DNA of 64,000 nt from Limibacter armeniacum (GTDB taxonomy: Bacteria; Bacteroidota; Bacteroidia; Cytophagales; Flammeovirgaceae). A program made the translations under genes and the position numbers. The notes under the pieces were generated by a model. That model saw only the letters and a program-made list of their open reading frames with translations. It was not told the origin of the DNA and ran no database searches. This document shows positions 1-64,000 of this stretch, piece after piece. The DNA lies in contig NZ_JBAJNO010000008.1 in the NCBI RefSeq assembly GCF_036880985.1, positions 558,001 through 622,000 of the forward strand, written 5' to 3'. Position 1 is the stretch's first letter. Each line of letters starts with the position of its first letter.

Positions 1-324
1 GAGAACTTGAAAAAGGTTGTGATTACTGATGAAGAGTCTACTTCTAGTTTGGAAATGACTTACGATACAAAAGTGAGCCCTTACTTGGTCTTTGGTTCTT
101 ATAATAACCGTTTCCTTGCTGGAATGGTTGCTGGTGAAAGCAGTGCCTCTTTTTACATGAGTAAGCACAATGTAACCTCTATTAATACCAAGTATGAAGA
201 AACGGGATATTCTGAAGAGTTTAATACCACTTTTGAATACAGCTTTAATGAGGAAGAGCTTCCTGTACAGCTGAGTTGGTCTGATGATGCTGATGATACA
301 GGAACAGTTGTGATAAGGTACTAA
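1..324 (+). CDS. 3' part of an unrecognised gene (truncated by window start)
   Basis: The reading frame is open from the first base (Glu-Asn-Leu-Lys) to a TAA at 322-324, so the gene almost certainly begins outside the window; the TTG at 7 is probably not its start. About 107 residues are visible. They are acidic and rich in Ser, Thr and aromatic residues, with alternating patterns typical of beta-strands, and end in a strand-like VVIRY. This looks like the C-terminal domain of an exported or lipoprotein-type Bacteroidota protein, but I recognise no family. It is closed by a strong hairpin at 342-377. Confidence 0.6.
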   Translation, partial: ENLKKVVITDEESTSSLEMTYDTKVSPYLVFGSYNNRFLAGMVAGESSASFYMSKHNVTSINTKYEETGYSEEFNTTFEYSFNEEELPVQLSWSDDADDTGTVVIRY

Positions 325-341
325 GCAACCATAGTACAAAA

Positions 342-377
342 GAGCCCTGATACGAATTTAAGTGTGTATCAGGGCTC
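342..377. terminator. Bidirectional hairpin terminator
   Basis: A perfect 12-bp stem (GAGCCCTGATAC / GTATCAGGGCTC) with a 12-nt loop lies between two convergent genes. It can serve the partial gene on the plus strand and the 86-residue gene on the minus strand. Confidence 0.8.
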
Positions 378-385
378 CTTTGTGA

Positions 386-646
386 TTAAAGCTGTACTTT
401 CAGTGTATTGATCGTTTCTATGGCTTTTTGCTTGTTCTTTTCAGCTTGAGCATTGCCATCTACATTCATGTCAGATAATGCCGTCTCAACCTTGCTTACA
501 ATATCCTTTAATACTTCAGGAGTAATAGCATCGTTCATTTTCAGGAAAGCAAAGGCCTGCTGAATTAGCATGGCAATGTTGTTTTCGTTTTCGGCAGTCA
601 TGATCTGTGCCTTGAACTGTTCGGCAATTGCTTTTTCGTCAAACAT
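386..646 (-). CDS. Small helical hypothetical protein, 86 aa
   Basis: An acidic, almost wholly helical protein with no signal peptide or membrane segment, so probably cytoplasmic. I do not recognise the family. The ATG at 646 is the first in frame and the codons look native. The gene stands alone between two terminators (342-377 downstream and 739-771 upstream), so it is probably a single-gene unit. A partner-binding or scaffold role is possible but only a guess. Confidence 0.6.
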   Translation of the reverse strand: MFDEKAIAEQFKAQIMTAENENNIAMLIQQAFAFLKMNDAITPEVLKDIVSKVETALSDMNVDGNAQAEKNKQKAIETINTLKVQL

Positions 647-738
647 ATTATCTTTTTTGTCGGTTGAAAATATTCTGAATCTTGAAAAGGCGTAAAAATA
701 GTAGTTTACACCATAAAATGCTGTTGAAGGACAACAAA

Positions 739-771
739 AAATCCCTGTTGCGGTATAGGCAACAGGGATTT
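739..771 (-). terminator. Hairpin terminator after the small sorting-domain gene
   Basis: A perfect 13-bp stem (AAATCCCTGTTGC / GCAACAGGGATTT) with a 7-nt loop. Read on the minus strand it is followed by a T-rich run, as expected for the gene ending at 797. Confidence 0.8.
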
Positions 772-796
772 GTTTGTAGTAACCGTCATAGTCTTA

Positions 797-1216
797 TTAC
801 TTGACGATAAATTTCTTGGTCACTCTCTCAGCCCCGTTCTTTAAGGTGAGGAAGTACAGTCCTTGTTTCAGTTCTTCTTTTGGCGTAATAACGAATGCCA
901 TATTGTTGGTCACGCTTTTGAGAAGTGTTCTGTAGACTACATTCCCAATTGAGTTGTAGACAGTTATTTCAAGGAAATGATTCAAATTAGCGCCAGTGAT
1001 ATTAACTTTTACCTCTTTGGTTGTAGTTGGATTTGGAGTGACGCTGAAATCCAGCGATTTGTCCAATGGCGTTATATCTGTACTCTCATCCACCTCGATC
1101 ATCCCAAACTCATCATAATGGAGAGTGCTAGAAGCATGGGTGTACCCCGACATAAGCGTTATGCAGAGTAGGCAAATGCCAAGGCACTTCACATAGATCG
1201 AGTGAAGTTTCATCAT
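797..1216 (-). CDS. Minimal secreted protein with T9SS type A sorting domain
   Basis: 139 residues. An N-terminal signal peptide has a hydrophobic core at about residues 10-25 and probably ends near the Thr-His-Ala at 25-28. A short acidic linker of about 30 residues follows. From the Pro-Asn-Pro at about 61-63 to the C-terminus is a T9SS type A sorting domain: predicted beta-strands, a Gly-Leu-Tyr-Phe motif, and the terminal KKFIVK. Cargo with this domain crosses the outer membrane by the type IX system and is usually anchored to or released from the surface. Here almost no cargo precedes the domain. Two ATGs stand in tandem at the start and either may be used. It may be a tiny surface protein or the remnant of a larger one. 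Confidence 0.8.
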   Translation of the reverse strand: MMKLHSIYVKCLGICLLCITLMSGYTHASSTLHYDEFGMIEVDESTDITPLDKSLDFSVTPNPTTTKEVKVNITGANLNHFLEITVYNSIGNVVYRTLLKSVTNNMAFVITPKEELKQGLYFLTLKNGAERVTKKFIVK

Positions 1217-1290
1217 GATATTAATGTATTTGTATAGCTTATAGAGATTGTTTTTTTGTTAAAAAATGGATACTTACGATACAATATTCT

Positions 1291-1361
1291 CAAAAAAAGG
1301 AAGGATTGCAAAAGTTTAACTACGTTTAACAGAGTATTTTATGCAATTTTTTCCTTCCTTT
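1291..1361 (-). terminator. Long imperfect hairpin terminator
   Basis: AAAGGAAGGA (1296-1305) pairs with TCCTTCCTTT (1352-1361), and ATTGC with GCAAT inside that stem. The A-run at 1292-1298 gives a T-run on the minus strand. It lies just downstream of the gene ending at 1380. Confidence 0.6.
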
Positions 1362-1379
1362 ATTTCGGTGTTTAGACCG

Positions 1380-1877
1380 TTAGGAAGCTACCTGTTTGAG
1401 GTATCGCTTGAGCCATGTATTTTCCATTTCCACTTGCCAGCGAGACCTAAATTCTGACAGATTCTGAACAGTATTGTCAAATGTGATGGAAGTTCCTTCT
1501 AACTCACCATCAGCTACGGCTTGTTTGATAGCAGTCATAGGAAGTGTAAAGACTTTGCCTTCTGTTTGGAATGCAATATCCGTTCTGCTAAATAAGCTGA
1601 TGCTTAAGCTCTGTTCTATTCCTCTTATTAGGTCCACAGACTTGTCTATAGAGCATCCGGTTGGCGAGTGGTGGTCTTGGTCCACTGCTAGAATAATAAA
1701 CCGATTATAGGCTACCAAAAAGCTTGCAGCAAGAGGAGCACCATGTGCTTCCCAGTTTTCTGTAAACTTTTCCAGTAAAACGGAAATATCTGCAACTTCG
1801 CTATCTGTTAGTTCCCTATCTGATTGGTAAATCCATACCCTGGCACTGTCAGGCAGTGTATCAAATGGTTTGTACAT
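1380..1877 (-). CDS. Conserved Bacteroidota protein (often mislabelled ABC transporter ATPase)
   Basis: About 165 residues from the ATG at 1877. The frame is open upstream to 1964, but those 29 residues do not resemble a protein start, whereas the sequence MYKPFDTLPDSARVWIYQSD matches the start I know from this family in Bacteroidota. Family members are often annotated as ABC transporter ATPase, yet no Walker motif is visible here, so that name should not be used. The protein is soluble, with no signal peptide. A conserved-looking central segment contains Asp-Gln-Asp-His-His followed by a Cys. The function is unknown to me. It appears to be a single-gene unit, with terminators on both sides. 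Confidence 0.7.
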   Translation of the reverse strand: MYKPFDTLPDSARVWIYQSDRELTDSEVADISVLLEKFTENWEAHGAPLAASFLVAYNRFIILAVDQDHHSPTGCSIDKSVDLIRGIEQSLSISLFSRTDIAFQTEGKVFTLPMTAIKQAVADGELEGTSITFDNTVQNLSEFRSRWQVEMENTWLKRYLKQVAS

Positions 1878-2047
1878 ATAGTTATTCTTTTTTGTGTTGA
1901 AATCTTGCTTGATGTAATTATACAACGGTATAATCACATGAAAGTTCTGAACACAAAGGTGCAATATATTTTGAATAGGATAATTAGTGGATAGGACATT
2001 TTAACAAGGATCTCAAAAATGTGGGATAGTGGAGGTTTGAATCAAAA

Positions 2048-2096
2048 AAAAGTCCACCCAAACATAAGGATAACCCTATGTCAGGTGAGACTTTTC
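2048..2096 (-). terminator. Two-part hairpin terminator after the CCG-domain gene
   Basis: AAAAGTC-CACC at the left pairs with GGTG-A-GACTTTT at the right, enclosing ACATAAGG / CCCTATGT. The flanking A-run gives a U-run on the minus-strand transcript. Confidence 0.65.
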
Positions 2097-2116
2097 CACT
2101 TATTAACAAATCAAAG

Positions 2117-2911
2117 TTAGTTCTTGTCTTGTGAGATGGCGATCAGTTCTGCAAGGTCCAGTACTTTTACATCATTTTCTTTTTCCTTGTTTTTCACACC
2201 ATCGGTCATCATTGTCATACAGAATGGGCAAGCTGATGCAATTACATTGGCTCCAGTCGCCAAAGCCTCTTCAGTACGCTCGATATTAATCTCCTTGTCA
2301 CCACTCTCAGCTTCCTTGAACATCTGTGCGCCACCTGCTCCACAGCAAAGCCCTTTGGTACGGCAACGTTTCATTTCTACAAGGTCAGCATCCAATGCTT
2401 CCAGCACTTTTCTTGGCGCTTCATAAACATCATTAGCCCTACCAAGGTAGCAAGAGTCATGGTAAGTGATTTTCTTTCCTTTAAACTCACCGCCTTCCTT
2501 CATTTTGACCTTGCCATTGTTGATCAGTTGCTGAAGGTAAGTGGAATGGTGAATCACCTCATAGTTACCACCTAGAGCAGGGTACTCGTTTTTAATCGTA
2601 TTGAAGCAGTGAGGGCATGCCGTTACAATAGTCTTGACATTATAGCCATTCAGCACTTCAATGTTGGTCATTGCCTGCATCTGGAACAGGAATTCGTTAC
2701 CAGCTCTTCTTGCAGGGTCTCCTGTACAAGATTCCTCAGGTCCCAACACAGCAAAGCTAATACCTGCCGCATTCAGGATTTTGATAAATGAAATGGTTAC
2801 TCTTTTATATCTATCGTCAAATGAGCCGGCACAGCCAACCCAGAAAAGTACTTCAGGTTCTTTGCCTTCGGCAGCCATATCTGCCATGGTAGGCACTTTC
2901 AACATATCCAT
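2117..2911 (-). CDS. (Fe-S)-binding CCG-domain oxidoreductase subunit
   Basis: 264 residues with two CCG (cysteine-rich) domains like those of LutA/GlpC and heterodisulfide reductase subunit B. The first half holds Cys27, Cys62 and Cys99-Pro-His-Cys102. The second holds Cys154, Cys189-Cys190-Gly and Cys228-Pro-Phe-Cys231. Such cysteine sets bind an Fe-S cluster and take part in electron transfer at a thiol or quinone-linked site. No signal peptide is present, so it acts in the cytoplasm. The gene directly follows the ferredoxin/membrane-domain gene, and the two very probably encode one membrane-bound electron-transfer complex. The substrate cannot be read from the sequence. A strong hairpin (2939-2982) separates the two cistrons. 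Confidence 0.88.
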   Translation of the reverse strand: MDMLKVPTMADMAAEGKEPEVLFWVGCAGSFDDRYKRVTISFIKILNAAGISFAVLGPEESCTGDPARRAGNEFLFQMQAMTNIEVLNGYNVKTIVTACPHCFNTIKNEYPALGGNYEVIHHSTYLQQLINNGKVKMKEGGEFKGKKITYHDSCYLGRANDVYEAPRKVLEALDADLVEMKRCRTKGLCCGAGGAQMFKEAESGDKEINIERTEEALATGANVIASACPFCMTMMTDGVKNKEKENDVKVLDLAELIAISQDKN

Positions 2912-2938
2912 AGTATAGTGTTGTTTTTCTATTTGGTA

Positions 2939-2982
2939 GGCTGTTCTGGCAGACTGTATTATAGGAGTCTGTCAGAACAGCC
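2939..2982 (-). other. Strong intercistronic hairpin
   Basis: GGCTGTTCTG-g-CAGACT pairs with AGTCTG-t-CAGAACAGCC around a 10-nt loop. On the minus strand it is not followed by a T-run, so it resembles an RNA-processing or stability hairpin, or an attenuator, rather than a simple terminator. It sits between the two Fe-S genes and could set their ratio. Confidence 0.65.
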
Positions 2983-2989
2983 GTAAAAT

Positions 2990-4336
2990 CTATTCTTTAA
3001 CTTTCAGGTCATCAGCCCATTTGAAACGGTCTGTTGGAGGGAAAGCCCAAGGAGCTTGGTTGTTTTCTATATTTTGGAACATAGCATTCCATTCCATTGG
3101 AGTTCCTGACTCTTCCATTGCAACATACCTTCTCATCTCAAGAATGATAGAAAGTGGGTCAATGTTAACAGGACAGGCTTGTGTACAGGCATTACATGAA
3201 GTACAAGCCATCAATTCCTCCTTAGTGATATGGTCACCATACAAAGACTTGCCATCTTCGTGGTCAGCACCATGTTTGTCAATATTATGTCCTACTTCTT
3301 CAGCTCTATCACGGGTATCCATCATGATCTTACGAGGAGACAGCTTCTTACCTGTGATATTGGCAGGACATTCTGAAGTACAGCGTCCACATTCGGTACA
3401 ACTGTAGGCATTCATGATATTGACCCATGAAAGATCCTTTACATCTTTAGCTCCAAATGTACCTACTTCTTCCTCTTCACCACTTTCATCTACAGGTTCT
3501 CCCAACATGATTTTCACCTCTTTGGTTACTGCATCCATGTTGTCCATTTCACCTTTTGGTCTCAGCTTAGAGTAATAGGTGTTAGGGAAGGCCAAGAAAA
3601 TATGCAAGTGCTTGGAATAAGTGATATATACAGCAAATGACAGGATACCAATAATGTGTACCCACCATGCACTTCTTTCAAGGGCAACTAGTGCCGAATC
3701 CGATAGACCATTATAGATAGGAATCAGGAACTGGCTGACAGCAAAACCATCAGGACCTACGACAGGGTAGTGAGCAATGCCTCTTGATTGAAGGATGCTG
3801 TCCGTAGCGTTCATCGTATAAAGCGCAAACATTAGGGCAATCTCCCAAATCAGGATAATGTTGGCATCCGAAGTAGGCCAGCCTTTCATTTCTGGCTTGT
3901 GGAAGCGTGCAATTCTTAGGATATTTCTGCGTACCAAAAACAGTACACATGAGATTACCACCAGTAAAGCGACTACTTCAAAGAAGTTGATCAGGAACGA
4001 ATAGAATTCACCAAGAGTTGATGAAAAAAGTCTGTGAGTCCCTAAAAGTCCGTCCAAAACAATTTCAAGTACTTCAATATTGATTAGCAGGAAGCCTGCA
4101 TAGATCATGAAGTGCATAAAACCCACCATTGGGCGTGCAAACATTTTTTTCTGACCGAAAGCGATCAGCATAGTGGTTTTCAGACGTTCACTTTTTTCCT
4201 CAGGATTAAGTTTGACGTCTTTACCAAGCGTGATATTGCGCCAGATAAAGCTTCCCCTTTTGAACAGCAGGTAGCCGATAGCGCCCAGTGCTACCACGAA
4301 CAGCACTTGCTGGATAATTTGTATCGGGTTTTCCAT
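2990..4336 (-). CDS. Membrane-anchored 4Fe-4S ferredoxin-type oxidoreductase subunit
   Basis: 448 residues. The N-terminal half (to about 245) has about five or six membrane segments in the arrangement of the nitrate-reductase gamma/HdrE-DsrM cytochrome family. The C-terminal half is a soluble ferredoxin domain with two classical 4Fe-4S motifs, CTECGRCTSECPAN at about 313-326 and CTSCNACTQACPVN at about 378-391. It should pass electrons between the quinone pool and the CCG protein encoded just downstream. This gene pair is common in Bacteroidota and usually labelled only (Fe-S)-binding protein. The acidic linker at about 280-300 is unremarkable. I am confident of the family but not of the electron donor or acceptor. 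Confidence 0.88.
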   Translation of the reverse strand: MENPIQIIQQVLFVVALGAIGYLLFKRGSFIWRNITLGKDVKLNPEEKSERLKTTMLIAFGQKKMFARPMVGFMHFMIYAGFLLINIEVLEIVLDGLLGTHRLFSSTLGEFYSFLINFFEVVALLVVISCVLFLVRRNILRIARFHKPEMKGWPTSDANIILIWEIALMFALYTMNATDSILQSRGIAHYPVVGPDGFAVSQFLIPIYNGLSDSALVALERSAWWVHIIGILSFAVYITYSKHLHIFLAFPNTYYSKLRPKGEMDNMDAVTKEVKIMLGEPVDESGEEEEVGTFGAKDVKDLSWVNIMNAYSCTECGRCTSECPANITGKKLSPRKIMMDTRDRAEEVGHNIDKHGADHEDGKSLYGDHITKEELMACTSCNACTQACPVNIDPLSIILEMRRYVAMEESGTPMEWNAMFQNIENNQAPWAFPPTDRFKWADDLKVKE

Positions 4337-4623
4337 TGTCTATATAATCTGTGTTGTTGTTTATAGTAGTTGGTCAAGGATTCTTCAGGAAATAGTATTG
4401 GTTAAAACCATTCCTGACGGTAGCATTTCAATAGCGAACCCCTCGCTTCTTTATTTGTCTAAATTCCTATCTGCTTTCCCTAATAGCAACTACTCGTTAA
4501 AAAATTTGTTATGCATGCAGAGTATTTTGTTGCTAAATAAAAATTTTTCTTAAATCTATCCAAATACAGAAGTATTATTTGTATCGCTTTTAAATAGCAG
4601 TAATATATGATGTATAAATAATA
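4337..4623. other. Intergenic region upstream of the Fe-S operon
   Basis: AT-rich sequence with no convincing reading frame on either strand. It should hold the promoter of the minus-strand Fe-S operon, but I cannot single out a good -33/-7 pair. Confidence 0.4.
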
Positions 4624-4761
4624 AAAGCAGAAAGTATTAAGAATTAAGCGTTTATATCACAATTAAGTGGAGTACTTAAAGTGAATTTATTACTCAAAAT
4701 ATTGTAAATGAGTATCGTCAACACTAAAAGTTGATTTTCGCTTCTTAATACTTTCTGCTTT
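4624..4761. repeat. 138-bp element with perfect 20-bp inverted ends and three inner hairpins
   Basis: The 20 bases at 4624-4643 are the exact reverse complement of 4742-4761. The 98 bases between them contain three further inverted repeats in series: TTAAGT/ACTTAA (4663-4668, 4674-4679), TACTCA/TGAGTA (4691-4696, 4709-4714) and TCAAC/GTTGA (4718-4722, 4730-4734). Together they could fold into a closed stem with three arms. It lies 16 bp downstream of the tryptophan dioxygenase stop codon and would be transcribed as its 3' untranslated region. I see no target-site duplication and no coding frame. It could be a structured RNA, a large terminator, or a miniature mobile element. Confidence 0.7.
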
Positions 4762-4777
4762 GTAAGAAAGGACAGCC

Positions 4778-5731
4778 TTATTTTTTGGTATGCTTACCCC
4801 AATCTTCTTTTTCTTCCGATTCCCAAAGCTCAGGGAAGAAGATTCTTCTTTGGAATCTTGGAGGTAGGTACTTTTGCCAGTTTGTGCCACCTGTAGCTGC
4901 AATTTCTTTCGGTTTAGCATCAAGGTAACGTACCGCCGATTTGTAGTGAGACAGAGGCCAAAGTACATTGGCAAGCAGGTCAAACTCTCTCATCGTTACT
5001 ATAATTTCCTCTTTCAAAGGATCATTTTGCAGATGCTTGCTGAATAGTGACCATAGGTTGGTAGCTTCCATTTTCTTGCCTAACTCGATCAGTTCAGGCT
5101 TGTACTTTTTCATGAACATCTTTAGCGTAAGGGTTTTGTTGCCAGTCGCTAATTCAGTAGCCCCCTGTTGCCAGTAGATGTGCAGGAACTTCTCTTCAAT
5201 AGTTGTATGCTCCTTCAGCATCTCTATGTAATTGTGGTCAACTAGATTGAGGAAATCTGTAGCCATAATTTCGATCTTACGATACTGTACAGACTGAAAG
5301 CCACTTGCTGGAAGAAGGGCCATGCGGTACTTCAGGAACTGTTCCTTATCCATTCCATCAATCATGATTTCGAATGAGTCACACAAGTGTTGGAAGTAAC
5401 GGTTGACACGCTGTAACCTTTTTAGGAAAAAGGCCCCTTCTACAGCTTCCTGAGAAGAGATTTGATCCATTTCGTGCAGTATAAGCTTAAAGTACAGCTC
5501 TGTGATTTGGTGATACATGATGAAGATTTCTTCATCAGGGAAGTCTGTTCTAGGGTTCTGCAAACTGAGCAGTGTATCCAAGTGGATATAATCCCAATAT
5601 GTCAAGTAGTTGGAGTAAAGTAGACCATCAAGGTAAGAAGAAAGATCCTGTCCCATGGCTTCATATTTGAGTTGAAGCTTTTCAAGTTGTTCCAATACCT
5701 TCGGATCGATGTCGTGATTGATGTCAGCCAT
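4778..5731 (-). CDS. kynA: Tryptophan 2,3-dioxygenase
   Basis: 317 residues. The haem enzyme opens the indole ring of L-tryptophan with O2 to give N-formylkynurenine, the first step of the kynurenine pathway, in the cytoplasm. Visible signatures are the active-site segment YHQITELYFK with His74, the substrate-binding SGFQSVQYR, a probable proximal haem His in LSHYKSAVRYL, and ATGGTNWQKYLPP, which replaces the GTGGSSG of other phyla as is usual in Bacteroidota homologues. Start and length fit the family. No other kynurenine-pathway gene is next to it. The structured 138-bp element lies immediately downstream. Confidence 0.92.
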   Translation of the reverse strand: MADINHDIDPKVLEQLEKLQLKYEAMGQDLSSYLDGLLYSNYLTYWDYIHLDTLLSLQNPRTDFPDEEIFIMYHQITELYFKLILHEMDQISSQEAVEGAFFLKRLQRVNRYFQHLCDSFEIMIDGMDKEQFLKYRMALLPASGFQSVQYRKIEIMATDFLNLVDHNYIEMLKEHTTIEEKFLHIYWQQGATELATGNKTLTLKMFMKKYKPELIELGKKMEATNLWSLFSKHLQNDPLKEEIIVTMREFDLLANVLWPLSHYKSAVRYLDAKPKEIAATGGTNWQKYLPPRFQRRIFFPELWESEEKEDWGKHTKK

Positions 5732-5960
5732 TTTATACTAAATTTATGCGTTTGTCCTGATAAGTGTATAGCAACGAGACACCATTGGTGGTGGCTACAT
5801 GTACTAGTTATCGGTTAGTTATTTAAGTAGTTATATATTTTTGGATTGGAAAAGTACAAAATCAAAATATTATATTGAACATTTGAGTCAAATCATGTTT
5901 GTTAAATCTGATATGTGGAAGCATTCCAAACTTCGCGTCAATCAAAACACCAAATATAAA

Positions 5961-7295
5961 ATGTCCCTAAACCTGTTCTTCAAGACCAGTACCGCTTTAT
6001 TACTGTTACTTACATTTCGAGTATACGCCTACTCACAAGAAGTACCGAGATGGGTTGTGGCTGATGATAAATTTAGGCAGCAGAAGAAGTTTATGCCTAT
6101 AAACTTTATATATGAACCACAGATAAAGTCTGTTCAACTATATTATTCAGATGGTACATCACAGGCACAAATGAATGATCCTGTGGTACCAATTGGACTT
6201 ACCTCAAGACTTATACTGGAGTTTGATGAGATAGGGGACAATGCCGATTACTATATGGCTAAACTGGTACACTGTAACCATGACTGGACCGTATCGGATT
6301 TGTCTGAACTTGAATATTTGAAGAGCTATAATGAATTCCGTATCCAGAATTATGAGTACTCAATTAATACACCAACACCTTATACACATTTCAGTCTTCA
6401 GCTTCCTGCCATAAGGCGTTCAGGGAACTATATACTGAAAGTATTTAGGGAAGGTGATGAGGATGACCTGATCTTAACGAGAAGACTTGTAGCCTATGAG
6501 GAGCGGGCACACATCATGGCGGAACTGAAAGTGCCTGTGGGTGTCGGAGCTGCTAATGAGCTACATCAGGTCAACTTTTCTGTAAACTATAAAGGTTTGG
6601 ATATTCCTTTTCCTGATAGAAATGTATGGGTGACTCTACGACAGAATGAAAGATGGGACAATGCTATTATGGCACTGAAACCACGGTTTATCAGAAGTAC
6701 AGACTATACTTTGGATTACAATTATTTTGACTTTGAGAATGCCTTTTTAGCTGGAAACGAATTCAGGACATTCGGTTTCAGAAATCTTTCAGGTGCAGGT
6801 CTCAACGTTAAAACCATTACAGACGGAAGTGAGAGTAGTATGGATCGGGTTGTACTTTACCATGATATTAAAAGAGGAGACAAGGCCTTTAATCAACAGC
6901 AGCAAGACTTGAATGGAAGTTTCTTTGTCCAGTTGAGTGGAAGGCAAAACAGTGAGATAGAAGCTGATTATAAGGAAGTGGTTTTTACATTGAAGATGGA
7001 TAAAGTACAGGGAGATATCTATCTGCTAGGTAAGTTTACGGATTGGCAATTGCAGGATGAGTTTAGGATGACTTACCTTCCTGATCAAGGAGTGTATATG
7101 GGCAGTGCCATATTGAAGCAAGGGTTGTACGACTATATGTATACCATCCTAAAGCCTGATGGAAAACGTGATGACCAGCGAGTTGAAGGAAGTTTCCGTT
7201 TGACAAAGAACCTGTATGATATCATTGTCTATTATCGGAAAATAGGAGAAAGAGGGGATCGGGTAATTGGCTATAAAAGATTAAGAAGTGAATAA
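5961..7295 (+). CDS. DUF5103 / type IX secretion plug-domain protein
   Basis: 444 residues from the ATG at 5961. The frame is open upstream to 5841, but the signal peptide (MSLNLFF... with a Leu-rich core, ending near YSQ) begins at this ATG. The mature part matches the DUF5103 family, known as the T9SS plug-protein domain: a first beta-rich domain with LVHCNHDWTVSDLSELEYL and the segment NYEYSINTPTPYTHFSLQLP, and a second domain from about residue 345 (EVVFTLKMDKVQGDIYLLG) resembling a carbohydrate-binding/early-set fold. Family members are exported and linked to the T9SS translocon, but the precise role here is inferred from the family only. It is a single gene closed by the hairpin at 7299-7340. 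Confidence 0.85.
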   Translation: MSLNLFFKTSTALLLLLTFRVYAYSQEVPRWVVADDKFRQQKKFMPINFIYEPQIKSVQLYYSDGTSQAQMNDPVVPIGLTSRLILEFDEIGDNADYYMAKLVHCNHDWTVSDLSELEYLKSYNEFRIQNYEYSINTPTPYTHFSLQLPAIRRSGNYILKVFREGDEDDLILTRRLVAYEERAHIMAELKVPVGVGAANELHQVNFSVNYKGLDIPFPDRNVWVTLRQNERWDNAIMALKPRFIRSTDYTLDYNYFDFENAFLAGNEFRTFGFRNLSGAGLNVKTITDGSESSMDRVVLYHDIKRGDKAFNQQQQDLNGSFFVQLSGRQNSEIEADYKEVVFTLKMDKVQGDIYLLGKFTDWQLQDEFRMTYLPDQGVYMGSAILKQGLYDYMYTILKPDGKRDDQRVEGSFRLTKNLYDIIVYYRKIGERGDRVIGYKRLRSE

Positions 7296-7298
7296 AGT

Positions 7299-7340
7299 AA
7301 AAAGGCTGAATATCTCGGTGTAGAGATTCAGCCTTTTTTT
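7299..7340. terminator. Hairpin terminator between convergent genes
   Basis: AAAAGGCTGAATaTCTC pairs with GAGAtTCAGCCTTTT and is followed by T7. It serves the plus-strand plug-domain gene and may also serve the convergent barrel gene. Confidence 0.85.
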
Positions 7341-7359
7341 ATGATACTAAATATAACTT

Positions 7360-8184
7360 TTAGAAAGTAAACCCAACTCTGATACTCGGTTGTGAGATAA
7401 AGTCAAGTTGCTCTGTATAGGCTTCGGCAGTAGATGCACCAGGCATAGGTAAGGCATCAGACTTGTACACCATAAAATTACCAGCTTTAAACTCTGCACC
7501 TACGAAAAACCCCTCTGCAAAGTAGTAGTCAGCACCAGCTACAATACTACCACCCCAACCCATAACGCTTAGTGCACGGGTACCGAAGTCAGGTTCTTCC
7601 ATTACGATTTCTGTACCATCATAATAGAAGCCAGGTACTTCAGTGATATCCATATTGTTATAAGTGAAGTTAAACGAAGCACCTACATATGGAACCAGTC
7701 TGCTGACACTGGTTGTAAAGTTGTACTCTGCACCACCTTCAAAGATAAAGTTGCGAGAGAAATGCTCATCAGTTGAAGCAATGTTTGGGATAAGTGTCTG
7801 TCCATCTGTGAAAACACCTGCCATACCATCATTGCCGGGTACATGTGTCATAGAGTAAGCCAAATTTACACGAGCAGCAATACGGTCTTGCACATAATAA
7901 CGTCCTCTTACACTAAAGACATCAGATGCCTGATCAAGGTTTACGCCAACAGGGTAGGGCATGACCCATCTTTGAGCAGTCTCGTTACCATTGGTTACGC
8001 TTACAGGAACATAATCGTAATCAAGCATGACAGTATTAGTCTTACCGTAGCTAACTTCTACAGAGAACATGCCAGCTCCAGGTCGGAAGGCAGTAGCAGT
8101 ACCGCTACCTGATTCCTGAGCAGACAGTTCACCAAAGCAGCAGAGCAAGGCAATAACTGTCAGCCAGGTGAATATTTTCTTCAT
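7360..8184 (-). CDS. Outer-membrane beta-barrel protein
   Basis: 274 residues. The signal peptide MKKIFTWLTVIALLCCFGELSAQ is followed by a beta-rich chain of alternating hydrophobic and polar residues, ending in Phe (VGFTF), the usual outer-membrane insertion signal. Glycine and aromatic girdle residues are frequent (VRGRYYVQDRIAARV, AGADYYFAEGFFVGAEFKAG). The pattern fits the small OmpA/OmpW-like barrels common in this phylum. No ligand or function can be assigned. It lies downstream of the lipoprotein gene but is separated from it by a terminator at 8249-8280. Confidence 0.8.
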   Translation of the reverse strand: MKKIFTWLTVIALLCCFGELSAQESGSGTATAFRPGAGMFSVEVSYGKTNTVMLDYDYVPVSVTNGNETAQRWVMPYPVGVNLDQASDVFSVRGRYYVQDRIAARVNLAYSMTHVPGNDGMAGVFTDGQTLIPNIASTDEHFSRNFIFEGGAEYNFTTSVSRLVPYVGASFNFTYNNMDITEVPGFYYDGTEIVMEEPDFGTRALSVMGWGGSIVAGADYYFAEGFFVGAEFKAGNFMVYKSDALPMPGASTAEAYTEQLDFISQPSIRVGFTF

Positions 8185-8248
8185 ATTCTGATCATTTTTA
8201 AGTCGAATAATTGGTGTGAAGTGGAGTCGCTTTTAAAAGCTTTACCAA

Positions 8249-8280
8249 AAGAGGTAACAAGGCAAAGCTTGTTACCTCTT
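8249..8280 (-). terminator. Hairpin terminator after the lipoprotein gene
   Basis: A perfect 13-bp stem (AAGAGGTAACAAG / CTTGTTACCTCTT) with a 6-nt loop, preceded on the plus strand by AAAA, giving U4 on the minus-strand transcript. Confidence 0.85.
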
Positions 8281-8300
8281 GATTGATCTAGATTGAGGTC

Positions 8301-10547
8301 TTATTGGTTGCCACCAGACAATTCAAGAATAGTTTGCTTATATGTCTCTGCTTCAGATTGCTTCAGTACTTTTCTTTCTTCAAGTTCTGCTTTTACCATA
8401 TCGCTCAAGCTTATTTCAGTTTCAAGCTCGCTCGCTATACTTTCATGCAGTTTCTCAGCTTTCTGCTTAACTTTACCAAGCTGTTCCACTTGATGTGCAT
8501 TTTGCATCTGTAAGAGCTTGATACCTTTGATACCAACCAGGTCCATGTCGATTTCGTCATCTCCATCAAGTGCAAACCACTTAAAGTCGACATTTTCAGT
8601 CATAAGTGATAGCATGCTTATTTCAATATCATAATCATCATCTTCCAATTCTCTTGTAGCGATGTAATTATCAACCAACTGGACATTAGTGATCCAAGAA
8701 TCGTTGTTGTCAGCAAGAGCATCAACTCCATCTTCTAGATTCATTAGTGTTTCTTCTATTTCTTCCAATGCCACAATTTTTTGAGATACCAAATTCAACT
8801 CATTCTGAAGAGGAGCAATAATATTGTCTTCAAAGTCAAAATATGCATCTTCAGCATCTTCATAACCTGTTTCACCTTCTTTTACGATATCTTCCAAGGC
8901 TTTTAGTGCATCAACAGCTGCATCATATTCAGATTTGATAGTAGTAAAATTTGCGTTGTATTCCCATGTGTCATCATATTCAGTTTCAGCTGTAGAAATA
9001 GCACTCTCATACTGAGTTGAAACAGTTTCAATAAAGCCTGTTAGACCGTCATATTCTACTTTTGCTTCAGATAGTTGCTCTAATTTGTCAAGTAGAATAT
9101 CCTGTGGGATATCTGAAACGTTGGCATTAGCATAAGCAGGGACAGCATCTGTATAATCAATTGAGCGGAATGTAATGTCTGTACCATTATCAATCACAAG
9201 AATGTAGTCTTTGTCAGTTGGGTCAACTGTAGAAGAACCGATCTCAGCTTTAATAGCTGTAATCATTGAAGAGATATTATCTCTAAAGTCCTGCAATTCT
9301 GTAAGGTTGGCAATATCGAGTCCATCGTCAGCATCATCTGGGTCGGAGTCAGAGAATGATTCACTGAATGCACCTCCAAAATCATTTTCTAAAATAGATT
9401 TTAGCTCGTATAACCCCATATCACTTTCAAAGCCGTCAATGTAACCGCTGTTATCAAGATCTAGGTAGCCATATACTTTGCCTGGTAACGTTTCTGCATC
9501 ATAGTAGAATCCTTCAGATCCCCAATAACCATAGTCACCATAGCCACCAGTAAGACCGTTATTGAATATATTATTAAAAGCTTCGATTACGTCATCATAA
9601 TAAACGTATTTCGCAAGTGTCTCCGCTGATGAACCTTCAAAATCTGAGCTTGATTTTGACCAATCTGACTCAATTGAGAAGCCATCTTCATCATCTACTT
9701 CAACCATTTTATAAGTATAATCAGATAAGTCTTCAACTAGTATCTCTCCTTTAGCTTCGTAGTATGCAGTCAGTGCATCATTATATGAGCTTACTGTTGT
9801 TTTCACATCATCAACTAGAGACAGTTTATTCGCTTCCTCTTTATCCATTTCAACTTCTAAGTCTCTAGCTTGCTCTCTTAATGCAGCAAGTTCGGTTAGC
9901 TGGTCAGCAAAGTCAGAGTTAACAAGTTCTTCTAATCTGCTTTCAGCATCTTCTAACATTTTTACTAGCATAGGAGCATCTACATCATTAAGGGTAGTGA
10001 TGACATCATCAATTTTGGAAATTTCATCATCTAGTTCTATTTCTGCAGCTCCTAGCTTGATCGAAATTTCAGCTTCTTTTAGTATTCTTCTAGTTATTCC
10101 TGCTAACTCATCAAGAGCCATTTCATAGTTTTCATAAGCAGCTATCAGTTGGTCATTCTTCGCTTTTTCAGCTTCAGCTTTTGCTTTGGCAATTATCTCA
10201 TCAGCTTCAATTTTGGCAGCTTCTAAGTCATTAAGAGCTTCTTGCAATGCAGCTGCTGCTTCAGCCGCAGCTTTAGCAGCTTCAGCTTGGAGTTTTGCAA
10301 TTTCTTCCGCTTGAGCCCCTTCTTTTATAGCATTAGCAAGCTCTTGAGCCTTGGCTAGAGCTGCAGCTTGAGCTGCTTGAGCTGCTGCTACTGCAGCATT
10401 AGCTTCTGTAAGAGCTGCATCAGCCAAAACTTTTTCTACCATTGCCGCACGCATCTCGGCAACGTCCTCAGATTCCTCGTACTTACACGAAGTAGCAATC
10501 AGGGTGCTGGCTGCGAACAATGCAGCCAATAATAGTTTTTTGATCAT
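8301..10547 (-). CDS. Coiled-coil lipoprotein with an EF-hand-like loop
   Basis: 748 residues. The lipoprotein signal has a lipobox ending IATSC near residue 21, so the mature protein is lipid-anchored. Residues about 30-150 are extremely rich in Ala, Glu and Lys in heptad-like order and should form a long coiled coil. The middle contains DLDNSGYIDGFE at 363-374, which fits the EF-hand loop (acidic or oxygen ligands at positions 1, 3, 5, 9 and 12), and an Asp-rich stretch at about 400-410. The C-terminal third is again helical and acidic. I recognise no named family. A calcium-responsive structural spacer in the envelope is a reasonable guess, nothing more. It is its own transcription unit. 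Confidence 0.75.
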   Translation of the reverse strand: MIKKLLLAALFAASTLIATSCKYEESEDVAEMRAAMVEKVLADAALTEANAAVAAAQAAQAAALAKAQELANAIKEGAQAEEIAKLQAEAAKAAAEAAAALQEALNDLEAAKIEADEIIAKAKAEAEKAKNDQLIAAYENYEMALDELAGITRRILKEAEISIKLGAAEIELDDEISKIDDVITTLNDVDAPMLVKMLEDAESRLEELVNSDFADQLTELAALREQARDLEVEMDKEEANKLSLVDDVKTTVSSYNDALTAYYEAKGEILVEDLSDYTYKMVEVDDEDGFSIESDWSKSSSDFEGSSAETLAKYVYYDDVIEAFNNIFNNGLTGGYGDYGYWGSEGFYYDAETLPGKVYGYLDLDNSGYIDGFESDMGLYELKSILENDFGGAFSESFSDSDPDDADDGLDIANLTELQDFRDNISSMITAIKAEIGSSTVDPTDKDYILVIDNGTDITFRSIDYTDAVPAYANANVSDIPQDILLDKLEQLSEAKVEYDGLTGFIETVSTQYESAISTAETEYDDTWEYNANFTTIKSEYDAAVDALKALEDIVKEGETGYEDAEDAYFDFEDNIIAPLQNELNLVSQKIVALEEIEETLMNLEDGVDALADNNDSWITNVQLVDNYIATRELEDDDYDIEISMLSLMTENVDFKWFALDGDDEIDMDLVGIKGIKLLQMQNAHQVEQLGKVKQKAEKLHESIASELETEISLSDMVKAELEERKVLKQSEAETYKQTILELSGGNQ

Positions 10548-10849
10548 GGTTGAATAAATGATTTGTTTTGTGAAGAAATAAGTGATTGGAAAGCATCAGT
10601 TAAGTGCTTTTATCTTGCTATTGTCTGGGTTGGGGCAACGGCAAAATAATTGACTTACCTATGCCAATTGATTTGATATGCATTGTTCCGGTTGAACTTG
10701 CTATACAAAGATGCGGAGGTTTTATAGACTTGGAAATACTCAATTTTGAGTATTTTTTTACAGTTGTTAAGAAATAGAAAAATTGATTTTGTATTATTAT
10801 CAGACGTTGTTAGAATATTTTCACCAATCACTTTTTTGATCTGATTATT
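10548..10849. other. Divergent intergenic region
   Basis: About 300 bp between the lipoprotein gene (minus) and the lysoplasmalogenase gene (plus). It is AT-rich, with no convincing gene, and must hold both promoters. Confidence 0.4.
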
Positions 10850-11569
10850 ATGCAAAAAGTCGTTGAAGCTAATAAGTCAACTGCTGTTATATGGTATTTG
10901 ACAGGTGCTGTTATTGTTGCTGGAGATTTGACAGGAAGGGTACTGGAGTTGCCTCTGTTGGATTATATTTTTAAGCCACTGATAATGGTTTGGATAATCC
11001 TTTTCACAGTTAAGCATTGGACTGTAGAAAAGGCAACTGTTTATAAGTTATTGTTGGGTGCTTTCGTATTTTCTTGGCTGGGAGATGTCTTACTGATGTT
11101 TACAGATAAAGGGGAACATTTCTTTACAGCGGGCTTAGCGGCATTTTTGGTAGCCCAATGTGCTTATGTGATTACTTTTTGGAATGCTGGTGGATCTTTT
11201 ACTAAAAGTAGCTTGCTTAGCAGGCAGCCTTGGTGGATTGGCATATTTATATTGTATGGAGTAGGATTGTATTGGCTATTACTCCCCTCTTTGGGTGTGG
11301 TATTAAAGGTCGCTGTACCGCTGTATGAAATATCAATCTTGGGAATGGCTGTTATGGCGCTTAACCGATTGGGAAAAGTAAGCAGTAGCAGTTTTAGCTA
11401 CACTTTTAGTGGAGCATTGCTGTTTATGCTATCAGATAGCTGTATTGCTGTGAGTCGATTTATAGAACCTTTTCCATATGCATCTTTAGTTATTATGGTG
11501 ACTTATATGGCTGCACAATTTTTGATTATGAAAGGAATAATAGGTTATAAAAAAGAGGGGCAATATTAA
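10850..11569 (+). CDS. Lysoplasmalogenase (YhhN/TMEM86 family)
   Basis: 239 residues, almost wholly hydrophobic, with about eight membrane helices. The YhhN-family features are present: a KPLIMVWI segment near residue 43, SWLGDVLLMF near 82, GLAAFLVAQCAYVITF near 97, and a late FMLSDSCIAVSRF segment. The family hydrolyses the vinyl-ether bond of lysoplasmalogens in the membrane; bacterial members are mostly untested. The gene is monocistronic, and its stop codon lies inside the bidirectional terminator shared with the caspase-like gene. Confidence 0.85.
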   Translation: MQKVVEANKSTAVIWYLTGAVIVAGDLTGRVLELPLLDYIFKPLIMVWIILFTVKHWTVEKATVYKLLLGAFVFSWLGDVLLMFTDKGEHFFTAGLAAFLVAQCAYVITFWNAGGSFTKSSLLSRQPWWIGIFILYGVGLYWLLLPSLGVVLKVAVPLYEISILGMAVMALNRLGKVSSSSFSYTFSGALLFMLSDSCIAVSRFIEPFPYASLVIMVTYMAAQFLIMKGIIGYKKEGQY

Positions 11570-11580
11570 TTGTCCCTCTT
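11553..11580. terminator. Bidirectional terminator overlapping a stop codon
   Basis: AAGAGGGGCAAT pairs with ATTGTCCCTCTT (one G-T wobble) around a 4-nt loop. It covers the stop codon of the lysoplasmalogenase gene and is flanked by A-rich and T-rich runs, so it works for both convergent genes. Confidence 0.8.
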
Positions 11581-11586
11581 CCTTTT

Positions 11587-13290
11587 TTACTTTTTGATAA
11601 AGATGAAATCCCCACCTTCGTCTCCGGTATCGTGTATGACACCAAATTGAGGAACGTTAGGGCTATTGTTACTAACCGCAATCTTAAAACTACTGAAAAG
11701 TACTTCTGCCGGTAAGTATTTTTCTTTGTTGTCTTCCAAGCGTTTGAATAGGTACTTAACAAAGACACTCTCATCAGGGACTTCTTTCAAGGCACCACTT
11801 GTCATGGCTTTTCGGCTTGGTAATTCGTATAATTTTCTGACTGCATTATCTGCTTCAGCAAAAAGGTCTTCACTTTCATCAAATGCAGCACGTGTCTTGA
11901 ATATACCACCACTAAAACAGGCATCTGAAACCAGAAGTGTATGCTTTGCCTGAATACGGCCAATGTATTCTTTCAGTGTTGTATTCCTGAACCAATTGGC
12001 GGTGCTTTTTTTCTTTGCGTCTGACGGTAACCAGTACCCAACTCCATTTGATCCGCCACCACTGGAAACCCAATGACCATGTCCTGCATAAAAGATCAAA
12101 AGGTTATCATTGAAACTTACTTTTTCAGCCAGTGCATCCAAAGCGTCAACCATATCTGCACGGGTTGGATTGGTAAGCAAGGTTACATTTGATTCTTCAA
12201 AGAGGTAATATTTGGTCAGGATTTCCTTAAGCTTCGTGGCATCATGAACGGGTTTGTCCAAGGACTTGATTTTACGATCCTGATACTCATCAACACCAAT
12301 CAGTAATGCGAAGTACCTAGGCTTTTTTACAAATTGCTTTACATCAAAGTCCAAGTCTCCCATATCCCAAGCATCTTCCTCCGTGACATTACGGGTTTGT
12401 ACCTTGGAATTGTTGGCGATAGCAACTGGAATTTCAACTGGAGATGTGGTCGGAAGCTCTCCTTCTGGGATTGAAAATGAAACCAAGTCATCATTCAAAG
12501 AATAAATGGCTGTATAGCTTTGTAAGTCTATAGCAGGTGGCAGGTCATCCTCTTGGGTATTGATAAAGGTAAGCTCTTGTGGCGTGCTCCAAGTGCCGCC
12601 ATCTTGCTTAACAGTAGCATAGACGTCAAAATCTTTGTTGCCAGTACTACTCTCTGCTGAAAACAGGAGCGTTTTGTTATCCGCTAATATTCGGGGAGCC
12701 TTTTCATTATGGATGTTGACAGGAGCTGGTAGTTTGACAGGCTCTTGCCATTTTCCATCTTGGTCTTTTTCTGAAACATAGATGGAGTATGTGATATTTA
12801 GGTAATCGGCACCTGCATCTACTCGGGCAAAGTAAAGGCTTTTGCCGTCAGCTGATAGAGAAGGAAACATTTCATGCCCATCTGTATTGATAGGTAAATC
12901 AAATGGCTGGACTTTACCCAAGCGTTTTCCATACTTCTCTATGTAATAAAGGTCCGAGTTTGTTCCTGTCCGTGTTTCCTTGGTCGCCGAAAAAACAATC
13001 ATCTTTCCATCATAGCTTACAAATGGAGCTGTAATGTTGTCCAATGAGCTTGTAGGAATGAGTTCTTCTGGTTCGCTCCAAGAGCCTCTTTTGTTTTGGC
13101 TTAAAAAGAATGAGAGTTTACCATTGCGATCAGAGGCAAAAAACAGGTTTTTGCCATCGTCAGTAATGCTAGGGAACATCTCACGCTTTTGGGTGTTAAG
13201 AGGAAGTTTTACTGTCTTGGAGTCGGATTGTGCCCAAGTTGCAGTACCTGTCATCAGGTAGATAGCAAATAGCAACAAGTACCTTTTCAT
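11587..13290 (-). CDS. Secreted PD40-propeller / caspase-like (C14) peptidase
   Basis: 567 residues. A signal peptide (about 1-20, ending TWAQ) is followed by at least four PD40/WD40-like beta-propeller blades (MFPSITDDGKNLFFASD, APFVSYDGKMIVFSA, MFPSLSADGKSLYFAR, APRILADNKTLLFSAE; about 35-230). From about residue 325 (RYFALLIGVDEYQ) runs a caspase p20-type domain with the catalytic His404 in FYAGHG and Cys458 in SDACFSG. Caspase-type (C14) enzymes cut after Arg/Lys or Asp, but the specificity here is unknown. No T9SS sorting domain is visible at the C-terminus, so it is probably periplasmic or uses another route. The fold is common in Bacteroidota envelope proteins. No defence genes are nearby. 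Confidence 0.87.
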   Translation of the reverse strand: MKRYLLLFAIYLMTGTATWAQSDSKTVKLPLNTQKREMFPSITDDGKNLFFASDRNGKLSFFLSQNKRGSWSEPEELIPTSSLDNITAPFVSYDGKMIVFSATKETRTGTNSDLYYIEKYGKRLGKVQPFDLPINTDGHEMFPSLSADGKSLYFARVDAGADYLNITYSIYVSEKDQDGKWQEPVKLPAPVNIHNEKAPRILADNKTLLFSAESSTGNKDFDVYATVKQDGGTWSTPQELTFINTQEDDLPPAIDLQSYTAIYSLNDDLVSFSIPEGELPTTSPVEIPVAIANNSKVQTRNVTEEDAWDMGDLDFDVKQFVKKPRYFALLIGVDEYQDRKIKSLDKPVHDATKLKEILTKYYLFEESNVTLLTNPTRADMVDALDALAEKVSFNDNLLIFYAGHGHWVSSGGGSNGVGYWLPSDAKKKSTANWFRNTTLKEYIGRIQAKHTLLVSDACFSGGIFKTRAAFDESEDLFAEADNAVRKLYELPSRKAMTSGALKEVPDESVFVKYLFKRLEDNKEKYLPAEVLFSSFKIAVSNNSPNVPQFGVIHDTGDEGGDFIFIKK

Positions 13291-13580
13291 GGTTTTAGTT
13301 GTTTAAATAATGATGTTACTGTCAATTATAATGTTAGTACAGCTAACTGTCAGTAGGTATATGGAGTAGTGGAACTTAATCCCTATCTATTTACCTTATA
13401 AGAAAAAGTAAAATAAAAATTTATATAATTAAATAACTAGCTTAGTGAAGGATTCATATAGGAGTGTCCCAAAATTGAGTTCAAATTTCTACAGGTTCCT
13501 GTATAACAGGGATTTTTCTTAATTTTGTACGCTCACTTCAATTTTTGCATGAGCTTAGCGTAAACACAATCAACATAAAT

Positions 13581-14294
13581 ATGACATCACAAAAGACAGC
13601 CAAGAAGGAAAGCCCATTTATGAACCTGGTGGTTAATATCCTGATTCCTGCCATTATTCTATCAAAATTCAGTGATGAGGGGAGCTTGGGCCCTGAAAAA
13701 GGACTAATAGTCGCTCTAGCATTTCCTGTATGCTATGGTATTTATGACTTTGCCACGAACAAGAAAGTTAACTTTGTGGCTATTTTAGGTTTTATCAGTG
13801 TCTTATTGACTGGAGCGATTGGATTATTTCAATTGCCAAAAGAATGGGTTGCTATCAAAGAAGCAGCTGTACCATTGCTAATTGGACTGGTTATTATCAT
13901 TTCAATATTCACTCCTTATCCATTGGTGGAGAAAATGCTTTATAATGATCAACTTCTGAAAGTTGACCTGATTAATAACCTGTTGGACAAAAATGGCACC
14001 AGAGAATTATTCAGAAAGAAACTGGTGGTTACTTCTTGGTTATTGGGACTTTCATTTTTCTTATCGGCAATACTCAACTTTGTTTTGGCTGAAGTATTGA
14101 TCAAAAGTGAACCAGGATCTGTAGCATTTAATGAAGAGTTAGGTCAGATGACAGCTTTGAGTTGGCCTGTGATCGTATTGCCAGCAATGTTGGTAATGGC
14201 ATTAGCACTTTGGTATTTGGTTAAAAGCATTAAGCTGTGTACAGGTTTGGGGATGCAGGAAGTGTTACAAGGTGTCGAAGAAAGTGAATCTTAA
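13581..14294 (+). CDS. VC0807-family membrane protein
   Basis: 237 residues from the ATG at 13581; the frame is open from 13545, but the in-frame upstream codons do not look coding. It has about six membrane helices. The family hallmarks are visible: NLVVNILIPAIILSKFSD near the start, LGPEKGLIVALAFPVCYGIYD, and a VNFVAILGFISVLLTGAIGLF segment, with KEAAVPLLIGLVI following. The family is uncharacterised; a transport role has been suggested but not shown. A TAATTTTG (-7 type box) lies at about 13519-13526, some 55 bp upstream. It is monocistronic with a terminator at 14322-14352. Confidence 0.75.
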   Translation: MTSQKTAKKESPFMNLVVNILIPAIILSKFSDEGSLGPEKGLIVALAFPVCYGIYDFATNKKVNFVAILGFISVLLTGAIGLFQLPKEWVAIKEAAVPLLIGLVIIISIFTPYPLVEKMLYNDQLLKVDLINNLLDKNGTRELFRKKLVVTSWLLGLSFFLSAILNFVLAEVLIKSEPGSVAFNEELGQMTALSWPVIVLPAMLVMALALWYLVKSIKLCTGLGMQEVLQGVEESES

Positions 14295-14321
14295 ATATTG
14301 TAATATTTTCATATGATATAT

Positions 14322-14352
14322 AGGCAGGGGAGGAGACTCTTCTGCCTTTTTT
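14322..14352 (+). terminator. Rho-independent terminator
   Basis: AGGCAGGGGAG pairs with CTCTTCTGCCT (two G-T wobbles) around GAGA, followed by a T-run. Confidence 0.8.
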
Positions 14353-14539
14353 GTGTAGAATGAAACCAACCTGAAAGATTGAAAATGTGGGTTACAATGG
14401 GTTGGAGATCAATTGAATCTAAAAATAACCGTGACATTAACAATTGTTGAATTCGCTCGTTTATAGCAGGTTAATTTAAAATATAATTTTATTAATATTT
14501 ATTTGAAATCTCAATGTAGGGATGATCAAAGTATGATTG

Positions 14540-14547
14540 TATATTTG
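14540..14547 (+). promoter_or_regulatory. Probable -7 box of the first tRNA-Gly gene
   Basis: TATATTTG fits the Bacteroidota -7 consensus TAnnTTTG and lies 20 bp before the tRNA. I see no good -33 box at the right distance. Confidence 0.5.
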
Positions 14548-14567
14548 ATGTAAGCAATTGAAAAAAA

Positions 14568-14640
14568 GCGAGAGTAGCTCAGCTGGTAGAGCACAACCTT
14601 GCCAAGGTTGGGGTCGCGAGTTCGAATCTCGTCTCCCGCT
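14568..14640 (+). tRNA. tRNA-Gly(GCC), copy 1
   Basis: 73 nt without an encoded CCA. It has the standard cloverleaf: D arm GCTC/GAGC, anticodon stem CAACC/GGTTG with loop TTGCCAA (anticodon GCC), variable loop GGGTC, T arm GCGAG-TTCGAAT-CTCGT, discriminator T. The acceptor stem GCGAGAG/CTCCCGC has an A-C mismatch at pair 4-69. It is identical to copies 2 and 3. Confidence 0.97.
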
Positions 14641-14649
14641 CATCTAAAA

Positions 14650-14677
14650 TTCATAGTAGAAAGTAGCAATGAGAAAT
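14650..14677 (+). repeat. 28-bp direct repeat downstream of tRNA copy 1
   Basis: These 28 bases (starting TTCATAGTAGAAAG) recur exactly at 15156-15183 after copy 3, 9-10 bp downstream of the tRNA in each case. This shows the tRNA unit was duplicated together with flanking DNA. Confidence 0.9.
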
Positions 14678-14683
14678 GTGAAA

Positions 14684-14712
14684 GGAGTGCTGGTTTCCGG
14701 TACTCTTTTTTT
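14684..14712 (+). terminator. Terminator after tRNA copy 1
   Basis: GAGTGCTGG pairs with CCGGTACTC (two G-T wobbles) around TTT, followed by seven T. It implies that copy 1 is transcribed separately from copy 2. Confidence 0.7.
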
Positions 14713-14798
14713 GTGCCCAAAAATAGGGTGACCTTTTGGAGGAGCTTTCTTATTAAGGTTTGTTTAGATAAAACATCATATGAAAGATATTGCTAGTA

Positions 14799-14828
14799 TT
14801 TGCTTTGTAATATTTAGTCGTATATTTG
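14799..14828 (+). promoter_or_regulatory. Promoter of tRNA-Gly copy 2
   Basis: TTTG at 14799-14802 (-33) and TATATTTG at 14821-14828 (-7) are separated by 18 bp, a good match to the Bacteroidota sigma factor consensus. The tRNA begins 46 bp downstream of the -7 box. Confidence 0.7.
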
Positions 14829-14873
14829 CACCCCGTTAAGGCAGAATAGATGGCCTAACATCAAAAAATATAA

Positions 14874-14946
14874 GCGAGAGTAGCTCAGCTGGTAGAGCAC
14901 AACCTTGCCAAGGTTGGGGTCGCGAGTTCGAATCTCGTCTCCCGCT
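14874..14946 (+). tRNA. tRNA-Gly(GCC), copy 2
   Basis: Identical in all 73 bases to copy 1, including the A-C mismatch at pair 4-69 of the acceptor stem. It has its own promoter (14799-14828). No clear terminator follows, so its transcript may run into copy 3. Confidence 0.97.
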
Positions 14947-15074
14947 CAGATAACAGTTAGAAGACTGTAAAACGATCTTTTTGATTTGCAATTATTTAGG
15001 AGATTTGTACAAAAAACTAGTAGGGTAACACTGTATTAAATTGTATAAATACTGCTGACCAAGGAATATAAAAA

Positions 15075-15147
15075 GCGAGAGTAGCTCAGCTGGTAGAGCA
15101 CAACCTTGCCAAGGTTGGGGTCGCGAGTTCGAATCTCGTCTCCCGCT
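15075..15147 (+). tRNA. tRNA-Gly(GCC), copy 3
   Basis: Identical in all 73 bases to copies 1 and 2, with the same 4-69 mismatch. It is followed by the 28-bp repeat shared with copy 1 and then a terminator at 15214-15250. Confidence 0.97.
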
Positions 15148-15155
15148 CTAAAGGG

Positions 15156-15183
15156 TTCATAGTAGAAAGTAGCAATGAGAAAT
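15156..15183 (+). repeat. 28-bp direct repeat downstream of tRNA copy 3
   Basis: Exact copy of 14650-14677. See the entry there. Confidence 0.9.
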
Positions 15184-15213
15184 AGTTAGTTTTTGGGTTA
15201 CTAACTAAGATTT

Positions 15214-15250
15214 AAAGGGGCTTCGCTTTGCGTTGCCCTTTTCTTTTGTC
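15214..15250 (+). terminator. Terminator after tRNA copy 3
   Basis: AAAGGGgC pairs with GCCCTTT around a 13-nt loop and is followed by a T-rich run. Confidence 0.65.
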
Positions 15251-15422
15251 TTTTTCATACGTTTGATATGCGTTTGTACGTTAGGGGGGTATATACCAAA
15301 AAGTGCAGCCCAACACGAGATTTCACAAATAACTAGATTTTTTATTGAGGTCAATATTATCACGCTAAAGCAATTAGGCGATTAGAGTGCTGCATTAATC
15401 CTCAACCCAAGCATTGATTTCT

Positions 15423-16073
15423 ATGATAAGAAACATGTCTTCTTCACTTTTCACACTCTTTTTTCTGCTGAGTTCTGTAAAGGCACTTGGTCAGTGGAGT
15501 GAGAAACAGTACCAGGATTTTAAAGACTCGGATGTAGTGTCACATCCATTTTTTCAGGAAAAATTTAATATCAAACAAATTGATTACGGAAGGTTAAGTG
15601 CCGCTATGTTTTTTCTGACCAATATGGAAAGGGAAAAATTAGGGCTTTCGAAGTTAGCCTATTCAGTAGAGCTGGAAGCAGCAGCCTTTCTGCATACCAA
15701 AGAAATGGGGGATAAAAACTTTTATGCCCACATCAATCCTTTTGATTCAAAACGTAGAGAGCCTGCTGATCGGGCGAGAATGGCGGGAGTACAAAACCCT
15801 CACACAGCAGAAAATATCTTATATGAGTTTGGCTATATCCATGTACAAGACACGTACCTGTCAGTAGCTAAGCGATGTGTCCAAAATTGGATGAATTCAA
15901 AGGGGCACAGGGATAATATCCTATCCAAAGATGGGCAAGCGTTGGGGTGTGGAGTTTACTTTGACGGTGTTCGTCTGTTATGTGCTCAAAGCTTTCAGTG
16001 GTATGAGCCAATCAAGCGAGGTGATGCGGTTGATAAATTACCGAAGGACTATAGTAAGTTATACTCTCATTGA
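15423..16073 (+). CDS. Secreted CAP-domain (SCP/PR-1) protein
   Basis: 216 residues from the ATG at 15423 (MIRNMSSS). The frame extends to a TTG at 15414, but the ATG gives a proper signal peptide ending near ALGQ. The rest is a CAP domain: LTNMEREKLGLSKLAYSVELEAAAFLHTKEM, AHINPFD, AENILYEFG, then NWMNSKGHRDNIL and CGVYFDG, with the His and Glu residues that line the CAP cavity. Bacterial CAP proteins are extracytoplasmic and mostly of unknown function; some bind lipids. It is monocistronic with a very strong terminator. Confidence 0.85.
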   Translation: MIRNMSSSLFTLFFLLSSVKALGQWSEKQYQDFKDSDVVSHPFFQEKFNIKQIDYGRLSAAMFFLTNMEREKLGLSKLAYSVELEAAAFLHTKEMGDKNFYAHINPFDSKRREPADRARMAGVQNPHTAENILYEFGYIHVQDTYLSVAKRCVQNWMNSKGHRDNILSKDGQALGCGVYFDGVRLLCAQSFQWYEPIKRGDAVDKLPKDYSKLYSH

Positions 16074-16093
16074 AGGAAAAGGTAGGCCTGATA

Positions 16094-16131
16094 AACAAGA
16101 AAGCCTCTCAGATTTGAGAGGCTTTCTTGTT
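16094..16131 (+). terminator. Strong hairpin terminator
   Basis: A perfect 17-bp stem (16094-16110 with 16115-16131, AACAAGAAAGCC.../...GGCTTTCTTGTT) around a 4-nt loop. It may be bidirectional. Confidence 0.85.
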
Positions 16132-16162
16132 TCACAATGTGAATAGTTTCACGCGGCTACAT

Positions 16163-16246
16163 TTAGCGTTTGTTTAGTCTTTCCATGTTTTCTTTTACAC
16201 GTGCTAAATAGGCTAGGTCTTCTCTAAGAATTTCTTCTCTTGTCAT
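16163..16246 (-). CDS. Possible 27-residue protein
   Basis: ATG at 16246 to TAA at 16163 encodes a highly charged helical peptide that begins MTREEILREDLAYLARV and ends in Lys-Arg. It lies in an otherwise empty 530-bp gap. A perfect LacI-type palindrome (16296-16309) stands 50 bp upstream of its start, and the plus-strand terminator hairpin lies downstream. The codon choice looks native. Such short genes cannot be proved from one sequence; conservation in relatives would decide. Confidence 0.35.
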   Translation of the reverse strand: MTREEILREDLAYLARVKENMERLNKR

Positions 16247-16295
16247 AGTTTACTTGGTTAATAACGTTAATAGTTTTTGTTAAGCTTCTGATTTA

Positions 16296-16309
16296 TGCAA
16301 CCGGTTGCA
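16296..16309. promoter_or_regulatory. LacI/GalR-type operator palindrome
   Basis: TGCAACCGGTTGCA is a perfect 14-bp palindrome with the central CG typical of LacI-family operators. It lies upstream of the possible small gene and far from any other start, with a TAACGTTA palindrome at 16263-16270 nearby. No LacI-type regulator is encoded in the window. Confidence 0.45.
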
Positions 16310-16516
16310 CTAGTGTGCCAAAAAAATAAAGCTGCAAGGAATAATTTGGAAAATCCGAATACAAAATGTTGTCAACCATTGGGCTTATGGATTGTGTTCG
16401 AATTTTAATATAATTTATTCGTTTTTTGTGAAATTACCATTTGGTAAATGCAGGAAATGTGAAAAGTTATAATAGGGTTCATATTGCCTTAGTAACGAGT
16501 TCATTGTAAAAGACAA

Positions 16517-16547
16517 CCCCTTGAAAAACGAGTGGCTTTTCAAGGGG
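16517..16547 (-). terminator. Hairpin terminator after the AddB-like gene
   Basis: A perfect 11-bp stem (CCCCTTGAAAA / TTTTCAAGGGG) with a 9-nt loop, about 55 bp downstream of the minus-strand stop. Confidence 0.7.
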
Positions 16548-16602
16548 CTAGAAGTACAATTCATGTACTAAAAATACAATATTTTAACCAGCGTCAGATT
16601 CT

Positions 16603-19560
16603 TTAAAAATTACTATTCGCTAATTGTTCAAATGGAGGCGTTTCAGTAAAGTCTTTCTGACTGTCAAGCATATCACGGATGACAGTTCCGAAGAATTGTT
16701 CTGCAAAAGCGATAAACTCTTTTCTGTCAGTAGGTTCATCTGCTAATTTATATTGGACAAAACCGTCTGAAAGCTTTCTGAAGAAATAGAATCCTGCCTG
16801 AACCTGACAGTTTTTGGTGTCAAACCCTACTGGTAATTTCATATGTTGAAGATTCCCATGTTCAAGGTTCTGAATCAGAATGTATTTATACGCCAGTAGC
16901 TGTACAATTTTCTCTTTCTCGGGATCATGAAGGAGGTCACTCCAAGTATTGGCATTGAGCTTTTCTTTCAGGTATGAACCTGTCTTGTAATCCACGACAC
17001 GGATGGTGTGGTTGCCAATAATGTCAATACGGTCAGCCATACCTGCAAGCCTGAAAGGGATAGAAGTTCCATCAGGAAGAGGAATGTGGATCGTATGGTC
17101 ATGGAATGTCTCTTGTGCTACCAAGTAGAACCCAGCTTCTTTATCTCGTTGTAAGGACATGAAATTAAAGACTAGACGCTCAGCCACTTTTTTCAAAAGA
17201 TAGTTTTTGCCGTAACTCATATCTTTATTCCTCACATCCTTGTCATGGCTATTGGCAGAAACGTAGCTGAGGGCATCTGAAATGGTCTTCCCTTTGGTCA
17301 TGGCATCGAGGTCTTCACGGCTAATGACCTGTCCTACCTGATGCTTGAAAAGCTGCTCGATAGTCTCGTGCAACAAGGTACCAAAAGTTCTATAATCCAA
17401 ACTTTCTTCAAGTTCCTCGCCTTCCTGTATGCCTAATACCCTCATCTCCAAAAACTCCAATGGATTACGGATGTATCGGTTGATAAGTGATGGGCTAAAG
17501 CCTTTTCTTATCTGTTCTTTCAATAGTTCAACAATGGCAGCATCCTTTTCAATGCGATACCCTTCCTGTTCAGTGAGGTCAGGAAGTTCAAGCTCCAGTA
17601 ATTTCTTTTCAACAGAAATCTTGTATTCAGGGAAGCAAGCCAATTCTTCCTGTAACTGTACCAAGAATCGGCTGATTTCCCCACCATCCTTATTGGCGGT
17701 AGGGTCAGTGTGAATCAGGGTAATCTTTTTGGCTCTGTGAAAGAGTCTATAGAAGGTGTAGGCGAAAGCAATGTCATTGTGTTTGTAAGTAGGCATACCT
17801 GACTGTACCCTTAAGTCATAAGGAATGATAGATTCTGCCACCTTTTTCATAGGCAATTTGCCCTCATTGCATGAAAGGATAATAACGTGCTCAAAGTCCA
17901 ATGCACGGCTTTCGAGCATACCCATTATTTGAAGAGGAGCGATAGGTCTGCCTGTAAACGGAATGCTGACATTTTTCAGCAATTCCATCATCAGAAGCCT
18001 GAAGGTTTGAATAGAAAGCTGTTCCTTTCGTGCAGACAGAATATCCTGAAGGCGTGTAAGGGTTGTAAAGAACTTCATCAATAGCTCATTCTCGAAGCTT
18101 TGCCCTTCTTCCTTATCATATAATTTGAGTGGGTCTTCTCTTCTTCTGAATACATCCACAAGAGCTTCTGTTAATGCCATTAGTTGGTCAATCGCCTTGC
18201 GGTAATTTTTATTCCATGATTGGAAAATGGCTTCATAAAGTGGCATGCTATCCCCCCAACTGACAACTTTACCAAGAGGCATAAAAATCAGTCCCTGTTC
18301 TGTGATTTCCTTTTGAATGCCTTCCGCAATTTCACGGTATTCTTTGGAGGTGTTGGAGTATTGGAAATAAGGGTGCCTTACGATGTTCAGTATATCTTTA
18401 AAATAAGCACACATTACGCCATCCTTTTCTTTCAAGCCATCCTGCATTTTGAAGATTGCTTGAATCAAATCAAAAAGAGGAGTGTGTTGAAACGCAATAC
18501 CCATGGTGATGTTGGTCTTGTCGGCCAATTGCGTGCCATCAGGCATCTCTATATCAGGCAATGAATACAGTAGTGGGTTCAGCAAGCTTTCATCAGGTAA
18601 TAGAATTCCTGTATGGTTGATGGTAGTGGAGAATCGTCGGCATTCATCCTGATCAGACAGGTTTTGCTGAAGTATTTGTCCAACTAACTTTGCTTGCGTT
18701 GGATTACTGCTGACCGTGATAATTTCTACCTGTTTCTCTTCCTGACCAATGTATTTAAGCTGAAGGTCAGGATGATCCTTGGCAAATGAGTTTTCAAATT
18801 GACGAAGGAAATGTCCTGCTTCATGTTCTGTATTGTCAAGGTAAAACCTGTCAGCGTCGAAGTAATGCTCTGTCAGTTTCATTTTGGTCAGGCGTTCCAT
18901 CATCTGTTGCTCTACAGTAGAGACCTGGCTGAATCCTGCAAAAACTACTTTCTTGATACCTAACTCCTTGACAGCATCCTCAAGCCTGTTGTAAGCTTGC
19001 CTGAAAGCCAAACCACCATAAGCAATTCCCTTCTTTTCCAGTTTCGCTCGAAAATTCCAATAGGTTTTGGACAGGTTCTCCCAAAATGCGAAGAACTCCG
19101 TCAATGATTTAGACTGACGCTCTTTTAGGGTTTCAGGTTCAGTTCCTAACTCTTCAGCCCAGCGTTCGATTGCTTTGATATCGTGGAGTTGGGTGAACAT
19201 TTCTTCTGTTTGCTGCTCGTTGAGGTTGTTGTCAATCATATTGAAATCTCGGAGCATGGAGTTGCCTAGAGGAGCAAACTTTTCAAGCGTCACTTCAGGT
19301 TCTAGTTCCCGATAAGTTTCAAAAAGCTCAAACAGGAGGGTTACTCCATCCGCTTTTTGCAAATTACTGAGCTGTTTGGCAAAACCTTCCATAGAAAGAA
19401 TAGCAGGAGAGAAGATGGTGTTCTCCATCACTTCACCTAGATACTGCTTGAAATACATACAGGCCCGCCTTGAAGGCAAAACGATGTAAAGTTCACTCAG
19501 TTGTTCTTTGTGTTGATGATAGACTTTTTGGGCTACTTCTCTCAGAAAAATTTCTTTCAT
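16603..19560 (-). CDS. AddB-like PD-(D/E)XK nuclease, 985 aa
   Basis: A large cytoplasmic protein with an N-terminal helicase-like half (IVLPSRRACMYFKQYL near residue 27, in place of a normal Walker A) and a C-terminal PD-(D/E)XK nuclease: SLINRYIRNPLEFLEMRVLG, FGTLLHETIEQLF, then VVDYKTG with Asp857 and Lys859, and VQLLAYKY. This matches the AddB/RexB-type subunit that with AddA resects double-strand breaks for recombination. The Bacteroidota members lack a clear ATPase motif, as here. No AddA partner is in the window. It lies downstream of folC on the same strand with a 90-bp gap. Confidence 0.82.
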   Translation of the reverse strand: MKEIFLREVAQKVYHQHKEQLSELYIVLPSRRACMYFKQYLGEVMENTIFSPAILSMEGFAKQLSNLQKADGVTLLFELFETYRELEPEVTLEKFAPLGNSMLRDFNMIDNNLNEQQTEEMFTQLHDIKAIERWAEELGTEPETLKERQSKSLTEFFAFWENLSKTYWNFRAKLEKKGIAYGGLAFRQAYNRLEDAVKELGIKKVVFAGFSQVSTVEQQMMERLTKMKLTEHYFDADRFYLDNTEHEAGHFLRQFENSFAKDHPDLQLKYIGQEEKQVEIITVSSNPTQAKLVGQILQQNLSDQDECRRFSTTINHTGILLPDESLLNPLLYSLPDIEMPDGTQLADKTNITMGIAFQHTPLFDLIQAIFKMQDGLKEKDGVMCAYFKDILNIVRHPYFQYSNTSKEYREIAEGIQKEITEQGLIFMPLGKVVSWGDSMPLYEAIFQSWNKNYRKAIDQLMALTEALVDVFRRREDPLKLYDKEEGQSFENELLMKFFTTLTRLQDILSARKEQLSIQTFRLLMMELLKNVSIPFTGRPIAPLQIMGMLESRALDFEHVIILSCNEGKLPMKKVAESIIPYDLRVQSGMPTYKHNDIAFAYTFYRLFHRAKKITLIHTDPTANKDGGEISRFLVQLQEELACFPEYKISVEKKLLELELPDLTEQEGYRIEKDAAIVELLKEQIRKGFSPSLINRYIRNPLEFLEMRVLGIQEGEELEESLDYRTFGTLLHETIEQLFKHQVGQVISREDLDAMTKGKTISDALSYVSANSHDKDVRNKDMSYGKNYLLKKVAERLVFNFMSLQRDKEAGFYLVAQETFHDHTIHIPLPDGTSIPFRLAGMADRIDIIGNHTIRVVDYKTGSYLKEKLNANTWSDLLHDPEKEKIVQLLAYKYILIQNLEHGNLQHMKLPVGFDTKNCQVQAGFYFFRKLSDGFVQYKLADEPTDRKEFIAFAEQFFGTVIRDMLDSQKDFTETPPFEQLANSNF

Positions 19561-19615
19561 GGTCTTTTTAGTATTAAGGAAAGAGACTAGCGGTGGAATT
19601 CAAAATATTCCCAAC

Positions 19616-19659
19616 ATCTCAAGTCTCCAACCTTATCTATAATCTATTATTTATAACTC
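19616..19659. repeat. Degenerate copy of an intergenic repeat
   Basis: ATCTCAAGTCT followed by ATAATCTAT repeats, in the gap between folC and the nuclease gene, resembles (reversed) the element before each exbD gene at 22480-22505 and 22951-22976. Confidence 0.45.
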
Positions 19660-20937
19660 ATTTACTTCTGCCACTACAAAAGTGCTTCCTCCTATAAAAA
19701 TCAGGTCTTGTGGATTGGCATGTTGCTTGGCTGCTTCTATTGCCTGATTGACGTCAGGAATAACAATACCGCTCAGCCCATGTTGAGTAGCTGCTTTCTG
19801 TAACACTTCAGCATCCAATCCTCTTGGAACATTAGGTTTGCAGAAATAGTAGGTGGCATCTTTTGGAAATAGTGGAAGTACTTTTTTCAAGTCTTTTTCA
19901 ATCACTACACCAAGTACCATATGAAGGTGCTCAAATTCCTGATGGTTAAGCTGCTCCAGAATATAAGTCAATCCCCCTTCATTGTGTCCTACATCACAGA
20001 TGATTGTAGGTTGCGTACTGATTTGTTGCCAACGGCCTTTGATGCCTGTTAGTGACACTACTTCAGAAAAGCCAGTACGGATATGTTCCAAGGTGATAGG
20101 TGTAGGCAGTTTGGGATTGAGCATTTCAATCAGTTGTAATACACCCAGTACATTTTTGTATTGATAATAGCCACTGAGTCCCAAAGTCACCTTTTCAAGA
20201 AAAGGGATATTTTCTTTTTGGATAGACACCTCATTAAGAGCATCTGTTTTTGTCAAGCTGTAATAGTCTGAAGCAAAAGCAATGTCAGCTTGAAGTGAGG
20301 TAGCTTTCTCTTCAAAAAGGGCTCTGATTTCTTCCTGTGATTCGCTGATGGCTACAGGTATATGCTGCTTGATGATACCAGCCTTTTCAGCTGCAATAGC
20401 TTGAATTGTATCACCCAAAATATCCGTATGGTCCATACTGATATTTGTGATCAGGCAAGCTTCAGGCGTGATGATATTGGTTGAGTCAAGTCTGCCTCCC
20501 AATCCTACTTCAATTACGGCATAGTCTACCTTTTCTTCTGCAAAATGATTGAAAGCCATTGCTACAGTCATCTCAAAGAAAGAAGGCTTGATTTGCTCCA
20601 AAGTTTGCTGATTCTTTTCCACAAACGCAATCACCTTGTCTTCTGGAATACTTTCTCCGTTGATACGGATGCGTTCTGTAAAGCTTTTCAGGTGAGGAGA
20701 AGTATAAAGTCCCACTTTATAACCTGCTGCTTGAAGAATCGCAGCGGTGAAGTGGGATGAGCTACCTTTGCCGTTGGTGCCTGCAATATGAATGGATTTG
20801 AACTTGTTATGCGGATTGTCCAATGCATGGCACAATGCAATTGTGTTAGACAGATCTTTCTTGAGTGCAGCTGCTCCAACCCGTTGGAACATCGGCAACT
20901 GATTATACATATAGTCGAGAGCTTGCTCGTATGTCAT
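19651..20937 (-). CDS. folC: Folylpolyglutamate/dihydrofolate synthase
   Basis: 428 residues. The enzyme adds L-glutamate to dihydropteroate (making dihydrofolate) or to folates, using ATP, in the cytoplasm. The Mur-ligase-type ATP loop IAGTNGKGSSSH lies at about 51-62, followed by GLYTSPHLKSFTERIRING, EVGLGGRLDSTNII and ITNISMDHTDILGDT, all hallmarks of FolC. The C-terminal glutamate-ligase domain has the conserved DVGHNEGG. It lies downstream of the tonB cluster, as in many Bacteroidota, but a terminator at 21018-21064 stands between them. Confidence 0.93.
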   Translation of the reverse strand: MTYEQALDYMYNQLPMFQRVGAAALKKDLSNTIALCHALDNPHNKFKSIHIAGTNGKGSSSHFTAAILQAAGYKVGLYTSPHLKSFTERIRINGESIPEDKVIAFVEKNQQTLEQIKPSFFEMTVAMAFNHFAEEKVDYAVIEVGLGGRLDSTNIITPEACLITNISMDHTDILGDTIQAIAAEKAGIIKQHIPVAISESQEEIRALFEEKATSLQADIAFASDYYSLTKTDALNEVSIQKENIPFLEKVTLGLSGYYQYKNVLGVLQLIEMLNPKLPTPITLEHIRTGFSEVVSLTGIKGRWQQISTQPTIICDVGHNEGGLTYILEQLNHQEFEHLHMVLGVVIEKDLKKVLPLFPKDATYYFCKPNVPRGLDAEVLQKAATQHGLSGIVIPDVNQAIEAAKQHANPQDLIFIGGSTFVVAEVNEL

Positions 20938-21017
20938 ATTTTTAGAACCTAGAAGTCAGATGCTAGAGCCAAGGTAGGCCCATTTTTTATTTGAATTTCT
21001 TTGATCAATACCAAAAA

Positions 21018-21064
21018 TGGCTGAACAGCAAATTTAGGCAATGTGCCCGCATTCTGTTCAGCCA
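21018..21064 (-). terminator. Terminator of the TonB cluster
   Basis: TGGCTGAACAG pairs with CTGTTCAGCCA (perfect 11 bp) around a 25-nt loop. The A5 at 21013-21017 gives a U-run on the minus-strand transcript. Confidence 0.75.
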
Positions 21065-21096
21065 TCTTCAATTTTTTAGAAAGGGAAAGTCTCTTT

Positions 21097-22047
21097 TTAT
21101 CGTGCCGTAATGATAAATGTGATTCGACCAACGGTATAGCCTGCCACCTCAGTGTCCAATTCAGTTGGCATAAAGATCAGTTCTTTGACTGCCTCTTCAT
21201 AGTAAGTAGCTACAGCTCTTGATACAGAACGGAAAACCGTTTTGACACCCACTACTTCACCTACTTCGTCAATCTGAACTTCAATGACTACCTTACCTGT
21301 TTCAGTAGATTCGTCATTCACGACAGGGGCATCAACCCATTTCCAGCCTGGCATATCCAAGGCTGCTCCGCCACTACCTTTTCCACCTTTGTCAAGAATT
21401 GCCTCAGCATTGATATTACCTTCTTTGCTGCCTGCATCCCCAACACCTTCTTTGGCTGACCCATTATTGTTGGCTTTATTCTCGTCAGCAGTTCCGTTAG
21501 AACCAGACTCTTTTGGTTTTGGCAATAAGGCTGACTCATCTACAGTGCTACTATTGTCTTTTTTGACAGGGTCCTCCGGTACTTTTTCAGGCGTGTCTGC
21601 CTGCTTGTCTTTAGCAGGTTTAGCATCGTCCATCTGTACATCAGACTCAGCGTCTTTTACAGTATTGACAGCATCAGGTGTTTTAGAGATTTCCTCTTGC
21701 TTGTCTTCAATTGGTTTTGGTTGTGATTTTTGTTCAGGAATTGGTTTTTCCTCATCCTGTTTTGGTTTCACCTCCTCATTGACGCTTTCCTTTGGCTTTG
21801 CCTCATCCAAACTCTTGTTGTCATTTGGTGGGGCTTTGGATTGCGTTGATTCCGAGCCGCCAATCAAGTCGTTCTCACCCAGATTCACCTCAATGCCATA
21901 AACTGGTTTTGGAGGATCTGGCGGAGACCAAACAATTGTATATAAGGCAAGAAAGAACAAGCCAACATGCACCAATATTGTAGCAATGATGCCTGCTGCT
22001 TTAGCTTTCTTTTCTTTCCTTTTGTTATCGTCATTATATCCTTCCAT
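21097..22047 (-). CDS. tonB: TonB-like energy transducer
   Basis: 316 residues. There is a short cytoplasmic head (rich in Lys), one membrane segment (about 17-38, with the HVGLFFLALY helix including the His that TonB proteins carry), then a long Pro/Asp/Lys/Glu-rich periplasmic spacer (about 50-230), and a C-terminal TonB domain from about 245 (VVIEVQIDEVGEVVG... YEEAVKELIFMP). It links the proton motive force harnessed by ExbB/ExbD to outer-membrane receptors. It is the last gene of the ExbB-ExbD-ExbD-TonB run, 36 bp after the second exbD. Confidence 0.87.
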   Translation of the reverse strand: MEGYNDDNKRKEKKAKAAGIIATILVHVGLFFLALYTIVWSPPDPPKPVYGIEVNLGENDLIGGSESTQSKAPPNDNKSLDEAKPKESVNEEVKPKQDEEKPIPEQKSQPKPIEDKQEEISKTPDAVNTVKDAESDVQMDDAKPAKDKQADTPEKVPEDPVKKDNSSTVDESALLPKPKESGSNGTADENKANNNGSAKEGVGDAGSKEGNINAEAILDKGGKGSGGAALDMPGWKWVDAPVVNDESTETGKVVIEVQIDEVGEVVGVKTVFRSVSRAVATYYEEAVKELIFMPTELDTEVAGYTVGRITFIITAR

Positions 22048-22083
22048 AAGAAGAAAGTCGTATTTGATGTGAAATTACAGTGA

Positions 22084-22479
22084 TTAATCAGGTTTGGCAG
22101 CAATACTTACTTTTGCTTTCAGCCTAGCTGCCATACTTGCTACATCTACTACCTTGGTGGCAGGAGCGTCCTTGTCAGCCGTGATTACAACTGAGCCTTC
22201 CTGCGTGTTGGGCAATACTGTTTTCAGTTCTTCTTCCAAGTACTCATAAGGAACTTGGACTTCATTGACAAAGTATTGATTATCATTGGTAATGCTGATG
22301 TACACCTTTGGAACTACCTTTGGCGGTGCCGGACGGCTAGTTGGAAGCGTAATTGGCAGACCGGAAGGTGTTACGAAATTAGAAGTCAGCATAAAGAAGA
22401 CCAGCAACAGGAAGATCATGTCCGTCATGGAAGACATGTTGAATGATGGGTCAATCTTGTTTTCCGGTTTCAGTCCCAT
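22084..22479 (-). CDS. exbD: ExbD/TolR biopolymer transport protein (second copy)
   Basis: 131 residues. One N-terminal membrane helix carries the essential Asp in SSMTDMIFLLLVFFML; a periplasmic domain follows (VYISITNDNQYFVNEVQVPYEYLEEEL). With ExbB it forms the proton-driven stator that energises TonB. Its first 45 residues and about 26 bp of upstream sequence are almost the same as in the neighbouring exbD, while the rest differs strongly. Paired exbD genes are normal in this phylum. Confidence 0.92.
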   Translation of the reverse strand: MGLKPENKIDPSFNMSSMTDMIFLLLVFFMLTSNFVTPSGLPITLPTSRPAPPKVVPKVYISITNDNQYFVNEVQVPYEYLEEELKTVLPNTQEGSVVITADKDAPATKVVDVASMAARLKAKVSIAAKPD

Positions 22480-22505
22480 GTGTTATAGATTTTAGACTCG
22501 AGATA
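22480..22505 (-). repeat. Duplicated leader before exbD copy 2
   Basis: GTGTTATAGATTTTAGACT-C-GAGATA matches 22951-22976 with a single base change. It joins directly to the start codon in both cases. Confidence 0.75.
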
Positions 22506-22551
22506 GGTGTTGTTGAGTAATTGAATACTCCGTTCCTGTGTCTCTGGTCTC

Positions 22552-22950
22552 TTATTTACTTGGAGTAATACTTACCTTAGCTTTTAGTTTTGAGGCAAGA
22601 CTGGCGATATTCACCAGATTCTGGACAGGTACACCTTCTGCGACAGTCAGAATAATCAGCCCATCTTTTTCGGGTAATAATCCTGACAGTTCATCCTCTA
22701 CATACTCGAAGGGTACTGCTTTTTTGTTGACGTAGTACTTGTCTCCTCTGCGGAGGCTGACCGTTACCTTAACCGTTTCCTTAGGCTTTTCAGTCTTCGT
22801 TTTCTTGTTTGTCGGAACGGAGATCGGCAAGCCGGCAGGTGTTACGAAATTGGAAGTCAGCATAAAGAACACGAGCAACAGGAAAATCATGTCCGTCATA
22901 GAGGACATATTGAACGTAGGATCAATCTTGTTTTCCGGTTTTAGTCCCAT
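22552..22950 (-). CDS. exbD: ExbD/TolR biopolymer transport protein (first copy)
   Basis: 132 residues with the same layout as the second copy: the Asp-bearing helix SSMTDMIFLLLVFFML, then a periplasmic domain with VKVTVSLRRGDKYYVNKKAVPFEYVEDEL. Two different ExbD proteins may form a mixed stator with one ExbB. It lies 70 bp after exbB, with a 12-bp-stem hairpin in the gap. Confidence 0.92.
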   Translation of the reverse strand: MGLKPENKIDPTFNMSSMTDMIFLLLVFFMLTSNFVTPAGLPISVPTNKKTKTEKPKETVKVTVSLRRGDKYYVNKKAVPFEYVEDELSGLLPEKDGLIILTVAEGVPVQNLVNIASLASKLKAKVSITPSK

Positions 22951-23000
22951 GTGTTATAGATTTTAGACTTGAGATATCAGTATTTAGGTATCTCAAGTCT
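22951..23000 (-). repeat. Duplicated leader plus intercistronic hairpin
   Basis: 22951-22976 is the leader repeated before the other exbD. Part of it, AGACTTGAGATA (22965-22976), pairs perfectly with TATCTCAAGTCT (22989-23000). The hairpin lies between exbB and exbD and may protect or separate the transcripts. Confidence 0.7.
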
Positions 23001-23020
23001 TATGTCTTTAGTGTTAGATC

Positions 23021-23677
23021 TTAGTTTGGTTTCTGCAACAGGTCAATGAATTCGATGGTAGTTACCTCCATATTGTGTACTACCTCTTCAATCTGTCTTA
23101 CCAAAAAGTTGTAGCTGATATATGCTGCAATTCCCACCAACAGACCACCTGCTGTGGTTACCATAGCACCATAGATACCTTCAGAAAGCAACTTAGGGCT
23201 AACAGACCCTTCTTCCTGTGAAATTGCAATAAAGGCAGTGATCATACCGATTACGGTACCAAAGAAACCGATCATCGGGGCTGCACCTGAGATCATACCC
23301 AACAGGCTGACGTTTTTCTCAAGGTGGTAAAGCTCGATCTTACCTACATTTTCGATAGAAACCTCAATGTTTTTCAGAGGAGAAGTGATGTGGTCAAGAC
23401 CTGCTTTCAGCATCTTAGCCATTGGTGTACTTTCCTTACGGCAGTAAGCTTTTGCAGCTTCAATATCACCTTTCAGTACTGATGAGTTTACATTGTCCAG
23501 CAGTTGTCTAGGCTCTTTTTTAGCCTTGCTGATGACAACCATTCTTGTTACAAAAATATAGACTGTAATGATGGACATAACGCCCAACACAGCCATCGTC
23601 CACCCGCCTTTCTGAACCAGGTCAACGATTGAGATCGCATCTAGTGCCTCTTCCTGTAGTGCCGCTAATAATGTCAT
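23021..23677 (-). CDS. exbB: ExbB/TolQ/MotA proton-channel protein
   Basis: 218 residues. Membrane helices lie at about 27-48 (GGWTMAVLGVMSIITVYIFV), 125-150 (GMISGAAPMIGFFGTVIGMITAF) and 170-195 (YGAMVTTAGGLLVGIAAYISY), with a cytoplasmic loop between the first two. The G-x-x-x-T-V-x-G-M motif and the Thr-rich last helix are typical of ExbB/TolQ. It forms the pentameric channel of the TonB motor. It is the first of four consecutive genes exbB-exbD-exbD-tonB. Confidence 0.93.
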   Translation of the reverse strand: MTLLAALQEEALDAISIVDLVQKGGWTMAVLGVMSIITVYIFVTRMVVISKAKKEPRQLLDNVNSSVLKGDIEAAKAYCRKESTPMAKMLKAGLDHITSPLKNIEVSIENVGKIELYHLEKNVSLLGMISGAAPMIGFFGTVIGMITAFIAISQEEGSVSPKLLSEGIYGAMVTTAGGLLVGIAAYISYNFLVRQIEEVVHNMEVTTIEFIDLLQKPN

Positions 23678-23744
23678 GGTTTTATTGTTATGCTTTTAAT
23701 ATGAGATGTTGAATCAAATTTTTGTCCAATTTTGAGTAGGTGTA

Positions 23745-24863
23745 TCAGAATTTCCAAACCCAAGCACCTTTGAAATCTTGTTCGATGCTGCTCAGTTCGC
23801 TATTGGCAGAGCCTTGGTCTGTGAAGTCAGCTACCGATACCCTGTATTTGCCATTGTACTTGATGATTTTGCTTTCCTGATGTCCTTTAGCCTTGTATTG
23901 TTTCTGAGCTCTGGAAGCATTGGCTTCTGTTGTGAAACTAGAAACAATGATATAATACCTGCCTGTACGGCTGATGATTGGACCATCGGTTGTAACACTT
24001 GGTCTTGCTTTCTGTACAACAGGCTCAGGCTTTTCTTCTACCTCTTCAGTTGCGGTACTGCTATATTCCTCATCAGTAGTTTCACTGCTGGTAGTCTCAA
24101 AGCTTTCGTCTGATGTCGTTTCTTCACCAAATGAAGTATAGTCAGTACTGTCTCCAGCAGTTGCTAGCTCTTCTGTAGAAGAGGCTCCTTCAGAAGGCTG
24201 TGTTGTTTCAGATAGTGCAACATTGTCTGTGGTGTCATTTCCCATCAGTTTATCGTACGCCGAAGGATTGAAGAAGAAATAGATACCCAGTGCTGCAATG
24301 AAAATCAGTGGTACAGCCAGCCAGTAAATCAAGTTGTTGTTTCTTTGGTCTTCTTCATCGTCATTATAGCCCGGTGAAGAAGGTGTAGGCATATTCTGTT
24401 GAGGAGGCGTTGTCGCCCTGTATTCATCAACATCAGATTCTTCCTCAATGATAGGAGAAGCCGTGATTTTAGGAAGCCCAAAGCTATCAGGCAATACATT
24501 TTCCTCATCCAATTGGTGGAAGAGCAATCTGCCACCTAAACCGCCTTTGAAATAACCCAATCCTTTGATGCGGGCAATGTCACCAGTTTGCACCTGCTGC
24601 ATAATACTGCTGACAAACAACTCCACTTGCATCCTAACCTCAGTCAGGTCTGCGTGTTCTTTATCTGAAATGAACTTGACAATGGATACATCCGGATCGA
24701 GGTTAACATCTTCAGTAAACTCAATATCCGCATGTGGTGGTGTAATCATGTTTCCGGCGTCACTTACCTCTGCGCCAGCTTCTCGTGAAGAAAAGGTTCC
24801 TAGTCCAGGTATTGCAGCAATACCCTGCTCCACTAATGCTTCCTTAATAAAGTTTGCAATCAT
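23745..24863 (-). CDS. HU-like / SPOR-domain membrane protein
   Basis: 372 residues. Residues 1-130 resemble the CCDC81-type HU domains of Bacteroidota (IKEALVEQGIAAIPGLGTF, then GDIARIKGLGYFKGG). One membrane helix lies at about 178-198 (YWLAVPLIFIAALGIYFFF). A Ser/Thr/Glu-rich spacer leads to a C-terminal SPOR domain (about 297-372: RYYIIVSSFTTEANASRAQK... YRVSVADFTD), which binds denuded peptidoglycan glycan strands. The layout places a nucleic-acid-binding-like fold in the cytoplasm and the SPOR domain in the periplasm. It precedes exbB in the same cluster. Whether the HU-like part binds DNA is not shown. Confidence 0.85.
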   Translation of the reverse strand: MIANFIKEALVEQGIAAIPGLGTFSSREAGAEVSDAGNMITPPHADIEFTEDVNLDPDVSIVKFISDKEHADLTEVRMQVELFVSSIMQQVQTGDIARIKGLGYFKGGLGGRLLFHQLDEENVLPDSFGLPKITASPIIEEESDVDEYRATTPPQQNMPTPSSPGYNDDEEDQRNNNLIYWLAVPLIFIAALGIYFFFNPSAYDKLMGNDTTDNVALSETTQPSEGASSTEELATAGDSTDYTSFGEETTSDESFETTSSETTDEEYSSTATEEVEEKPEPVVQKARPSVTTDGPIISRTGRYYIIVSSFTTEANASRAQKQYKAKGHQESKIIKYNGKYRVSVADFTDQGSANSELSSIEQDFKGAWVWKF

Positions 24864-25004
24864 CGCTATTGATTTGTAGTGCCAGTTGTTAGTTTTTTTA
24901 CCGAGTGACGGGAGTTTAATTTAGGTTAAGTAGTAATGACAGACCAATAATCCGCCCTTCGGTAATTCCAGCATTATTCCAACAAAAATATATAATAGAC
25001 AGCC

Positions 25005-26726
25005 CTAGAATGAATAGCTTGCGCCAGCCATAAACTGTATACCTCTCGCTTTATAGTTTAAGTAACGTTCGTAATTCTGACCAAACAGGTTCTGCAATTG
25101 CAGGAATGCGCCCAAGTGATCAGTAATGCTATAGTCCGCATGCAGACTAAGGTCAAAAATTGGTTTTAGTTTGGTGGTGGTTTCCTGTACAATGCCAAAC
25201 TCATCAGGCTCAAATGCTTTGGCTTTGATGCCTCCATAATGGATCAAGTTGGTACCAAGGGTCAATTTTTCAAGATATTGATAATTAACCGAAAGCTTAT
25301 TGATCATTGTAGGACGGTGCCAAGGTTCCTGAAGTTCGTCACTTACGCTGTAGGCGTTGAGTTGAGAACTTAAAGATGCTGTCAGCTCTCTAAAACGGGC
25401 TGAGCCTTCCAATCCGATATGGAAATTTCCAGTCGTTTCATCATTGTAAACTACATCAAATCTCGAAACATCTTCCCAATTATTTACAAAAAATCCTAGA
25501 TTTTTTATAAGCGCATAACCGGCACTACCTCTTACCGAAACGTTACTGATCGGAATAAAGTCGAAACCTGCTGTCAGGTCTACCAGTTTGTCTGCATGAA
25601 CCAATTGCTGAAGTTGTCCAATATAAGGGTTTTCCTCATTGAGAGAGCGTAATGTAACCCTTTCAAGGTTTCCTTCTATATCTACAAATGCACCGAGTTT
25701 ACCCTCGTCAATGTTGTAGTAAGCATGCAAATTCGGGTAAATGTAGATATTCTTGTCAAGTTCTGTACTATCTGAACTGTAGGCAAAGCGTACGCCAACC
25801 GAATAAGTGAACGCATCAGCCTTGCCGTTAAATGAAGGTGACACATATAGGATATTACGGCTGTTTTTCAGCTCCACACTTTGTTCATTTTCAGTAAGGG
25901 ACTGCTTAGCCTGATTGAGTACTGCTCCTACGTCCAATGACAGGCTGTTGTCTTTATTCAACTTATATTTGCCTGTAGCACTTAGCTCAAAGTTGTATTC
26001 TGTCGCGTCGAAGTTATCAGAGAAGATATAACCATCAAGCCTTGGCGTAACTTCAAAATCATTTCTGCTTCTGACAATATTATAGGCACCGCCAAATGTC
26101 AGCAAGTTGGTCATTTTGCGAATATCATCCTTATTGACTTCTTCTACAGGCTCATCGAAGCCGTAGTAGTGAACCACTCTGCGGGTATGTCCTATGTATG
26201 CAGAAATCTTATCAGACCCTTGATAGACTGTACCAAACAAATCTAGCTGGTTCAAACTGGAAGCTGACAAGTCTTTGTATACCGCACCTTCACCTGAAGA
26301 GAGGTGCTTGAAGCGAACCCCATAATCCATTCGGTCATTCTGACGTGAATTGAAAAAACCTTCAAGGTATGGCGTGATGTAATTACCAAATCCTGCTTTT
26401 AAATAGTTGCCATAAAGGTTCTCCGCTTTCTGGTGATGAATTCGTGCAGGATTTATTGGCGGATTCATTTCCGGAAGGTCATAGTTCAATAGCTTCAGGT
26501 CATAGCTGATAGGCTTGTCTGAACGTTCACGGACAGTCTTGTCCATCTTGTCAAAGTATCGGTTTGCCAAAGGAAGTGCCAACTGGCGGTCTTTCTGAAT
26601 GACCACTTCAGCATCAGAAATATCTCCGTCATTAGTCCCATATTCTTCCTGAGCTTGAACCCATAGCGGGCTTGCTACTAGAAAGGAGATAAAAAGGCTT
26701 TTTATAAATCTATTGGTGTTCATCAT
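25005..26726 (-). CDS. Outer-membrane beta-barrel protein (TonB-receptor-like)
   Basis: 573 residues. A signal peptide ends near WVQAQ. A region of about 90 residues precedes a long series of amphipathic beta-strands, and the chain ends LNYKARGIQFMAGASYSF with the C-terminal Phe. The last strands (FLQLQNLFGQNYERYLNYKARG) look like those of TonB-dependent receptors, but no plug domain or TonB box is evident, so it may be a plugless barrel. It sits between the TPR protein and the HU-SPOR/ExbB genes, in the order I know from other Bacteroidota, which suggests an envelope complex energised or organised by the TonB motor. Confidence 0.78.
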   Translation of the reverse strand: MMNTNRFIKSLFISFLVASPLWVQAQEEYGTNDGDISDAEVVIQKDRQLALPLANRYFDKMDKTVRERSDKPISYDLKLLNYDLPEMNPPINPARIHHQKAENLYGNYLKAGFGNYITPYLEGFFNSRQNDRMDYGVRFKHLSSGEGAVYKDLSASSLNQLDLFGTVYQGSDKISAYIGHTRRVVHYYGFDEPVEEVNKDDIRKMTNLLTFGGAYNIVRSRNDFEVTPRLDGYIFSDNFDATEYNFELSATGKYKLNKDNSLSLDVGAVLNQAKQSLTENEQSVELKNSRNILYVSPSFNGKADAFTYSVGVRFAYSSDSTELDKNIYIYPNLHAYYNIDEGKLGAFVDIEGNLERVTLRSLNEENPYIGQLQQLVHADKLVDLTAGFDFIPISNVSVRGSAGYALIKNLGFFVNNWEDVSRFDVVYNDETTGNFHIGLEGSARFRELTASLSSQLNAYSVSDELQEPWHRPTMINKLSVNYQYLEKLTLGTNLIHYGGIKAKAFEPDEFGIVQETTTKLKPIFDLSLHADYSITDHLGAFLQLQNLFGQNYERYLNYKARGIQFMAGASYSF

Positions 26727-26800
26727 TTACTATGCTCGAATTAGGTGTTGAGTAGGGGAGGTCATCAGGAGATTCCTCCCTCCATGTTGGTTACAGTTGC

Positions 26801-29800
26801 TTACTTCTTGTTTGCAGGCTTAGCATTGTCTTCGGCTACCTGTTTTTCAGGTTTTGCAGTGGATACCGATTTGGTGGAATCCTTTGCAGCTTCGGCCGCC
26901 TCTTCCGCTTCATCTGCCTCAATTTGGTTTAGCAGTTCCTGCGCCTTTTTCTTGTGGTAGTCACTTTCACTGTTTTCGATTACAGACTTCAGCGTAGCTT
27001 TCGCTTGGAAAGTATTGTCTTCGTCGTAATAGTTTTCAGCGATCAGGATATAAGCTTCATAAACCCAAGTACTGTAAGAAGCATATTTCTTACGCACATT
27101 AATCAGTTCTTGTGTGCTGTTTTTGAGGTCATCTTTGAGCCTTAGTGACAGACCAATCAAGTATTGTGCTTCAGCACCATATTTACTGTCTGACTTAGTG
27201 GTGATGTTGTTCAGCTCCACTATCGCAGCATCGTATTTTTTCTGCTTTACAAGAATTTTACCCCTGTAGAGTTCAGCCTCTAATTGGTAGCGTCTCATCT
27301 TGTCACTGATGATCTTGTCTACATAGGTTTTGGATGCAGCCCAGTCATTCAGCATAAAGTATGAACGCATCAGTCCGGCATATGCCAGTTCTGTATACAG
27401 GGACTTGTTACTGATTCTTTTCAGTTCCATAAATGCATTGGATGCTTCCGCATAATGTCCAAGTGCATAATGAGCATCGGCAATACGTCTTACGGCGTTA
27501 GGTCTTAGCTCATTTCCTTCAACCCCTTCAAATGCCTTGATGGATTCTTCCATTCTACCAAGAGACTTATAGCAGTTACCCAATGTCAGGTAAGCATCAT
27601 CCCTGATTTCTCCTTTTGGAGCCTGTTTGATAAAACGTTCCAATGCAATGATTGCATCCGCATACTGCCCGTCCAAAAACAGTTTTTTGGCATTGTCATA
27701 ATCCACTTTTAGCAGTGCTGTACTTTCAGGGTTTTCCTTTTCGTATCGGGCACGGTAAGTGGCAAGATCCTTTACAGGAGTTCCTTGGTTAGAGATTTCA
27801 GTCAAGGTCTGAATAGCACTTTTGGCATATTCAGAAGTCATGGATGTATCCAGTATTTTCTTGTAGTCATCAATTGCCATTTCTGGAGAACCCATATTCT
27901 TGAAAGCCAAGGCTCTTTCAGCATAAGTAGGCAATAGCAACTGACTGTTCTTGTGGTCATCAATCAGCTTGCTGAAGAATTGGATCGCTTGTCTCCAGCG
28001 TGCATTTTCAGCATAGATATTACCCAATTGGTAGAGTGCTTTGTCCCTGTGAGAGGAAGTCGGAAAGTTTTTTACGAGCATTTCCAATTGTTCTACAGCT
28101 TCATTGCTTCTACCATATGCACGGTAGGTATTACCTTTCTGGTACATGATGTAGTCCAGCGACTTATTGTCTGGACTGGTACTTACAGCGAGGTCATAGT
28201 TACGCAATGCTTGCTGGAAGTCTTTGTTGATATATTGGCAGTCAGCCAATCGGACATGTGCATCAGCTTTGCGCTCACGGTTTTGGTCACGTCCACTGCT
28301 TAGGTAACTACTGAAAGCATCAGCAGCTTTACTGTATTCTTTGCTATTATAAAGCGCATAACCAGTTCCGTACTGAGCACGTGCGTATTCAGTTGCATTT
28401 GGCTCTACTTGTTTGTAGCTAGCCAATGCTTGTGGATATTTGCGCCCATATGAATAGATTTCACCTTGCCAGAAATAAGCAGAGTTTTTCAGTTTGCTGT
28501 CATATGGGTATAGCAAAGATTGATTCAGCATATTGACCGCTTCTTCAAACTTACCGTCATTGTAATTCTCGACCCCCTTATTGAAGGCAATCTCCTGATA
28601 AGCTTCCTTGATCTGCCTGTTTTTGTTGCGGATCTTGTTGAAGTGCATCAGTGCCTTATCATAATCCCCTGTATTTAGGTAAGCCTCTGTTGAGAAGTTG
28701 TAAACATCTTGACCATGTGTGCCATTAGGGAATTTCTCGAAATAAAACTCACTGCCCTGAATGGTGGAAGTATAGTCTGAGGCATCATAACTGACTTTGG
28801 TATAATAAAATGCACCAAGTTCCTGCATGGCAGGGTCATACTCCAGTTTGCGACACTTGTCAAATGCTGCAATAGCCAATTCCTTACGGTTAAGCTTGAT
28901 ATAGCTAATACCCAAATGGTAAGCAGATACCTGAGCCAATGTGTCAGCACCATCAGCAGCCTTGCTAAGGTACGCTACACTCATGGCTGGTTTGTCTGTC
29001 TTGAAAAGGGAGTAACCCATACGGTAGTGTACATCCCTTGCTGCAGCCTTATTGTTTTTGATGTATTCACCAAAATACTTTTGTGCTTGCTCGTAGTCTT
29101 TCTTTTGGAAATAAGATTCTCCTGCAAACAGCTTAAGGTCTGACGGAACAGCTTCCCTTCTTTTCTCAAGGTCGGCTACAAAACTGATGACTTGGTCATA
29201 TTTCCCTTGCTGGTAGTATATGCCAGGTATCATCACATAAGTTTCGGGTCTGATATCAGGGTCTTGTGAAGCCTTGTTTAGGTCTTCAAAGGCTTCTTTC
29301 AGGTTGCCATTGCGGTAGTTAATATAACCTGCATAATAGCTGGCCTTATAGGCATAAGCATGAACCCCTTTTTTCAGGAAACTGAATATTTTACCAGCTT
29401 CGTCGTACTGCTCAACGGCGAAGTACGAATAAGCCAACTGGTAAGCCTTTTCCATATTGGCAGGGTCCTCCATATCCATATTGCGGAGGTTCTTGCGGAA
29501 ATACTTGACCGCTTTTTTATAGTCACCTCTTGAATAGTAATAAGAGCCTATATCAGTGTAAGCACGAAGAGAAAGGCTATGGTTAGGGTATTTCTCAATC
29601 AGCTCAGACATTTCCTGCTCAAACTCAGGGTGGTCTAGCTCAAGGTCACAGACACCAAGGTAGTATTGTGCCTGAACACTACGCTCACTTTGCTCATCTT
29701 TGGAAAGGTACTCTGAAAACAGCCGTCTTGCGGCTGAGTATTTTTGTTTTTGATAAAGGTCTAAGGCGTTTTCAAAAAGGTTTAAATTGTCGGTTTGAGA

Positions 29801-29872
29801 TACATGGTCCTGTCCAAGCGCACTGAAGGACAGACCTGCACACATGACTAGCGTACTAAGACGTTTCAGCAT
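26801..29872 (-). CDS. Periplasmic TPR-repeat protein, 1023 aa
   Basis: Signal peptide (about 1-20, ending ALGQ), then some twenty tetratricopeptide-type repeats along the whole length (for example ADCQYINKDFQQALRNYDLA and YADAIIALERFIKQAPKGEI), ending in a short Lys/Glu/Ala-rich tail (about 980-1023). TPR arrays are protein-binding scaffolds; with an export signal it acts in the periplasm or at the outer membrane. It is the first gene of the minus-strand run leading through the barrel protein to the TonB motor, so it may assemble that complex. Family role is inference from gene order. Confidence 0.85.
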   Translation of the reverse strand: MLKRLSTLVMCAGLSFSALGQDHVSQTDNLNLFENALDLYQKQKYSAARRLFSEYLSKDEQSERSVQAQYYLGVCDLELDHPEFEQEMSELIEKYPNHSLSLRAYTDIGSYYYSRGDYKKAVKYFRKNLRNMDMEDPANMEKAYQLAYSYFAVEQYDEAGKIFSFLKKGVHAYAYKASYYAGYINYRNGNLKEAFEDLNKASQDPDIRPETYVMIPGIYYQQGKYDQVISFVADLEKRREAVPSDLKLFAGESYFQKKDYEQAQKYFGEYIKNNKAAARDVHYRMGYSLFKTDKPAMSVAYLSKAADGADTLAQVSAYHLGISYIKLNRKELAIAAFDKCRKLEYDPAMQELGAFYYTKVSYDASDYTSTIQGSEFYFEKFPNGTHGQDVYNFSTEAYLNTGDYDKALMHFNKIRNKNRQIKEAYQEIAFNKGVENYNDGKFEEAVNMLNQSLLYPYDSKLKNSAYFWQGEIYSYGRKYPQALASYKQVEPNATEYARAQYGTGYALYNSKEYSKAADAFSSYLSSGRDQNRERKADAHVRLADCQYINKDFQQALRNYDLAVSTSPDNKSLDYIMYQKGNTYRAYGRSNEAVEQLEMLVKNFPTSSHRDKALYQLGNIYAENARWRQAIQFFSKLIDDHKNSQLLLPTYAERALAFKNMGSPEMAIDDYKKILDTSMTSEYAKSAIQTLTEISNQGTPVKDLATYRARYEKENPESTALLKVDYDNAKKLFLDGQYADAIIALERFIKQAPKGEIRDDAYLTLGNCYKSLGRMEESIKAFEGVEGNELRPNAVRRIADAHYALGHYAEASNAFMELKRISNKSLYTELAYAGLMRSYFMLNDWAASKTYVDKIISDKMRRYQLEAELYRGKILVKQKKYDAAIVELNNITTKSDSKYGAEAQYLIGLSLRLKDDLKNSTQELINVRKKYASYSTWVYEAYILIAENYYDEDNTFQAKATLKSVIENSESDYHKKKAQELLNQIEADEAEEAAEAAKDSTKSVSTAKPEKQVAEDNAKPANKK

Positions 29873-30454
29873 ATTGTATATATAAGTAAAGCGTGATAAT
29901 CAGTGAAAAATGTTGAAAACAGTTGATGACCTTACATTGGCAATTTTTATTCCTGCTCTTGTATATTGGTCATATTTTTTTGAAAAAATAACATACAGTA
30001 GAATTCAAAAGTCTTTTCGTTTGCTTATCCTCTTAACACGAAGCACTCTGTAATGTTATATTCTCTTTGATTTAAGTGATCCCTTGCTATTCTATGTTTA
30101 CGCCAAATAAATGTTGGAGACGTCATATTAAGCGTTGGGGCGTTTATTTATTGACAATCGAAAATAGTAATTTTCCATTTTTATATTAAATAATCCCTCG
30201 ACTTTGTTGAAACGTTACGACTGATTTTTCTAGAAGGTTACAGGTACCATTGCTTGCGATATGTATCAAGATGAAATATTCCTGCAATCAGACTTTGTGA
30301 ATGTAAAAGACCTAGGGTATCCAATCCACGGATGGATATAGGGTTGATTGAATAATCAATAGGATTCTTCTGATAAAATAGAGGAATTTATATATTGTAA
30401 CTAACAATGTTATTTATTGGCTTTAAGTCAATTGTTTTCAAACTAACAAACACA
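29873..30454. other. Divergent intergenic region without genes
   Basis: About 580 bp, AT-rich, between the divergent TPR and kinase genes. I see no credible reading frame. Small inverted repeats occur at 30318-30338 (TATCCA...TGGATA) and 30347-30360 (ATTGA-ATAA-TCAAT). The TGTCYAC direct repeat seen downstream of the response regulator is absent here. Confidence 0.5.
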
Positions 30455-32917
30455 ATGAGGGCAACATCCATTCTCTCGATCTTTTTACTATGCCTGTATA
30501 GTCAGGTACTTTTAGGACAAGAGAAAACACACCTGACACCTGATGACCCTGCCATCCATAGAATTGATGCGCTGAACAATCATCATAATAGACAATCCTT
30601 GGCAGTACTAGACTCCTTGGGTGAGGTTTATCAAAACCCATCTGCTCCTGAGCTTGCTTTACTGCTGGAAAAGCGTGCACAGTTTTATGAGCGCATTTAT
30701 GTGCTTGATTCTGCCATTCTCTACTTCAGTGAAGCAGTGCTGTTACATCCAAAGATTTCAGACAAAAGAGGGTTAAAAACCTTGGGGTTATGCTATAACG
30801 GCTTGGGGCATTGTTATTGGAAATCCGGTGACAATCAAAAAGGATTAGACTATTACCGAAAAAGCAATGAGGTCTATGAGGAAATAGGTTTTGAGCAGGG
30901 ACTCGCCTACAACTATCAGGATATGGGGCTGATTTACCGTGAAAGAGGGGAATTTGTAGAAGCGATCCGTCATTACAAGCTCAGTATGCATTATGCCAAG
31001 AAAGTGGATGACAAGATGGGACTCGCCATCAACCTAAAGAATATGGGTAACATCAAAAAGAAGCTTGGACTGGGAAGAGAAGCACTCGAAAATTTTATAG
31101 AAGCGACAGCGGTTTTTGAAGCAGATAGCAGCATGGTGAAACAGCGCTACTACTTTACTTTTCTGGGAGAAAAGGCGCTGTTGTATCAAGAACTGAATGA
31201 ATATGAGCAGGCAGAAAAGAATTACCTGAAAGCACTGAAGCTGGCAAAGGAAAGAAATGACCAATATTGGCATGCTACAATCCTGAGGAATTTGGGAAGT
31301 ATGTATCTGAAACAGGATAAGCTGGAGCAGGCAGCCGATTGTTTCAATCAGGTAAGGGAACAGCTTGAAAATGGACAGTATAAAATGTCTACGATCTTTT
31401 TGTTCAAGAAGCTATCAAATTACCACAACATGTTGCATCATCAGGATAGTGCGATGTTCTTTATGGACAAGGCGGTGGTTTTGGCTGAGGGGGCTGACTC
31501 AAAAGAACATTTGATGGAAGTCTATAGGGAGAAGATGTACCTACTAGGTGAGTACAAGTATTGGGACAAGGCAATTGCTTTAGGTTTGAAGGTGTTGAAG
31601 TACGAAGAAGAACATCACGAATTGGGGCAGATGGCTGACACGGAAAGGAATTTGGCTAAATTCTATCAGGAGGGGAAGAAGGATTACAAAAAAGCAACAG
31701 AATATTACGGGCGTTATGCTATTCATAGGGATAGCTTGGACAAGGTGAACGAAGCCAATGACTTGATTAAGGCGGAGATCAAAGCTGAATACCAGATCGA
31801 GAAGAACAATATAGAACAGGAAAACCAACGGGAGCAGTTGATGCTCAAAAATGAGATTGAACAGGAGAAGTTGATGAAGACGACTGCACTGATAGTTTTA
31901 CTCATGTTGACAGCCGGATTTGTGGTGGTATGGAGGTACTATCAGCAGAAGAAAAGAGCCAATGAATTGATAGCGGCACAGAAAGAGGAGTTACAGGTAC
32001 AGCACGAACAGTTGGAAGAGCTCCTCAATTTCAAGGAAAATATGACCAGTATGATCGTGCATGACCTGAAAAACCCACTCAGTACCATCATTAATGTCTC
32101 CCGAAAAAAAGAAGCTGACCTAGTACGGATACAACAGGAAGGTAAACGTATGCTGAACCTTGTGATGAATATCTTGGATGTCCGCAAGTTTGAGGAAGCA
32201 ACAATGTTGCTGAAGAAAGAAATCTACTCACTCAACTCGCTACTGGAAGAAGCAAAAGTACAGGTTAAGTTGCTGCAAAAGGATAAATCAATTGCCATGC
32301 ACCTACCAGCAATGAGGCTTCAGGTTGAGGTCGATGTATATATGATGGAACGGGTATTTGTCAACCTGTTGACCAATGCGATCAAGTATTCACCTTTAGG
32401 TGGAAGTATTCACATTAGATGTGAGCAAGTAGAAGAGAACTGGGTAAAACTCAGTTTTGTGGATGAAGGAGTAGGTATTCCGAAAGAAGTACAGCAGCAA
32501 GTGTTTGAACCTTACCTTCAGGGAGTTGGAGAGAAGGTCAACTCTTCTACTGGGTTGGGCTTAAGTTATTGCAAATATACAGTGGAAGCACATGGGGGCG
32601 AGATTGGTATTGTATCTGAGGAAGGAAAAGGAACGGAAGTATATTTAACATTACCGTTAGTTGAAATTCAGAAAGGAGAGGTAGGATTGCAGCAAGAAGA
32701 TAACCTGTTGCCAATTAATGAGGAAGAACAGGCTGTATTGGCACCGATCAGGAAACAGCTGAAGCAAGTTACTGCCACTGAGTATTCTGAGGTGGCAACC
32801 ATTTTGAAGCAGCTGGACAAGGAAATACTTTCAGAACAGATGCTTGCTTGGATGGAAGCCATAGAGACTGCCAGTCTAACCGGAGACCAACAACGGTATG
32901 AGCAGCTTATAAGCTAA
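30455..32917 (+). CDS. TPR sensor histidine kinase 1
   Basis: 820 residues from the ATG at 30455; the frame opens at 30407, but the signal peptide (MRATSILSIFLLCLYSQ...GQ) starts here. The periplasmic part holds about seven TPR units (GLGHCYWKSGDNQKGLDYYRK, DMGLIYRERGEFVEAIRHY). A membrane helix lies at about 477-497. A short coiled coil precedes the HisKA domain with phospho-acceptor His536 in HDLKNPLST. The ATPase has the N box (NLLTNAIKYSPLGG), G1 (DEGVGIP) and G2 (GLGLSYCKY). A tail of about 75 residues after the ATPase is conserved in all three kinases of this locus. It lies 28 bp upstream of its regulator. The signal sensed is unknown. Confidence 0.93.
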   Translation: MRATSILSIFLLCLYSQVLLGQEKTHLTPDDPAIHRIDALNNHHNRQSLAVLDSLGEVYQNPSAPELALLLEKRAQFYERIYVLDSAILYFSEAVLLHPKISDKRGLKTLGLCYNGLGHCYWKSGDNQKGLDYYRKSNEVYEEIGFEQGLAYNYQDMGLIYRERGEFVEAIRHYKLSMHYAKKVDDKMGLAINLKNMGNIKKKLGLGREALENFIEATAVFEADSSMVKQRYYFTFLGEKALLYQELNEYEQAEKNYLKALKLAKERNDQYWHATILRNLGSMYLKQDKLEQAADCFNQVREQLENGQYKMSTIFLFKKLSNYHNMLHHQDSAMFFMDKAVVLAEGADSKEHLMEVYREKMYLLGEYKYWDKAIALGLKVLKYEEEHHELGQMADTERNLAKFYQEGKKDYKKATEYYGRYAIHRDSLDKVNEANDLIKAEIKAEYQIEKNNIEQENQREQLMLKNEIEQEKLMKTTALIVLLMLTAGFVVVWRYYQQKKRANELIAAQKEELQVQHEQLEELLNFKENMTSMIVHDLKNPLSTIINVSRKKEADLVRIQQEGKRMLNLVMNILDVRKFEEATMLLKKEIYSLNSLLEEAKVQVKLLQKDKSIAMHLPAMRLQVEVDVYMMERVFVNLLTNAIKYSPLGGSIHIRCEQVEENWVKLSFVDEGVGIPKEVQQQVFEPYLQGVGEKVNSSTGLGLSYCKYTVEAHGGEIGIVSEEGKGTEVYLTLPLVEIQKGEVGLQQEDNLLPINEEEQAVLAPIRKQLKQVTATEYSEVATILKQLDKEILSEQMLAWMEAIETASLTGDQQRYEQLIS

Positions 32918-32945
32918 ACTAACGGACATTAAAATTTGGGCTAAA

Positions 32946-33806
32946 ATGACAAGGACTGTTTTAATTGTAGATGATGAATTGGCTAATATTAAGCTGATAG
33001 CCAACTACCTGATGGAGCAGGAAGGTAGCTTCAAGGTATTGACCTCACTGGATCCTGAGAAGGGATTTAAGGTGGCACAGACGTACCTTCCAGACCTAAT
33101 CATATTGGATTGGGAAATGCCTAAGCTGAGTGGGATTACAGTGCTGAAAATGTTGAAACAACATCCGAATACAAAACAGATTCCCATCATCATAGCAACA
33201 GGAAAGATGACTTCTTCAGAGAATTTGGCAACTGCCCTAAATGCTGGAGCAGAAGACTACATTCGGAAGCCTTTGGATACTGTAGAACTGGAAGCAAGAA
33301 TGCAAACAGTGTTTCGGTTAAGTGACCAATACAGGCAGATGGAAGAGATGCTGAAAGAAGAGGTGGAACTGAAAAACCGTAAGCTGGCTACCGCTACTCT
33401 GTATACCTCGCAGAGGAACCAAATGATGAGTGGAGTGATGAACCAGATTGAAAATATACTTTCAGGGAAAACTACTTTAGAGAAAATGAGTATGGACCTC
33501 GTAAACTTGAAAAAGGAGATGGGAGGTTTTTTGGAGCATGATGAGAGTTGGGATACTTATAAAATCCATTTTGAAGAGGTACATCCACAGTTTTTTGAAA
33601 GACTGAAAGAGGCTGAGCCTACTCTGACTCAAAATGACCTAAAGCTTTGTGCCTATTTGTGTATTGGTTTGCATAACAAGGAGATCGCTCATATGTGTAA
33701 TATTTCCTATGAAGGCATTAAAAAATCACTGTACAGGTTGAAAAAGAAATTGCAGTTGGGTGAGGAGGATGACCTTAGAGTCTATATCAAAACGGCTTTT
33801 GCCTAG
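32946..33806 (+). CDS. Response regulator 1 (receiver + HTH)
   Basis: 286 residues. Receiver domain at about 1-125 with acidic pocket Asp9-Asp10, phospho-acceptor Asp55 (LIILDWEMP) and Lys in RKPLD. A helical linker (about 125-215) leads to a C-terminal helix-turn-helix (LTQNDLKLCAYLCIGLHNKEIAHMCNISYEGIKKSLYRLKKKL), similar to LuxR/sigma-region-4 types used by TPR-linked regulators in Bacteroidota. It is encoded just after kinase 1, so the two should form a pair. The repeat TGTCYAC-N4-TGTCYAC downstream of this gene is a plausible target. Confidence 0.93.
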   Translation: MTRTVLIVDDELANIKLIANYLMEQEGSFKVLTSLDPEKGFKVAQTYLPDLIILDWEMPKLSGITVLKMLKQHPNTKQIPIIIATGKMTSSENLATALNAGAEDYIRKPLDTVELEARMQTVFRLSDQYRQMEEMLKEEVELKNRKLATATLYTSQRNQMMSGVMNQIENILSGKTTLEKMSMDLVNLKKEMGGFLEHDESWDTYKIHFEEVHPQFFERLKEAEPTLTQNDLKLCAYLCIGLHNKEIAHMCNISYEGIKKSLYRLKKKLQLGEEDDLRVYIKTAFA

Positions 33807-33832
33807 TTTTTTTCAAAAGTTTTTTATGAGGC

Positions 33833-33890
33833 TGTCCACCCTTTGTCTACCCATAAAATTAGGGAGACGAGAGGAATGCAGCTACTTTTG
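33833..33890 (+). promoter_or_regulatory. Direct-repeat promoter of small RNA 1
   Basis: TGTCCAC (33833-33839) and TGTCTAC (33844-33850) repeat in the same direction at an 11-bp period, about one helical turn. Exactly 32 nt later comes the -7 box TACTTTTG (33883-33890). The same arrangement recurs at 34067-34124 and 53909-53966. There is no good -33 box, as expected for an activator-dependent promoter. Confidence 0.7.
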
Positions 33891-33895
33891 TATCG

Positions 33896-34036
33896 TTGTC
33901 ATTTTTACTCATTCTGGTAACTAGTTAACCCAAACTTCTGCAATTAGCTAATACTTTAATAACCTAATATTTCATAGAGTTTAGCTGAAAATCATAATTC
34001 TCAAGGCGCAGCGGACACGTTGCGCCTTTACTTTTT
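33896..34036 (+). ncRNA. Putative small RNA 1 (paralogue of 53972-54100)
   Basis: A promoter (33833-33890) and an intrinsic terminator (AAGGCGCA-g-CG / CG-t-TGCGCCTT at 34003-34028, then T-rich) frame about 140 nt without an ATG. Blocks conserved with the segment after response regulator 2, in order, are GTTGTCATTT, ACTCATTCT, TTAACCCA, ATTTCATAG and GTTTAGCT followed by AAAA. Ends are estimated from the -7 box and hairpin. Confidence 0.6.
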
Positions 34037-34066
34037 CCAATGGTCTTGGAAATAGGGCTTCGGGAA

Positions 34067-34124
34067 TGTCCACATTTTGTCCACCATCAATTCTTAACAG
34101 TAGCATTCGGGGTACGTACTTTTG
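34067..34124 (+). promoter_or_regulatory. Direct-repeat promoter of the giant T9SS gene
   Basis: TGTCCAC at 34067-34073 and again at 34078-34084 (11-bp period), then the -7 box TACTTTTG at 34117-34124, again 32 nt after the second repeat. The giant gene starts 34 bp downstream of the -7 box. Confidence 0.7.
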
Positions 34125-34158
34125 TAACAAAGTATTCTTTCATTTTTCTATCAAGAAA

Positions 34159-37100
34159 ATGCAAAAACTAAAACCGAAACGCACCACTACCGTGAATGAC
34201 AACACTTCATGGATAAAGACGATCCTTTTTATTCTGATAAGCCTAATATCAATTCCCAAGGTGAATGCCATGTCATGGCAGCCTAACAATACCATGGAAG
34301 AAATCGATTATGAAGGATTTCTGTATAACCTGACTGCTCAGACAACTTTTTGGGAGACAAGGTTTACCTCTATGAGTTCTTCCGGTTCCAATATTATATT
34401 CCAGGTTTCATCATCAGTCAATGTTGATTCACAGCACTCCTTTTATTTGATGACAGGTAATCAGGTACTAGCTTCATTCGAAAATAAAAGTATTGCCAAC
34501 AATACTTCAGCTTCCTATTCTATTACCTATGGAGGACAGGCGTTTACGATCTCGATTTACAAGCGGGTCAACGCTGATTCATCTTGGGAATATCTTGTCA
34601 CCTTGCCCAAAACTTTTTACGACTACCTCAACAACAGCAATGCGTATTTTGCCTTTGCAATTGGAGAGAGTAATAATAGCTCAACCAGGGGAACCATTAC
34701 CACTATTCCTTACAGAGAAAGTTTTTATGGTCAAAAAGATATACCCACTGTCGGAACTCCTCTCTATGACTACGATAACAACACGTTGACGTTGGAATGG
34801 GATACCCCTTTCAATATGCATTATGGCATCTTGGACTATGAACTCAATATTGCGGGATCAGTATTGGATGTAGGTTCTTTCTGGAACAATGCTTATCCCT
34901 ATACGACTACTTTTACCTATAATGGAAAAACGTTCAGTGCCAATATTTCAGCTACCACTTCCGGAACCTATGGGGCACATTATACCATGGAGATTCAGGA
35001 TGTGACAAATGGAGACGGACTTTGGCAAAATGCCTATCAGATGGTCATCAAGGCAAAGGGCAGCGCCGGTTTACTGGATAGGGGCGGCAACGCTGACGAA
35101 GTGGTATTCCAACCGAAAAATTATGATAACAGAGTTCAGCAACCTACGATTGCATTTGAATACCTGAGTGGTGATAAAGCCAATGTGACCGTTAGCTGGG
35201 ACACCAAAGAGTATGAGTTACCTCATATGTATGGGTATGCGGTAGGAGCTAAACTGGGCTCACTTCTTACATTTGGTGATGTTAATTATGTTGTGCCAGG
35301 CAGTAACATCTGGTATTATAAGAAATATGTTTCTGGAGAGGAGGAGTCAGGTAACTGTAATGTATCAGTCCCTTCAAATTATGGAAGTGGCACTTACAGT
35401 ATCCTGTTCAAGAACATGGACACAGGTTCAACAGTATTTCAGAACCTGAACCAGCTTTATATCTATCCTTTAGAGAAGCCAATACCAACTTCATTGAGAC
35501 CATCCTACCGTGGGGCGGGATCAACCTATTCTTATCCGGTGCCGGTCAGTCCTGAACCAACCAATGTTAAATTGAACATGATTAACAATGGGGATAACAC
35601 TTTTGACCTCGCTTTTAGTTGGAAGTCTGCAGCCAATACGCCTAATAACTTTTTTAACTACGGATGGACAGGACAGAACATTATTCCACCGATAAAGTCG
35701 GACAACACCTTAAATGGTTTGAGTGCAACGACAGCAGGGAGTATTCTACGATGGACCATTACAAAGGGAACCAAAACTTATACAGTTGAATATGACCAGT
35801 CATTGAGGGTGGAAGACAGTAATGGGGCGACTTCTTATAACCTTACTTTTAAAAATATACCGAACGATGATGCGCTGCTTTTGTATTTGCCGGAGATGCA
35901 GTTGAAATCATACATCACCAAAGCAGGTTTCTATTCTGAAGCGGTTGACTTTACTGTAGAACAGACCGACTTGCTTTCGGATATGGTTTTTACTGGTACG
36001 CCTTCAACGGGTTTGGTTCCTGTAATCAGCAAGCTTCCTGCACCCATATTGGAATACCATCTTTATAGCGATGATGTCAATAGTAGTGAAGTGATCACTT
36101 CCTTATTGCCTGAAGACTTTACAGCCGATGATATTAACAAGCTTTGGACGATACAGGCAAAACTGAAAAACAAGGAAGGATGGCTGACCACCAAGGTGGG
36201 AGTGGTGATTGCGAATTCCGAAACAGCTATCAGTTTTAGGGGGTGTGACCGACTCAGTATCCGCTACAATGAATTAGTATTGCCATCAGGGGTTTCCGGT
36301 ACAGTGGAATATAGAATCAAGAAGAAAGTAGATGGCGAGGATACCGACTTCCAGAACTTTGCCACTACTTCCAGTACTACCTTTGAGGATACGGAAGTAG
36401 CAGCGAACAAGCTTTACAGCTATCAGACGGATATTATTTATGCGGATCTTGATGCAACGGGCACCAATTATCAGGGATTAGTAGGGGTTGTGGATATCGC
36501 TTCCACCACCGAAAAAGCCTCAATTGCTACGATGCCGACGGTGATCAATAAAGAGGTGACCTACAACGTGGATAGTGCAGCACTGCACAGTATCCTGACG
36601 CTTAATAGTGGTGAGTTAAGTGCCATCAAACAGGTAACGGTTTACAGGGTCAATGTCACAACAGGCACGCAATCACCTACAACTGTTCTGTATGATCGGG
36701 ATACAGGAATGGACCCTGACTACGGTACCATTACGGCTACAACACTGGATTATTGGGATGATGATGCTAGCCTACAGAATTGTGAGGCATACCGCTACAC
36801 ATTTGTGCTGAGTGATGACTGTGACAACGATAAGTCTTATACGACAGATGCAGCCCTGATCAGTGCCGATATCTCCAATACCTTTAGTGAAGAGAAGAAC
36901 CTTACCGCCACAAAAGGCTATTACGAAGACTATGTGGAACTGGAATGGGACAACGAAAACAACTCACTCGTTGATGCTTTCCATATCTACAGGGCGCTTT
37001 ATTATTCTGATGATGAGTCAGACCTAAACTGGTTCAAGATTGAGTCAACGGGTTCGGGTACACACCAGTACATTGACCGTACTCTTCAGGCAGGTAAGCT

Positions 37101-40100
37101 TTACAAGTATAAGGTAGTGGCTGAAATCCCGTGTAATGGAGAGGTTTCAGAAATCACTTCCCACACCGTTGTTGGCTTCAGGTCGCCAAGAGGAGTAATC
37201 TCCGGACATATCGAGTACAAAGGTGGACAGGAAGTGAAAGATGTCCGCGTACAGGTAACACACGTAAGCAACTCAGACCGAGGCAGTGCCTTGCTGATGG
37301 AAAACGGTGACCTCCTTCTGACAGACAGTATAGCCAATGCCAACATTATTGAGGTATTGAAAGGCGATTTCACTTTTGAAACATGGTTGCAGCCGGAGCA
37401 AATTGCCAACGGACAATTACGCTATTCCTTGCTGGCAATAGGTGACTCGACCAATGCCGCCCTACAGCTTTATAATGCCGGAACAGGACTGGATGTGATG
37501 GTCACTGGAGGTACAGGAACAGCTGTAACGGATTTTGACGCAGTAAAAGGAGAATGGCACCAATATACAGTAGTGGCAGACACAGAGGCTGGGACTTTCA
37601 GTTTCTATCATGATGGCGAACTGAAAAGCCAGCAATCTCTTGCACAGTTTACTTCCATGATGGCTGCAGCACAGCCGGAAGATCAGGTGTATTTCCTCAA
37701 CGGTTACAACGGTGGAGTGGATGAGCTGAGACTTTGGAGCCGTGCCAAGACTGCAGATGAGGTTGCTATTGACTACAGCCGCATTACCCATAATCAGGAC
37801 AATGACCTGATGGTATATTATAACTTTGATGAAGGCGTAGGCGTAATGGCGTACGACCAGTCCAAGAATGAGGACAATATCTTTAACCAGCGTCATGCAC
37901 TTGCCACAGCCAAGATTCTTCAGTTCCTGAAAGGAAACTTTATCCCGACTTCAGACCAGTTGGGGTATGTAGGCTATACGGACGAATACGGTAACCATAT
38001 TGTGTACGGTATCCGCTACACGGGTTCTGGGGAATCGTTCAAGGCAATTCCGAACAAGGGTGTGCATGAGTTTTCACCTTCTTCAAAAGTAGTCTATATC
38101 GGCGACAACAGCCGTGCGGTAAACGGGGTGGATTTTCAGGATATTTCTTCTTTTGTCGTATCAGGTAAAGTGACTTTTGATGAGGACAGCGATCCTTCCA
38201 ATACCTCACTCAACATTCCGGTAGATGGCGGTCTGGTGAAAGTAGACGGTGAAGCTGTCATCTATCAGGGAGAGCAAGTCTTCACCAAGGAAGACGGAAG
38301 CTTTGTGATCGAGGTACCGATCGGAGAGCACTTGCTGACCATTGAGAAAGATGGACACATTTTCAGAAATGAATATACGGCAACTACACTGCTGGGCGCA
38401 GATTCTACCTATTACAAGGTAGAAAACAAGGTGCGATTCTATCACGATTTTCAGGAGCCAATCAGTACCCTTACTTTTAAAGACATGACAAGGGTGATTG
38501 TGATAGGTAAGGTAGTCGGTGGACTGGTGGAAGCCGGAAAAGACCTGATCTTCGGAGGAACAGTGAACAACATCGGGGTGGCGGATATTACCTTCAAACC
38601 TCAGAATACCCTATACAATAGCCTTGAAACAACAGTTCGTACTGGTACGGAAACAGGTGAGTACAGAATAGAACTGCTGCCGATCAATTATATCGCCAGT
38701 GCACCTGTGGCACTCAATAATACTTTCAGCTTTGATGAGGAAGATGATCAGCGTCTCCTTTCCCTGAGCAAGACAGATTTGGTTAACCTCAATTCGGTAT
38801 CGAAGGATTTTATCATATCTGATACCGAGTTGGATGTTTTTGAAGAAATGGAAACGTTGGGTTGGCTAGGCAGGGAAGAGTTGGTCAATGATACCACCGC
38901 AGTAGTGGACTCGGTAAGACTGACCTATCCTTTCCATGAGAAAGCAAGCTTTATGTATGCTGCCACTCCGAAATTGTCAGTTTTCAATGAGGATGGTTCC
39001 TTTCCACTGAAAGGAGCATTACAGATCGTAACAGAATACGATACGCTACAAGTTGATACGTTGGGATTGGCTTATCCGGTATTCCAGCAGGGAGATTCGG
39101 TAGTCTATCAGTTGAATGCTTACGAGGAATACCTGAATGCAGATAGTGATAGTATTGTTTCCCGTTATCCGGTAATTGGAGAGGTATTGTTCCAAAATAA
39201 TTTTGCTTCAGGAAATTCGGAAAGGGTGTCTCTTACTTATGAAACAGGAGACGAGACCAGTCAAGCTTATTATGGTTTCCGTGTGGGAGAACCGAATGTG
39301 GTACCTCCACACCTGAAAGCCATGTCGGTAGAGTTGCATACCAGTACACAGGTGATTCCTTGGGACAATGGAGGAACCAATGTACAACAGGGTTATGTAG
39401 TAGGTGCCCGACAAGTGGACGGCAACTTTGTGACTGCCGGACCGGACAGGGTGAAATGGGTATTGAGAGATCCTCCAGGCTCCAACAGTTATGCCTATAT
39501 CGATGAAGGCTCCAAGCTGACGGAATATTCGGAAACCCGTCTGACGGATATGACCAAAAACCAGTTTGAAGTACTGGCAGTAGATGATATCAGTATCAAG
39601 AAAGCCGTATTCTTTGGTTTGGGAGCAGGTTCAGTGGAAGATATTTTTAAACTGGATCTCAAATCCAAGGCAGGTACAGGTTTCAACCGTGACAAGACGA
39701 CCAACAAGACCAATGCGCAGATTCTGACCACAACCACCAGGCAGCGTATCCAGACAAGCGCCGAGTCGGATGGGGTAGGCAGCAGTGCTGACTTATTTAT
39801 CGGTTATGCACAGAACTATAAGGTTGGGCAGACTATTGGCGTGGAAATTCAGCGCAATGAAGATGGTACATATGGTATCGACTCTTTGAGTGTGTTGGGA
39901 ATTCAGCCAGCTGACCAGACCTTCTTTACCTACACGCAGAATCACATCCGCAATTATTTGATTCCAGATCTGGTAGCGATCAGAAATAGTTATCTGGAAA
40001 ATAATCCGGCACATTACACTTCTCATTTGGAGAAGGATCATCCACTCTACGGAATGAGCAATGACAGCCCAGTATTTGGAGCTGATACAGTCAGCTTGCC

Positions 40101-43100
40101 ATTGGGAGTGTTTCCGGCAACAGGTTATGGTGGCGAAAGCTATACGTTTGTACCAAGCAATGATTTCCCGATGGACTCCGTATACATGACCAACCTTCAG
40201 ATAGAGGAATGGATCAGTGCTCTGAGACAGAATGACCATATTAAGCTACTGGCAAAGCAGGACTTTGATGGTGGTAATACAGATAACCTACTGAAAGATT
40301 ACTCCATGAGTGGTGGTGCAGAGGTGTCTTATGAAGAATCATTTGTAGCCAGCAGGGAATATAATGACGAATGGTTGGATGCCTATAGTGGCTACTTTAC
40401 GAGTAATACTGAAGGTAAATTACTGATACTGGGTTATGGTGTCGGTTTTGATCAGAAAAGCAATTTCCTGACGATGAGGGAGACTTCCTTAAAAGTGGGG
40501 AATATCAGCGAAAATTCCGTGAAATGGGGCTTTGTCTATAGCGATCCTGAACAGGGAGACCGTATTAACTTTAAGGTGACCAAGCCATCCTTTAACAGGA
40601 AGAAGTTTGATGAAATGCGTATCAAGGAAGCGGAAGATATGTATGACAGGGATGCAGGTGATATTGTAGCGATGACACTGGTAGGGGTTAACTACGCCAA
40701 AAGTTTTGCGCTGACCAAAGCGAAGGTACCAGGATTGATAGCGGATCAAGTATTGTCAACAGCAATGGCTTTTGCCCTGATGAATATCGTGCAGCTCAAT
40801 GATGACATTGTCAACGAGGCGTTCAACGACAGTACTGTGTCAGACTTTGAGACACCAGTATTTATCACCGAAGGAGGTATTACAGCTTGTCCGCACGAAG
40901 ATGCAGAAGTCTCCTACCTGTCTCCGGAATATACGGATAGTAACTACAGCCCTGTTCTTTTGGGTAGCAGAACCTTGCAGCGGGATGTACCTGAAATTTC
41001 GGTAGGTACAAACCTGAAGCACCAGAAAATCTACAATGTGCCGGACGATCAGCCAGCAGTATTCAAGTTAAACCTGAGCAACCTGAGTGAATCGGGAGAC
41101 ACAAGGGTTTATTCCCTGAAAGTGTTGCAGGGCAGTAACCCAGACGGTGCTCAGATCAAGATTGACGGAATTTTCCCAGACAGGGATTTTGATATTCCGG
41201 CAGGAACAACCCTACGAAAGGAGTTGACACTGGAAAGAGGCGCAACCACACTGCAATATGATAGCATTATGCTAGTGCTACACTCACCTTGCCAATACTG
41301 GTTGGGAGCGCAGAATAACCTTGATCTGGCAGAGATTGCAGATACGGTTTACCTGTCAGCAGGTTTCCTGCCTACCTGTTCCACACCTGAATGGGAGCAG
41401 CCAGAGCAGAACTGGGTCGTGAACTACGATGACGGCGACCTTCTTGAATTGGAACTGGGAGGGTACGACATCAACTATTACAGCCTTGAAAAGATTACCC
41501 TGCAATACCGCAGGGTAGGAACAACGGACTGGTTGCCTGTGACGGACGCTTTTTATAAGCAGCAGGGCAGCTCGGTAAGTGCTTCAGGAACCACCGTCTA
41601 TGAATACCGTGAGAATGGAATTACACTGTATGATTCCCTGACTGAAAAGCAATGGATACCGACCAGCAGCGCTACCCTTTCATGGCAATGGGATTTGAGC
41701 AATGTAGTGGACGGGGAATACGAAGTAAGAGCGGTTACCTACTGCCATGTGGATGGGCAGCTATCCAAGGAATATACGGAAGTGTTTGCCGGAACCATTG
41801 ACCGTGAACTGCCAAGCGTATTCGGTTCGCCTTCACCTTCTGACGGCATTCTAGGCGCAGGAGAAGAATTGAGTATTTCTTTCAATGAGGATATCAACAG
41901 GGCATTGCTGAACGTAACAGGACAGCTGGATATCAGAGGCAAACTGAACTATGCAGAAATCAAGCATGAGGTAAGCGTTTCCTTTGACGGATTAGAACAG
42001 CATGTCCGTGTGCCTTTCGGTCCAGACCTGCGCTCGACTTCCTTTACAGTGGAATTCTGGGCAAAACATGAGGCAACAGGCAAGAAGGAGATTGTGATCT
42101 CGCAGGGACAGCAGGCAGTAAGCAGCTGGGAAATCGGTTTTGATGAAAGCAATGCCCTGTATGTAGGCATCAACGGTACAGAAAAAGTGGCTGCCATGCC
42201 GGTAACCGAAATAGGTTGGAACCACTACGCAGTCAGCTTCAACGAGGATTCAAAAGTGGTGGAGCTTTTTGTGAATGGTATCTGGAACAACAATACCTAC
42301 GCCTTGCCGCAGCAGGTATATGCCGATGGAGAACTGATTGTCGGATACGGCAGCTATGATCAGGTACATTACTTCGAGGGCAGCCTGCACGAACTGAGAA
42401 TCTGGAACCATGCCCGCAACAGTGGGGCACTGACCGAGTATATGAATGCGACCCTGTCAGGACAGGAAGCAGGATTGTTGGGTTATTGGTCAATGGATGA
42501 ATTGGGCGAAAGTGAGCTGTTGGATAAGGCTCGCCATCGCAATGCAGAGATGAATGCTGCTTGGGAATTGGCACACAAAGGTTACGCCTATGACCTGAGC
42601 GCGATTGACAGCCTTTCAATCAATGCCTCAACCATTGGCTTTACTTCGGAACAGGAATATACAATCGAGTGCTGGTTCAAGACGAACACCCTGACATCAG
42701 CAGCAACCTTGCTTTCCAACGGAAAGGGAACAGCGGATGATCCCAACACGCAAGGCTGGTCAGTAAACCTGCTGGCGGATGGCAGTTTGCAGCTTACCAA
42801 CAACGGACTGACTTTGACGGCAGCAGGCAACTATGGCGACAACCAGTGGCATCACTTTGCCATGACGTATGGAGAGCTGACAGGTGTAAGTGTTTACATG
42901 GACGGCAAACTGGCAGCCAACAGAAAAGGCGGCATCAGTGGCTTTGCAGGTTCAAGCATCTATTTCGGACAGCGCTACTTCCAGAACGGAACCCTGCTAC
43001 AGCTTGACCAGAAAATGGACGGCGTAATCGATGAGATCAGAATCTGGAATACCAGAAGGACGGAAGCGCAGATCAGACGTTATCGCCATCAGGCATTGGA

Positions 43101-45261
43101 AGGAGATGAATTGGGACTGCTGGTGTACTTCCCGTTTGAGCAGTACCGTGAAACCAGTGGCATTGCAGAAGTGACGACAGACCTTGAAAGTGAAACCGGA
43201 CTGAAAAACACCTCCCTGAATATCTCTCCATTGGGCAATTACTTCACACAGGAAGGTCCGCAGGTAAGTGTTCAGCCGGCAGTACAGCAGGTGCCATTCT
43301 CCTATGTGGCGAATGAGCGTGAGATCATCTTCACCCTGAACGTAGATCCGGCATTGGTAGAAGGAACACAGCTTGATATCAGTGTGGCACAGGTAGAGGA
43401 CATGTTTGGCAACCCAATGAACGGCACCAAGACATGGACAGCCTATATTGACCAGAATCAGCTGATCTGGAATGACAATACGGTATCGCTGAAAAAAGAG
43501 GCAGGTGAGCCACTGACCTTTAGTATGCCAATCCTGAATAAGAGTGGACAGGTTGAAAACTACAATATCAGTAACTTGCCGTCATGGTTACAGGCAGCTC
43601 CGTTATCCGGACTGCTTGATCCGCAAAGCTATACCACCATCAATTTCACGGTGGATGCAGATATGTCACTAGGCACTTTCCAGGAAGACATTATGCTGAC
43701 GGGTAATTTGGGTTATTCCGAAAAACTTCAGCTGGACTTGCAGGTGTACCGTGAGGCACCGGACTGGACAGTAAACGAATCGGGTTTTGAAACGACCATG
43801 CATTTTATCGGCATCGTGAAAGTGGGCGATATCATTTCCACAGACAGTGAAGATAGACTGGCGGCCTATGTCAACGGGGAGTTGAGAGGTTCCTGCCAGC
43901 TGAAGTACATCGAAGCACGTGGACAGTATATGGCATTCCTGACCGTATTCGGGAATAGCGATGAGAACAGCGCAATTTCCTTCAAGCTATGGGATGCCAG
44001 CGAGGGAAGAATCCGCGCGCAACTGACACCGGCAGATATGAAGTTTGAATCGAACCGCACGCAGGGAACCATCAGCAATCCGGTTGTTTTCCAGGCAAGG
44101 GAAGTATTCGAGCAGTTGGTAAGCCTGAAGAAAGGCTGGAACTGGGTATCGTTCTACCTTGAGCCTGACAGCCGAAGCCTCAATGACTTCTTCCCGCAGG
44201 AAGTGAAACAGGCGATGCTGGAAATCAAGAGCAGTGAACTGACAGCCCAATACAGTAGCAACAGTCAAATGCTGGTAGGTAATATGACGGAAGTGGAAGC
44301 GGAGCGTACCTACTTTATTGAAATGAAGGAAGCCAAAGAGTTCAGCTATATGGGAGAAGTGATCAACCCGACACTGAATCCGGTACCGCTGGAAGGAATG
44401 TGGAACCGTATCGGTTACATTTCCCGCCGAAACCTGCTGACAGCTGAAGCGCTGTCAAGCCTGAATCCGGCAGAAGGTGACCTGATTAAGAGCAGAACGG
44501 CATTTGCCATGTACGAACCGCAGTTAGGTTGGGTTGGCAACCTGCAGTATATGGTACCTGGAGAAGGATATATGTTCTACACCACAGGAACCGATACGGA
44601 GGTAATCTATCCGGAGTCGGGAATGTTTGACAGCAATTCCGCAAGAATGGCAGCATTGCCGTCGGTGGAAAGTCCTTGGTCGGTAGATGCTTATACCTAC
44701 GAGGGCAATATGACAGCCGTGATTGAGGTAAAAGGCGTAGAGGTTTCGCCTCAGATGGTGCTGGGTGCTTTTGCAGATGGTAAGTGTGTAGGCGTATCAG
44801 CTCCTCAGTTCCATGCACAGCTGGAATCACCGCTGTTCTTTATCAGTATGCAGGGCAGTACTACTGTGAATGAAGTGACTTTCCAGTTGTATGATCCGAC
44901 AGCAGTCGATCCTTTGCAGGCAGCGGACGTCATGACATTCCAGACCAATGCACAGGTGGGAACGGTCAAAATGCCTCAGCCGATTACATTTGAAGAGAAA
45001 ATGTCAAACAAAGTAACAGCTTATCCGACCATTTTCAATGAAGAAGTAACCGTGACATGGCAGACGGCTGAAGCGGTAACTGTATCCATTGAGGTCGTAG
45101 ACCTGATGGGCAGAGTCATCCGAACATGGGAGATGCCAGAAGGCAATGAGATGAAATGGAACGGCAAGATGGAAAATGGCAATCCGTTACCGTCAGGCAT
45201 GTACCTGATGAAAGTGAAACTAGGAACAGACAGCCAAACCATCAAACTGATTAGACAATAG
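34159..45261 (+). CDS. Giant (3700 aa) T9SS-secreted LamG protein
   Basis: The ATG at 34159 is chosen because the frame upstream overlaps the promoter and the signal peptide (helix TILFILISLISIPKVNA) follows it. In order: a beta-rich N-terminal third with repeated Ig/FN3-like units (clear FN3-like unit at about 910-1005); LamG/concanavalin-type jellyroll 1 at about 1040-1240 (DFTFETWLQPEQ, GVDELRLWSRAKT); a carboxypeptidase-regulatory-like fold at about 1350-1415; jellyrolls 2 and 3 at about 2610-2800 and 2810-2995 (LHELRIWNHAR, VIDEIRIWNTRR); an Ig-like unit; two copies of a W-x-V domain (about 3202-3312 and 3507-3610); and a type A T9SS sorting domain at about 3617-3700 (AYPTIFNEEV... SGMYLMKV). 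It is predicted to be surface-attached, perhaps an adhesin or glycan binder. Confidence 0.88.
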   Translation: MQKLKPKRTTTVNDNTSWIKTILFILISLISIPKVNAMSWQPNNTMEEIDYEGFLYNLTAQTTFWETRFTSMSSSGSNIIFQVSSSVNVDSQHSFYLMTGNQVLASFENKSIANNTSASYSITYGGQAFTISIYKRVNADSSWEYLVTLPKTFYDYLNNSNAYFAFAIGESNNSSTRGTITTIPYRESFYGQKDIPTVGTPLYDYDNNTLTLEWDTPFNMHYGILDYELNIAGSVLDVGSFWNNAYPYTTTFTYNGKTFSANISATTSGTYGAHYTMEIQDVTNGDGLWQNAYQMVIKAKGSAGLLDRGGNADEVVFQPKNYDNRVQQPTIAFEYLSGDKANVTVSWDTKEYELPHMYGYAVGAKLGSLLTFGDVNYVVPGSNIWYYKKYVSGEEESGNCNVSVPSNYGSGTYSILFKNMDTGSTVFQNLNQLYIYPLEKPIPTSLRPSYRGAGSTYSYPVPVSPEPTNVKLNMINNGDNTFDLAFSWKSAANTPNNFFNYGWTGQNIIPPIKSDNTLNGLSATTAGSILRWTITKGTKTYTVEYDQSLRVEDSNGATSYNLTFKNIPNDDALLLYLPEMQLKSYITKAGFYSEAVDFTVEQTDLLSDMVFTGTPSTGLVPVISKLPAPILEYHLYSDDVNSSEVITSLLPEDFTADDINKLWTIQAKLKNKEGWLTTKVGVVIANSETAISFRGCDRLSIRYNELVLPSGVSGTVEYRIKKKVDGEDTDFQNFATTSSTTFEDTEVAANKLYSYQTDIIYADLDATGTNYQGLVGVVDIASTTEKASIATMPTVINKEVTYNVDSAALHSILTLNSGELSAIKQVTVYRVNVTTGTQSPTTVLYDRDTGMDPDYGTITATTLDYWDDDASLQNCEAYRYTFVLSDDCDNDKSYTTDAALISADISNTFSEEKNLTATKGYYEDYVELEWDNENNSLVDAFHIYRALYYSDDESDLNWFKIESTGSGTHQYIDRTLQAGKLYKYKVVAEIPCNGEVSEITSHTVVGFRSPRGVISGHIEYKGGQEVKDVRVQVTHVSNSDRGSALLMENGDLLLTDSIANANIIEVLKGDFTFETWLQPEQIANGQLRYSLLAIGDSTNAALQLYNAGTGLDVMVTGGTGTAVTDFDAVKGEWHQYTVVADTEAGTFSFYHDGELKSQQSLAQFTSMMAAAQPEDQVYFLNGYNGGVDELRLWSRAKTADEVAIDYSRITHNQDNDLMVYYNFDEGVGVMAYDQSKNEDNIFNQRHALATAKILQFLKGNFIPTSDQLGYVGYTDEYGNHIVYGIRYTGSGESFKAIPNKGVHEFSPSSKVVYIGDNSRAVNGVDFQDISSFVVSGKVTFDEDSDPSNTSLNIPVDGGLVKVDGEAVIYQGEQVFTKEDGSFVIEVPIGEHLLTIEKDGHIFRNEYTATTLLGADSTYYKVENKVRFYHDFQEPISTLTFKDMTRVIVIGKVVGGLVEAGKDLIFGGTVNNIGVADITFKPQNTLYNSLETTVRTGTETGEYRIELLPINYIASAPVALNNTFSFDEEDDQRLLSLSKTDLVNLNSVSKDFIISDTELDVFEEMETLGWLGREELVNDTTAVVDSVRLTYPFHEKASFMYAATPKLSVFNEDGSFPLKGALQIVTEYDTLQVDTLGLAYPVFQQGDSVVYQLNAYEEYLNADSDSIVSRYPVIGEVLFQNNFASGNSERVSLTYETGDETSQAYYGFRVGEPNVVPPHLKAMSVELHTSTQVIPWDNGGTNVQQGYVVGARQVDGNFVTAGPDRVKWVLRDPPGSNSYAYIDEGSKLTEYSETRLTDMTKNQFEVLAVDDISIKKAVFFGLGAGSVEDIFKLDLKSKAGTGFNRDKTTNKTNAQILTTTTRQRIQTSAESDGVGSSADLFIGYAQNYKVGQTIGVEIQRNEDGTYGIDSLSVLGIQPADQTFFTYTQNHIRNYLIPDLVAIRNSYLENNPAHYTSHLEKDHPLYGMSNDSPVFGADTVSLPLGVFPATGYGGESYTFVPSNDFPMDSVYMTNLQIEEWISALRQNDHIKLLAKQDFDGGNTDNLLKDYSMSGGAEVSYEESFVASREYNDEWLDAYSGYFTSNTEGKLLILGYGVGFDQKSNFLTMRETSLKVGNISENSVKWGFVYSDPEQGDRINFKVTKPSFNRKKFDEMRIKEAEDMYDRDAGDIVAMTLVGVNYAKSFALTKAKVPGLIADQVLSTAMAFALMNIVQLNDDIVNEAFNDSTVSDFETPVFITEGGITACPHEDAEVSYLSPEYTDSNYSPVLLGSRTLQRDVPEISVGTNLKHQKIYNVPDDQPAVFKLNLSNLSESGDTRVYSLKVLQGSNPDGAQIKIDGIFPDRDFDIPAGTTLRKELTLERGATTLQYDSIMLVLHSPCQYWLGAQNNLDLAEIADTVYLSAGFLPTCSTPEWEQPEQNWVVNYDDGDLLELELGGYDINYYSLEKITLQYRRVGTTDWLPVTDAFYKQQGSSVSASGTTVYEYRENGITLYDSLTEKQWIPTSSATLSWQWDLSNVVDGEYEVRAVTYCHVDGQLSKEYTEVFAGTIDRELPSVFGSPSPSDGILGAGEELSISFNEDINRALLNVTGQLDIRGKLNYAEIKHEVSVSFDGLEQHVRVPFGPDLRSTSFTVEFWAKHEATGKKEIVISQGQQAVSSWEIGFDESNALYVGINGTEKVAAMPVTEIGWNHYAVSFNEDSKVVELFVNGIWNNNTYALPQQVYADGELIVGYGSYDQVHYFEGSLHELRIWNHARNSGALTEYMNATLSGQEAGLLGYWSMDELGESELLDKARHRNAEMNAAWELAHKGYAYDLSAIDSLSINASTIGFTSEQEYTIECWFKTNTLTSAATLLSNGKGTADDPNTQGWSVNLLADGSLQLTNNGLTLTAAGNYGDNQWHHFAMTYGELTGVSVYMDGKLAANRKGGISGFAGSSIYFGQRYFQNGTLLQLDQKMDGVIDEIRIWNTRRTEAQIRRYRHQALEGDELGLLVYFPFEQYRETSGIAEVTTDLESETGLKNTSLNISPLGNYFTQEGPQVSVQPAVQQVPFSYVANEREIIFTLNVDPALVEGTQLDISVAQVEDMFGNPMNGTKTWTAYIDQNQLIWNDNTVSLKKEAGEPLTFSMPILNKSGQVENYNISNLPSWLQAAPLSGLLDPQSYTTINFTVDADMSLGTFQEDIMLTGNLGYSEKLQLDLQVYREAPDWTVNESGFETTMHFIGIVKVGDIISTDSEDRLAAYVNGELRGSCQLKYIEARGQYMAFLTVFGNSDENSAISFKLWDASEGRIRAQLTPADMKFESNRTQGTISNPVVFQAREVFEQLVSLKKGWNWVSFYLEPDSRSLNDFFPQEVKQAMLEIKSSELTAQYSSNSQMLVGNMTEVEAERTYFIEMKEAKEFSYMGEVINPTLNPVPLEGMWNRIGYISRRNLLTAEALSSLNPAEGDLIKSRTAFAMYEPQLGWVGNLQYMVPGEGYMFYTTGTDTEVIYPESGMFDSNSARMAALPSVESPWSVDAYTYEGNMTAVIEVKGVEVSPQMVLGAFADGKCVGVSAPQFHAQLESPLFFISMQGSTTVNEVTFQLYDPTAVDPLQAADVMTFQTNAQVGTVKMPQPITFEEKMSNKVTAYPTIFNEEVTVTWQTAEAVTVSIEVVDLMGRVIRTWEMPEGNEMKWNGKMENGNPLPSGMYLMKVKLGTDSQTIKLIRQ

Positions 45262-45271
45262 TCTGGCATTA

Positions 45272-45432
45272 TCCCAAAACCAAGGGCGACCATGTAGGGT
45301 GCTCAAACTGGTGCAAGTATTAGCCTAACAAGGGAGCGAAGCGAGTGAAGTTGGGCGATACTTGTACCACCTATTTTGGGAAGCATATGCTTCCTTTTGA
45401 AAATAGTCCAAGCACCGCTTCGCTAATGCTTG
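45272..45432. other. Structured intergenic element of nested inverted repeats
   Basis: TCCCAAAA (45272-45279) pairs with TTTTGGGA (45374-45381) and encloses a long imperfect stem, GGTG-CAAGTAT-GCC-AAC (45310-45329) with its complement at 45350-45371. Next come a perfect 16-bp palindrome GGAAGCATATGCTTCC (45379-45394) followed by TTTT, and a hairpin CAAGCA/TGCTTG (45409-45432). No reading frame is present. It may end the giant gene's transcript, or be a structured RNA. Confidence 0.6.
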
Positions 45433-45479
45433 AACTAGTAGAACATAATCCATAACTCATTTTGATATAGCGTTAAGTA

Positions 45480-46520
45480 ATGACAAAACCGATTAAAAAT
45501 CTGATATGCACGCTGTGGTTTTCCCTCAGTTGGATCAATGCCGAAGCACAGACAAGCAGTTGGGCAGTTAACGCTGCCGATTTTGAATACAGCATGACCA
45601 TTACTGCCCTGCTACTGACAGATGAAGGAATTTCAGCTGACTTGCAGGATAAGGTGGCAGTATTCAGTGGTGAGCAGTGCCGAGGTGTAGCTAATGTTTC
45701 AAAGTCCAAAGATAAATGGGGAAGTAACCTCATTTTCTTGGTGGTCTATTCCAACAGCTATACAGAAGAAGGACTCACCTTTCAGTATTATGATGCTTCG
45801 CAGGATAAGGTAGTAGCGACCTCTGTTGCCATTTCTTTCAAGGATTCAGAGAGGTTGGGAACAGTAGATAAGCCAATCATCTTGACAGCAGATCAAATCA
45901 ATAGACAGCCTGAAGCACTTGCATTGAGCAGCAATACGATTCAGGATGGAAGTGGGATTGGTACTGTCATCGGACAGTTTACTGTAGCGGATGATCAGAC
46001 AGAAGGACATACCTATTATTTGCCAGAAGGAGAGGAAGACAATGATAGCTTTATGCTGGAAGGTGATATCCTCAAAGCGGCTACTGAGTTTAACCGGTCA
46101 GAAAAAGCATCTTATCAGTTGCTGGTAGGCGTGGATGATGGTTTTGGAGGTATGCTGGAAACGATGTTTGATATCTCAGTAATCGCTGCGGATTCTACAG
46201 GTTCACAAAATCCTGATCCCGATCCTGACCCTGATCCAGATAGTGAACTGCCTTCCAGTTTATCCTTTACCTCCATCATTACCCCGAATGGGGATGGTAA
46301 GAATGATCAGTTGCAGATCATCGCTGACAACCTTTCCGTGTTTACGGACTTTACGCTTGTCGTGTACAATGCTTCAGGATTGGAAGTGTATCGTGCTGTA
46401 AACTACCAAAGTGATTGGGACGGAACCTACAATGGTCACGCACTGCCAGCGGGGGCTTATTTATACCGTTTCAGTAGTCCGGCAAAAGAGTATAAAGGAA
46501 CCTTTTACATTGTACAGTAA
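45480..46520 (+). CDS. Secreted protein with cadherin-like and T9SS type B sorting domains
   Basis: 346 residues. The signal peptide ends near NAEAQ. Residues about 27-140 form a W-x-V-N domain (SWAVNAADFEYSMTITAL, DKVAVFSGEQCRGVANV) homologous to the two near the end of the giant protein. A cadherin-like repeat follows (about 150-240), then a Pro-Asp linker (PDPDPDPDPDS) and a C-terminal gliding-type CHU_C/type B sorting domain (ITPNGDGKNDQLQI ... WDGTYNGHALPAGAYLYRF). Type B cargo typically depends on a co-encoded PorP/SprF protein, and such a gene follows after 6 bp, so the two form an operon. It probably acts on the cell surface together with the giant protein. Confidence 0.88.
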   Translation: MTKPIKNLICTLWFSLSWINAEAQTSSWAVNAADFEYSMTITALLLTDEGISADLQDKVAVFSGEQCRGVANVSKSKDKWGSNLIFLVVYSNSYTEEGLTFQYYDASQDKVVATSVAISFKDSERLGTVDKPIILTADQINRQPEALALSSNTIQDGSGIGTVIGQFTVADDQTEGHTYYLPEGEEDNDSFMLEGDILKAATEFNRSEKASYQLLVGVDDGFGGMLETMFDISVIAADSTGSQNPDPDPDPDPDSELPSSLSFTSIITPNGDGKNDQLQIIADNLSVFTDFTLVVYNASGLEVYRAVNYQSDWDGTYNGHALPAGAYLYRFSSPAKEYKGTFYIVQ

Positions 46521-46526
46521 CCCGTT

Positions 46527-47435
46527 ATGAAAAACCGATTGATTCTACTGTTGATCATCCTGCTGACAGGAACGATGGCGCAGGCACAGTCATTGAATGA
46601 TACCTATTTCTACACCCAAAATTTCTATAAGATAAATCCGGCAGCCACGCCCGGTTCAGGTCATCTACAGGCAATGGTACATGCCCACTTGCAGCAGATG
46701 TCGCCGGAAGGATTGCCTTCCCAGCGAATGGGCTTAAGCCTGAATGCCGGTTTGGGACAAATCGCTGTTGGAGGCAATCTGCTGTATACCCAGCAGGGCT
46801 TTTTGAATTCAACAAAGGCAAGTCTTTCTTTTGCCTATACCTTGGAAGTGACCCGTGAGGCAAGCATGTCTTTTGGTCTGTCGGCAGGGGTTTCCAATGA
46901 TGATTGGCGCTTTGAAAGCAGCCAGCTGCAAGGCGTTGATCTGACGGATCCCTATCTGGAATATGGAACGGGATTGCTGAAACCTTCTCCAACTATTGGC
47001 TTTGGTACAGTTCTCAACTGGAAGCAGTTGACTGTTGGGATATCTTCCTCAGAACTGATGCGTATCTCGGACAACTATTTCAGTATTGCGGATATTTTTG
47101 CCCGATATGAGTGGGAACTGAATGAGCAAGTTACATTGGCTCCCATCGTGGCAGCAACTTTCCATAATGTAGAGAAAACAGTAACGGATATTCATCTTCA
47201 GGCAATTCTAAGGGAGAAGCTGTGGTTGTCGACAGGTTATCGTTCTACTGGAAAAGCGATGTTCTCGTCTGGTTTGGAGATGGGGTTGTTCAAGGTATCT
47301 TATGCTTACCTGCATAACTTCGGACAGTTATCAACATTTAATGACAGGCAACACGAAGTTGCGGTTCTATTCGATATTGAAACAAATAGTAAAAGCAAGG
47401 GCAGAAGTGCCCGAACGAGATACAGAAGAAGATAA
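46527..47435 (+). CDS. PorP/SprF-family type IX secretion membrane protein
   Basis: 302 residues. A signal peptide (ending MAQAQ) is followed by the family's opening pattern, QNFYKINPAATPGSGHLQAM, and then an outer-membrane barrel of about 14 strands. SprF/PorP-like proteins pair with type B cargo, helping export and surface attachment of the partner encoded next to them; here the partner is the cadherin/type B protein 6 bp upstream. The last residues are strongly basic (GRSARTRYRRR). A degenerate copy of its last codons recurs after kinase 2 (50188-50219). Confidence 0.9.
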   Translation: MKNRLILLLIILLTGTMAQAQSLNDTYFYTQNFYKINPAATPGSGHLQAMVHAHLQQMSPEGLPSQRMGLSLNAGLGQIAVGGNLLYTQQGFLNSTKASLSFAYTLEVTREASMSFGLSAGVSNDDWRFESSQLQGVDLTDPYLEYGTGLLKPSPTIGFGTVLNWKQLTVGISSSELMRISDNYFSIADIFARYEWELNEQVTLAPIVAATFHNVEKTVTDIHLQAILREKLWLSTGYRSTGKAMFSSGLEMGLFKVSYAYLHNFGQLSTFNDRQHEVAVLFDIETNSKSKGRSARTRYRRR

Positions 47436-47456
47436 TTCCCCGCGAACAATAAATTA

Positions 47457-47513
47457 AATGGGCAGCACCAAGGTTTATAAAGTATTTTACTCTGGTATTG
47501 CCCATTGTTTTTT
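47457..47513 (+). terminator. Terminator of the type-B/PorP operon
   Basis: AATGGGCA pairs with TGCCCATT around a loop holding a smaller ACCA/TGGT pairing, followed by GTTTTTT. Confidence 0.75.
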
Positions 47514-47612
47514 CTCCTTTTTTCACTTCATAACATTCCGTATGTTCATATGTTTGGATTTGAATTTGAAATGTTAAGTTGTACTGAAAGCAAGTCACTA
47601 TAGGAATTCTCC

Positions 47613-47656
47613 AATGAAAATCATTTAATTAGAATTTCTATATTGCGACTTATTTT
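47613..47656 (+). repeat. 44-bp upstream repeat of kinase 2 (identical to 50388-50431)
   Basis: 44 bases identical to the segment before kinase 3, about 50 bp before each start codon. It contains AATGA-AAA-TCATT and ends in an AT-rich stretch; TATTTTTG at 47651-47658 is a possible -7 box here but is altered (TATTTTCC) before kinase 3. It probably holds the shared promoter or operator. Confidence 0.8.
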
Positions 47657-47704
47657 TGTGTTGGTGACAACTTGCCTTTAATCATCTCAAACCAAAACTG
47701 AACA

Positions 47705-50170
47705 ATGAGAATCCAACTGGTACTCTCTGTCTTTTTACTACTTATATCTTACTGTAATTTATCTGCTCAAACGCAAGAAATGCTCACAAATCAGCACCCT
47801 GATATTGATCGGGTGGAAGCGTTGAGCAGAAAAGGAGACCGAAATTCTCTGATTGTTCTGGACTCTTTGAAGCAAGCCAGAAAAAACCTGAGTGCTTCTG
47901 AGGAGGTATTACTGCTACTGAATAGGGGCCGCTTTTATGAAAATGCACTGAAGTTTGACTCTGCCAGTATTCATTTTGAGCAAGCGATCACTTACCAAGA
48001 CAAGGGATTAGAGTCTTTGGGATTCAAATCCTTGGGCTTCTGCTTCAATGCACTTGGGCACTGTCACTGGAAGATGGGGAACTATGATCAATCCATCGGG
48101 AATTATAAAAAAAGTATTTTCTACTTCGAAAAGATCAGCTTTGATAAGGGACTCTCTTTCAGTCATCAGGATTTGGGACTCGTCTACCAGGAGGGAAAAA
48201 GCGACCTGGTGGAGGCAATCAAGCAGTTCCGGAAAAGTATGGCTTATGCTGAGAGCAGTGGTCAGAAACTGGGGATCCCGGTAAATCTTCATAACATAGG
48301 GTTAATCAAGTTGGAGCTGGGCTTGGGCAGGGAAGCACTTGAAACTTATGTGAAGGCAACTGAATTTTTTGAATCAGATTCATCCCTGAAAAAAGAAAAA
48401 AATTACCCCTATTTTCTGAGTAAAAAAGCCCATGTACTCATCACCCTCGGTGAGTATGAGCAAGCCGTTAAGCTATACGATAAAATCCTGTTGATCGCCA
48501 AAGAGTGGAATGATCAGAGACTTACGGCCCTAACTCACCGGAACCTTGGGGGTGTCTACACGAAGATGAATGAATTCGAACTGGCCAAAAAATACCTGTT
48601 TACTTCTAAAGAAAAACTGGAAAGGCTGGAGTACAAAGAGCCTGCTGTCCTGCTGTATCAATTGCTGGTGGATTATTATGACCGGACTGGTGAGGTAGAC
48701 AGCGCTTTGTATTATATCGAAAAAGCCATTGACCTGGCAGATACCAAAGGAGGAGAAGAAAGTCAGGTCAAGGTGCGTGAACTGAAGCTGAAACTGCTCA
48801 TTGATCAGCAGCAATGGAAGGAGTCACTTGAATTGGGGGGAATCCTGCTTCAAAAAACACAATCCCGGAAACAGCTGAAACTAGTGGCACAGACCCAGAA
48901 ACTGATGGCGGAAGCGCATAGGCAGCTAGGAAACTTTCAGGAATCGGTAGCATATTATCAGGGGCATGTGCTCAACCGAGATAGCTTAGACAAACTTAAC
49001 GAAGCCAATGACCTGATCAAGGCTGAAATTAAAACAGAATTCCAGACTGAGAAACTCAAGATTGAGAAAGAAAATGAGCGGAAGCAGTTGCTGCTTAAGC
49101 AGGAAATAGAGCAGGAGAAACTTTTACGGACAATTGCTGTAATGGTACTTTTACTGGTCGTGGTCGGCTTGGCGATTGTCTGGCGATTTTACCAGCAGAA
49201 GAAAAAAGCCAGTGAGCTGATTGCGGCACAAAAGGCAACACTGCAGGCGCAGCATGAGCAACTGGAAGAACTCCTCAATTTTAAGGAAAACATGACCAGC
49301 ATGATTGTGCATGACCTGAAAAACCCGTTGAGTACCGTGATTAATCTTTCCTCTGGAGGGCAGGTGGACAGCAAGCGAATTCAGCAGGAAGGGAAACGGA
49401 TGCTCAACCTGGTGATGAATATCCTGGAAGTGGGCAGGTACCGTGAAGCGAGTGTTTCCGTGAAGCTAGAGGAAGTTTCGCTGGCGGAATTGCTCGAAGA
49501 AGCCAAGGCTCAGGTCAGCACGATGCAGCAGGATAAGTCGATTGTGATGCAGCTGCCAGAGGTGGATATCACCCTGAAGATCGACCCCTATCTGGTGGAA
49601 AGGGTATTGGTGAACCTGCTGACAAATGCCATTAAGTTTTCTCCTTTGGGCGGCAGTATTCGCATTACCTGCCAGCCGGTCGATGAGAAATGGGTACAGA
49701 TCAGCATGCAGGATGAAGGCATTGGCATCCCGAAAGAAGATCAGGAGATAGTTTTTGAATTGTACCAGCAAGCTGGAGGCGAAAAAATCAAGTCTTCGAC
49801 AGGATTGGGCTTAAGTTACTGTAAATATACCGTGGAAGCCCACGGCGGTGAAATCGGTATCAGGTCGGAAGAAGGAAAAGGGACAGAAGTATTTTTCGTC
49901 TTGCCGTTAGCTGAAAAGCAAATAGAAAATAACTCAGTGGTTCCGGTGAGCGCCTTGGCAAAGGATGAAAAAGAAGAGGGGGTGTTGGTGCCGGTCAAGA
50001 CAGAACTCAGCCAGTTTTCGGCTTATCAGTACTCGGAAGTCGTGAAAGTACTTGACCGCTTGAAGAAAGAGGAACTTTCCGGACAAATGATTGACTGGAT
50101 GGAGGCCGTAGAGATGGCCAGCCTGACAGGTAACCAGGCTAAGTATGAGCAGCTGACCAAAACGAATTAG
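47705..50170 (+). CDS. TPR sensor histidine kinase 2 (no adjacent regulator)
   Basis: 821 residues with the same plan as kinase 1: signal peptide ending NLSAQ, about seven TPR units (FNALGHCHWKMGNYDQSIGNYKK), membrane helix at about 477-497, HisKA with His536 in HDLKNPLST, N box NLLTNAIKFSPLGG, G1 DEGIGIP, G2 GLGLSYCKY, and the conserved C-terminal tail (YQYSEVVKVLDRLKKEELSG). It is followed by a terminator, not by a regulator gene, so it must signal through regulator 1, regulator 2 or one elsewhere. Its codons look slightly more GC-rich than those of kinase 3. Confidence 0.93.
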   Translation: MRIQLVLSVFLLLISYCNLSAQTQEMLTNQHPDIDRVEALSRKGDRNSLIVLDSLKQARKNLSASEEVLLLLNRGRFYENALKFDSASIHFEQAITYQDKGLESLGFKSLGFCFNALGHCHWKMGNYDQSIGNYKKSIFYFEKISFDKGLSFSHQDLGLVYQEGKSDLVEAIKQFRKSMAYAESSGQKLGIPVNLHNIGLIKLELGLGREALETYVKATEFFESDSSLKKEKNYPYFLSKKAHVLITLGEYEQAVKLYDKILLIAKEWNDQRLTALTHRNLGGVYTKMNEFELAKKYLFTSKEKLERLEYKEPAVLLYQLLVDYYDRTGEVDSALYYIEKAIDLADTKGGEESQVKVRELKLKLLIDQQQWKESLELGGILLQKTQSRKQLKLVAQTQKLMAEAHRQLGNFQESVAYYQGHVLNRDSLDKLNEANDLIKAEIKTEFQTEKLKIEKENERKQLLLKQEIEQEKLLRTIAVMVLLLVVVGLAIVWRFYQQKKKASELIAAQKATLQAQHEQLEELLNFKENMTSMIVHDLKNPLSTVINLSSGGQVDSKRIQQEGKRMLNLVMNILEVGRYREASVSVKLEEVSLAELLEEAKAQVSTMQQDKSIVMQLPEVDITLKIDPYLVERVLVNLLTNAIKFSPLGGSIRITCQPVDEKWVQISMQDEGIGIPKEDQEIVFELYQQAGGEKIKSSTGLGLSYCKYTVEAHGGEIGIRSEEGKGTEVFFVLPLAEKQIENNSVVPVSALAKDEKEEGVLVPVKTELSQFSAYQYSEVVKVLDRLKKEELSGQMIDWMEAVEMASLTGNQAKYEQLTKTN

Positions 50171-50187
50171 ACCTAAACTTATTTAAA

Positions 50188-50219
50188 TGCCCGAGCGAGG
50201 GACAGAAGACGAGAATACC
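50188..50219 (+). pseudogene. Remnant of the porP-like gene 3' end
   Basis: These 32 bases match the last codons and stop region of the porP-like gene (47408-47440) at about 27 positions (TGCCCGA-CGAG--ACAGAAGA-GA-AAT). The match continues into the following terminator and upstream repeat, showing that the duplication unit began inside the porP-like gene. Confidence 0.7.
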
Positions 50220-50237
50220 TTCAAAAAAAATAGCTGA

Positions 50238-50280
50238 ATGGGCAGCACCAAGGCATTTACATTGGTGCTGCCCATCTGTT
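50238..50280 (+). terminator. Terminator of kinase 2
   Basis: A perfect 14-bp stem (ATGGGCAGCACCAA / TTGGTGCTGCCCAT), homologous to the terminator at 47457 after the porP-like gene but better paired. Confidence 0.8.
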
Positions 50281-50387
50281 TATTCCCTCCTGAAAAAATT
50301 TTCCACCCCACGATAACACCCTATTTGTTTGGGTTTGGATTTGAAATGTTAAGTTGTAATGAAAGTAGGTCATGATAGGAGTTTTCT

Positions 50388-50431
50388 AATGAAAATCATT
50401 TAATTAGAATTTCTATATTGCGACTTATTTT
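50388..50431 (+). repeat. 44-bp upstream repeat of kinase 3
   Basis: Identical to 47613-47656. See the entry there. Confidence 0.8.
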
Positions 50432-50484
50432 CCTGTGCACTGATTACAACTGGACTTTCCTTCATCTCAAAAATAACGGAACTG

Positions 50485-52953
50485 ATGAGACAACTGCTGC
50501 TCTCTACTTTACTGCTGTGCTTTTTTTTACAGAACGGGCAAGCCCAAAGCAACGAACGGCTTACTCCTGAACATCCTGATATTAATCGTGTTAAAGATAT
50601 TCTTAGAGGGAATCATGGAAGAAAACCTTTGTTTCTTCTGGATTCTATACAGCAAGCGCGTCAGCACCTTAGTGTGTCTGAAAAAGTCTTGTTGCTTCAA
50701 CTGAGAGGACAGTATTATGAATACTCCCACCGTTTTGATTCCGCAATTATCATTTTCAAAGAAGCACTCCAATTTCAAAATGCTGAATTGGACTCAATGG
50801 GAATAGAGGCTTTGGGGCTTTGCTATAATGGTTTGGGGCACAGTCATTGGAAAAAAGCCAAGCGTGAGGAATCTATCCAATATTATCAGGAAAGTAATAA
50901 GCTTTATGAAAAGATTGGGTTTGAGCAGGGACTGGCCTATAACTTTCAGGATATGAGTCAGGTGTATTATGCTGATGGGAATATTGTTGAATCCATACGA
51001 CACTCCAAACAGGCAAAAGTCTACTCTGAAAAAGTGGGAGATAAGGTAGGAATCGCTTTTTCTTTGAAGAATATCGCAAATGTAAAGCAGGACTTAGGTT
51101 TGGGAAGGGAAGCTTTACAGAACTATATCTTGGCTACAGAAATATTTGAGTCAGATTCGTCACTTATTAAACAGCGATATTATGTCTGGTTTCTGAATCA
51201 GAAAGCCATTCTTTATCAGGATTTGCATGAGTATGAGCAGGCAGAGAAGAATTATAAGAAGGCATTACTGTTCGGAAAGGAAAGAGGTGATGAATATTGG
51301 ATTGCGTTAATCAAGAGGAATTTAGGTGCTTTATATACACGAATGAAGCAATATGATCTGGCTGAAACTTATCTGTTTGAGGCAAAAGAACAGATGGAGG
51401 CCTCAGAGTATAAGGTTTCTTCTGTATTGATGTATAAAAATCTGGCTATTTATTATCAGGAAATAGATAAGCACGATAGTGCCATGGTTTACATCGACAA
51501 GGCAGTAACGCTAGCAGATAGTATGGGTCGCCATAATAACCGCGTTAATATGCGTAAGGTGAAAGTGCATTTGTTGGGTGAAGAAGAAAAGTGGGATGAA
51601 GCTATTGCCTTGGGACTAGAAGTCTTAGAGCTTTCTGATGGGAAAAATGAGTTAGGTAATTTGGTTGAATTAGAAAAGCAGCTAGCCAAACTGTACTATA
51701 AGCAAGGGAAAAACTATAAAAAGGCAGCAGGTTTTTTTAACCGATATATCCATAACAAGGACAGTCTTGATAAGCTGAGTGAAACTAAAGACTTGCTCAA
51801 AGTTGAGATTCAGGCAGAGTACCAGATTGAAAAGAATAATATCGAAAAAGAAAATGAGCGAAAACAGCTGATACTTAAGCAGCAGGTAGAAAAGGAGAAA
51901 CTACTAAGGACTGTCTCATTGGGTGTTTTGGTACTTGTGGTCATTGGTTTATTGATTGTATGGAGGTTCTACCAACAGAAGAAAAAAGCCAGTGAACTGA
52001 TTGCAGCACAAAAGGAAGAACTACAGACACAACACGAACAGTTGGAAGAGCTTTTGAATTTTAAGGAAAACATGACCAGTATGATTGTCCATGACCTTAA
52101 AAACCCTTTGAGTACTGTGATTAACCTTTCTAATAATGACCATGCCGATCTGAAGCGCATACAGCAGGAAGGTAAGCGTATGTTTAACCTGGTGATGAAT
52201 ATACTGGATGTCCGTAAGTTTAAGGAAGCCAATATGTATTTGCAGCCAAAGCCCGTTTCCCTTTATCACTTGCTGGAGGAGGCCAAGACTCAGGTAAAGT
52301 TGCTCCAAGATGATAAGTCTATTCTTTTCCATCTTCCTGAGATTGAATTGACAGTGAATGTAGATGCTTATATGGTCGAAAGGGTATTTGTCAACCTATT
52401 GACCAATGCCATCAAGTTCTCTCCATTAGGGGGAAGTATTCATATCAAATGCGATCAGGTAGATAAGGATTGGGTCAAAATCAGGTTTATCGATGAAGGT
52501 ATCGGTATTCCGAAGGAAGTGCAGGAACAGGTGTTTGAGTTGTATCAGCAGTCAGGAGGGGAGCGTATCAACTCTTCTACAGGTTTGGGCTTAAGTTATT
52601 GCAGGTATACGGTAGAGGCCCATGGTGGAGAGATAGGAATCGTATCAGAAGAGGAGAAAGGAACAGAAGTATATCTTACTTTGCCGTTAGCTGCAACAGA
52701 AGTAATTTATTCAAATACTTCAGCTGTCAATGTTAAGCCTGCTATTGGAGCTGAGCATATAGCCTTCCTTAAACCTATTAAGGAACAATTGGAAAATATA
52801 CCAGCCTACCAATATTCGGAAGTGTTGTCAGTGTTGTCTCAGTTGGATAAAAATAAGGTTTCTGAAAACATTACAACATGGATGGGAGCAGTAGAGGCTG
52901 CGAGTTTAACGGGTAATCAGGAGCAGTATGAGCGACTTTTGAAGAGTGAATAG
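50485..52953 (+). CDS. TPR sensor histidine kinase 3
   Basis: 822 residues. Signal peptide ending GQAQ, TPR units (YNGLGHSHWKKAKREESIQYY and others), membrane helix at about 477-497, HisKA His536 in HDLKNPLST, ATPase boxes NLLTNAIKFSPLGG, DEGIGIP and GLGLSYCRY, and the conserved tail (YQYSEVLSVLSQLDKNKVSE). The catalytic half and tail are close to those of kinases 1 and 2, whereas the TPR sensor half is more diverged, as expected if the copies now read different inputs. It lies 66 bp upstream of response regulator 2. Confidence 0.93.
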   Translation: MRQLLLSTLLLCFFLQNGQAQSNERLTPEHPDINRVKDILRGNHGRKPLFLLDSIQQARQHLSVSEKVLLLQLRGQYYEYSHRFDSAIIIFKEALQFQNAELDSMGIEALGLCYNGLGHSHWKKAKREESIQYYQESNKLYEKIGFEQGLAYNFQDMSQVYYADGNIVESIRHSKQAKVYSEKVGDKVGIAFSLKNIANVKQDLGLGREALQNYILATEIFESDSSLIKQRYYVWFLNQKAILYQDLHEYEQAEKNYKKALLFGKERGDEYWIALIKRNLGALYTRMKQYDLAETYLFEAKEQMEASEYKVSSVLMYKNLAIYYQEIDKHDSAMVYIDKAVTLADSMGRHNNRVNMRKVKVHLLGEEEKWDEAIALGLEVLELSDGKNELGNLVELEKQLAKLYYKQGKNYKKAAGFFNRYIHNKDSLDKLSETKDLLKVEIQAEYQIEKNNIEKENERKQLILKQQVEKEKLLRTVSLGVLVLVVIGLLIVWRFYQQKKKASELIAAQKEELQTQHEQLEELLNFKENMTSMIVHDLKNPLSTVINLSNNDHADLKRIQQEGKRMFNLVMNILDVRKFKEANMYLQPKPVSLYHLLEEAKTQVKLLQDDKSILFHLPEIELTVNVDAYMVERVFVNLLTNAIKFSPLGGSIHIKCDQVDKDWVKIRFIDEGIGIPKEVQEQVFELYQQSGGERINSSTGLGLSYCRYTVEAHGGEIGIVSEEEKGTEVYLTLPLAATEVIYSNTSAVNVKPAIGAEHIAFLKPIKEQLENIPAYQYSEVLSVLSQLDKNKVSENITTWMGAVEAASLTGNQEQYERLLKSE

Positions 52954-53019
52954 AACCTATGGTAAGTGTTTCTCGTATGTTGGGAATGTGAATTTTTGAA
53001 TAAAATAGCAAAAGAAATA

Positions 53020-53883
53020 ATGCGAAAAACAGTGCTGATTGTAGATGATGAAGTAACAAACATCAGACTCATTGCAGAGTATTTGGCAAAACAGAAAGAT
53101 ACCTATGAGCTACTGACATCCCTAGATCCTGAACAGGCATTTAAGGTTGCAGCAGAACATATCCCTGATTTGATAATATTGGATTGGGAGATGCCGAAAA
53201 TGACAGGTATTGAACTGCTGAAGGTATTAAAGGAGGATAACCGTACGCATTCCATCCCTGTTATTATTGCTACAGGCAAAATGACTTCTTCTGAAAATTT
53301 GGCAACTGCATTGGAAGCTGGGGCAGAAGACTATATCCGAAAGCCACTCGATACCATTGAGCTGGAAGCAAGGATAAGAACGGTGCTGCGCTTGAGTGAG
53401 CAATACAAGCAGATGGAGCAAATGCTGAAGGAGGAAGTGGAGCTTAAAAACCGGAAACTGGCTACAGCTACCATGTATACTTCTGAGAGAAACCAACTGT
53501 TGAGTGGGGTTGTAAATAGGTTGAGCAATATGCTTGAAAAGCCAGATGAGAGCCATCAAAATCTACTGAAAGACTTAAAGGCTTTGAAAAAGGAAGTAAC
53601 AGGCGTTTTGGATATGGATGAGAACTGGAATACTTATAAGATCCATTTCGAAGAGGTGCATCCCCAGTTTTTTGAAAAGCTGAAGGAGGAGCAACCCACC
53701 TTGACAAATAATGACTTGAAACTGTGTGCATACCTCTGCATTGGCTTGGAAAATAAGGAGATTGCACATATGTGTAACATATCGTATGATGGCGTGAAGA
53801 AATCACTTTACCGTCTCAAGAAAAAATTTCAGTTAAGTGAAGAGTATAGCTTGAGAACATATATCTCAAACTCCTTTGCTTAA
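53020..53883 (+). CDS. Response regulator 2 (receiver + HTH)
   Basis: 287 residues from the ATG at 53020. A GTG at 52966 is in frame, but alignment with regulator 1 supports the later start (MRKTVLIVDDE against MTRTVLIVDDE). Receiver with Asp9-Asp10, phospho-acceptor Asp55 in LIILDWEMP and Lys in RKPLD; C-terminal helix-turn-helix LTNNDLKLCAYLCIGLENKEIAHMCNISYDGVKKSLYRLKKKF. The recognition-helix region is nearly the same as in regulator 1, so both should bind the same DNA site; the linker (about 150-195) differs. It forms a pair with kinase 3. Confidence 0.93.
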   Translation: MRKTVLIVDDEVTNIRLIAEYLAKQKDTYELLTSLDPEQAFKVAAEHIPDLIILDWEMPKMTGIELLKVLKEDNRTHSIPVIIATGKMTSSENLATALEAGAEDYIRKPLDTIELEARIRTVLRLSEQYKQMEQMLKEEVELKNRKLATATMYTSERNQLLSGVVNRLSNMLEKPDESHQNLLKDLKALKKEVTGVLDMDENWNTYKIHFEEVHPQFFEKLKEEQPTLTNNDLKLCAYLCIGLENKEIAHMCNISYDGVKKSLYRLKKKFQLSEEYSLRTYISNSFA

Positions 53884-53908
53884 TGGCTTATGCAACTTTT
53901 TGCTAGCC

Positions 53909-53966
53909 TGTCTACTATTTGTCTACTGGGTAAAATAGGATGAGGGAGTGAGAGCCTATACATTTG
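53909..53966 (+). promoter_or_regulatory. Direct-repeat promoter of small RNA 2
   Basis: TGTCTAC at 53909-53915 and 53920-53926 (11-bp period), then the -7 box TACATTTG at 53959-53966, exactly 32 nt after the second repeat, as in the two sites near 34 kb. Confidence 0.7.
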
Positions 53967-53971
53967 TACTG

Positions 53972-54100
53972 TTGTCATTTAACTCATTCTAGATTAACCC
54001 AGACTTTATAGTTAAACCATGATTTCATAGCCAACGATGACATGACGTTTAGCTAAAAACCGTAATCTTAAGGGCGTGGAGAATTCTTCCCGCCCTTTTT
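53972..54100 (+). ncRNA. Putative small RNA 2 (paralogue of 33896-34036)
   Basis: About 130 nt from the promoter to the terminator (AAGGGCG ... CGCCCTT, then T-run, 54070-54100). It shares ordered blocks with small RNA 1 (GTTGTCATTT, ACTCATTCT, TTAACCCA, ATTTCATAG, GTTTAGCT). The only ATG frames inside are two or three codons long, so it is unlikely to encode a peptide. Ends are estimates. Confidence 0.6.
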
Positions 54101-54411
54101 ACTTTTAGCTCAAAAGATAAGGCTCCTTTTCAATGTTATCTCACCTTACGGAAACACATTCTTTAGTACCCCCCTTTTTATTCCTGGACCATAATCATGA
54201 TGAAAACTTAAACAGATGGGAGGTAGTTTAACAGTTAGACCTCTACGTTGATTGCCAACCAGAGGAAGGTATTACCATGCTGGAGCAAGGCTGAAATAAT
54301 GATTGGTAAATTGGTTTGAAGACCCTTAATAATTTGCCAAGTGCAATATTTTACCCGTATATTGAAGCTCTAATACAACCAAGATTAAACAACATACTAA
54401 AATCAGACACA
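54101..54411. other. Leader region of the thiolase gene
   Basis: About 310 bp without a convincing gene. A 32-codon frame starts at 54133 but has no supporting feature. The thiolase promoter should lie here; I cannot identify a perfect -7 box. Confidence 0.4.
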
Positions 54412-55590
54412 ATGAAAGAAGTATTTATCGTATCAGCGGTGAGAACACCAATCGGAAGCTTTGGTGGTGTACTGTCAAGTGTTCCTGCAACCAAATTGGG
54501 AGCGACAGCCATCAAAGGTGCTTTGGAAAAAGCCAATGTTTCGGCTGACAAAGTGGATGAGGTGTTTATGGGAAATGTGGTTTCTGCCAATCTGGGTCAG
54601 GCTCCTGCTCGTCAGGCAGCATTGTTCGCAGGTATTGGACAGAATGTGCCATGTACAGCGGTGAATAAAGTATGTGCATCAGGAATGAAGTCAATCATGT
54701 TGGCTGCTCAGTCCATTATGCTGGGAGATAACAATATTGTAGTGGCAGGTGGTATGGAAAGTATGTCCAATATCCCGTACTATGTGCCAAAAGCAAGGTA
54801 TGGTCAAGGCTACGGTCATGGCGAATTTTTGGATGGTTTGGTAAAAGATGGTCTGACTGACGTATACAATGGTCAGGCGATGGGTGTTTGTGCAGATGCT
54901 ACAGCAACCAAATGCCATATCACCAGGGAGGAGCAGGATGAGTTTGCTATTAAATCATATGAGCGTTCTGCCAATAGTACTGAAGCAGGTCTTTTTAGTG
55001 ATGAGATCGTAGCAGTAGAAGTACCTCAGCGTAAAGGCGATCCTATTATGGTTACGGAAGATGAGGAATTCAAGAAGGTGAGATTCGACAAGATTCCGAA
55101 CTTGAGACCGGTTTTCACAAAGGATGGTACCGTAACAGCAGCCAATGCATCTACCATTAACGATGGTGCAGCAGCATTGATCTTGGCAAGTAAAGAAGCA
55201 GTAGAAGAATTGGGATTGGAGCCAGTAGCTAAAATCGTATCGTTTGCAGATGCAGCACGTGAGCCAGAATGGTTTACAATTGCTCCTCCTTTGGCTGCCA
55301 ACAAGGCATTGGAAAAGGCAAACTTGTCTTTGGCTGATATTGATTTCTTTGAGGTAAACGAAGCTTTCTCAGTAGTGACGTTGGCTTTTGCCAAAGAGAT
55401 GGGAATCGATCTGGATAAGGTAAACGTACATGGTGGTGCTGTTTCTATTGGTCACCCACTAGGAGCTTCAGGTGCCAGAATTGTAGTGACCCTTAATGGT
55501 GTACTCAAGCAGCAAAAAGGCACTAAAGGTTTGGCCGCAATCTGTAATGGTGGCGGTGGCGCCTCAGCTATGATTATCGAAAGAGTCTAA
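54412..55590 (+). CDS. Thiolase (acetyl-CoA C-acetyltransferase)
   Basis: 392 residues from the ATG at 54412; the longer frame from 54316 adds a non-conserved leader. The enzyme condenses two acetyl-CoA to acetoacetyl-CoA or runs in reverse. The nucleophile is Cys88 (NKVCASGMKS). The later signatures are NEAFSVV, GHPLGASGAR with the catalytic His, and CNGGGGASA with the second catalytic Cys. Length and motifs fit the biosynthetic/AtoB-type tetrameric thiolases rather than the trifunctional-enzyme type. It is monocistronic, with no beta-oxidation partner next to it. Confidence 0.93.
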   Translation: MKEVFIVSAVRTPIGSFGGVLSSVPATKLGATAIKGALEKANVSADKVDEVFMGNVVSANLGQAPARQAALFAGIGQNVPCTAVNKVCASGMKSIMLAAQSIMLGDNNIVVAGGMESMSNIPYYVPKARYGQGYGHGEFLDGLVKDGLTDVYNGQAMGVCADATATKCHITREEQDEFAIKSYERSANSTEAGLFSDEIVAVEVPQRKGDPIMVTEDEEFKKVRFDKIPNLRPVFTKDGTVTAANASTINDGAAALILASKEAVEELGLEPVAKIVSFADAAREPEWFTIAPPLAANKALEKANLSLADIDFFEVNEAFSVVTLAFAKEMGIDLDKVNVHGGAVSIGHPLGASGARIVVTLNGVLKQQKGTKGLAAICNGGGGASAMIIERV

Positions 55591-55609
55591 ACCATAGTTG
55601 GTCATATAG

Positions 55610-55647
55610 AAAAAGGCTGAAAAGGAGAGCACTCCCTTCAGCCTTTT
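55610..55647 (+). terminator. Terminator after thiolase
   Basis: AAAAAGGCTGAA pairs with TTCAGCCTTTTT (12 bp) around a 15-nt loop; the T-run follows. It may also serve the convergent LuxR-type gene. Confidence 0.85.
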
Positions 55648-55668
55648 TTATTGGGGTTGTATCTAATA

Positions 55669-56385
55669 TTAGGTGAGTAATCCGATCTTAAAAGCAAAAG
55701 CAACCAATTGAGTTACATTGTTCAAACCTAGTTTAGAGAGCATCTTCCGACGATGTGTATCCACCGTATGGCTACTGATAACAAGTTCTTCCGCGATATC
55801 CTTGCTGTTTTTGCCTTCCGCCAAAAGCGATATGATTTCCTTTTCTCTTTCTGTAAATGAGCCTTCCAAGTTTTTTTCTACTGATAGCTCGTACCTACTG
55901 GTGTCTGATGACCATGTGCAGAGCCAAAAAACAGGATAGTTGTGACGGTCAAAAGCAAGAGGTGTAATACTTTCAATCACCCTGCAATATCCCCTGTTTT
56001 TGCGGTACACCTCAAATGAGCGTGACACCACCCACTGTTCTGCCTCCTTTCGGGGTTTATGAGGATATTTACTAAGAATGATTTCACTCAATTGGTCAAT
56101 CAGTTTTGACTGGTCTTTATGGTGTATCAAACTAAACAGTTGTGCTATGCTCAATGAGTGGTGGGGAATGCCTAAAAACTCAATCAGTTCATTGCTGCAA
56201 TCATGAATTTGCCCCTTGTGAAGGTCAATAATATAATAGGATTGCCCCGGAAGCATACTGAAATTATCCACAATACTTTCAATGGCAAGCTTATCCTTGT
56301 ATTGAGCTAAGTTAGTGTCAAAATTTAGTTGATTTACGAGCCTTTCAAAGTTGATGGTCAATAGTTCTGTCGTCTGCGCATTCAT
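55669..56385 (-). CDS. LuxR-type regulator with a PAS-like sensor domain
   Basis: 238 residues. The first 170 or so resemble a PAS-type domain (YYIIDLHKGQIHDCSNELIEFLGI; then an FEVYRKNRGYCRVIESITPL strand pair). The C-terminal LuxR helix-turn-helix (about 175-238) is clear: LTEREKEIISLLAEGKNSKDIAEEL, ISSHTVDTHRRKMLSKLG. No receiver or membrane segment is present, so it is a cytoplasmic one-component regulator. Its targets are unknown. It is alone, convergent with thiolase. Confidence 0.87.
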   Translation of the reverse strand: MNAQTTELLTINFERLVNQLNFDTNLAQYKDKLAIESIVDNFSMLPGQSYYIIDLHKGQIHDCSNELIEFLGIPHHSLSIAQLFSLIHHKDQSKLIDQLSEIILSKYPHKPRKEAEQWVVSRSFEVYRKNRGYCRVIESITPLAFDRHNYPVFWLCTWSSDTSRYELSVEKNLEGSFTEREKEIISLLAEGKNSKDIAEELVISSHTVDTHRRKMLSKLGLNNVTQLVAFAFKIGLLT

Positions 56386-56876
56386 AAAACAAAAGTGTTA
56401 TTGATGATAAGTGGGTTGTTTGGTGTGTTTTATCGTCACATCAGTATTGATTTACTAAGATTGTGTGGTGAAGTTAAAGTAACTATCAATAATAAAAGGC
56501 TAAAGTTTAGCTTACTAAACAGCATGTAAGAAGTAAATCAAGGGGATTAATATTAACACGATTGGATCAGTTGATTAATACAATAAAAGAGACACTTTAT
56601 AAGTGAAAAGTGCAATTTGAGTTACAGAAAGGATTTGGTTATGTTGATAACATTTTATACACAACAGGAGAGAGAATGTAAGTTTTACAAAAAGCGAATG
56701 GTAGATGTAAAATGTTATGAACAGGATTTATTAAAACTTACATGTGAGTAGGCAATAACCTAAAAAGGATAATAAATGAGAGTTCTATTTGTTTGAAAAT
56801 GAGTTATTTACATTTATTAAGAAATGGATTTTCGTAATAAATACATATACATTCTGACTTAAGTACAAGCTGTAAG
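56386..56876. other. Divergent AT-rich intergenic region
   Basis: About 490 bp, very AT-rich, between the LuxR-type gene and the HAD gene. No credible gene on either strand. It should contain the promoter of the LuxR-type gene. Confidence 0.45.
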
Positions 56877-56884
56877 TACATTTG
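56877..56884 (+). promoter_or_regulatory. -7 box of the HAD/Nudix operon
   Basis: TACATTTG matches TAnnTTTG, 25 bp upstream of the HAD start codon, which implies a short leader of about 20 nt. No clear -33 box is seen. Confidence 0.55.
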
Positions 56885-56909
56885 TAGCGTAATAAACCAT
56901 AAAAATAAT

Positions 56910-57563
56910 ATGATAAAAGGAGTAATTCTGGACATGGATGGTTTGCTGATTGACTCGGAGCCATACTGGAGAGAAGCATTGATCAACGTAATGAAAGGTG
57001 TTGGAATTGAGTTGACGCCTGAAAGAGCACGACTGACAATGGGACTCCGTACAGAGGAGATTGTAGAGTATTGGTATCAGGTAGAGCCATGGGCACATAA
57101 GGCTACCGGCGAAGTGGCAGAAGAGATTGTAACGGAATCTTTAAGACTGATTCTTGAAAAAGCTGCTGTAATGCCGGGTGTTCATGAACTGATCAACTTT
57201 GTCAAGCAGGAAGGGTTACGTTTGGGCTTGGCATCTTCTTCCCCGATGAACATGATCAAGGCGATTGTTCCAAAAATAGGTATTGAGAATGAGCTGGAAG
57301 TACTTCGTTCAGGAGATCAGGAAAAGTTGGCAAAACCACACCCTGATGTATTTATTCATGCAGCAGAAGAATTGGGTTTAAGACCCAATGAATGTTTGGT
57401 TTTTGAGGATTCATTTAATGGTTTGCTGGCGGCAAAAGCAGCAAAAATGAAAGCGGTGGTGGTTCCAGAAGATTACGATGATCCCCGTTTTGTGATTGCA
57501 GACCTGAAACTACGCTCACTGGAGGAGTTTACGGCAATCCATTTTGAGGAGTTGAACCAATAA
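56910..57563 (+). CDS. HAD-family sugar-phosphate phosphatase (HxpB/YniC-like)
   Basis: 217 residues. Motif I is DMDGLLIDSE with nucleophile Asp8 and acid/base Asp10; motif II LASSSP; motif III Lys in KLAKPHPDVF; motif IV FEDSFNG. The Asp-Met-Asp-Gly-Leu-Leu-Ile-Asp-Ser-Glu start, helical cap and overall length resemble hexitol phosphatase / 2-deoxyglucose-6-phosphatase (HxpB, YniC) and beta-phosphoglucomutase relatives; the substrate is uncertain. A Nudix gene follows after 9 bp, so the two are co-transcribed, possibly as housecleaning enzymes. Confidence 0.88.
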   Translation: MIKGVILDMDGLLIDSEPYWREALINVMKGVGIELTPERARLTMGLRTEEIVEYWYQVEPWAHKATGEVAEEIVTESLRLILEKAAVMPGVHELINFVKQEGLRLGLASSSPMNMIKAIVPKIGIENELEVLRSGDQEKLAKPHPDVFIHAAEELGLRPNECLVFEDSFNGLLAAKAAKMKAVVVPEDYDDPRFVIADLKLRSLEEFTAIHFEELNQ

Positions 57564-57572
57564 TTTTTTGAC

Positions 57573-57965
57573 ATGAAAAAAACTGTACAGGTAGTAGGGG
57601 CCGTAATTCGGAATGAAAAAGGAGAAATACTTTGTGCCTTGCGCTCACCTAAAATGTCTTTGCCTAACCTTTGGGAGTTTCCGGGTGGTAAGATAGAGAA
57701 AGGAGAATCACCTGAGCAGTCACTGATACGTGAGATAAGGGAGGAGTTGGGCTGTTCCATTGAGGTTTTCGATCAGGTAGAAGATACTATCTATGAATAT
57801 GAAAAGGTAATCGTAAACCTTAAAACCTATTGGGCTAAGGTTACAGAAGGAGTCCCGAAGCCATTGGAACATCAGGTGCTGATTTGGTTGCCTGTGACTT
57901 CACTGAAGAGTTTGGTTTGGGCACCTGCTGATATTCCTGCCGTACAAAAAATCATTTCCATATAA
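57573..57965 (+). CDS. Nudix (MutT-type) pyrophosphohydrolase
   Basis: 130 residues. The Nudix box GGKIEKGESPEQSLIREIREELGC fits G-x5-E-x7-R-E-U-x-E-E-x-G-U in full, at about residues 38-61, preceded by LWEFPGGK as in MutT. MutT-type members hydrolyse 8-oxo-dGTP and other (deoxy)nucleoside triphosphates to the monophosphate, keeping damaged bases out of DNA. The protein is cytoplasmic. It is the second gene of the HAD/Nudix operon, closed by a terminator. Confidence 0.92.
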   Translation: MKKTVQVVGAVIRNEKGEILCALRSPKMSLPNLWEFPGGKIEKGESPEQSLIREIREELGCSIEVFDQVEDTIYEYEKVIVNLKTYWAKVTEGVPKPLEHQVLIWLPVTSLKSLVWAPADIPAVQKIISI

Positions 57966-57970
57966 TAAGG

Positions 57971-58006
57971 ATACCCTTCTAGCTTAAAAACTGGAAGGGT
58001 ATTTTT
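57971..58006 (+). terminator. Terminator of the HAD/Nudix operon
   Basis: ATACCCTTCTAG pairs with CTGGAAGGGTAT (one wobble) around an 8-nt loop, followed by T6. Confidence 0.85.
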
Positions 58007-58131
58007 TATCCTTCAAACCTACTGATTACCACTCATGTAAAACATTGTGCACCCTGTCACTATTTTTAGCTCAACTCCGTACTTTCCACTTAGAGAATAA
58101 TTTTTTCTTGAACTTATCATATAACATATTC

Positions 58132-59040
58132 ATGAAACTTTCTATTAAAAACCTTTCTAAGACTTACTCCAATGGAGTACAGGCACTCAAAAACGTGTCG
58201 CTTGAGATTGAGACAGGCATGTTTGGTTTGTTGGGCCCTAACGGAGCGGGCAAATCTTCCTTGATGAGAACCATTGCTACCTTACAGGATGCAGATGAAG
58301 GCAGCATTACTTTTGATGGGATCAACGTATTGCAGCAAAAAGAAGAGGTACGTAAAATACTTGGCTATCTGCCACAGGAGTTTGGTGTGTACCCTAAGGT
58401 AAGTGCCGTTGATTTGCTGGATCATTTGGCAGTGTTGAAAGGTATTACCAACAAGAGTGAAAGAAAGGAAGTAGTAGCAGCTCTTTTACATAAGACCAAC
58501 CTTTATGATGTAAGAAAGAAACATTTGAGTGGTTATTCTGGTGGTATGAAGCAGCGTTTTGGTATCGCACAGGCACTTTTGGCAAACCCGAAACTAATCA
58601 TTGTGGATGAACCAACAGCGGGTCTTGATCCGGCAGAAAGAAACCGTTTTCATAACCTGCTGAGTGAGCTTGGTGAGAATACGGTTGTGATTCTTTCTAC
58701 CCACATTGTGGATGATGTAAAAGAGCTTTGCACCGATATGGCGATCATCAACAAAGGGGAAGTGCTGTTGAAAGGCAACCCGTTGGAAGCTATTGATAGT
58801 ATCAGTGGAAAGGTTTGGAGAAAGAGAGTGGAGAAATCCGAAATCTACGAATACAAGTCTAATTACAATGTGATCTCTGACAGGATGATTGCAGGCAAGC
58901 CAGAAATCCATGTGTATGCAGATAGTCTGCCGGGCGAAGGTTTTGAGGCAGTAGAAGCAACACTAGAGGATGTTTACTTCTCTCAGATTTTTGGATTGAA
59001 ACAAAAGCTTGAGCAGGAAGCAGCAAGTGAGACTTTGTAA
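58132..59040 (+). CDS. ABC transporter ATP-binding protein
   Basis: 302 residues from the ATG at 58132; the upstream in-frame leader from 58045 is not conserved-looking. Walker A GPNGAGKSS, Q loop LPQEFG, signature LSGYSGGMKQR, Walker B LIIVDEPTAGLD and the H loop His in LSTHIVDD are all present. It belongs to the ABC-2 type (Nod/CcmA-like) class. A C-terminal extension of about 80 residues follows the ATPase. It lies 29 bp before the permease/M1 gene and must supply ATP power to it. Confidence 0.92.
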   Translation: MKLSIKNLSKTYSNGVQALKNVSLEIETGMFGLLGPNGAGKSSLMRTIATLQDADEGSITFDGINVLQQKEEVRKILGYLPQEFGVYPKVSAVDLLDHLAVLKGITNKSERKEVVAALLHKTNLYDVRKKHLSGYSGGMKQRFGIAQALLANPKLIIVDEPTAGLDPAERNRFHNLLSELGENTVVILSTHIVDDVKELCTDMAIINKGEVLLKGNPLEAIDSISGKVWRKRVEKSEIYEYKSNYNVISDRMIAGKPEIHVYADSLPGEGFEAVEATLEDVYFSQIFGLKQKLEQEAASETL

Positions 59041-59069
59041 TTCATTTTTTCAACTAAAACAATTGCTAC

Positions 59070-62000
59070 ATGAAATGGCTTGAAATATTCAGGTTTGAAC
59101 TGACCTACCGGAAAGTCAGACCTGCAACCTATATCTATTTTGTATTGGCATTGGGTATTTCCTTTGCCTTGGTAACGACTGATTCTGTCAAGACAGGAAC
59201 ACAGGTGATGGAAAACTCACCTTTTGTGATCTCCAATATTTTGAGTGAATTGGGCGTGATTTTTATGATGGTGGCTTCTGCGGTGATGGGAGTTTCTGTT
59301 TTAAGAGACTTTGAGCACCATACACATACACTGTTTTTTACAACTCCAATTAGTAAGGCAGACTACCTTTTTGGACGTTTTCTGGGTTCTTTGCTGGTAA
59401 CAGGATTAATCTTTTCAGGACTGATGCTTGGTATGATGGCAGGGGAGTTTGCTTGGTGGAGAGATGGGGATAACCTGTTGGCATTTGACATGATCTCATA
59501 CCTGAAGCCTTTTGTGGTTTTGGTGTTACCTAATATGCTGTTTGTGGCAGCGGTGTTTTTTGCAAGCGGAGCCTTGAGCCGAAATATGATGGTGATTTAT
59601 ATGCAAGCCATTGTACTGCTTGTATTATACTTGGTAGGTAGTCACTTTGCTCGTGAGATGGAAAGTCGTGAATTGGCAGCTATGCTGGATCCGTTTGGTG
59701 AGCAAGCTTACGCCTTGCAAACTCGCTACATGACTACTGCTGAGAAAAACTCAATTCAGATTAGCCTTTCCGGATGGCTGTTGTATAACCGATTGCTATG
59801 GATGGGAATGAGTTTGCTGATTTTGTTTGCCACTTACAAGGCTTTCAGCTTTAATGTGGTATTGGGTAAAAAAGGCAAAAAGAAAAAAGAGGTTGAAGAG
59901 ACAAAAGTGGAAGCCGCAAATGTGGTAGTACCAAAAGTACAGTTGCATACCGGATTGGGCACTTCAATACTTCAAGTATGGAAACATGCCATTTTTTACA
60001 GCCGATTGCTCTTCAGGCAGGTACCGTTTTTAGGAATAGCCATCTGCGGAATGATCATGGCGGTACTGATTGCTTACAATAGCTTTAACAGCTATGGAAC
60101 AACGACTTTACCTGTAACTTATGCTACAGCTGAGATAATCTTCGGAGGGTTTGGACTTTTCTTCTTGATTATCATTGCTTTTTATACTGCTGAAATGGTT
60201 TGGATGGAGCGAAGCGTAAAAACTGACCAGATTATAGATGCCTATCCGGTTCAGGATGCTGTTCCACTTGTCAGTAAGGCTATCGGCTTGATCCTTGCCA
60301 ATGTGGTACTGATGTTTGGTTTGGTGCTTTGCGGTATGCTGACGCAAGCGATCAAGGGGTATTTCAACTTTGAGCTTTCTGTTTATATGCTACAGGTATT
60401 GCAGACATTGCCGTTTGTACTGTTCTATACCTTGGTTGGAATATTCTTCCAAAGTGTGATCAACCATAAGTTTATGGGAATGGTAGCAGTCCTGCTTTTC
60501 TACTTCTTGACTATCTCACTAAGTGGATTGTTGGAAGTGGAACACCCAATGTTCCAGTTTGGTAGAACATTCAGCGGCAATTATTCAGACATGAATGGAG
60601 TAGGGCATTACCTGCCAAGGTTCTCTTACCATGTGATTTATTGGACAACCTTTACCCTGCTGCTTTTTGGGGTAGCTGTACTGTTGAATGCAAGAGGTAC
60701 AGACACTTTGTTTAAGCAGCGTCTGCAAAAGGCAAAGGGCAGGCTAGGCAAAGGGATGATCAGTTTTCTTAGCATTGCTGCATTATCGTTTACGCTATCT
60801 GGCTGTCTGATGTATTACAATTACAATGTGGCAGATGAATATACCCATTCTGATCAGGATAAGGAGTTGCAGGCAAATTATGAGAAAACACTGTCCAAAT
60901 ATAAGCAGGTGCCTCAGCCAAAAATTGTAGATGTAAACCTGAAGGTGGAAATCTACCCTGAAACCAGAAGTATGGAAACGGCAGGGTACTACCTGTTGAG
61001 AAATACGCACAGCCAACCGATCAGTGAGGTACACTTGCAATTGCAGAATTCTAATAATGTGGATTATACCCAAATGGAACTGCAAGGAGCTACCTTGAAG
61101 GAAGAATTAAAAGACTATGCCTTCAATATCTATGCGTTGGAGCAACCATTGCAGCCAGGAGATACATTAAGACTTGATTGGGCTTTAAAGCTGGAGCCTG
61201 ATGGGTTTGGAAATGAAAGTATGGGTACTAGAATTGTTCAGAATGGTACTTTCTTCAATAATGCACATTGGTTCCCGACTATTGGGTACAACGAAGGGTA
61301 TGAGTTGCAGAAAAAGGATGACAGGAAGGATTACGACTTGGCGGAACAGGAAGATATGGCGGAGCAGGATGACGAGTGGCATCGCAGTATTAACCTTTTT
61401 GGTGATGACGCAGACATGATCAGCTTTGAGATCGTATTGGGGACTTCAGAAGACCAGATTGCTATTGCTCCAGGTTACCTTCAGAAAAAGTGGACTGAAA
61501 ACGGCAGACATTATTTCCATTACAAGACTGATGCACCAATGGTGAACTTCTTCAGTATGGTATCTGCTCGTTATGAGGTGATGAAAGACCAGTGGGTCCC
61601 TGCGGAAGTCGATTCTATAAACAAGCCGGTCAATTTGGAGATATACTACCATAAGGACCATGCGTATAATCTTGATCGCATGATGAAAGGTATGAAGGCT
61701 TCTTTGGATTATTATACAGCCAACTTCTCGCCATTCCAGTTTAAGCAATTGCGTATCATGGAGTTTCCTCGTTATGCGTCATTTGCTCAGTCATTTGCCA
61801 ATACGGTTCCATTCTCGGAAAGCATCGGCTTTATTATGGACATTGATGAAAAAGACAAGGAAGAGGTAGATGTGGCATTTTATGTGACTGCCCATGAGGT
61901 AGCGCACCAGTGGTGGGGACATCAGGTATGTGAGGCACAGGTAAAAGGTAGTTCAATGCTGTCAGAAGCCATGTCTCAGTACTCTGCGCTGATGGTGATG

Positions 62001-62684
62001 AAGCATCAATATCCAAGAGAGTCTATCCGTAAATTCCTGAAGCATGAGCTGGACAAGTACCTGACAGGTAGAGCGATGGAAAGTAAGAGAGAACGTCCAT
62101 TGGCTGAGGTTGAACGTCAGCAGTATATTCACTACAATAAAGGATCGGTGGTATTCTTTGCCTTGCAGGATTATATCGGAGAAGACAGTCTGAACAAGGC
62201 GTTGAGAAATTACCAACAGGAGTGGGCTTATCGTACTGATCGCTATCCTGCCACACAAGACCTGCTGAAGCATATCCGTGCCGTAACGCCTGACAGCATG
62301 CAATACGTCATTACAGATATGTTTGAGACAATTACGCTGTTTGAAAACCGTGCTGATACTGTATCTTATACACAGCAGGCAGACAGTACTTACCAAGTGG
62401 AGCTGTCACTGACTACGGAGAAATACAGGGCAGATAGCCTTGGCGTAGAACAGGCAATTGCTGTAGCAGACTGGATTGATGTAGGCATTTACACAGAAGA
62501 TGAAAATGGAGATGAGAAGCTGATCTACCTGGAGAAACACAAGTTTACTGACAAGGAAAACAAGCTGACTATTACTGTAGATCAAAAACCTACTAAGGCT
62601 GGTGTTGATCCGCTTCATAAGTTGATTGACCGTCATACAAATGACAATACAAAAACGGCAAAACTCAAAGCGTTAGCGATGTGA
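59070..62684 (+). CDS. ABC-2 permease fused to an M1-family aminopeptidase
   Basis: 1204 residues. Two blocks of membrane helices (about residues 20-270 and 310-570) form a double ABC-2 permease. After a last helix near 570-590 comes a periplasmic M1 peptidase: HEVAHQWW with zinc ligands His942 and His946 and a third ligand Glu966 in MLSEAMSQYS, which is one residue farther than in classic M1 enzymes, as in other members of this fusion family; the Tyr of YIHYNKGS follows. The fusion with an adjacent ATPase gene is a recurrent Bacteroidota arrangement. The transported or cleaved substrate is unknown; the peptidase may process what is exported. The active-site Glu943 is present. Confidence 0.92.
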   Translation: MKWLEIFRFELTYRKVRPATYIYFVLALGISFALVTTDSVKTGTQVMENSPFVISNILSELGVIFMMVASAVMGVSVLRDFEHHTHTLFFTTPISKADYLFGRFLGSLLVTGLIFSGLMLGMMAGEFAWWRDGDNLLAFDMISYLKPFVVLVLPNMLFVAAVFFASGALSRNMMVIYMQAIVLLVLYLVGSHFAREMESRELAAMLDPFGEQAYALQTRYMTTAEKNSIQISLSGWLLYNRLLWMGMSLLILFATYKAFSFNVVLGKKGKKKKEVEETKVEAANVVVPKVQLHTGLGTSILQVWKHAIFYSRLLFRQVPFLGIAICGMIMAVLIAYNSFNSYGTTTLPVTYATAEIIFGGFGLFFLIIIAFYTAEMVWMERSVKTDQIIDAYPVQDAVPLVSKAIGLILANVVLMFGLVLCGMLTQAIKGYFNFELSVYMLQVLQTLPFVLFYTLVGIFFQSVINHKFMGMVAVLLFYFLTISLSGLLEVEHPMFQFGRTFSGNYSDMNGVGHYLPRFSYHVIYWTTFTLLLFGVAVLLNARGTDTLFKQRLQKAKGRLGKGMISFLSIAALSFTLSGCLMYYNYNVADEYTHSDQDKELQANYEKTLSKYKQVPQPKIVDVNLKVEIYPETRSMETAGYYLLRNTHSQPISEVHLQLQNSNNVDYTQMELQGATLKEELKDYAFNIYALEQPLQPGDTLRLDWALKLEPDGFGNESMGTRIVQNGTFFNNAHWFPTIGYNEGYELQKKDDRKDYDLAEQEDMAEQDDEWHRSINLFGDDADMISFEIVLGTSEDQIAIAPGYLQKKWTENGRHYFHYKTDAPMVNFFSMVSARYEVMKDQWVPAEVDSINKPVNLEIYYHKDHAYNLDRMMKGMKASLDYYTANFSPFQFKQLRIMEFPRYASFAQSFANTVPFSESIGFIMDIDEKDKEEVDVAFYVTAHEVAHQWWGHQVCEAQVKGSSMLSEAMSQYSALMVMKHQYPRESIRKFLKHELDKYLTGRAMESKRERPLAEVERQQYIHYNKGSVVFFALQDYIGEDSLNKALRNYQQEWAYRTDRYPATQDLLKHIRAVTPDSMQYVITDMFETITLFENRADTVSYTQQADSTYQVELSLTTEKYRADSLGVEQAIAVADWIDVGIYTEDENGDEKLIYLEKHKFTDKENKLTITVDQKPTKAGVDPLHKLIDRHTNDNTKTAKLKALAM

Positions 62685-62706
62685 TTTGTTTTGTGTTATT
62701 GAAAAT

Positions 62707-62744
62707 AAAAACCACTCAGAGGGATGCTTCTGAGTGGTTTTTTT
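62707..62744 (+). terminator. Terminator of the ABC/M1 operon
   Basis: AAAACCACTCAGA pairs with TCTGAGTGGTTTT (13 bp) around an 8-nt loop, with a T-run. Confidence 0.87.
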
Positions 62745-62951
62745 GTGATAAATATAAATGTGTGATGAAAGTTTTTTATTTGTTTGAAATTATATTTTTA
62801 AGTCATTTTGTGATAACATTTTGCATTTAAAATATCCTTGTTAATTGTTGGTAAATAACTCTGTTTGTGTTTTTATATTTTGATTTTGAGGTGTTTATTG
62901 AATCATCAATCAAAAACATCTACTATATTTTTTACTTATTAAATCAATTCT

Positions 62952-63713
62952 ATGAAGATTAAAATCCTATTTTTATTTATGGTTTGCTGTGCTTTATGTG
63001 AGAGTATAAGTGCGCAGGTGAAAACTAAAAAAGGGTCTTCCTTTATTGGAGGAGGGGTGTGTGTGAGTTTTTCAGATTCTGAAAAAGTTGAGGAAGGTTA
63101 TAGTAAACATCATAAAATAAACTTGAGGCCTAGTTATGCTTATTTTATTAGAGATAATTTTGCAATTGGAGGTGGTGTGATTTTAGGCGTGAGTAAACAA
63201 CGAATGTATTATCCTTCTAATGAATCGTTTGCGGAAGAGTCATATAGCAGCCTGTCAAATAATAAAATAAAAGGAGTTGAGGTGTTCGCGAAAAAAATTA
63301 TTCCTGTTTATAAGCATAAAATTGGTGTGATTGTCCAGCCAACTCTTGAGTATGTTGAAAGTGTTTATGTTAATAAAAGTGAGCATCCTATGCCATATAC
63401 AGACGGTGCCTATCCCAATGAATTGTGGAAGAATAGTATAGTTAATGAGGATTTGAGTGTTGAAGTGAGGTTAGGCTTGTATTATTTCTTAACTGAACAC
63501 TTCTCAGTTGAAATTAATTTAATGAATGTGGAATGGCTTAGGAATAAAAATGAGGAGGTGAATATTATTGATAGGAAAGAAGGTTACGTGGAAAAGTATG
63601 GAGTAGATGATATTAATACTGTATCCGATAAAAATGTAACAAATGATTTTGATTTTAATAGCTTGGGTGGGATTTCATTTGATAAGCTTATTGTAATGAA
63701 TTGTTATTTTTAA
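62952..63713 (+). CDS. Outer-membrane-type beta-barrel protein A
   Basis: 253 residues. The signal peptide (MKIKILFLFMVCCALCESISAQ) is followed by a barrel-like pattern: SFIGGGVCVSFSD, NLRPSYAYFIRDNFAIGGGVILGV, VFAKKIIPVYKHKIGVIVQPTLEY, GLYYFLTEHFSVEINL. It ends in Tyr-Phe, an aromatic end as for outer-membrane insertion. No family name can be assigned. DNA here is visibly more AT-rich than in the upstream genes. A paralogue starts 13 bp downstream (63726), so they form an operon. Confidence 0.7.
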   Translation: MKIKILFLFMVCCALCESISAQVKTKKGSSFIGGGVCVSFSDSEKVEEGYSKHHKINLRPSYAYFIRDNFAIGGGVILGVSKQRMYYPSNESFAEESYSSLSNNKIKGVEVFAKKIIPVYKHKIGVIVQPTLEYVESVYVNKSEHPMPYTDGAYPNELWKNSIVNEDLSVEVRLGLYYFLTEHFSVEINLMNVEWLRNKNEEVNIIDRKEGYVEKYGVDDINTVSDKNVTNDFDFNSLGGISFDKLIVMNCYF

Positions 63714-63725
63714 TTCTAATAAAGT

Positions 63726-64000
63726 ATGAAAGGTTTAATAATATTTTTGTCTCTATTTGCTTTTTTAAATGGAGTGTCAATTGCACAATATGACTTTTAC
63801 AAAGGTAAGTCTGTAATAGGATTAGGAGGAAAGTATTCCAAAGAGCAAGAGGGTTATTTTGATAATGGATTTAGTAGTCAACACAACAAGGAGCAACTAA
63901 CAAGAAAAGTATATCTTTCTTATAGTTACTTAATTAGAAAGAATACTGCTATCGGTCTTGATGTTAGAACTAATAAAACAGAAACGAGCTATTTTGATGG
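63726..64000 (+). CDS. Outer-membrane-type protein B (5' part, cut by window end)
   Basis: About 91 residues are visible from the ATG at 63726. The signal peptide MKGLIIFLSLFAFLNGVSIAQ is followed by KGKSVIGLGGKYSKE and YLSYSYLIRKNTAIGLDVR. These align with protein A (KGSSFIGGG... PSYAYFIRDNFAIGGGV), so the two are tandem paralogues. It is AT-rich like its neighbour. The 3' end lies outside the window. Confidence 0.7.
   Translation, partial: MKGLIIFLSLFAFLNGVSIAQYDFYKGKSVIGLGGKYSKEQEGYFDNGFSSQHNKEQLTRKVYLSYSYLIRKNTAIGLDVRTNKTETSYFD

Follow-up and report, generated by a model that had tools for sequence, protein, structure and literature searches.

Three direct repeats of the form TGTCYAC-N4-TGTCYAC, described in an earlier note on a 64,000-nucleotide stretch of Limibacter armeniacum DNA (the window), raise the question of which protein would bind them and what the promoters behind them produce. 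All three coordinates were reproduced with 0 mismatches, and the claimed distance to a TAnnTTTG -7 box was exactly 32 nt at 3/3 sites. On the forward strand, which carries all features discussed here, operator 1 (33833..33850, TGTCCAC-CCTT-TGTCTAC) is followed by the -7 box TACTTTTG at 33883..33890, operator 2 (34067..34084, TGTCCAC-ATTT-TGTCCAC) by the same box at 34117..34124, and operator 3 (53909..53926, TGTCTAC-TATT-TGTCTAC) by TACATTTG at 53959..53966. The repeat is as rare in the window as claimed, with three exact copies. At up to two mismatches, five copies were observed in the 64 kb compared to a shuffle mean of 0.92, and five were reached in 0 of 100 shuffles.

Scanning the whole genome (8.04 Mb) for the exact repeat-N32-TAnnTTTG returned the three window places only. 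When three mismatches were allowed, four further places were found compared to six for a reversed control pattern, which corresponds to background. The bare repeat was listed six times in the genome, including the three window sites. One additional copy is intergenic (C9:654669) and has no -7 box at 32 nt; the remaining entries are a single coding sequence entered two times, probably through a self-overlap of contig C1. A missing -33 box was the other promoter feature attributed to these sites. This holds for the three window promoters, whose 32-nt spacers contain no TTG, but it is not a general trait, because a TTG lies 22–25 nt before the -7 box in 10 of 19 comparable promoters elsewhere (three orthologous pairs are among the 19).

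The genes around the operators include sensor kinases, response regulators and type IX secretion system (T9SS) genes. HK1, a TPR-HisKA-HATPase sensor kinase (30407..32917, Pfam), precedes RR1 (32946..33806), for which Pfam, NCBIfam and alignment indicate a PhoB-like receiver, a linker and a C-terminal NarL/LuxR-type (GerE) HTH. A giant secreted protein of 3700 residues with laminin-G-like domains and a T9SS sorting tail (34159..45261) has its likely ATG 92 nt downstream of the first base of operator 2; the mechanical ORF opens at 34066, beside the operator. Downstream of the giant gene lie a CHU_C-tailed T9SS substrate (45480..46520) and a PorP/SprF-type T9SS membrane protein (46527..47435), both recognized with Pfam. 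The TPR sensor kinases HK2 (47705..50170), a paralogue of HK1 and HK3, and HK3 (50485..52953) are 51% and 56% identical to HK1, respectively, and are followed by the response regulator RR2 (52966..53883, likely true start 53020). RR2 is 71% identical to RR1, and the recognition helices read SYEGIKKSLYRLKKK in RR1 and SYDGVKKSLYRLKKK in RR2. Operator 1 begins 27 bases and operator 3 begins 26 bases beyond the end of the respective stop codon. As proposed earlier, site 2 precedes the giant T9SS protein; sites 1 and 3 do follow regulator genes, and what they head is apparently noncoding, with no gene.

RR1 and RR2 show the NarL/FixJ-type order of a receiver followed by a GerE/LuxR HTH (Pfam; GerE E 5.8e-6 and 26.3 bits for RR1, E 2.1e-5 and 24.5 bits for RR2, cut-off 23.5). 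Their receivers scored best against PhoB models, far under the cut-offs of those models (NCBIfam), and the match to PhoB (TIGR02154) spans residues 1–145 of RR1 and 19–165 of RR2 only. No winged-helix Trans_reg_C output domain was detected in either protein (Pfam, E up to 0.001), and without it they are not members of the OmpR/PhoB family. Similarly, they are not hybrid two-component systems (HTCS), as kinase and regulator are separate chains and the HTH is of the GerE and not the AraC type. Among solved structures, the HTH profile matched EsrB best (E 0.0036), followed by a designed protein (0.019) and DevR/DosR (0.08).

The HTH of RR1 and RR2 belongs to a large NarL/LuxR-like family that consists mostly of TPR proteins (38 of 44 scanned). 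The family was defined by the HTH profile A3, which includes RR1 and RR2 by construction. As a family signature we propose A3 together with TGnnnnn-N4-TGnnnnn-N32-TAnnTTTG nearby, a combination found for both regulators. The geometry was counted in noncoding DNA, with half-sites starting with TG and allowing no more than one half-site mismatch and two mismatches overall. For period 11 and distance 32, 51 HTH-chosen loci gave 8 matches (mean of 0.137 per other combination, maximum 2), 80 loci gave 9 (mean 0.343, maximum 4) and 40 held-out loci gave 6 (mean 0.090, maximum 4). The first two sets were drawn from the best profile matches listed, the locus choice was restricted to HTH proteins shorter than about 900 aa, and the counts, in which related loci are non-independent, leave out the motif-chosen L179–L184 as well as L185–L187 (HTH proteins of 970–1020 aa). 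Of the first set, the motif search had already brought up L138 and L145, and 11 own-genome loci had also been examined before; the sets of 80 and 40 loci were not inspected before counting. In 20 regions of 20 kb each, chosen arbitrarily, the full layout had 0 matches. The peak was blunter when the TG anchor was dropped: in the 80 loci, distance 33 at period 11 ranked first with 8 matches and distance 32 followed with 7, and the held-out loci gave a tie at 10 between distances 30 and 32.

Among 131 HTH loci, only 36 had a TGT-anchored repeat (no more than one mismatch), and among 171 only 23 had the full layout with a distance of exactly 32 nt; most family regulators therefore lack such a site in their neighbourhood or have another type. 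Of 4 matches to the exact pattern in other genomes, 3 lay directly downstream of a family gene with a K-type helix. A third receiver-HTH gene in L. armeniacum (Pfam) has TGTTGAC-GCTT-TGTCTAC-N32-GACCTTTG nearby, preceding a divergently oriented gene whose product has a hydrophobic leader. No relaxed TGTNYAC repeat was found in 51 loci of RR relatives from a contig search, including the receiver-HTH loci L031 and L032; the peptide patterns of this search missed the HTH, so that many of its matches were unrelated receivers. L367 and L381 have no receiver domain (Pfam) and were not counted as receiver regulators, and a search of plasmid DNA gave no match. The layout is assigned to the HTH family, and not to RR1 and RR2 alone.

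Half-sites vary between regulators, and residue 6 of the recognition helix tracks base 4 of the half-site (p=2.9e-5 at the level of loci and p=2.0e-4 at that of 96 clusters). Loci with K or T at residue 6 (n=70) had TGTC in 13 cases and TGTA in 5, and those with M, V or I (n=54) had TGTC in 0 and TGTA in 14; the ten loci with I had neither. This split was picked after the first set had been seen. In the held-out loci, TGTC occurred 8 times and TGTA once among 26 K/T loci, compared to once and 5 times among 10 M/V/I loci (p=0.011). Helix positions correlated with the half-site included 5, 6 and 9, with the highest value at position 2. NarL contacts DNA bases through K188, V189 and K192, which line up with positions 5, 6 and 9. 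Together with the matching geometry beside other genes of the family, the correlation backs the earlier proposals of an activator operator phased to the promoter and of RR1 and RR2 as its natural binders.

Promoters 1 and 3 appear to make short, terminator-ended noncoding RNAs rather than to serve genes. Candidate small RNA 1 (about 141 nt, 33896..34036, start placed from the -7 box) ends in an intrinsic terminator with an 11 bp stem and a T-rich tail (34003..34028). Candidate small RNA 2 (about 133 nt, 53972..54104, predicted start) ends in a hairpin with an interrupted stem and a subsequent T run (54070..54097), which was seen in the fold and missed by a simple terminator finder. The two are identical at 91 of 137 positions (66%). 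At fourfold-degenerate sites, the RR1 and RR2 genes are identical at 24 of 68 (35%), near saturation, and despite this the operator and -7 box are retained in both copies. No ATG-started ORF of at least 25 codons begins before the terminator of small RNA 1, and Rfam gave no match to 33896–34036 or 53972–54104 (E up to 1), so that neither was assigned to a known small RNA family. With the covariance model R1, only the two copies carried weight among the 150 of 329 own-genome candidates that were scored (the runner-up reached 24.5 bits, E 0.93), and nothing convincing was found at 25 other loci (best 15.8 bits). Fold stability gave z values of -3.85 and -3.66 for the whole stretches including the terminator; with the terminator excluded, they were -0.55 and -1.68 and not clearly beyond shuffles. 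Pairing with the start regions of 11 window genes was unpersuasive (longest perfect match 10 nt, at the RR1 start). Further candidates for operator-headed, regulator-linked noncoding RNA were noticed at L129/L130 and L289/L290.

Direct repeats with a period of 11 bp, as found in the window, are typical of Pho boxes and are classically bound by OmpR/PhoB-type winged-helix regulators. An unrelated regulator of this type could accordingly own the repeats, the HTH neighbourhood being incidental, and the closeness of both receivers to PhoB models, below the cut-offs, points in the same direction. However, the DNA-binding domains match GerE and not the winged helix, the layout is overrepresented near genes of the HTH family, most of which encode receiver-less TPR proteins, and absent from the 20 arbitrary regions, and the half-site base shifts according to the recognition helix of the HTH encoded next to it; we consider this explanation very improbable. 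That three similar sites were misread as a regulon by chance has a negligible probability: short motifs do recur in 64 kb, as the expectation at two mismatches illustrates, but the genome holds no other exact copy of the full pattern, and the geometry counts agree in three locus sets.

The stretches behind sites 1 and 3 might instead be the ends of the regulator mRNAs, that is, a 3' untranslated region or an attenuator and no independent small RNA. The proximity of the sites to the stop codons fits this, and read-through would stop at the same terminators. Each stretch opens with an operator and -7 box spaced as before the giant gene, though, and both elements were kept in the two copies while the fourfold sites diverged, which makes the explanation unlikely. 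Both readings could hold together, with the 3' end of the regulator mRNA also transcribed separately from the promoter that opens the stretch. The similarity of the noncoding stretches could stem from duplication or gene conversion rather than from function, given the duplicated neighbourhood, the weak folds outside the terminator and the lack of a convincing third copy among the candidates scored. We regard it as distinctly unlikely: the noncoding identity exceeds that of the flanking fourfold sites, and conversion confined to noncoding DNA would therefore be needed.

The preferred reading is that the three sites are the cognate operators of RR1 and RR2, in a recurrent, helix-following layout of this large Bacteroidota HTH family, which we hold to be likely on the sequence evidence. 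Two copies of the NarL/LuxR-type HTH would occupy TGTCYAC-N4-TGTCYAC in head-to-tail orientation, spaced by one helical turn on a single DNA face, and the bound regulator would activate the promoter whose -7 box starts 32 nt downstream. Because their recognition helices are almost identical, RR1 and RR2 would probably both act on all three promoters; with only these genome-wide, the regulon would be very small. The two neighbouring regulators very probably switch on the giant surface protein, perhaps along with the T9SS genes behind it, and the two candidate small RNAs. A broader reading, which we advance tentatively and rate slightly short of an even chance, is that of a large, little-studied Bacteroidota family combining the rigid 11-bp/N32 layout, a readable helix code and, at some loci, regulator-linked RNA modules beside giant T9SS genes. 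Under this code, K or T at residue 6 would read C at base 4, and M, V and perhaps Q would read A.

Of 146 genomes sampled from the order, at least 83 contain TPR- or receiver-linked NarL-like regulators, and a literature search turned up none of their binding sites. If true, the fixed geometry and the helix-to-base code would give a testable operator and target prediction for each family member, the predicted target often being a neighbour that encodes a hydrophobic leader. The layout would also offer promoter design with defined activator placement in a phylum with unusual promoters, and control by the two regulator-linked RNAs would come on top at the post-transcriptional level.

A literature search on the operator layout found nothing alike, and four known systems share parts of it. 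NarL/FixJ (LuxR-type) regulators resemble RR1 and RR2 in joining a receiver to a C-terminal GerE-type HTH. Most sites of this class are heptamers in inverted or varied arrangement; the window instead has 11-bp-period direct repeats, always the same distance ahead of the -7 box, and its receivers are PhoB-like. The Pho box consists of tandem 7-bp half-sites with a period of 11 and a 4-bp spacer; PhoB/OmpR operators share this arrangement with the window but differ in the DNA-binding fold, the Bacteroidota -7 box and the distal position here, estimated at about -63 to -46. GacA, a response regulator with a LuxR-type HTH, has direct targets that include the small RNA promoters of RsmY and RsmZ with a conserved upstream site. 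The window would pair regulators with candidate RNAs in a similar way; these RNAs have no Rfam match. According to Ravcheev et al. (2013, PMC3878776), Bacteroides operators of SusR-like regulators and of HTCS are direct repeats with centre distances of 67 or 77 bp and of 21 bp on average, respectively, and motif similarity follows regulator similarity. With a period of 11, the window repeats are not SusR-like operators and differ from those of HTCS; what they share with both, as described there, is direct repeats before regulated Bacteroidota promoters and a motif that follows the regulator.

The direct repeat TGTCYAC-N4-TGTCYAC was found without mismatch where the earlier note had placed it, at 33833-33850 (operator 1), 34067-34084 (operator 2), and 53909-53926 (operator 3), and the fixed spacing claimed there was exact, with 32 nt between each repeat and its -7 box (TACTTTTG for operators 1 and 2, TACATTTG for operator 3). 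A scan of the whole genome (8.04 Mb; the window spans C8:558001-622000) for the composite of repeat, spacer and TAnnTTTG box returned these three places only; with three mismatches allowed, four further places appeared, compared to six for the reversed pattern. Without the -7 box condition, six bare repeats were listed. A single coding sequence on contig C1 accounts for two of the entries, probably because part of C1 recurs 355,338 bases further on (378,141 minus 22,803); the C1 HTH genes at 4,213 and 359,551 are separated by the same offset. The contig (L001/L002, L091/L092) comprises 381,380 bases with matches recurring at this constant offset; it is likely a ~355-kb circular replicon whose ends overlap by 26 kb in the assembly. 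An orphan repeat, TGTCTAC-TCTT-TGTCTAC (C9:654669-654686; L006, L184), lies intergenic between convergent genes and has no -7 box at 32 nt.

The first half of the gene order comprises a TPR sensor kinase, the regulator RR1, operators 1 and 2, and a secreted protein of 3700 residues that carries laminin-G-like domains and a T9SS tail. The second half consists of a CHU_C protein, a PorP/SprF protein, two further TPR kinases (HK2 and HK3), the regulator RR2, and operator 3. Named relatives, the T9SS genes, and the -7 box point to Bacteroidota as the phylum of the organism. RR1 and RR2 share 71% identity, and their recognition helices (SYEGIKKSLYRLKKK and SYDGVKKSLYRLKKK, respectively) are almost the same; their HTH matches GerE, with EsrB as the best solved match. 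They are the predicted binders of the operators, as had been proposed. Binding, phosphorylation, and RNA products are what we infer from sequence. A conserved block is common to 47436-47704 and 50171-50484, upstream of HK2 and HK3, as a trace of tandem duplication and possibly a common leader. Three tRNA genes of equal Rfam score (64.1 bits) stand in a row at 14568-15147.

Promoters 1 and 3 appear to have no protein product. In each case, a stretch of ~140 nt after the -7 box (33896-34036 and 53972-54104) closes with a hairpin followed by T residues, and no ATG-started frame of 25 codons begins before the terminator. The two stretches are identical at 91 of 137 positions (9 gap columns), whereas the flanking RR1 and RR2 genes agree at only 24 of their 68 fourfold-degenerate sites (131 of 286 for third positions). 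This excess speaks for selection on the stretches, unless gene conversion struck these alone. Structure beyond the terminator was unsupported in both (z -0.55 and -1.68), an Rfam search of both gave no match, and among the 150 of 329 genomic candidates scored with a model built from the pair, none made a convincing third copy. Two of the three promoters would head candidate small RNAs.

The operator geometry was explored in loci fetched by their HTH, with proteins of ~900 amino acids and above left out. Noncoding DNA was searched for 7-bp direct repeats of period 8-15 at distances of 20-49 nt before TAnnTTTG. When no TG condition was set and no more than one mismatch in total was allowed, the combination of period 11 and distance 32, written (11,32), ranked top in the first 51 loci (10 matches vs. 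a mean of 0.36). With an exact box, (11,32) and (11,33) gave 7 and 8 matches in a second set of 80 loci, taken from outside the family (vs. 0.47), and in held-out loci without TG anchor the distances 30, 31, and 32 gave 10, 9, and 10 (mean 1.28). For half-sites starting with TG, (11,32) yielded 9, 15, and 20 matches in the 131 loci at three stringencies, compared to 0.03, 0.155, and 0.55 for each other combination; 20 regions of 20 kb, picked arbitrarily in 19 of the genomes and holding less noncoding DNA (49,656 vs. 123,355 nt), yielded none at any stringency. Under a single fixed criterion (TG start, half-site mismatches ≤1, total mismatches ≤2), (11,32) gave 8 vs. 0.137 in the 51 loci, 9 vs. 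0.343 in the 80, 6 vs. 0.090 in 40 held-out loci outside the order, and 0 vs. 0.082 in the arbitrary regions; the 17 matches of the 51 and 80 loci include three orthologous pairs (L129/L130, L244/L245, L289/L290). Repeats anchored on TGT and deviating at no more than one position occurred in only 36 of 131 loci (43 matches in 123 kb vs. 3 in 50 kb of control), and 9 of 11 clear repeats, when re-examined, had no exact -7 box at 24-44 nt. The layout can be assigned to the HTH family, recurring through its members, and the earlier reading of the sites as activator operators is probably right.

The exact pattern was present in three of 57 other related genomes (G021, G031, G047) and in one (G080) of 394 further genomes sampled from the class. 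Three of the four exact copies immediately follow an HTH gene of the family, whose helix reads VKKSRYRLRKN in two cases and VRKNRYRLRKK in the third; the two VKKS domains have just 31 and 34% identity to RR1. The G021 copy is upstream of a TPR protein, with no HTH of the family in the 6 kb read.

Among 19 operator promoters outside the window, the next ORF is on the same strand in 14, nine of them with a hydrophobic leader as judged by eye (L138, L145, L176, L177, L225, L238, L250, L256, L292). At L169 (G000:C1:99661-105912), which by Pfam encodes the genome's third receiver-HTH regulator, a near-match variant operator with N32 and GACCTTTG precedes a divergently oriented ORF that likewise begins with a hydrophobic leader. 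The lack of -33 boxes holds for the three window sites and is not a rule, since about half of the comparable promoters (10 of 19) keep a TTG near -33. In many relatives, a T run (such as ctgTTTTT), possibly a bent or UP-like element, follows the repeat by a few nt; it is absent from the three window sites. The promoters of L289 and L290 have no same-strand gene and a terminator ~156 nt past the box. There (L289 1140-1300, L290 3447-3600), ~150 nt and a strong terminator follow the operator promoter, with no ORF of 25 codons before the terminator, which makes the stretch a candidate small RNA of another genus. L129 likewise has no same-strand gene and a terminator ~360 nt past the box (the similar hairpin of L130 was not listed by the terminator finder), and L134 is free of 60-codon ORFs for >700 nt. 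These gene-less promoters are candidates only.

Profile A3, which represents the HTH type of RR1 and RR2, matched 18 places in the genome, including one C1 duplicate and one resembling an ECF sigma factor. The HTH was present in 16/18 genomes of the family (E ≤1e-10), 83/146 sampled genomes of the order (E up to 1e-14), and 54/119 of the class (E up to 1e-10). In a survey of 44 fetched proteins (every fourth of 174), 38 matched TPR_12 and three a receiver. The family can be regarded as a diverged branch, because only 11 of the 44 reached GerE at E 0.001.

The analysis adds to the earlier note the putative family-wide layout, candidate small RNAs at two of three promoters, and a partly legible code. 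Half-sites vary with the regulator: TGTCYAC accompanies K-K helices, TGTCTAT NTSRYRL, TGTAGAY NMSRYRL, TGTAGAG AMARYRI, TGTGCAC NVARTRL, TGTCCCS KKTLYRI and RKHQYRI, TGAAGGG ETxRYRL, and TGTAACC KMSRNRL. Over 26 regulator-operator pairs, some motif-found, half-site similarity correlated with that of helix residues 5-11 (r 0.354, 8/5000 permutations as high; 0.304, 14/5000, with near relatives removed). Residues 0-4 gave almost the same value (r 0.300, 12/5000) and residues 5-8 less (0.239, 36/5000; 0.177, 144/5000, with near relatives removed), which means that general relatedness accounts for part of the correlation. Residue 6 was associated with base 4 in the 131 loci (p 2.9e-5), in a split chosen after seeing them: K/T had TGTC-N7-TGTC in 13 and TGTA-N7-TGTA in 5 of 70 loci, M/V/I in 0 and 14 of 54, with neither in the ten loci carrying I. 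Clustering at 70% domain identity (96 clusters) left 10 and 4 vs. 0 and 12 (p 2.0e-4). Held-out loci gave 8 and 1 of 26 for K/T and 1 and 5 of 10 for M/V/I (p 0.011), and TGTA in three of four with another residue 6 (all Q). The half-site code of the family seems partly legible. Helix positions 5, 6, and 9 are presumably those with which NarL contacts bases.
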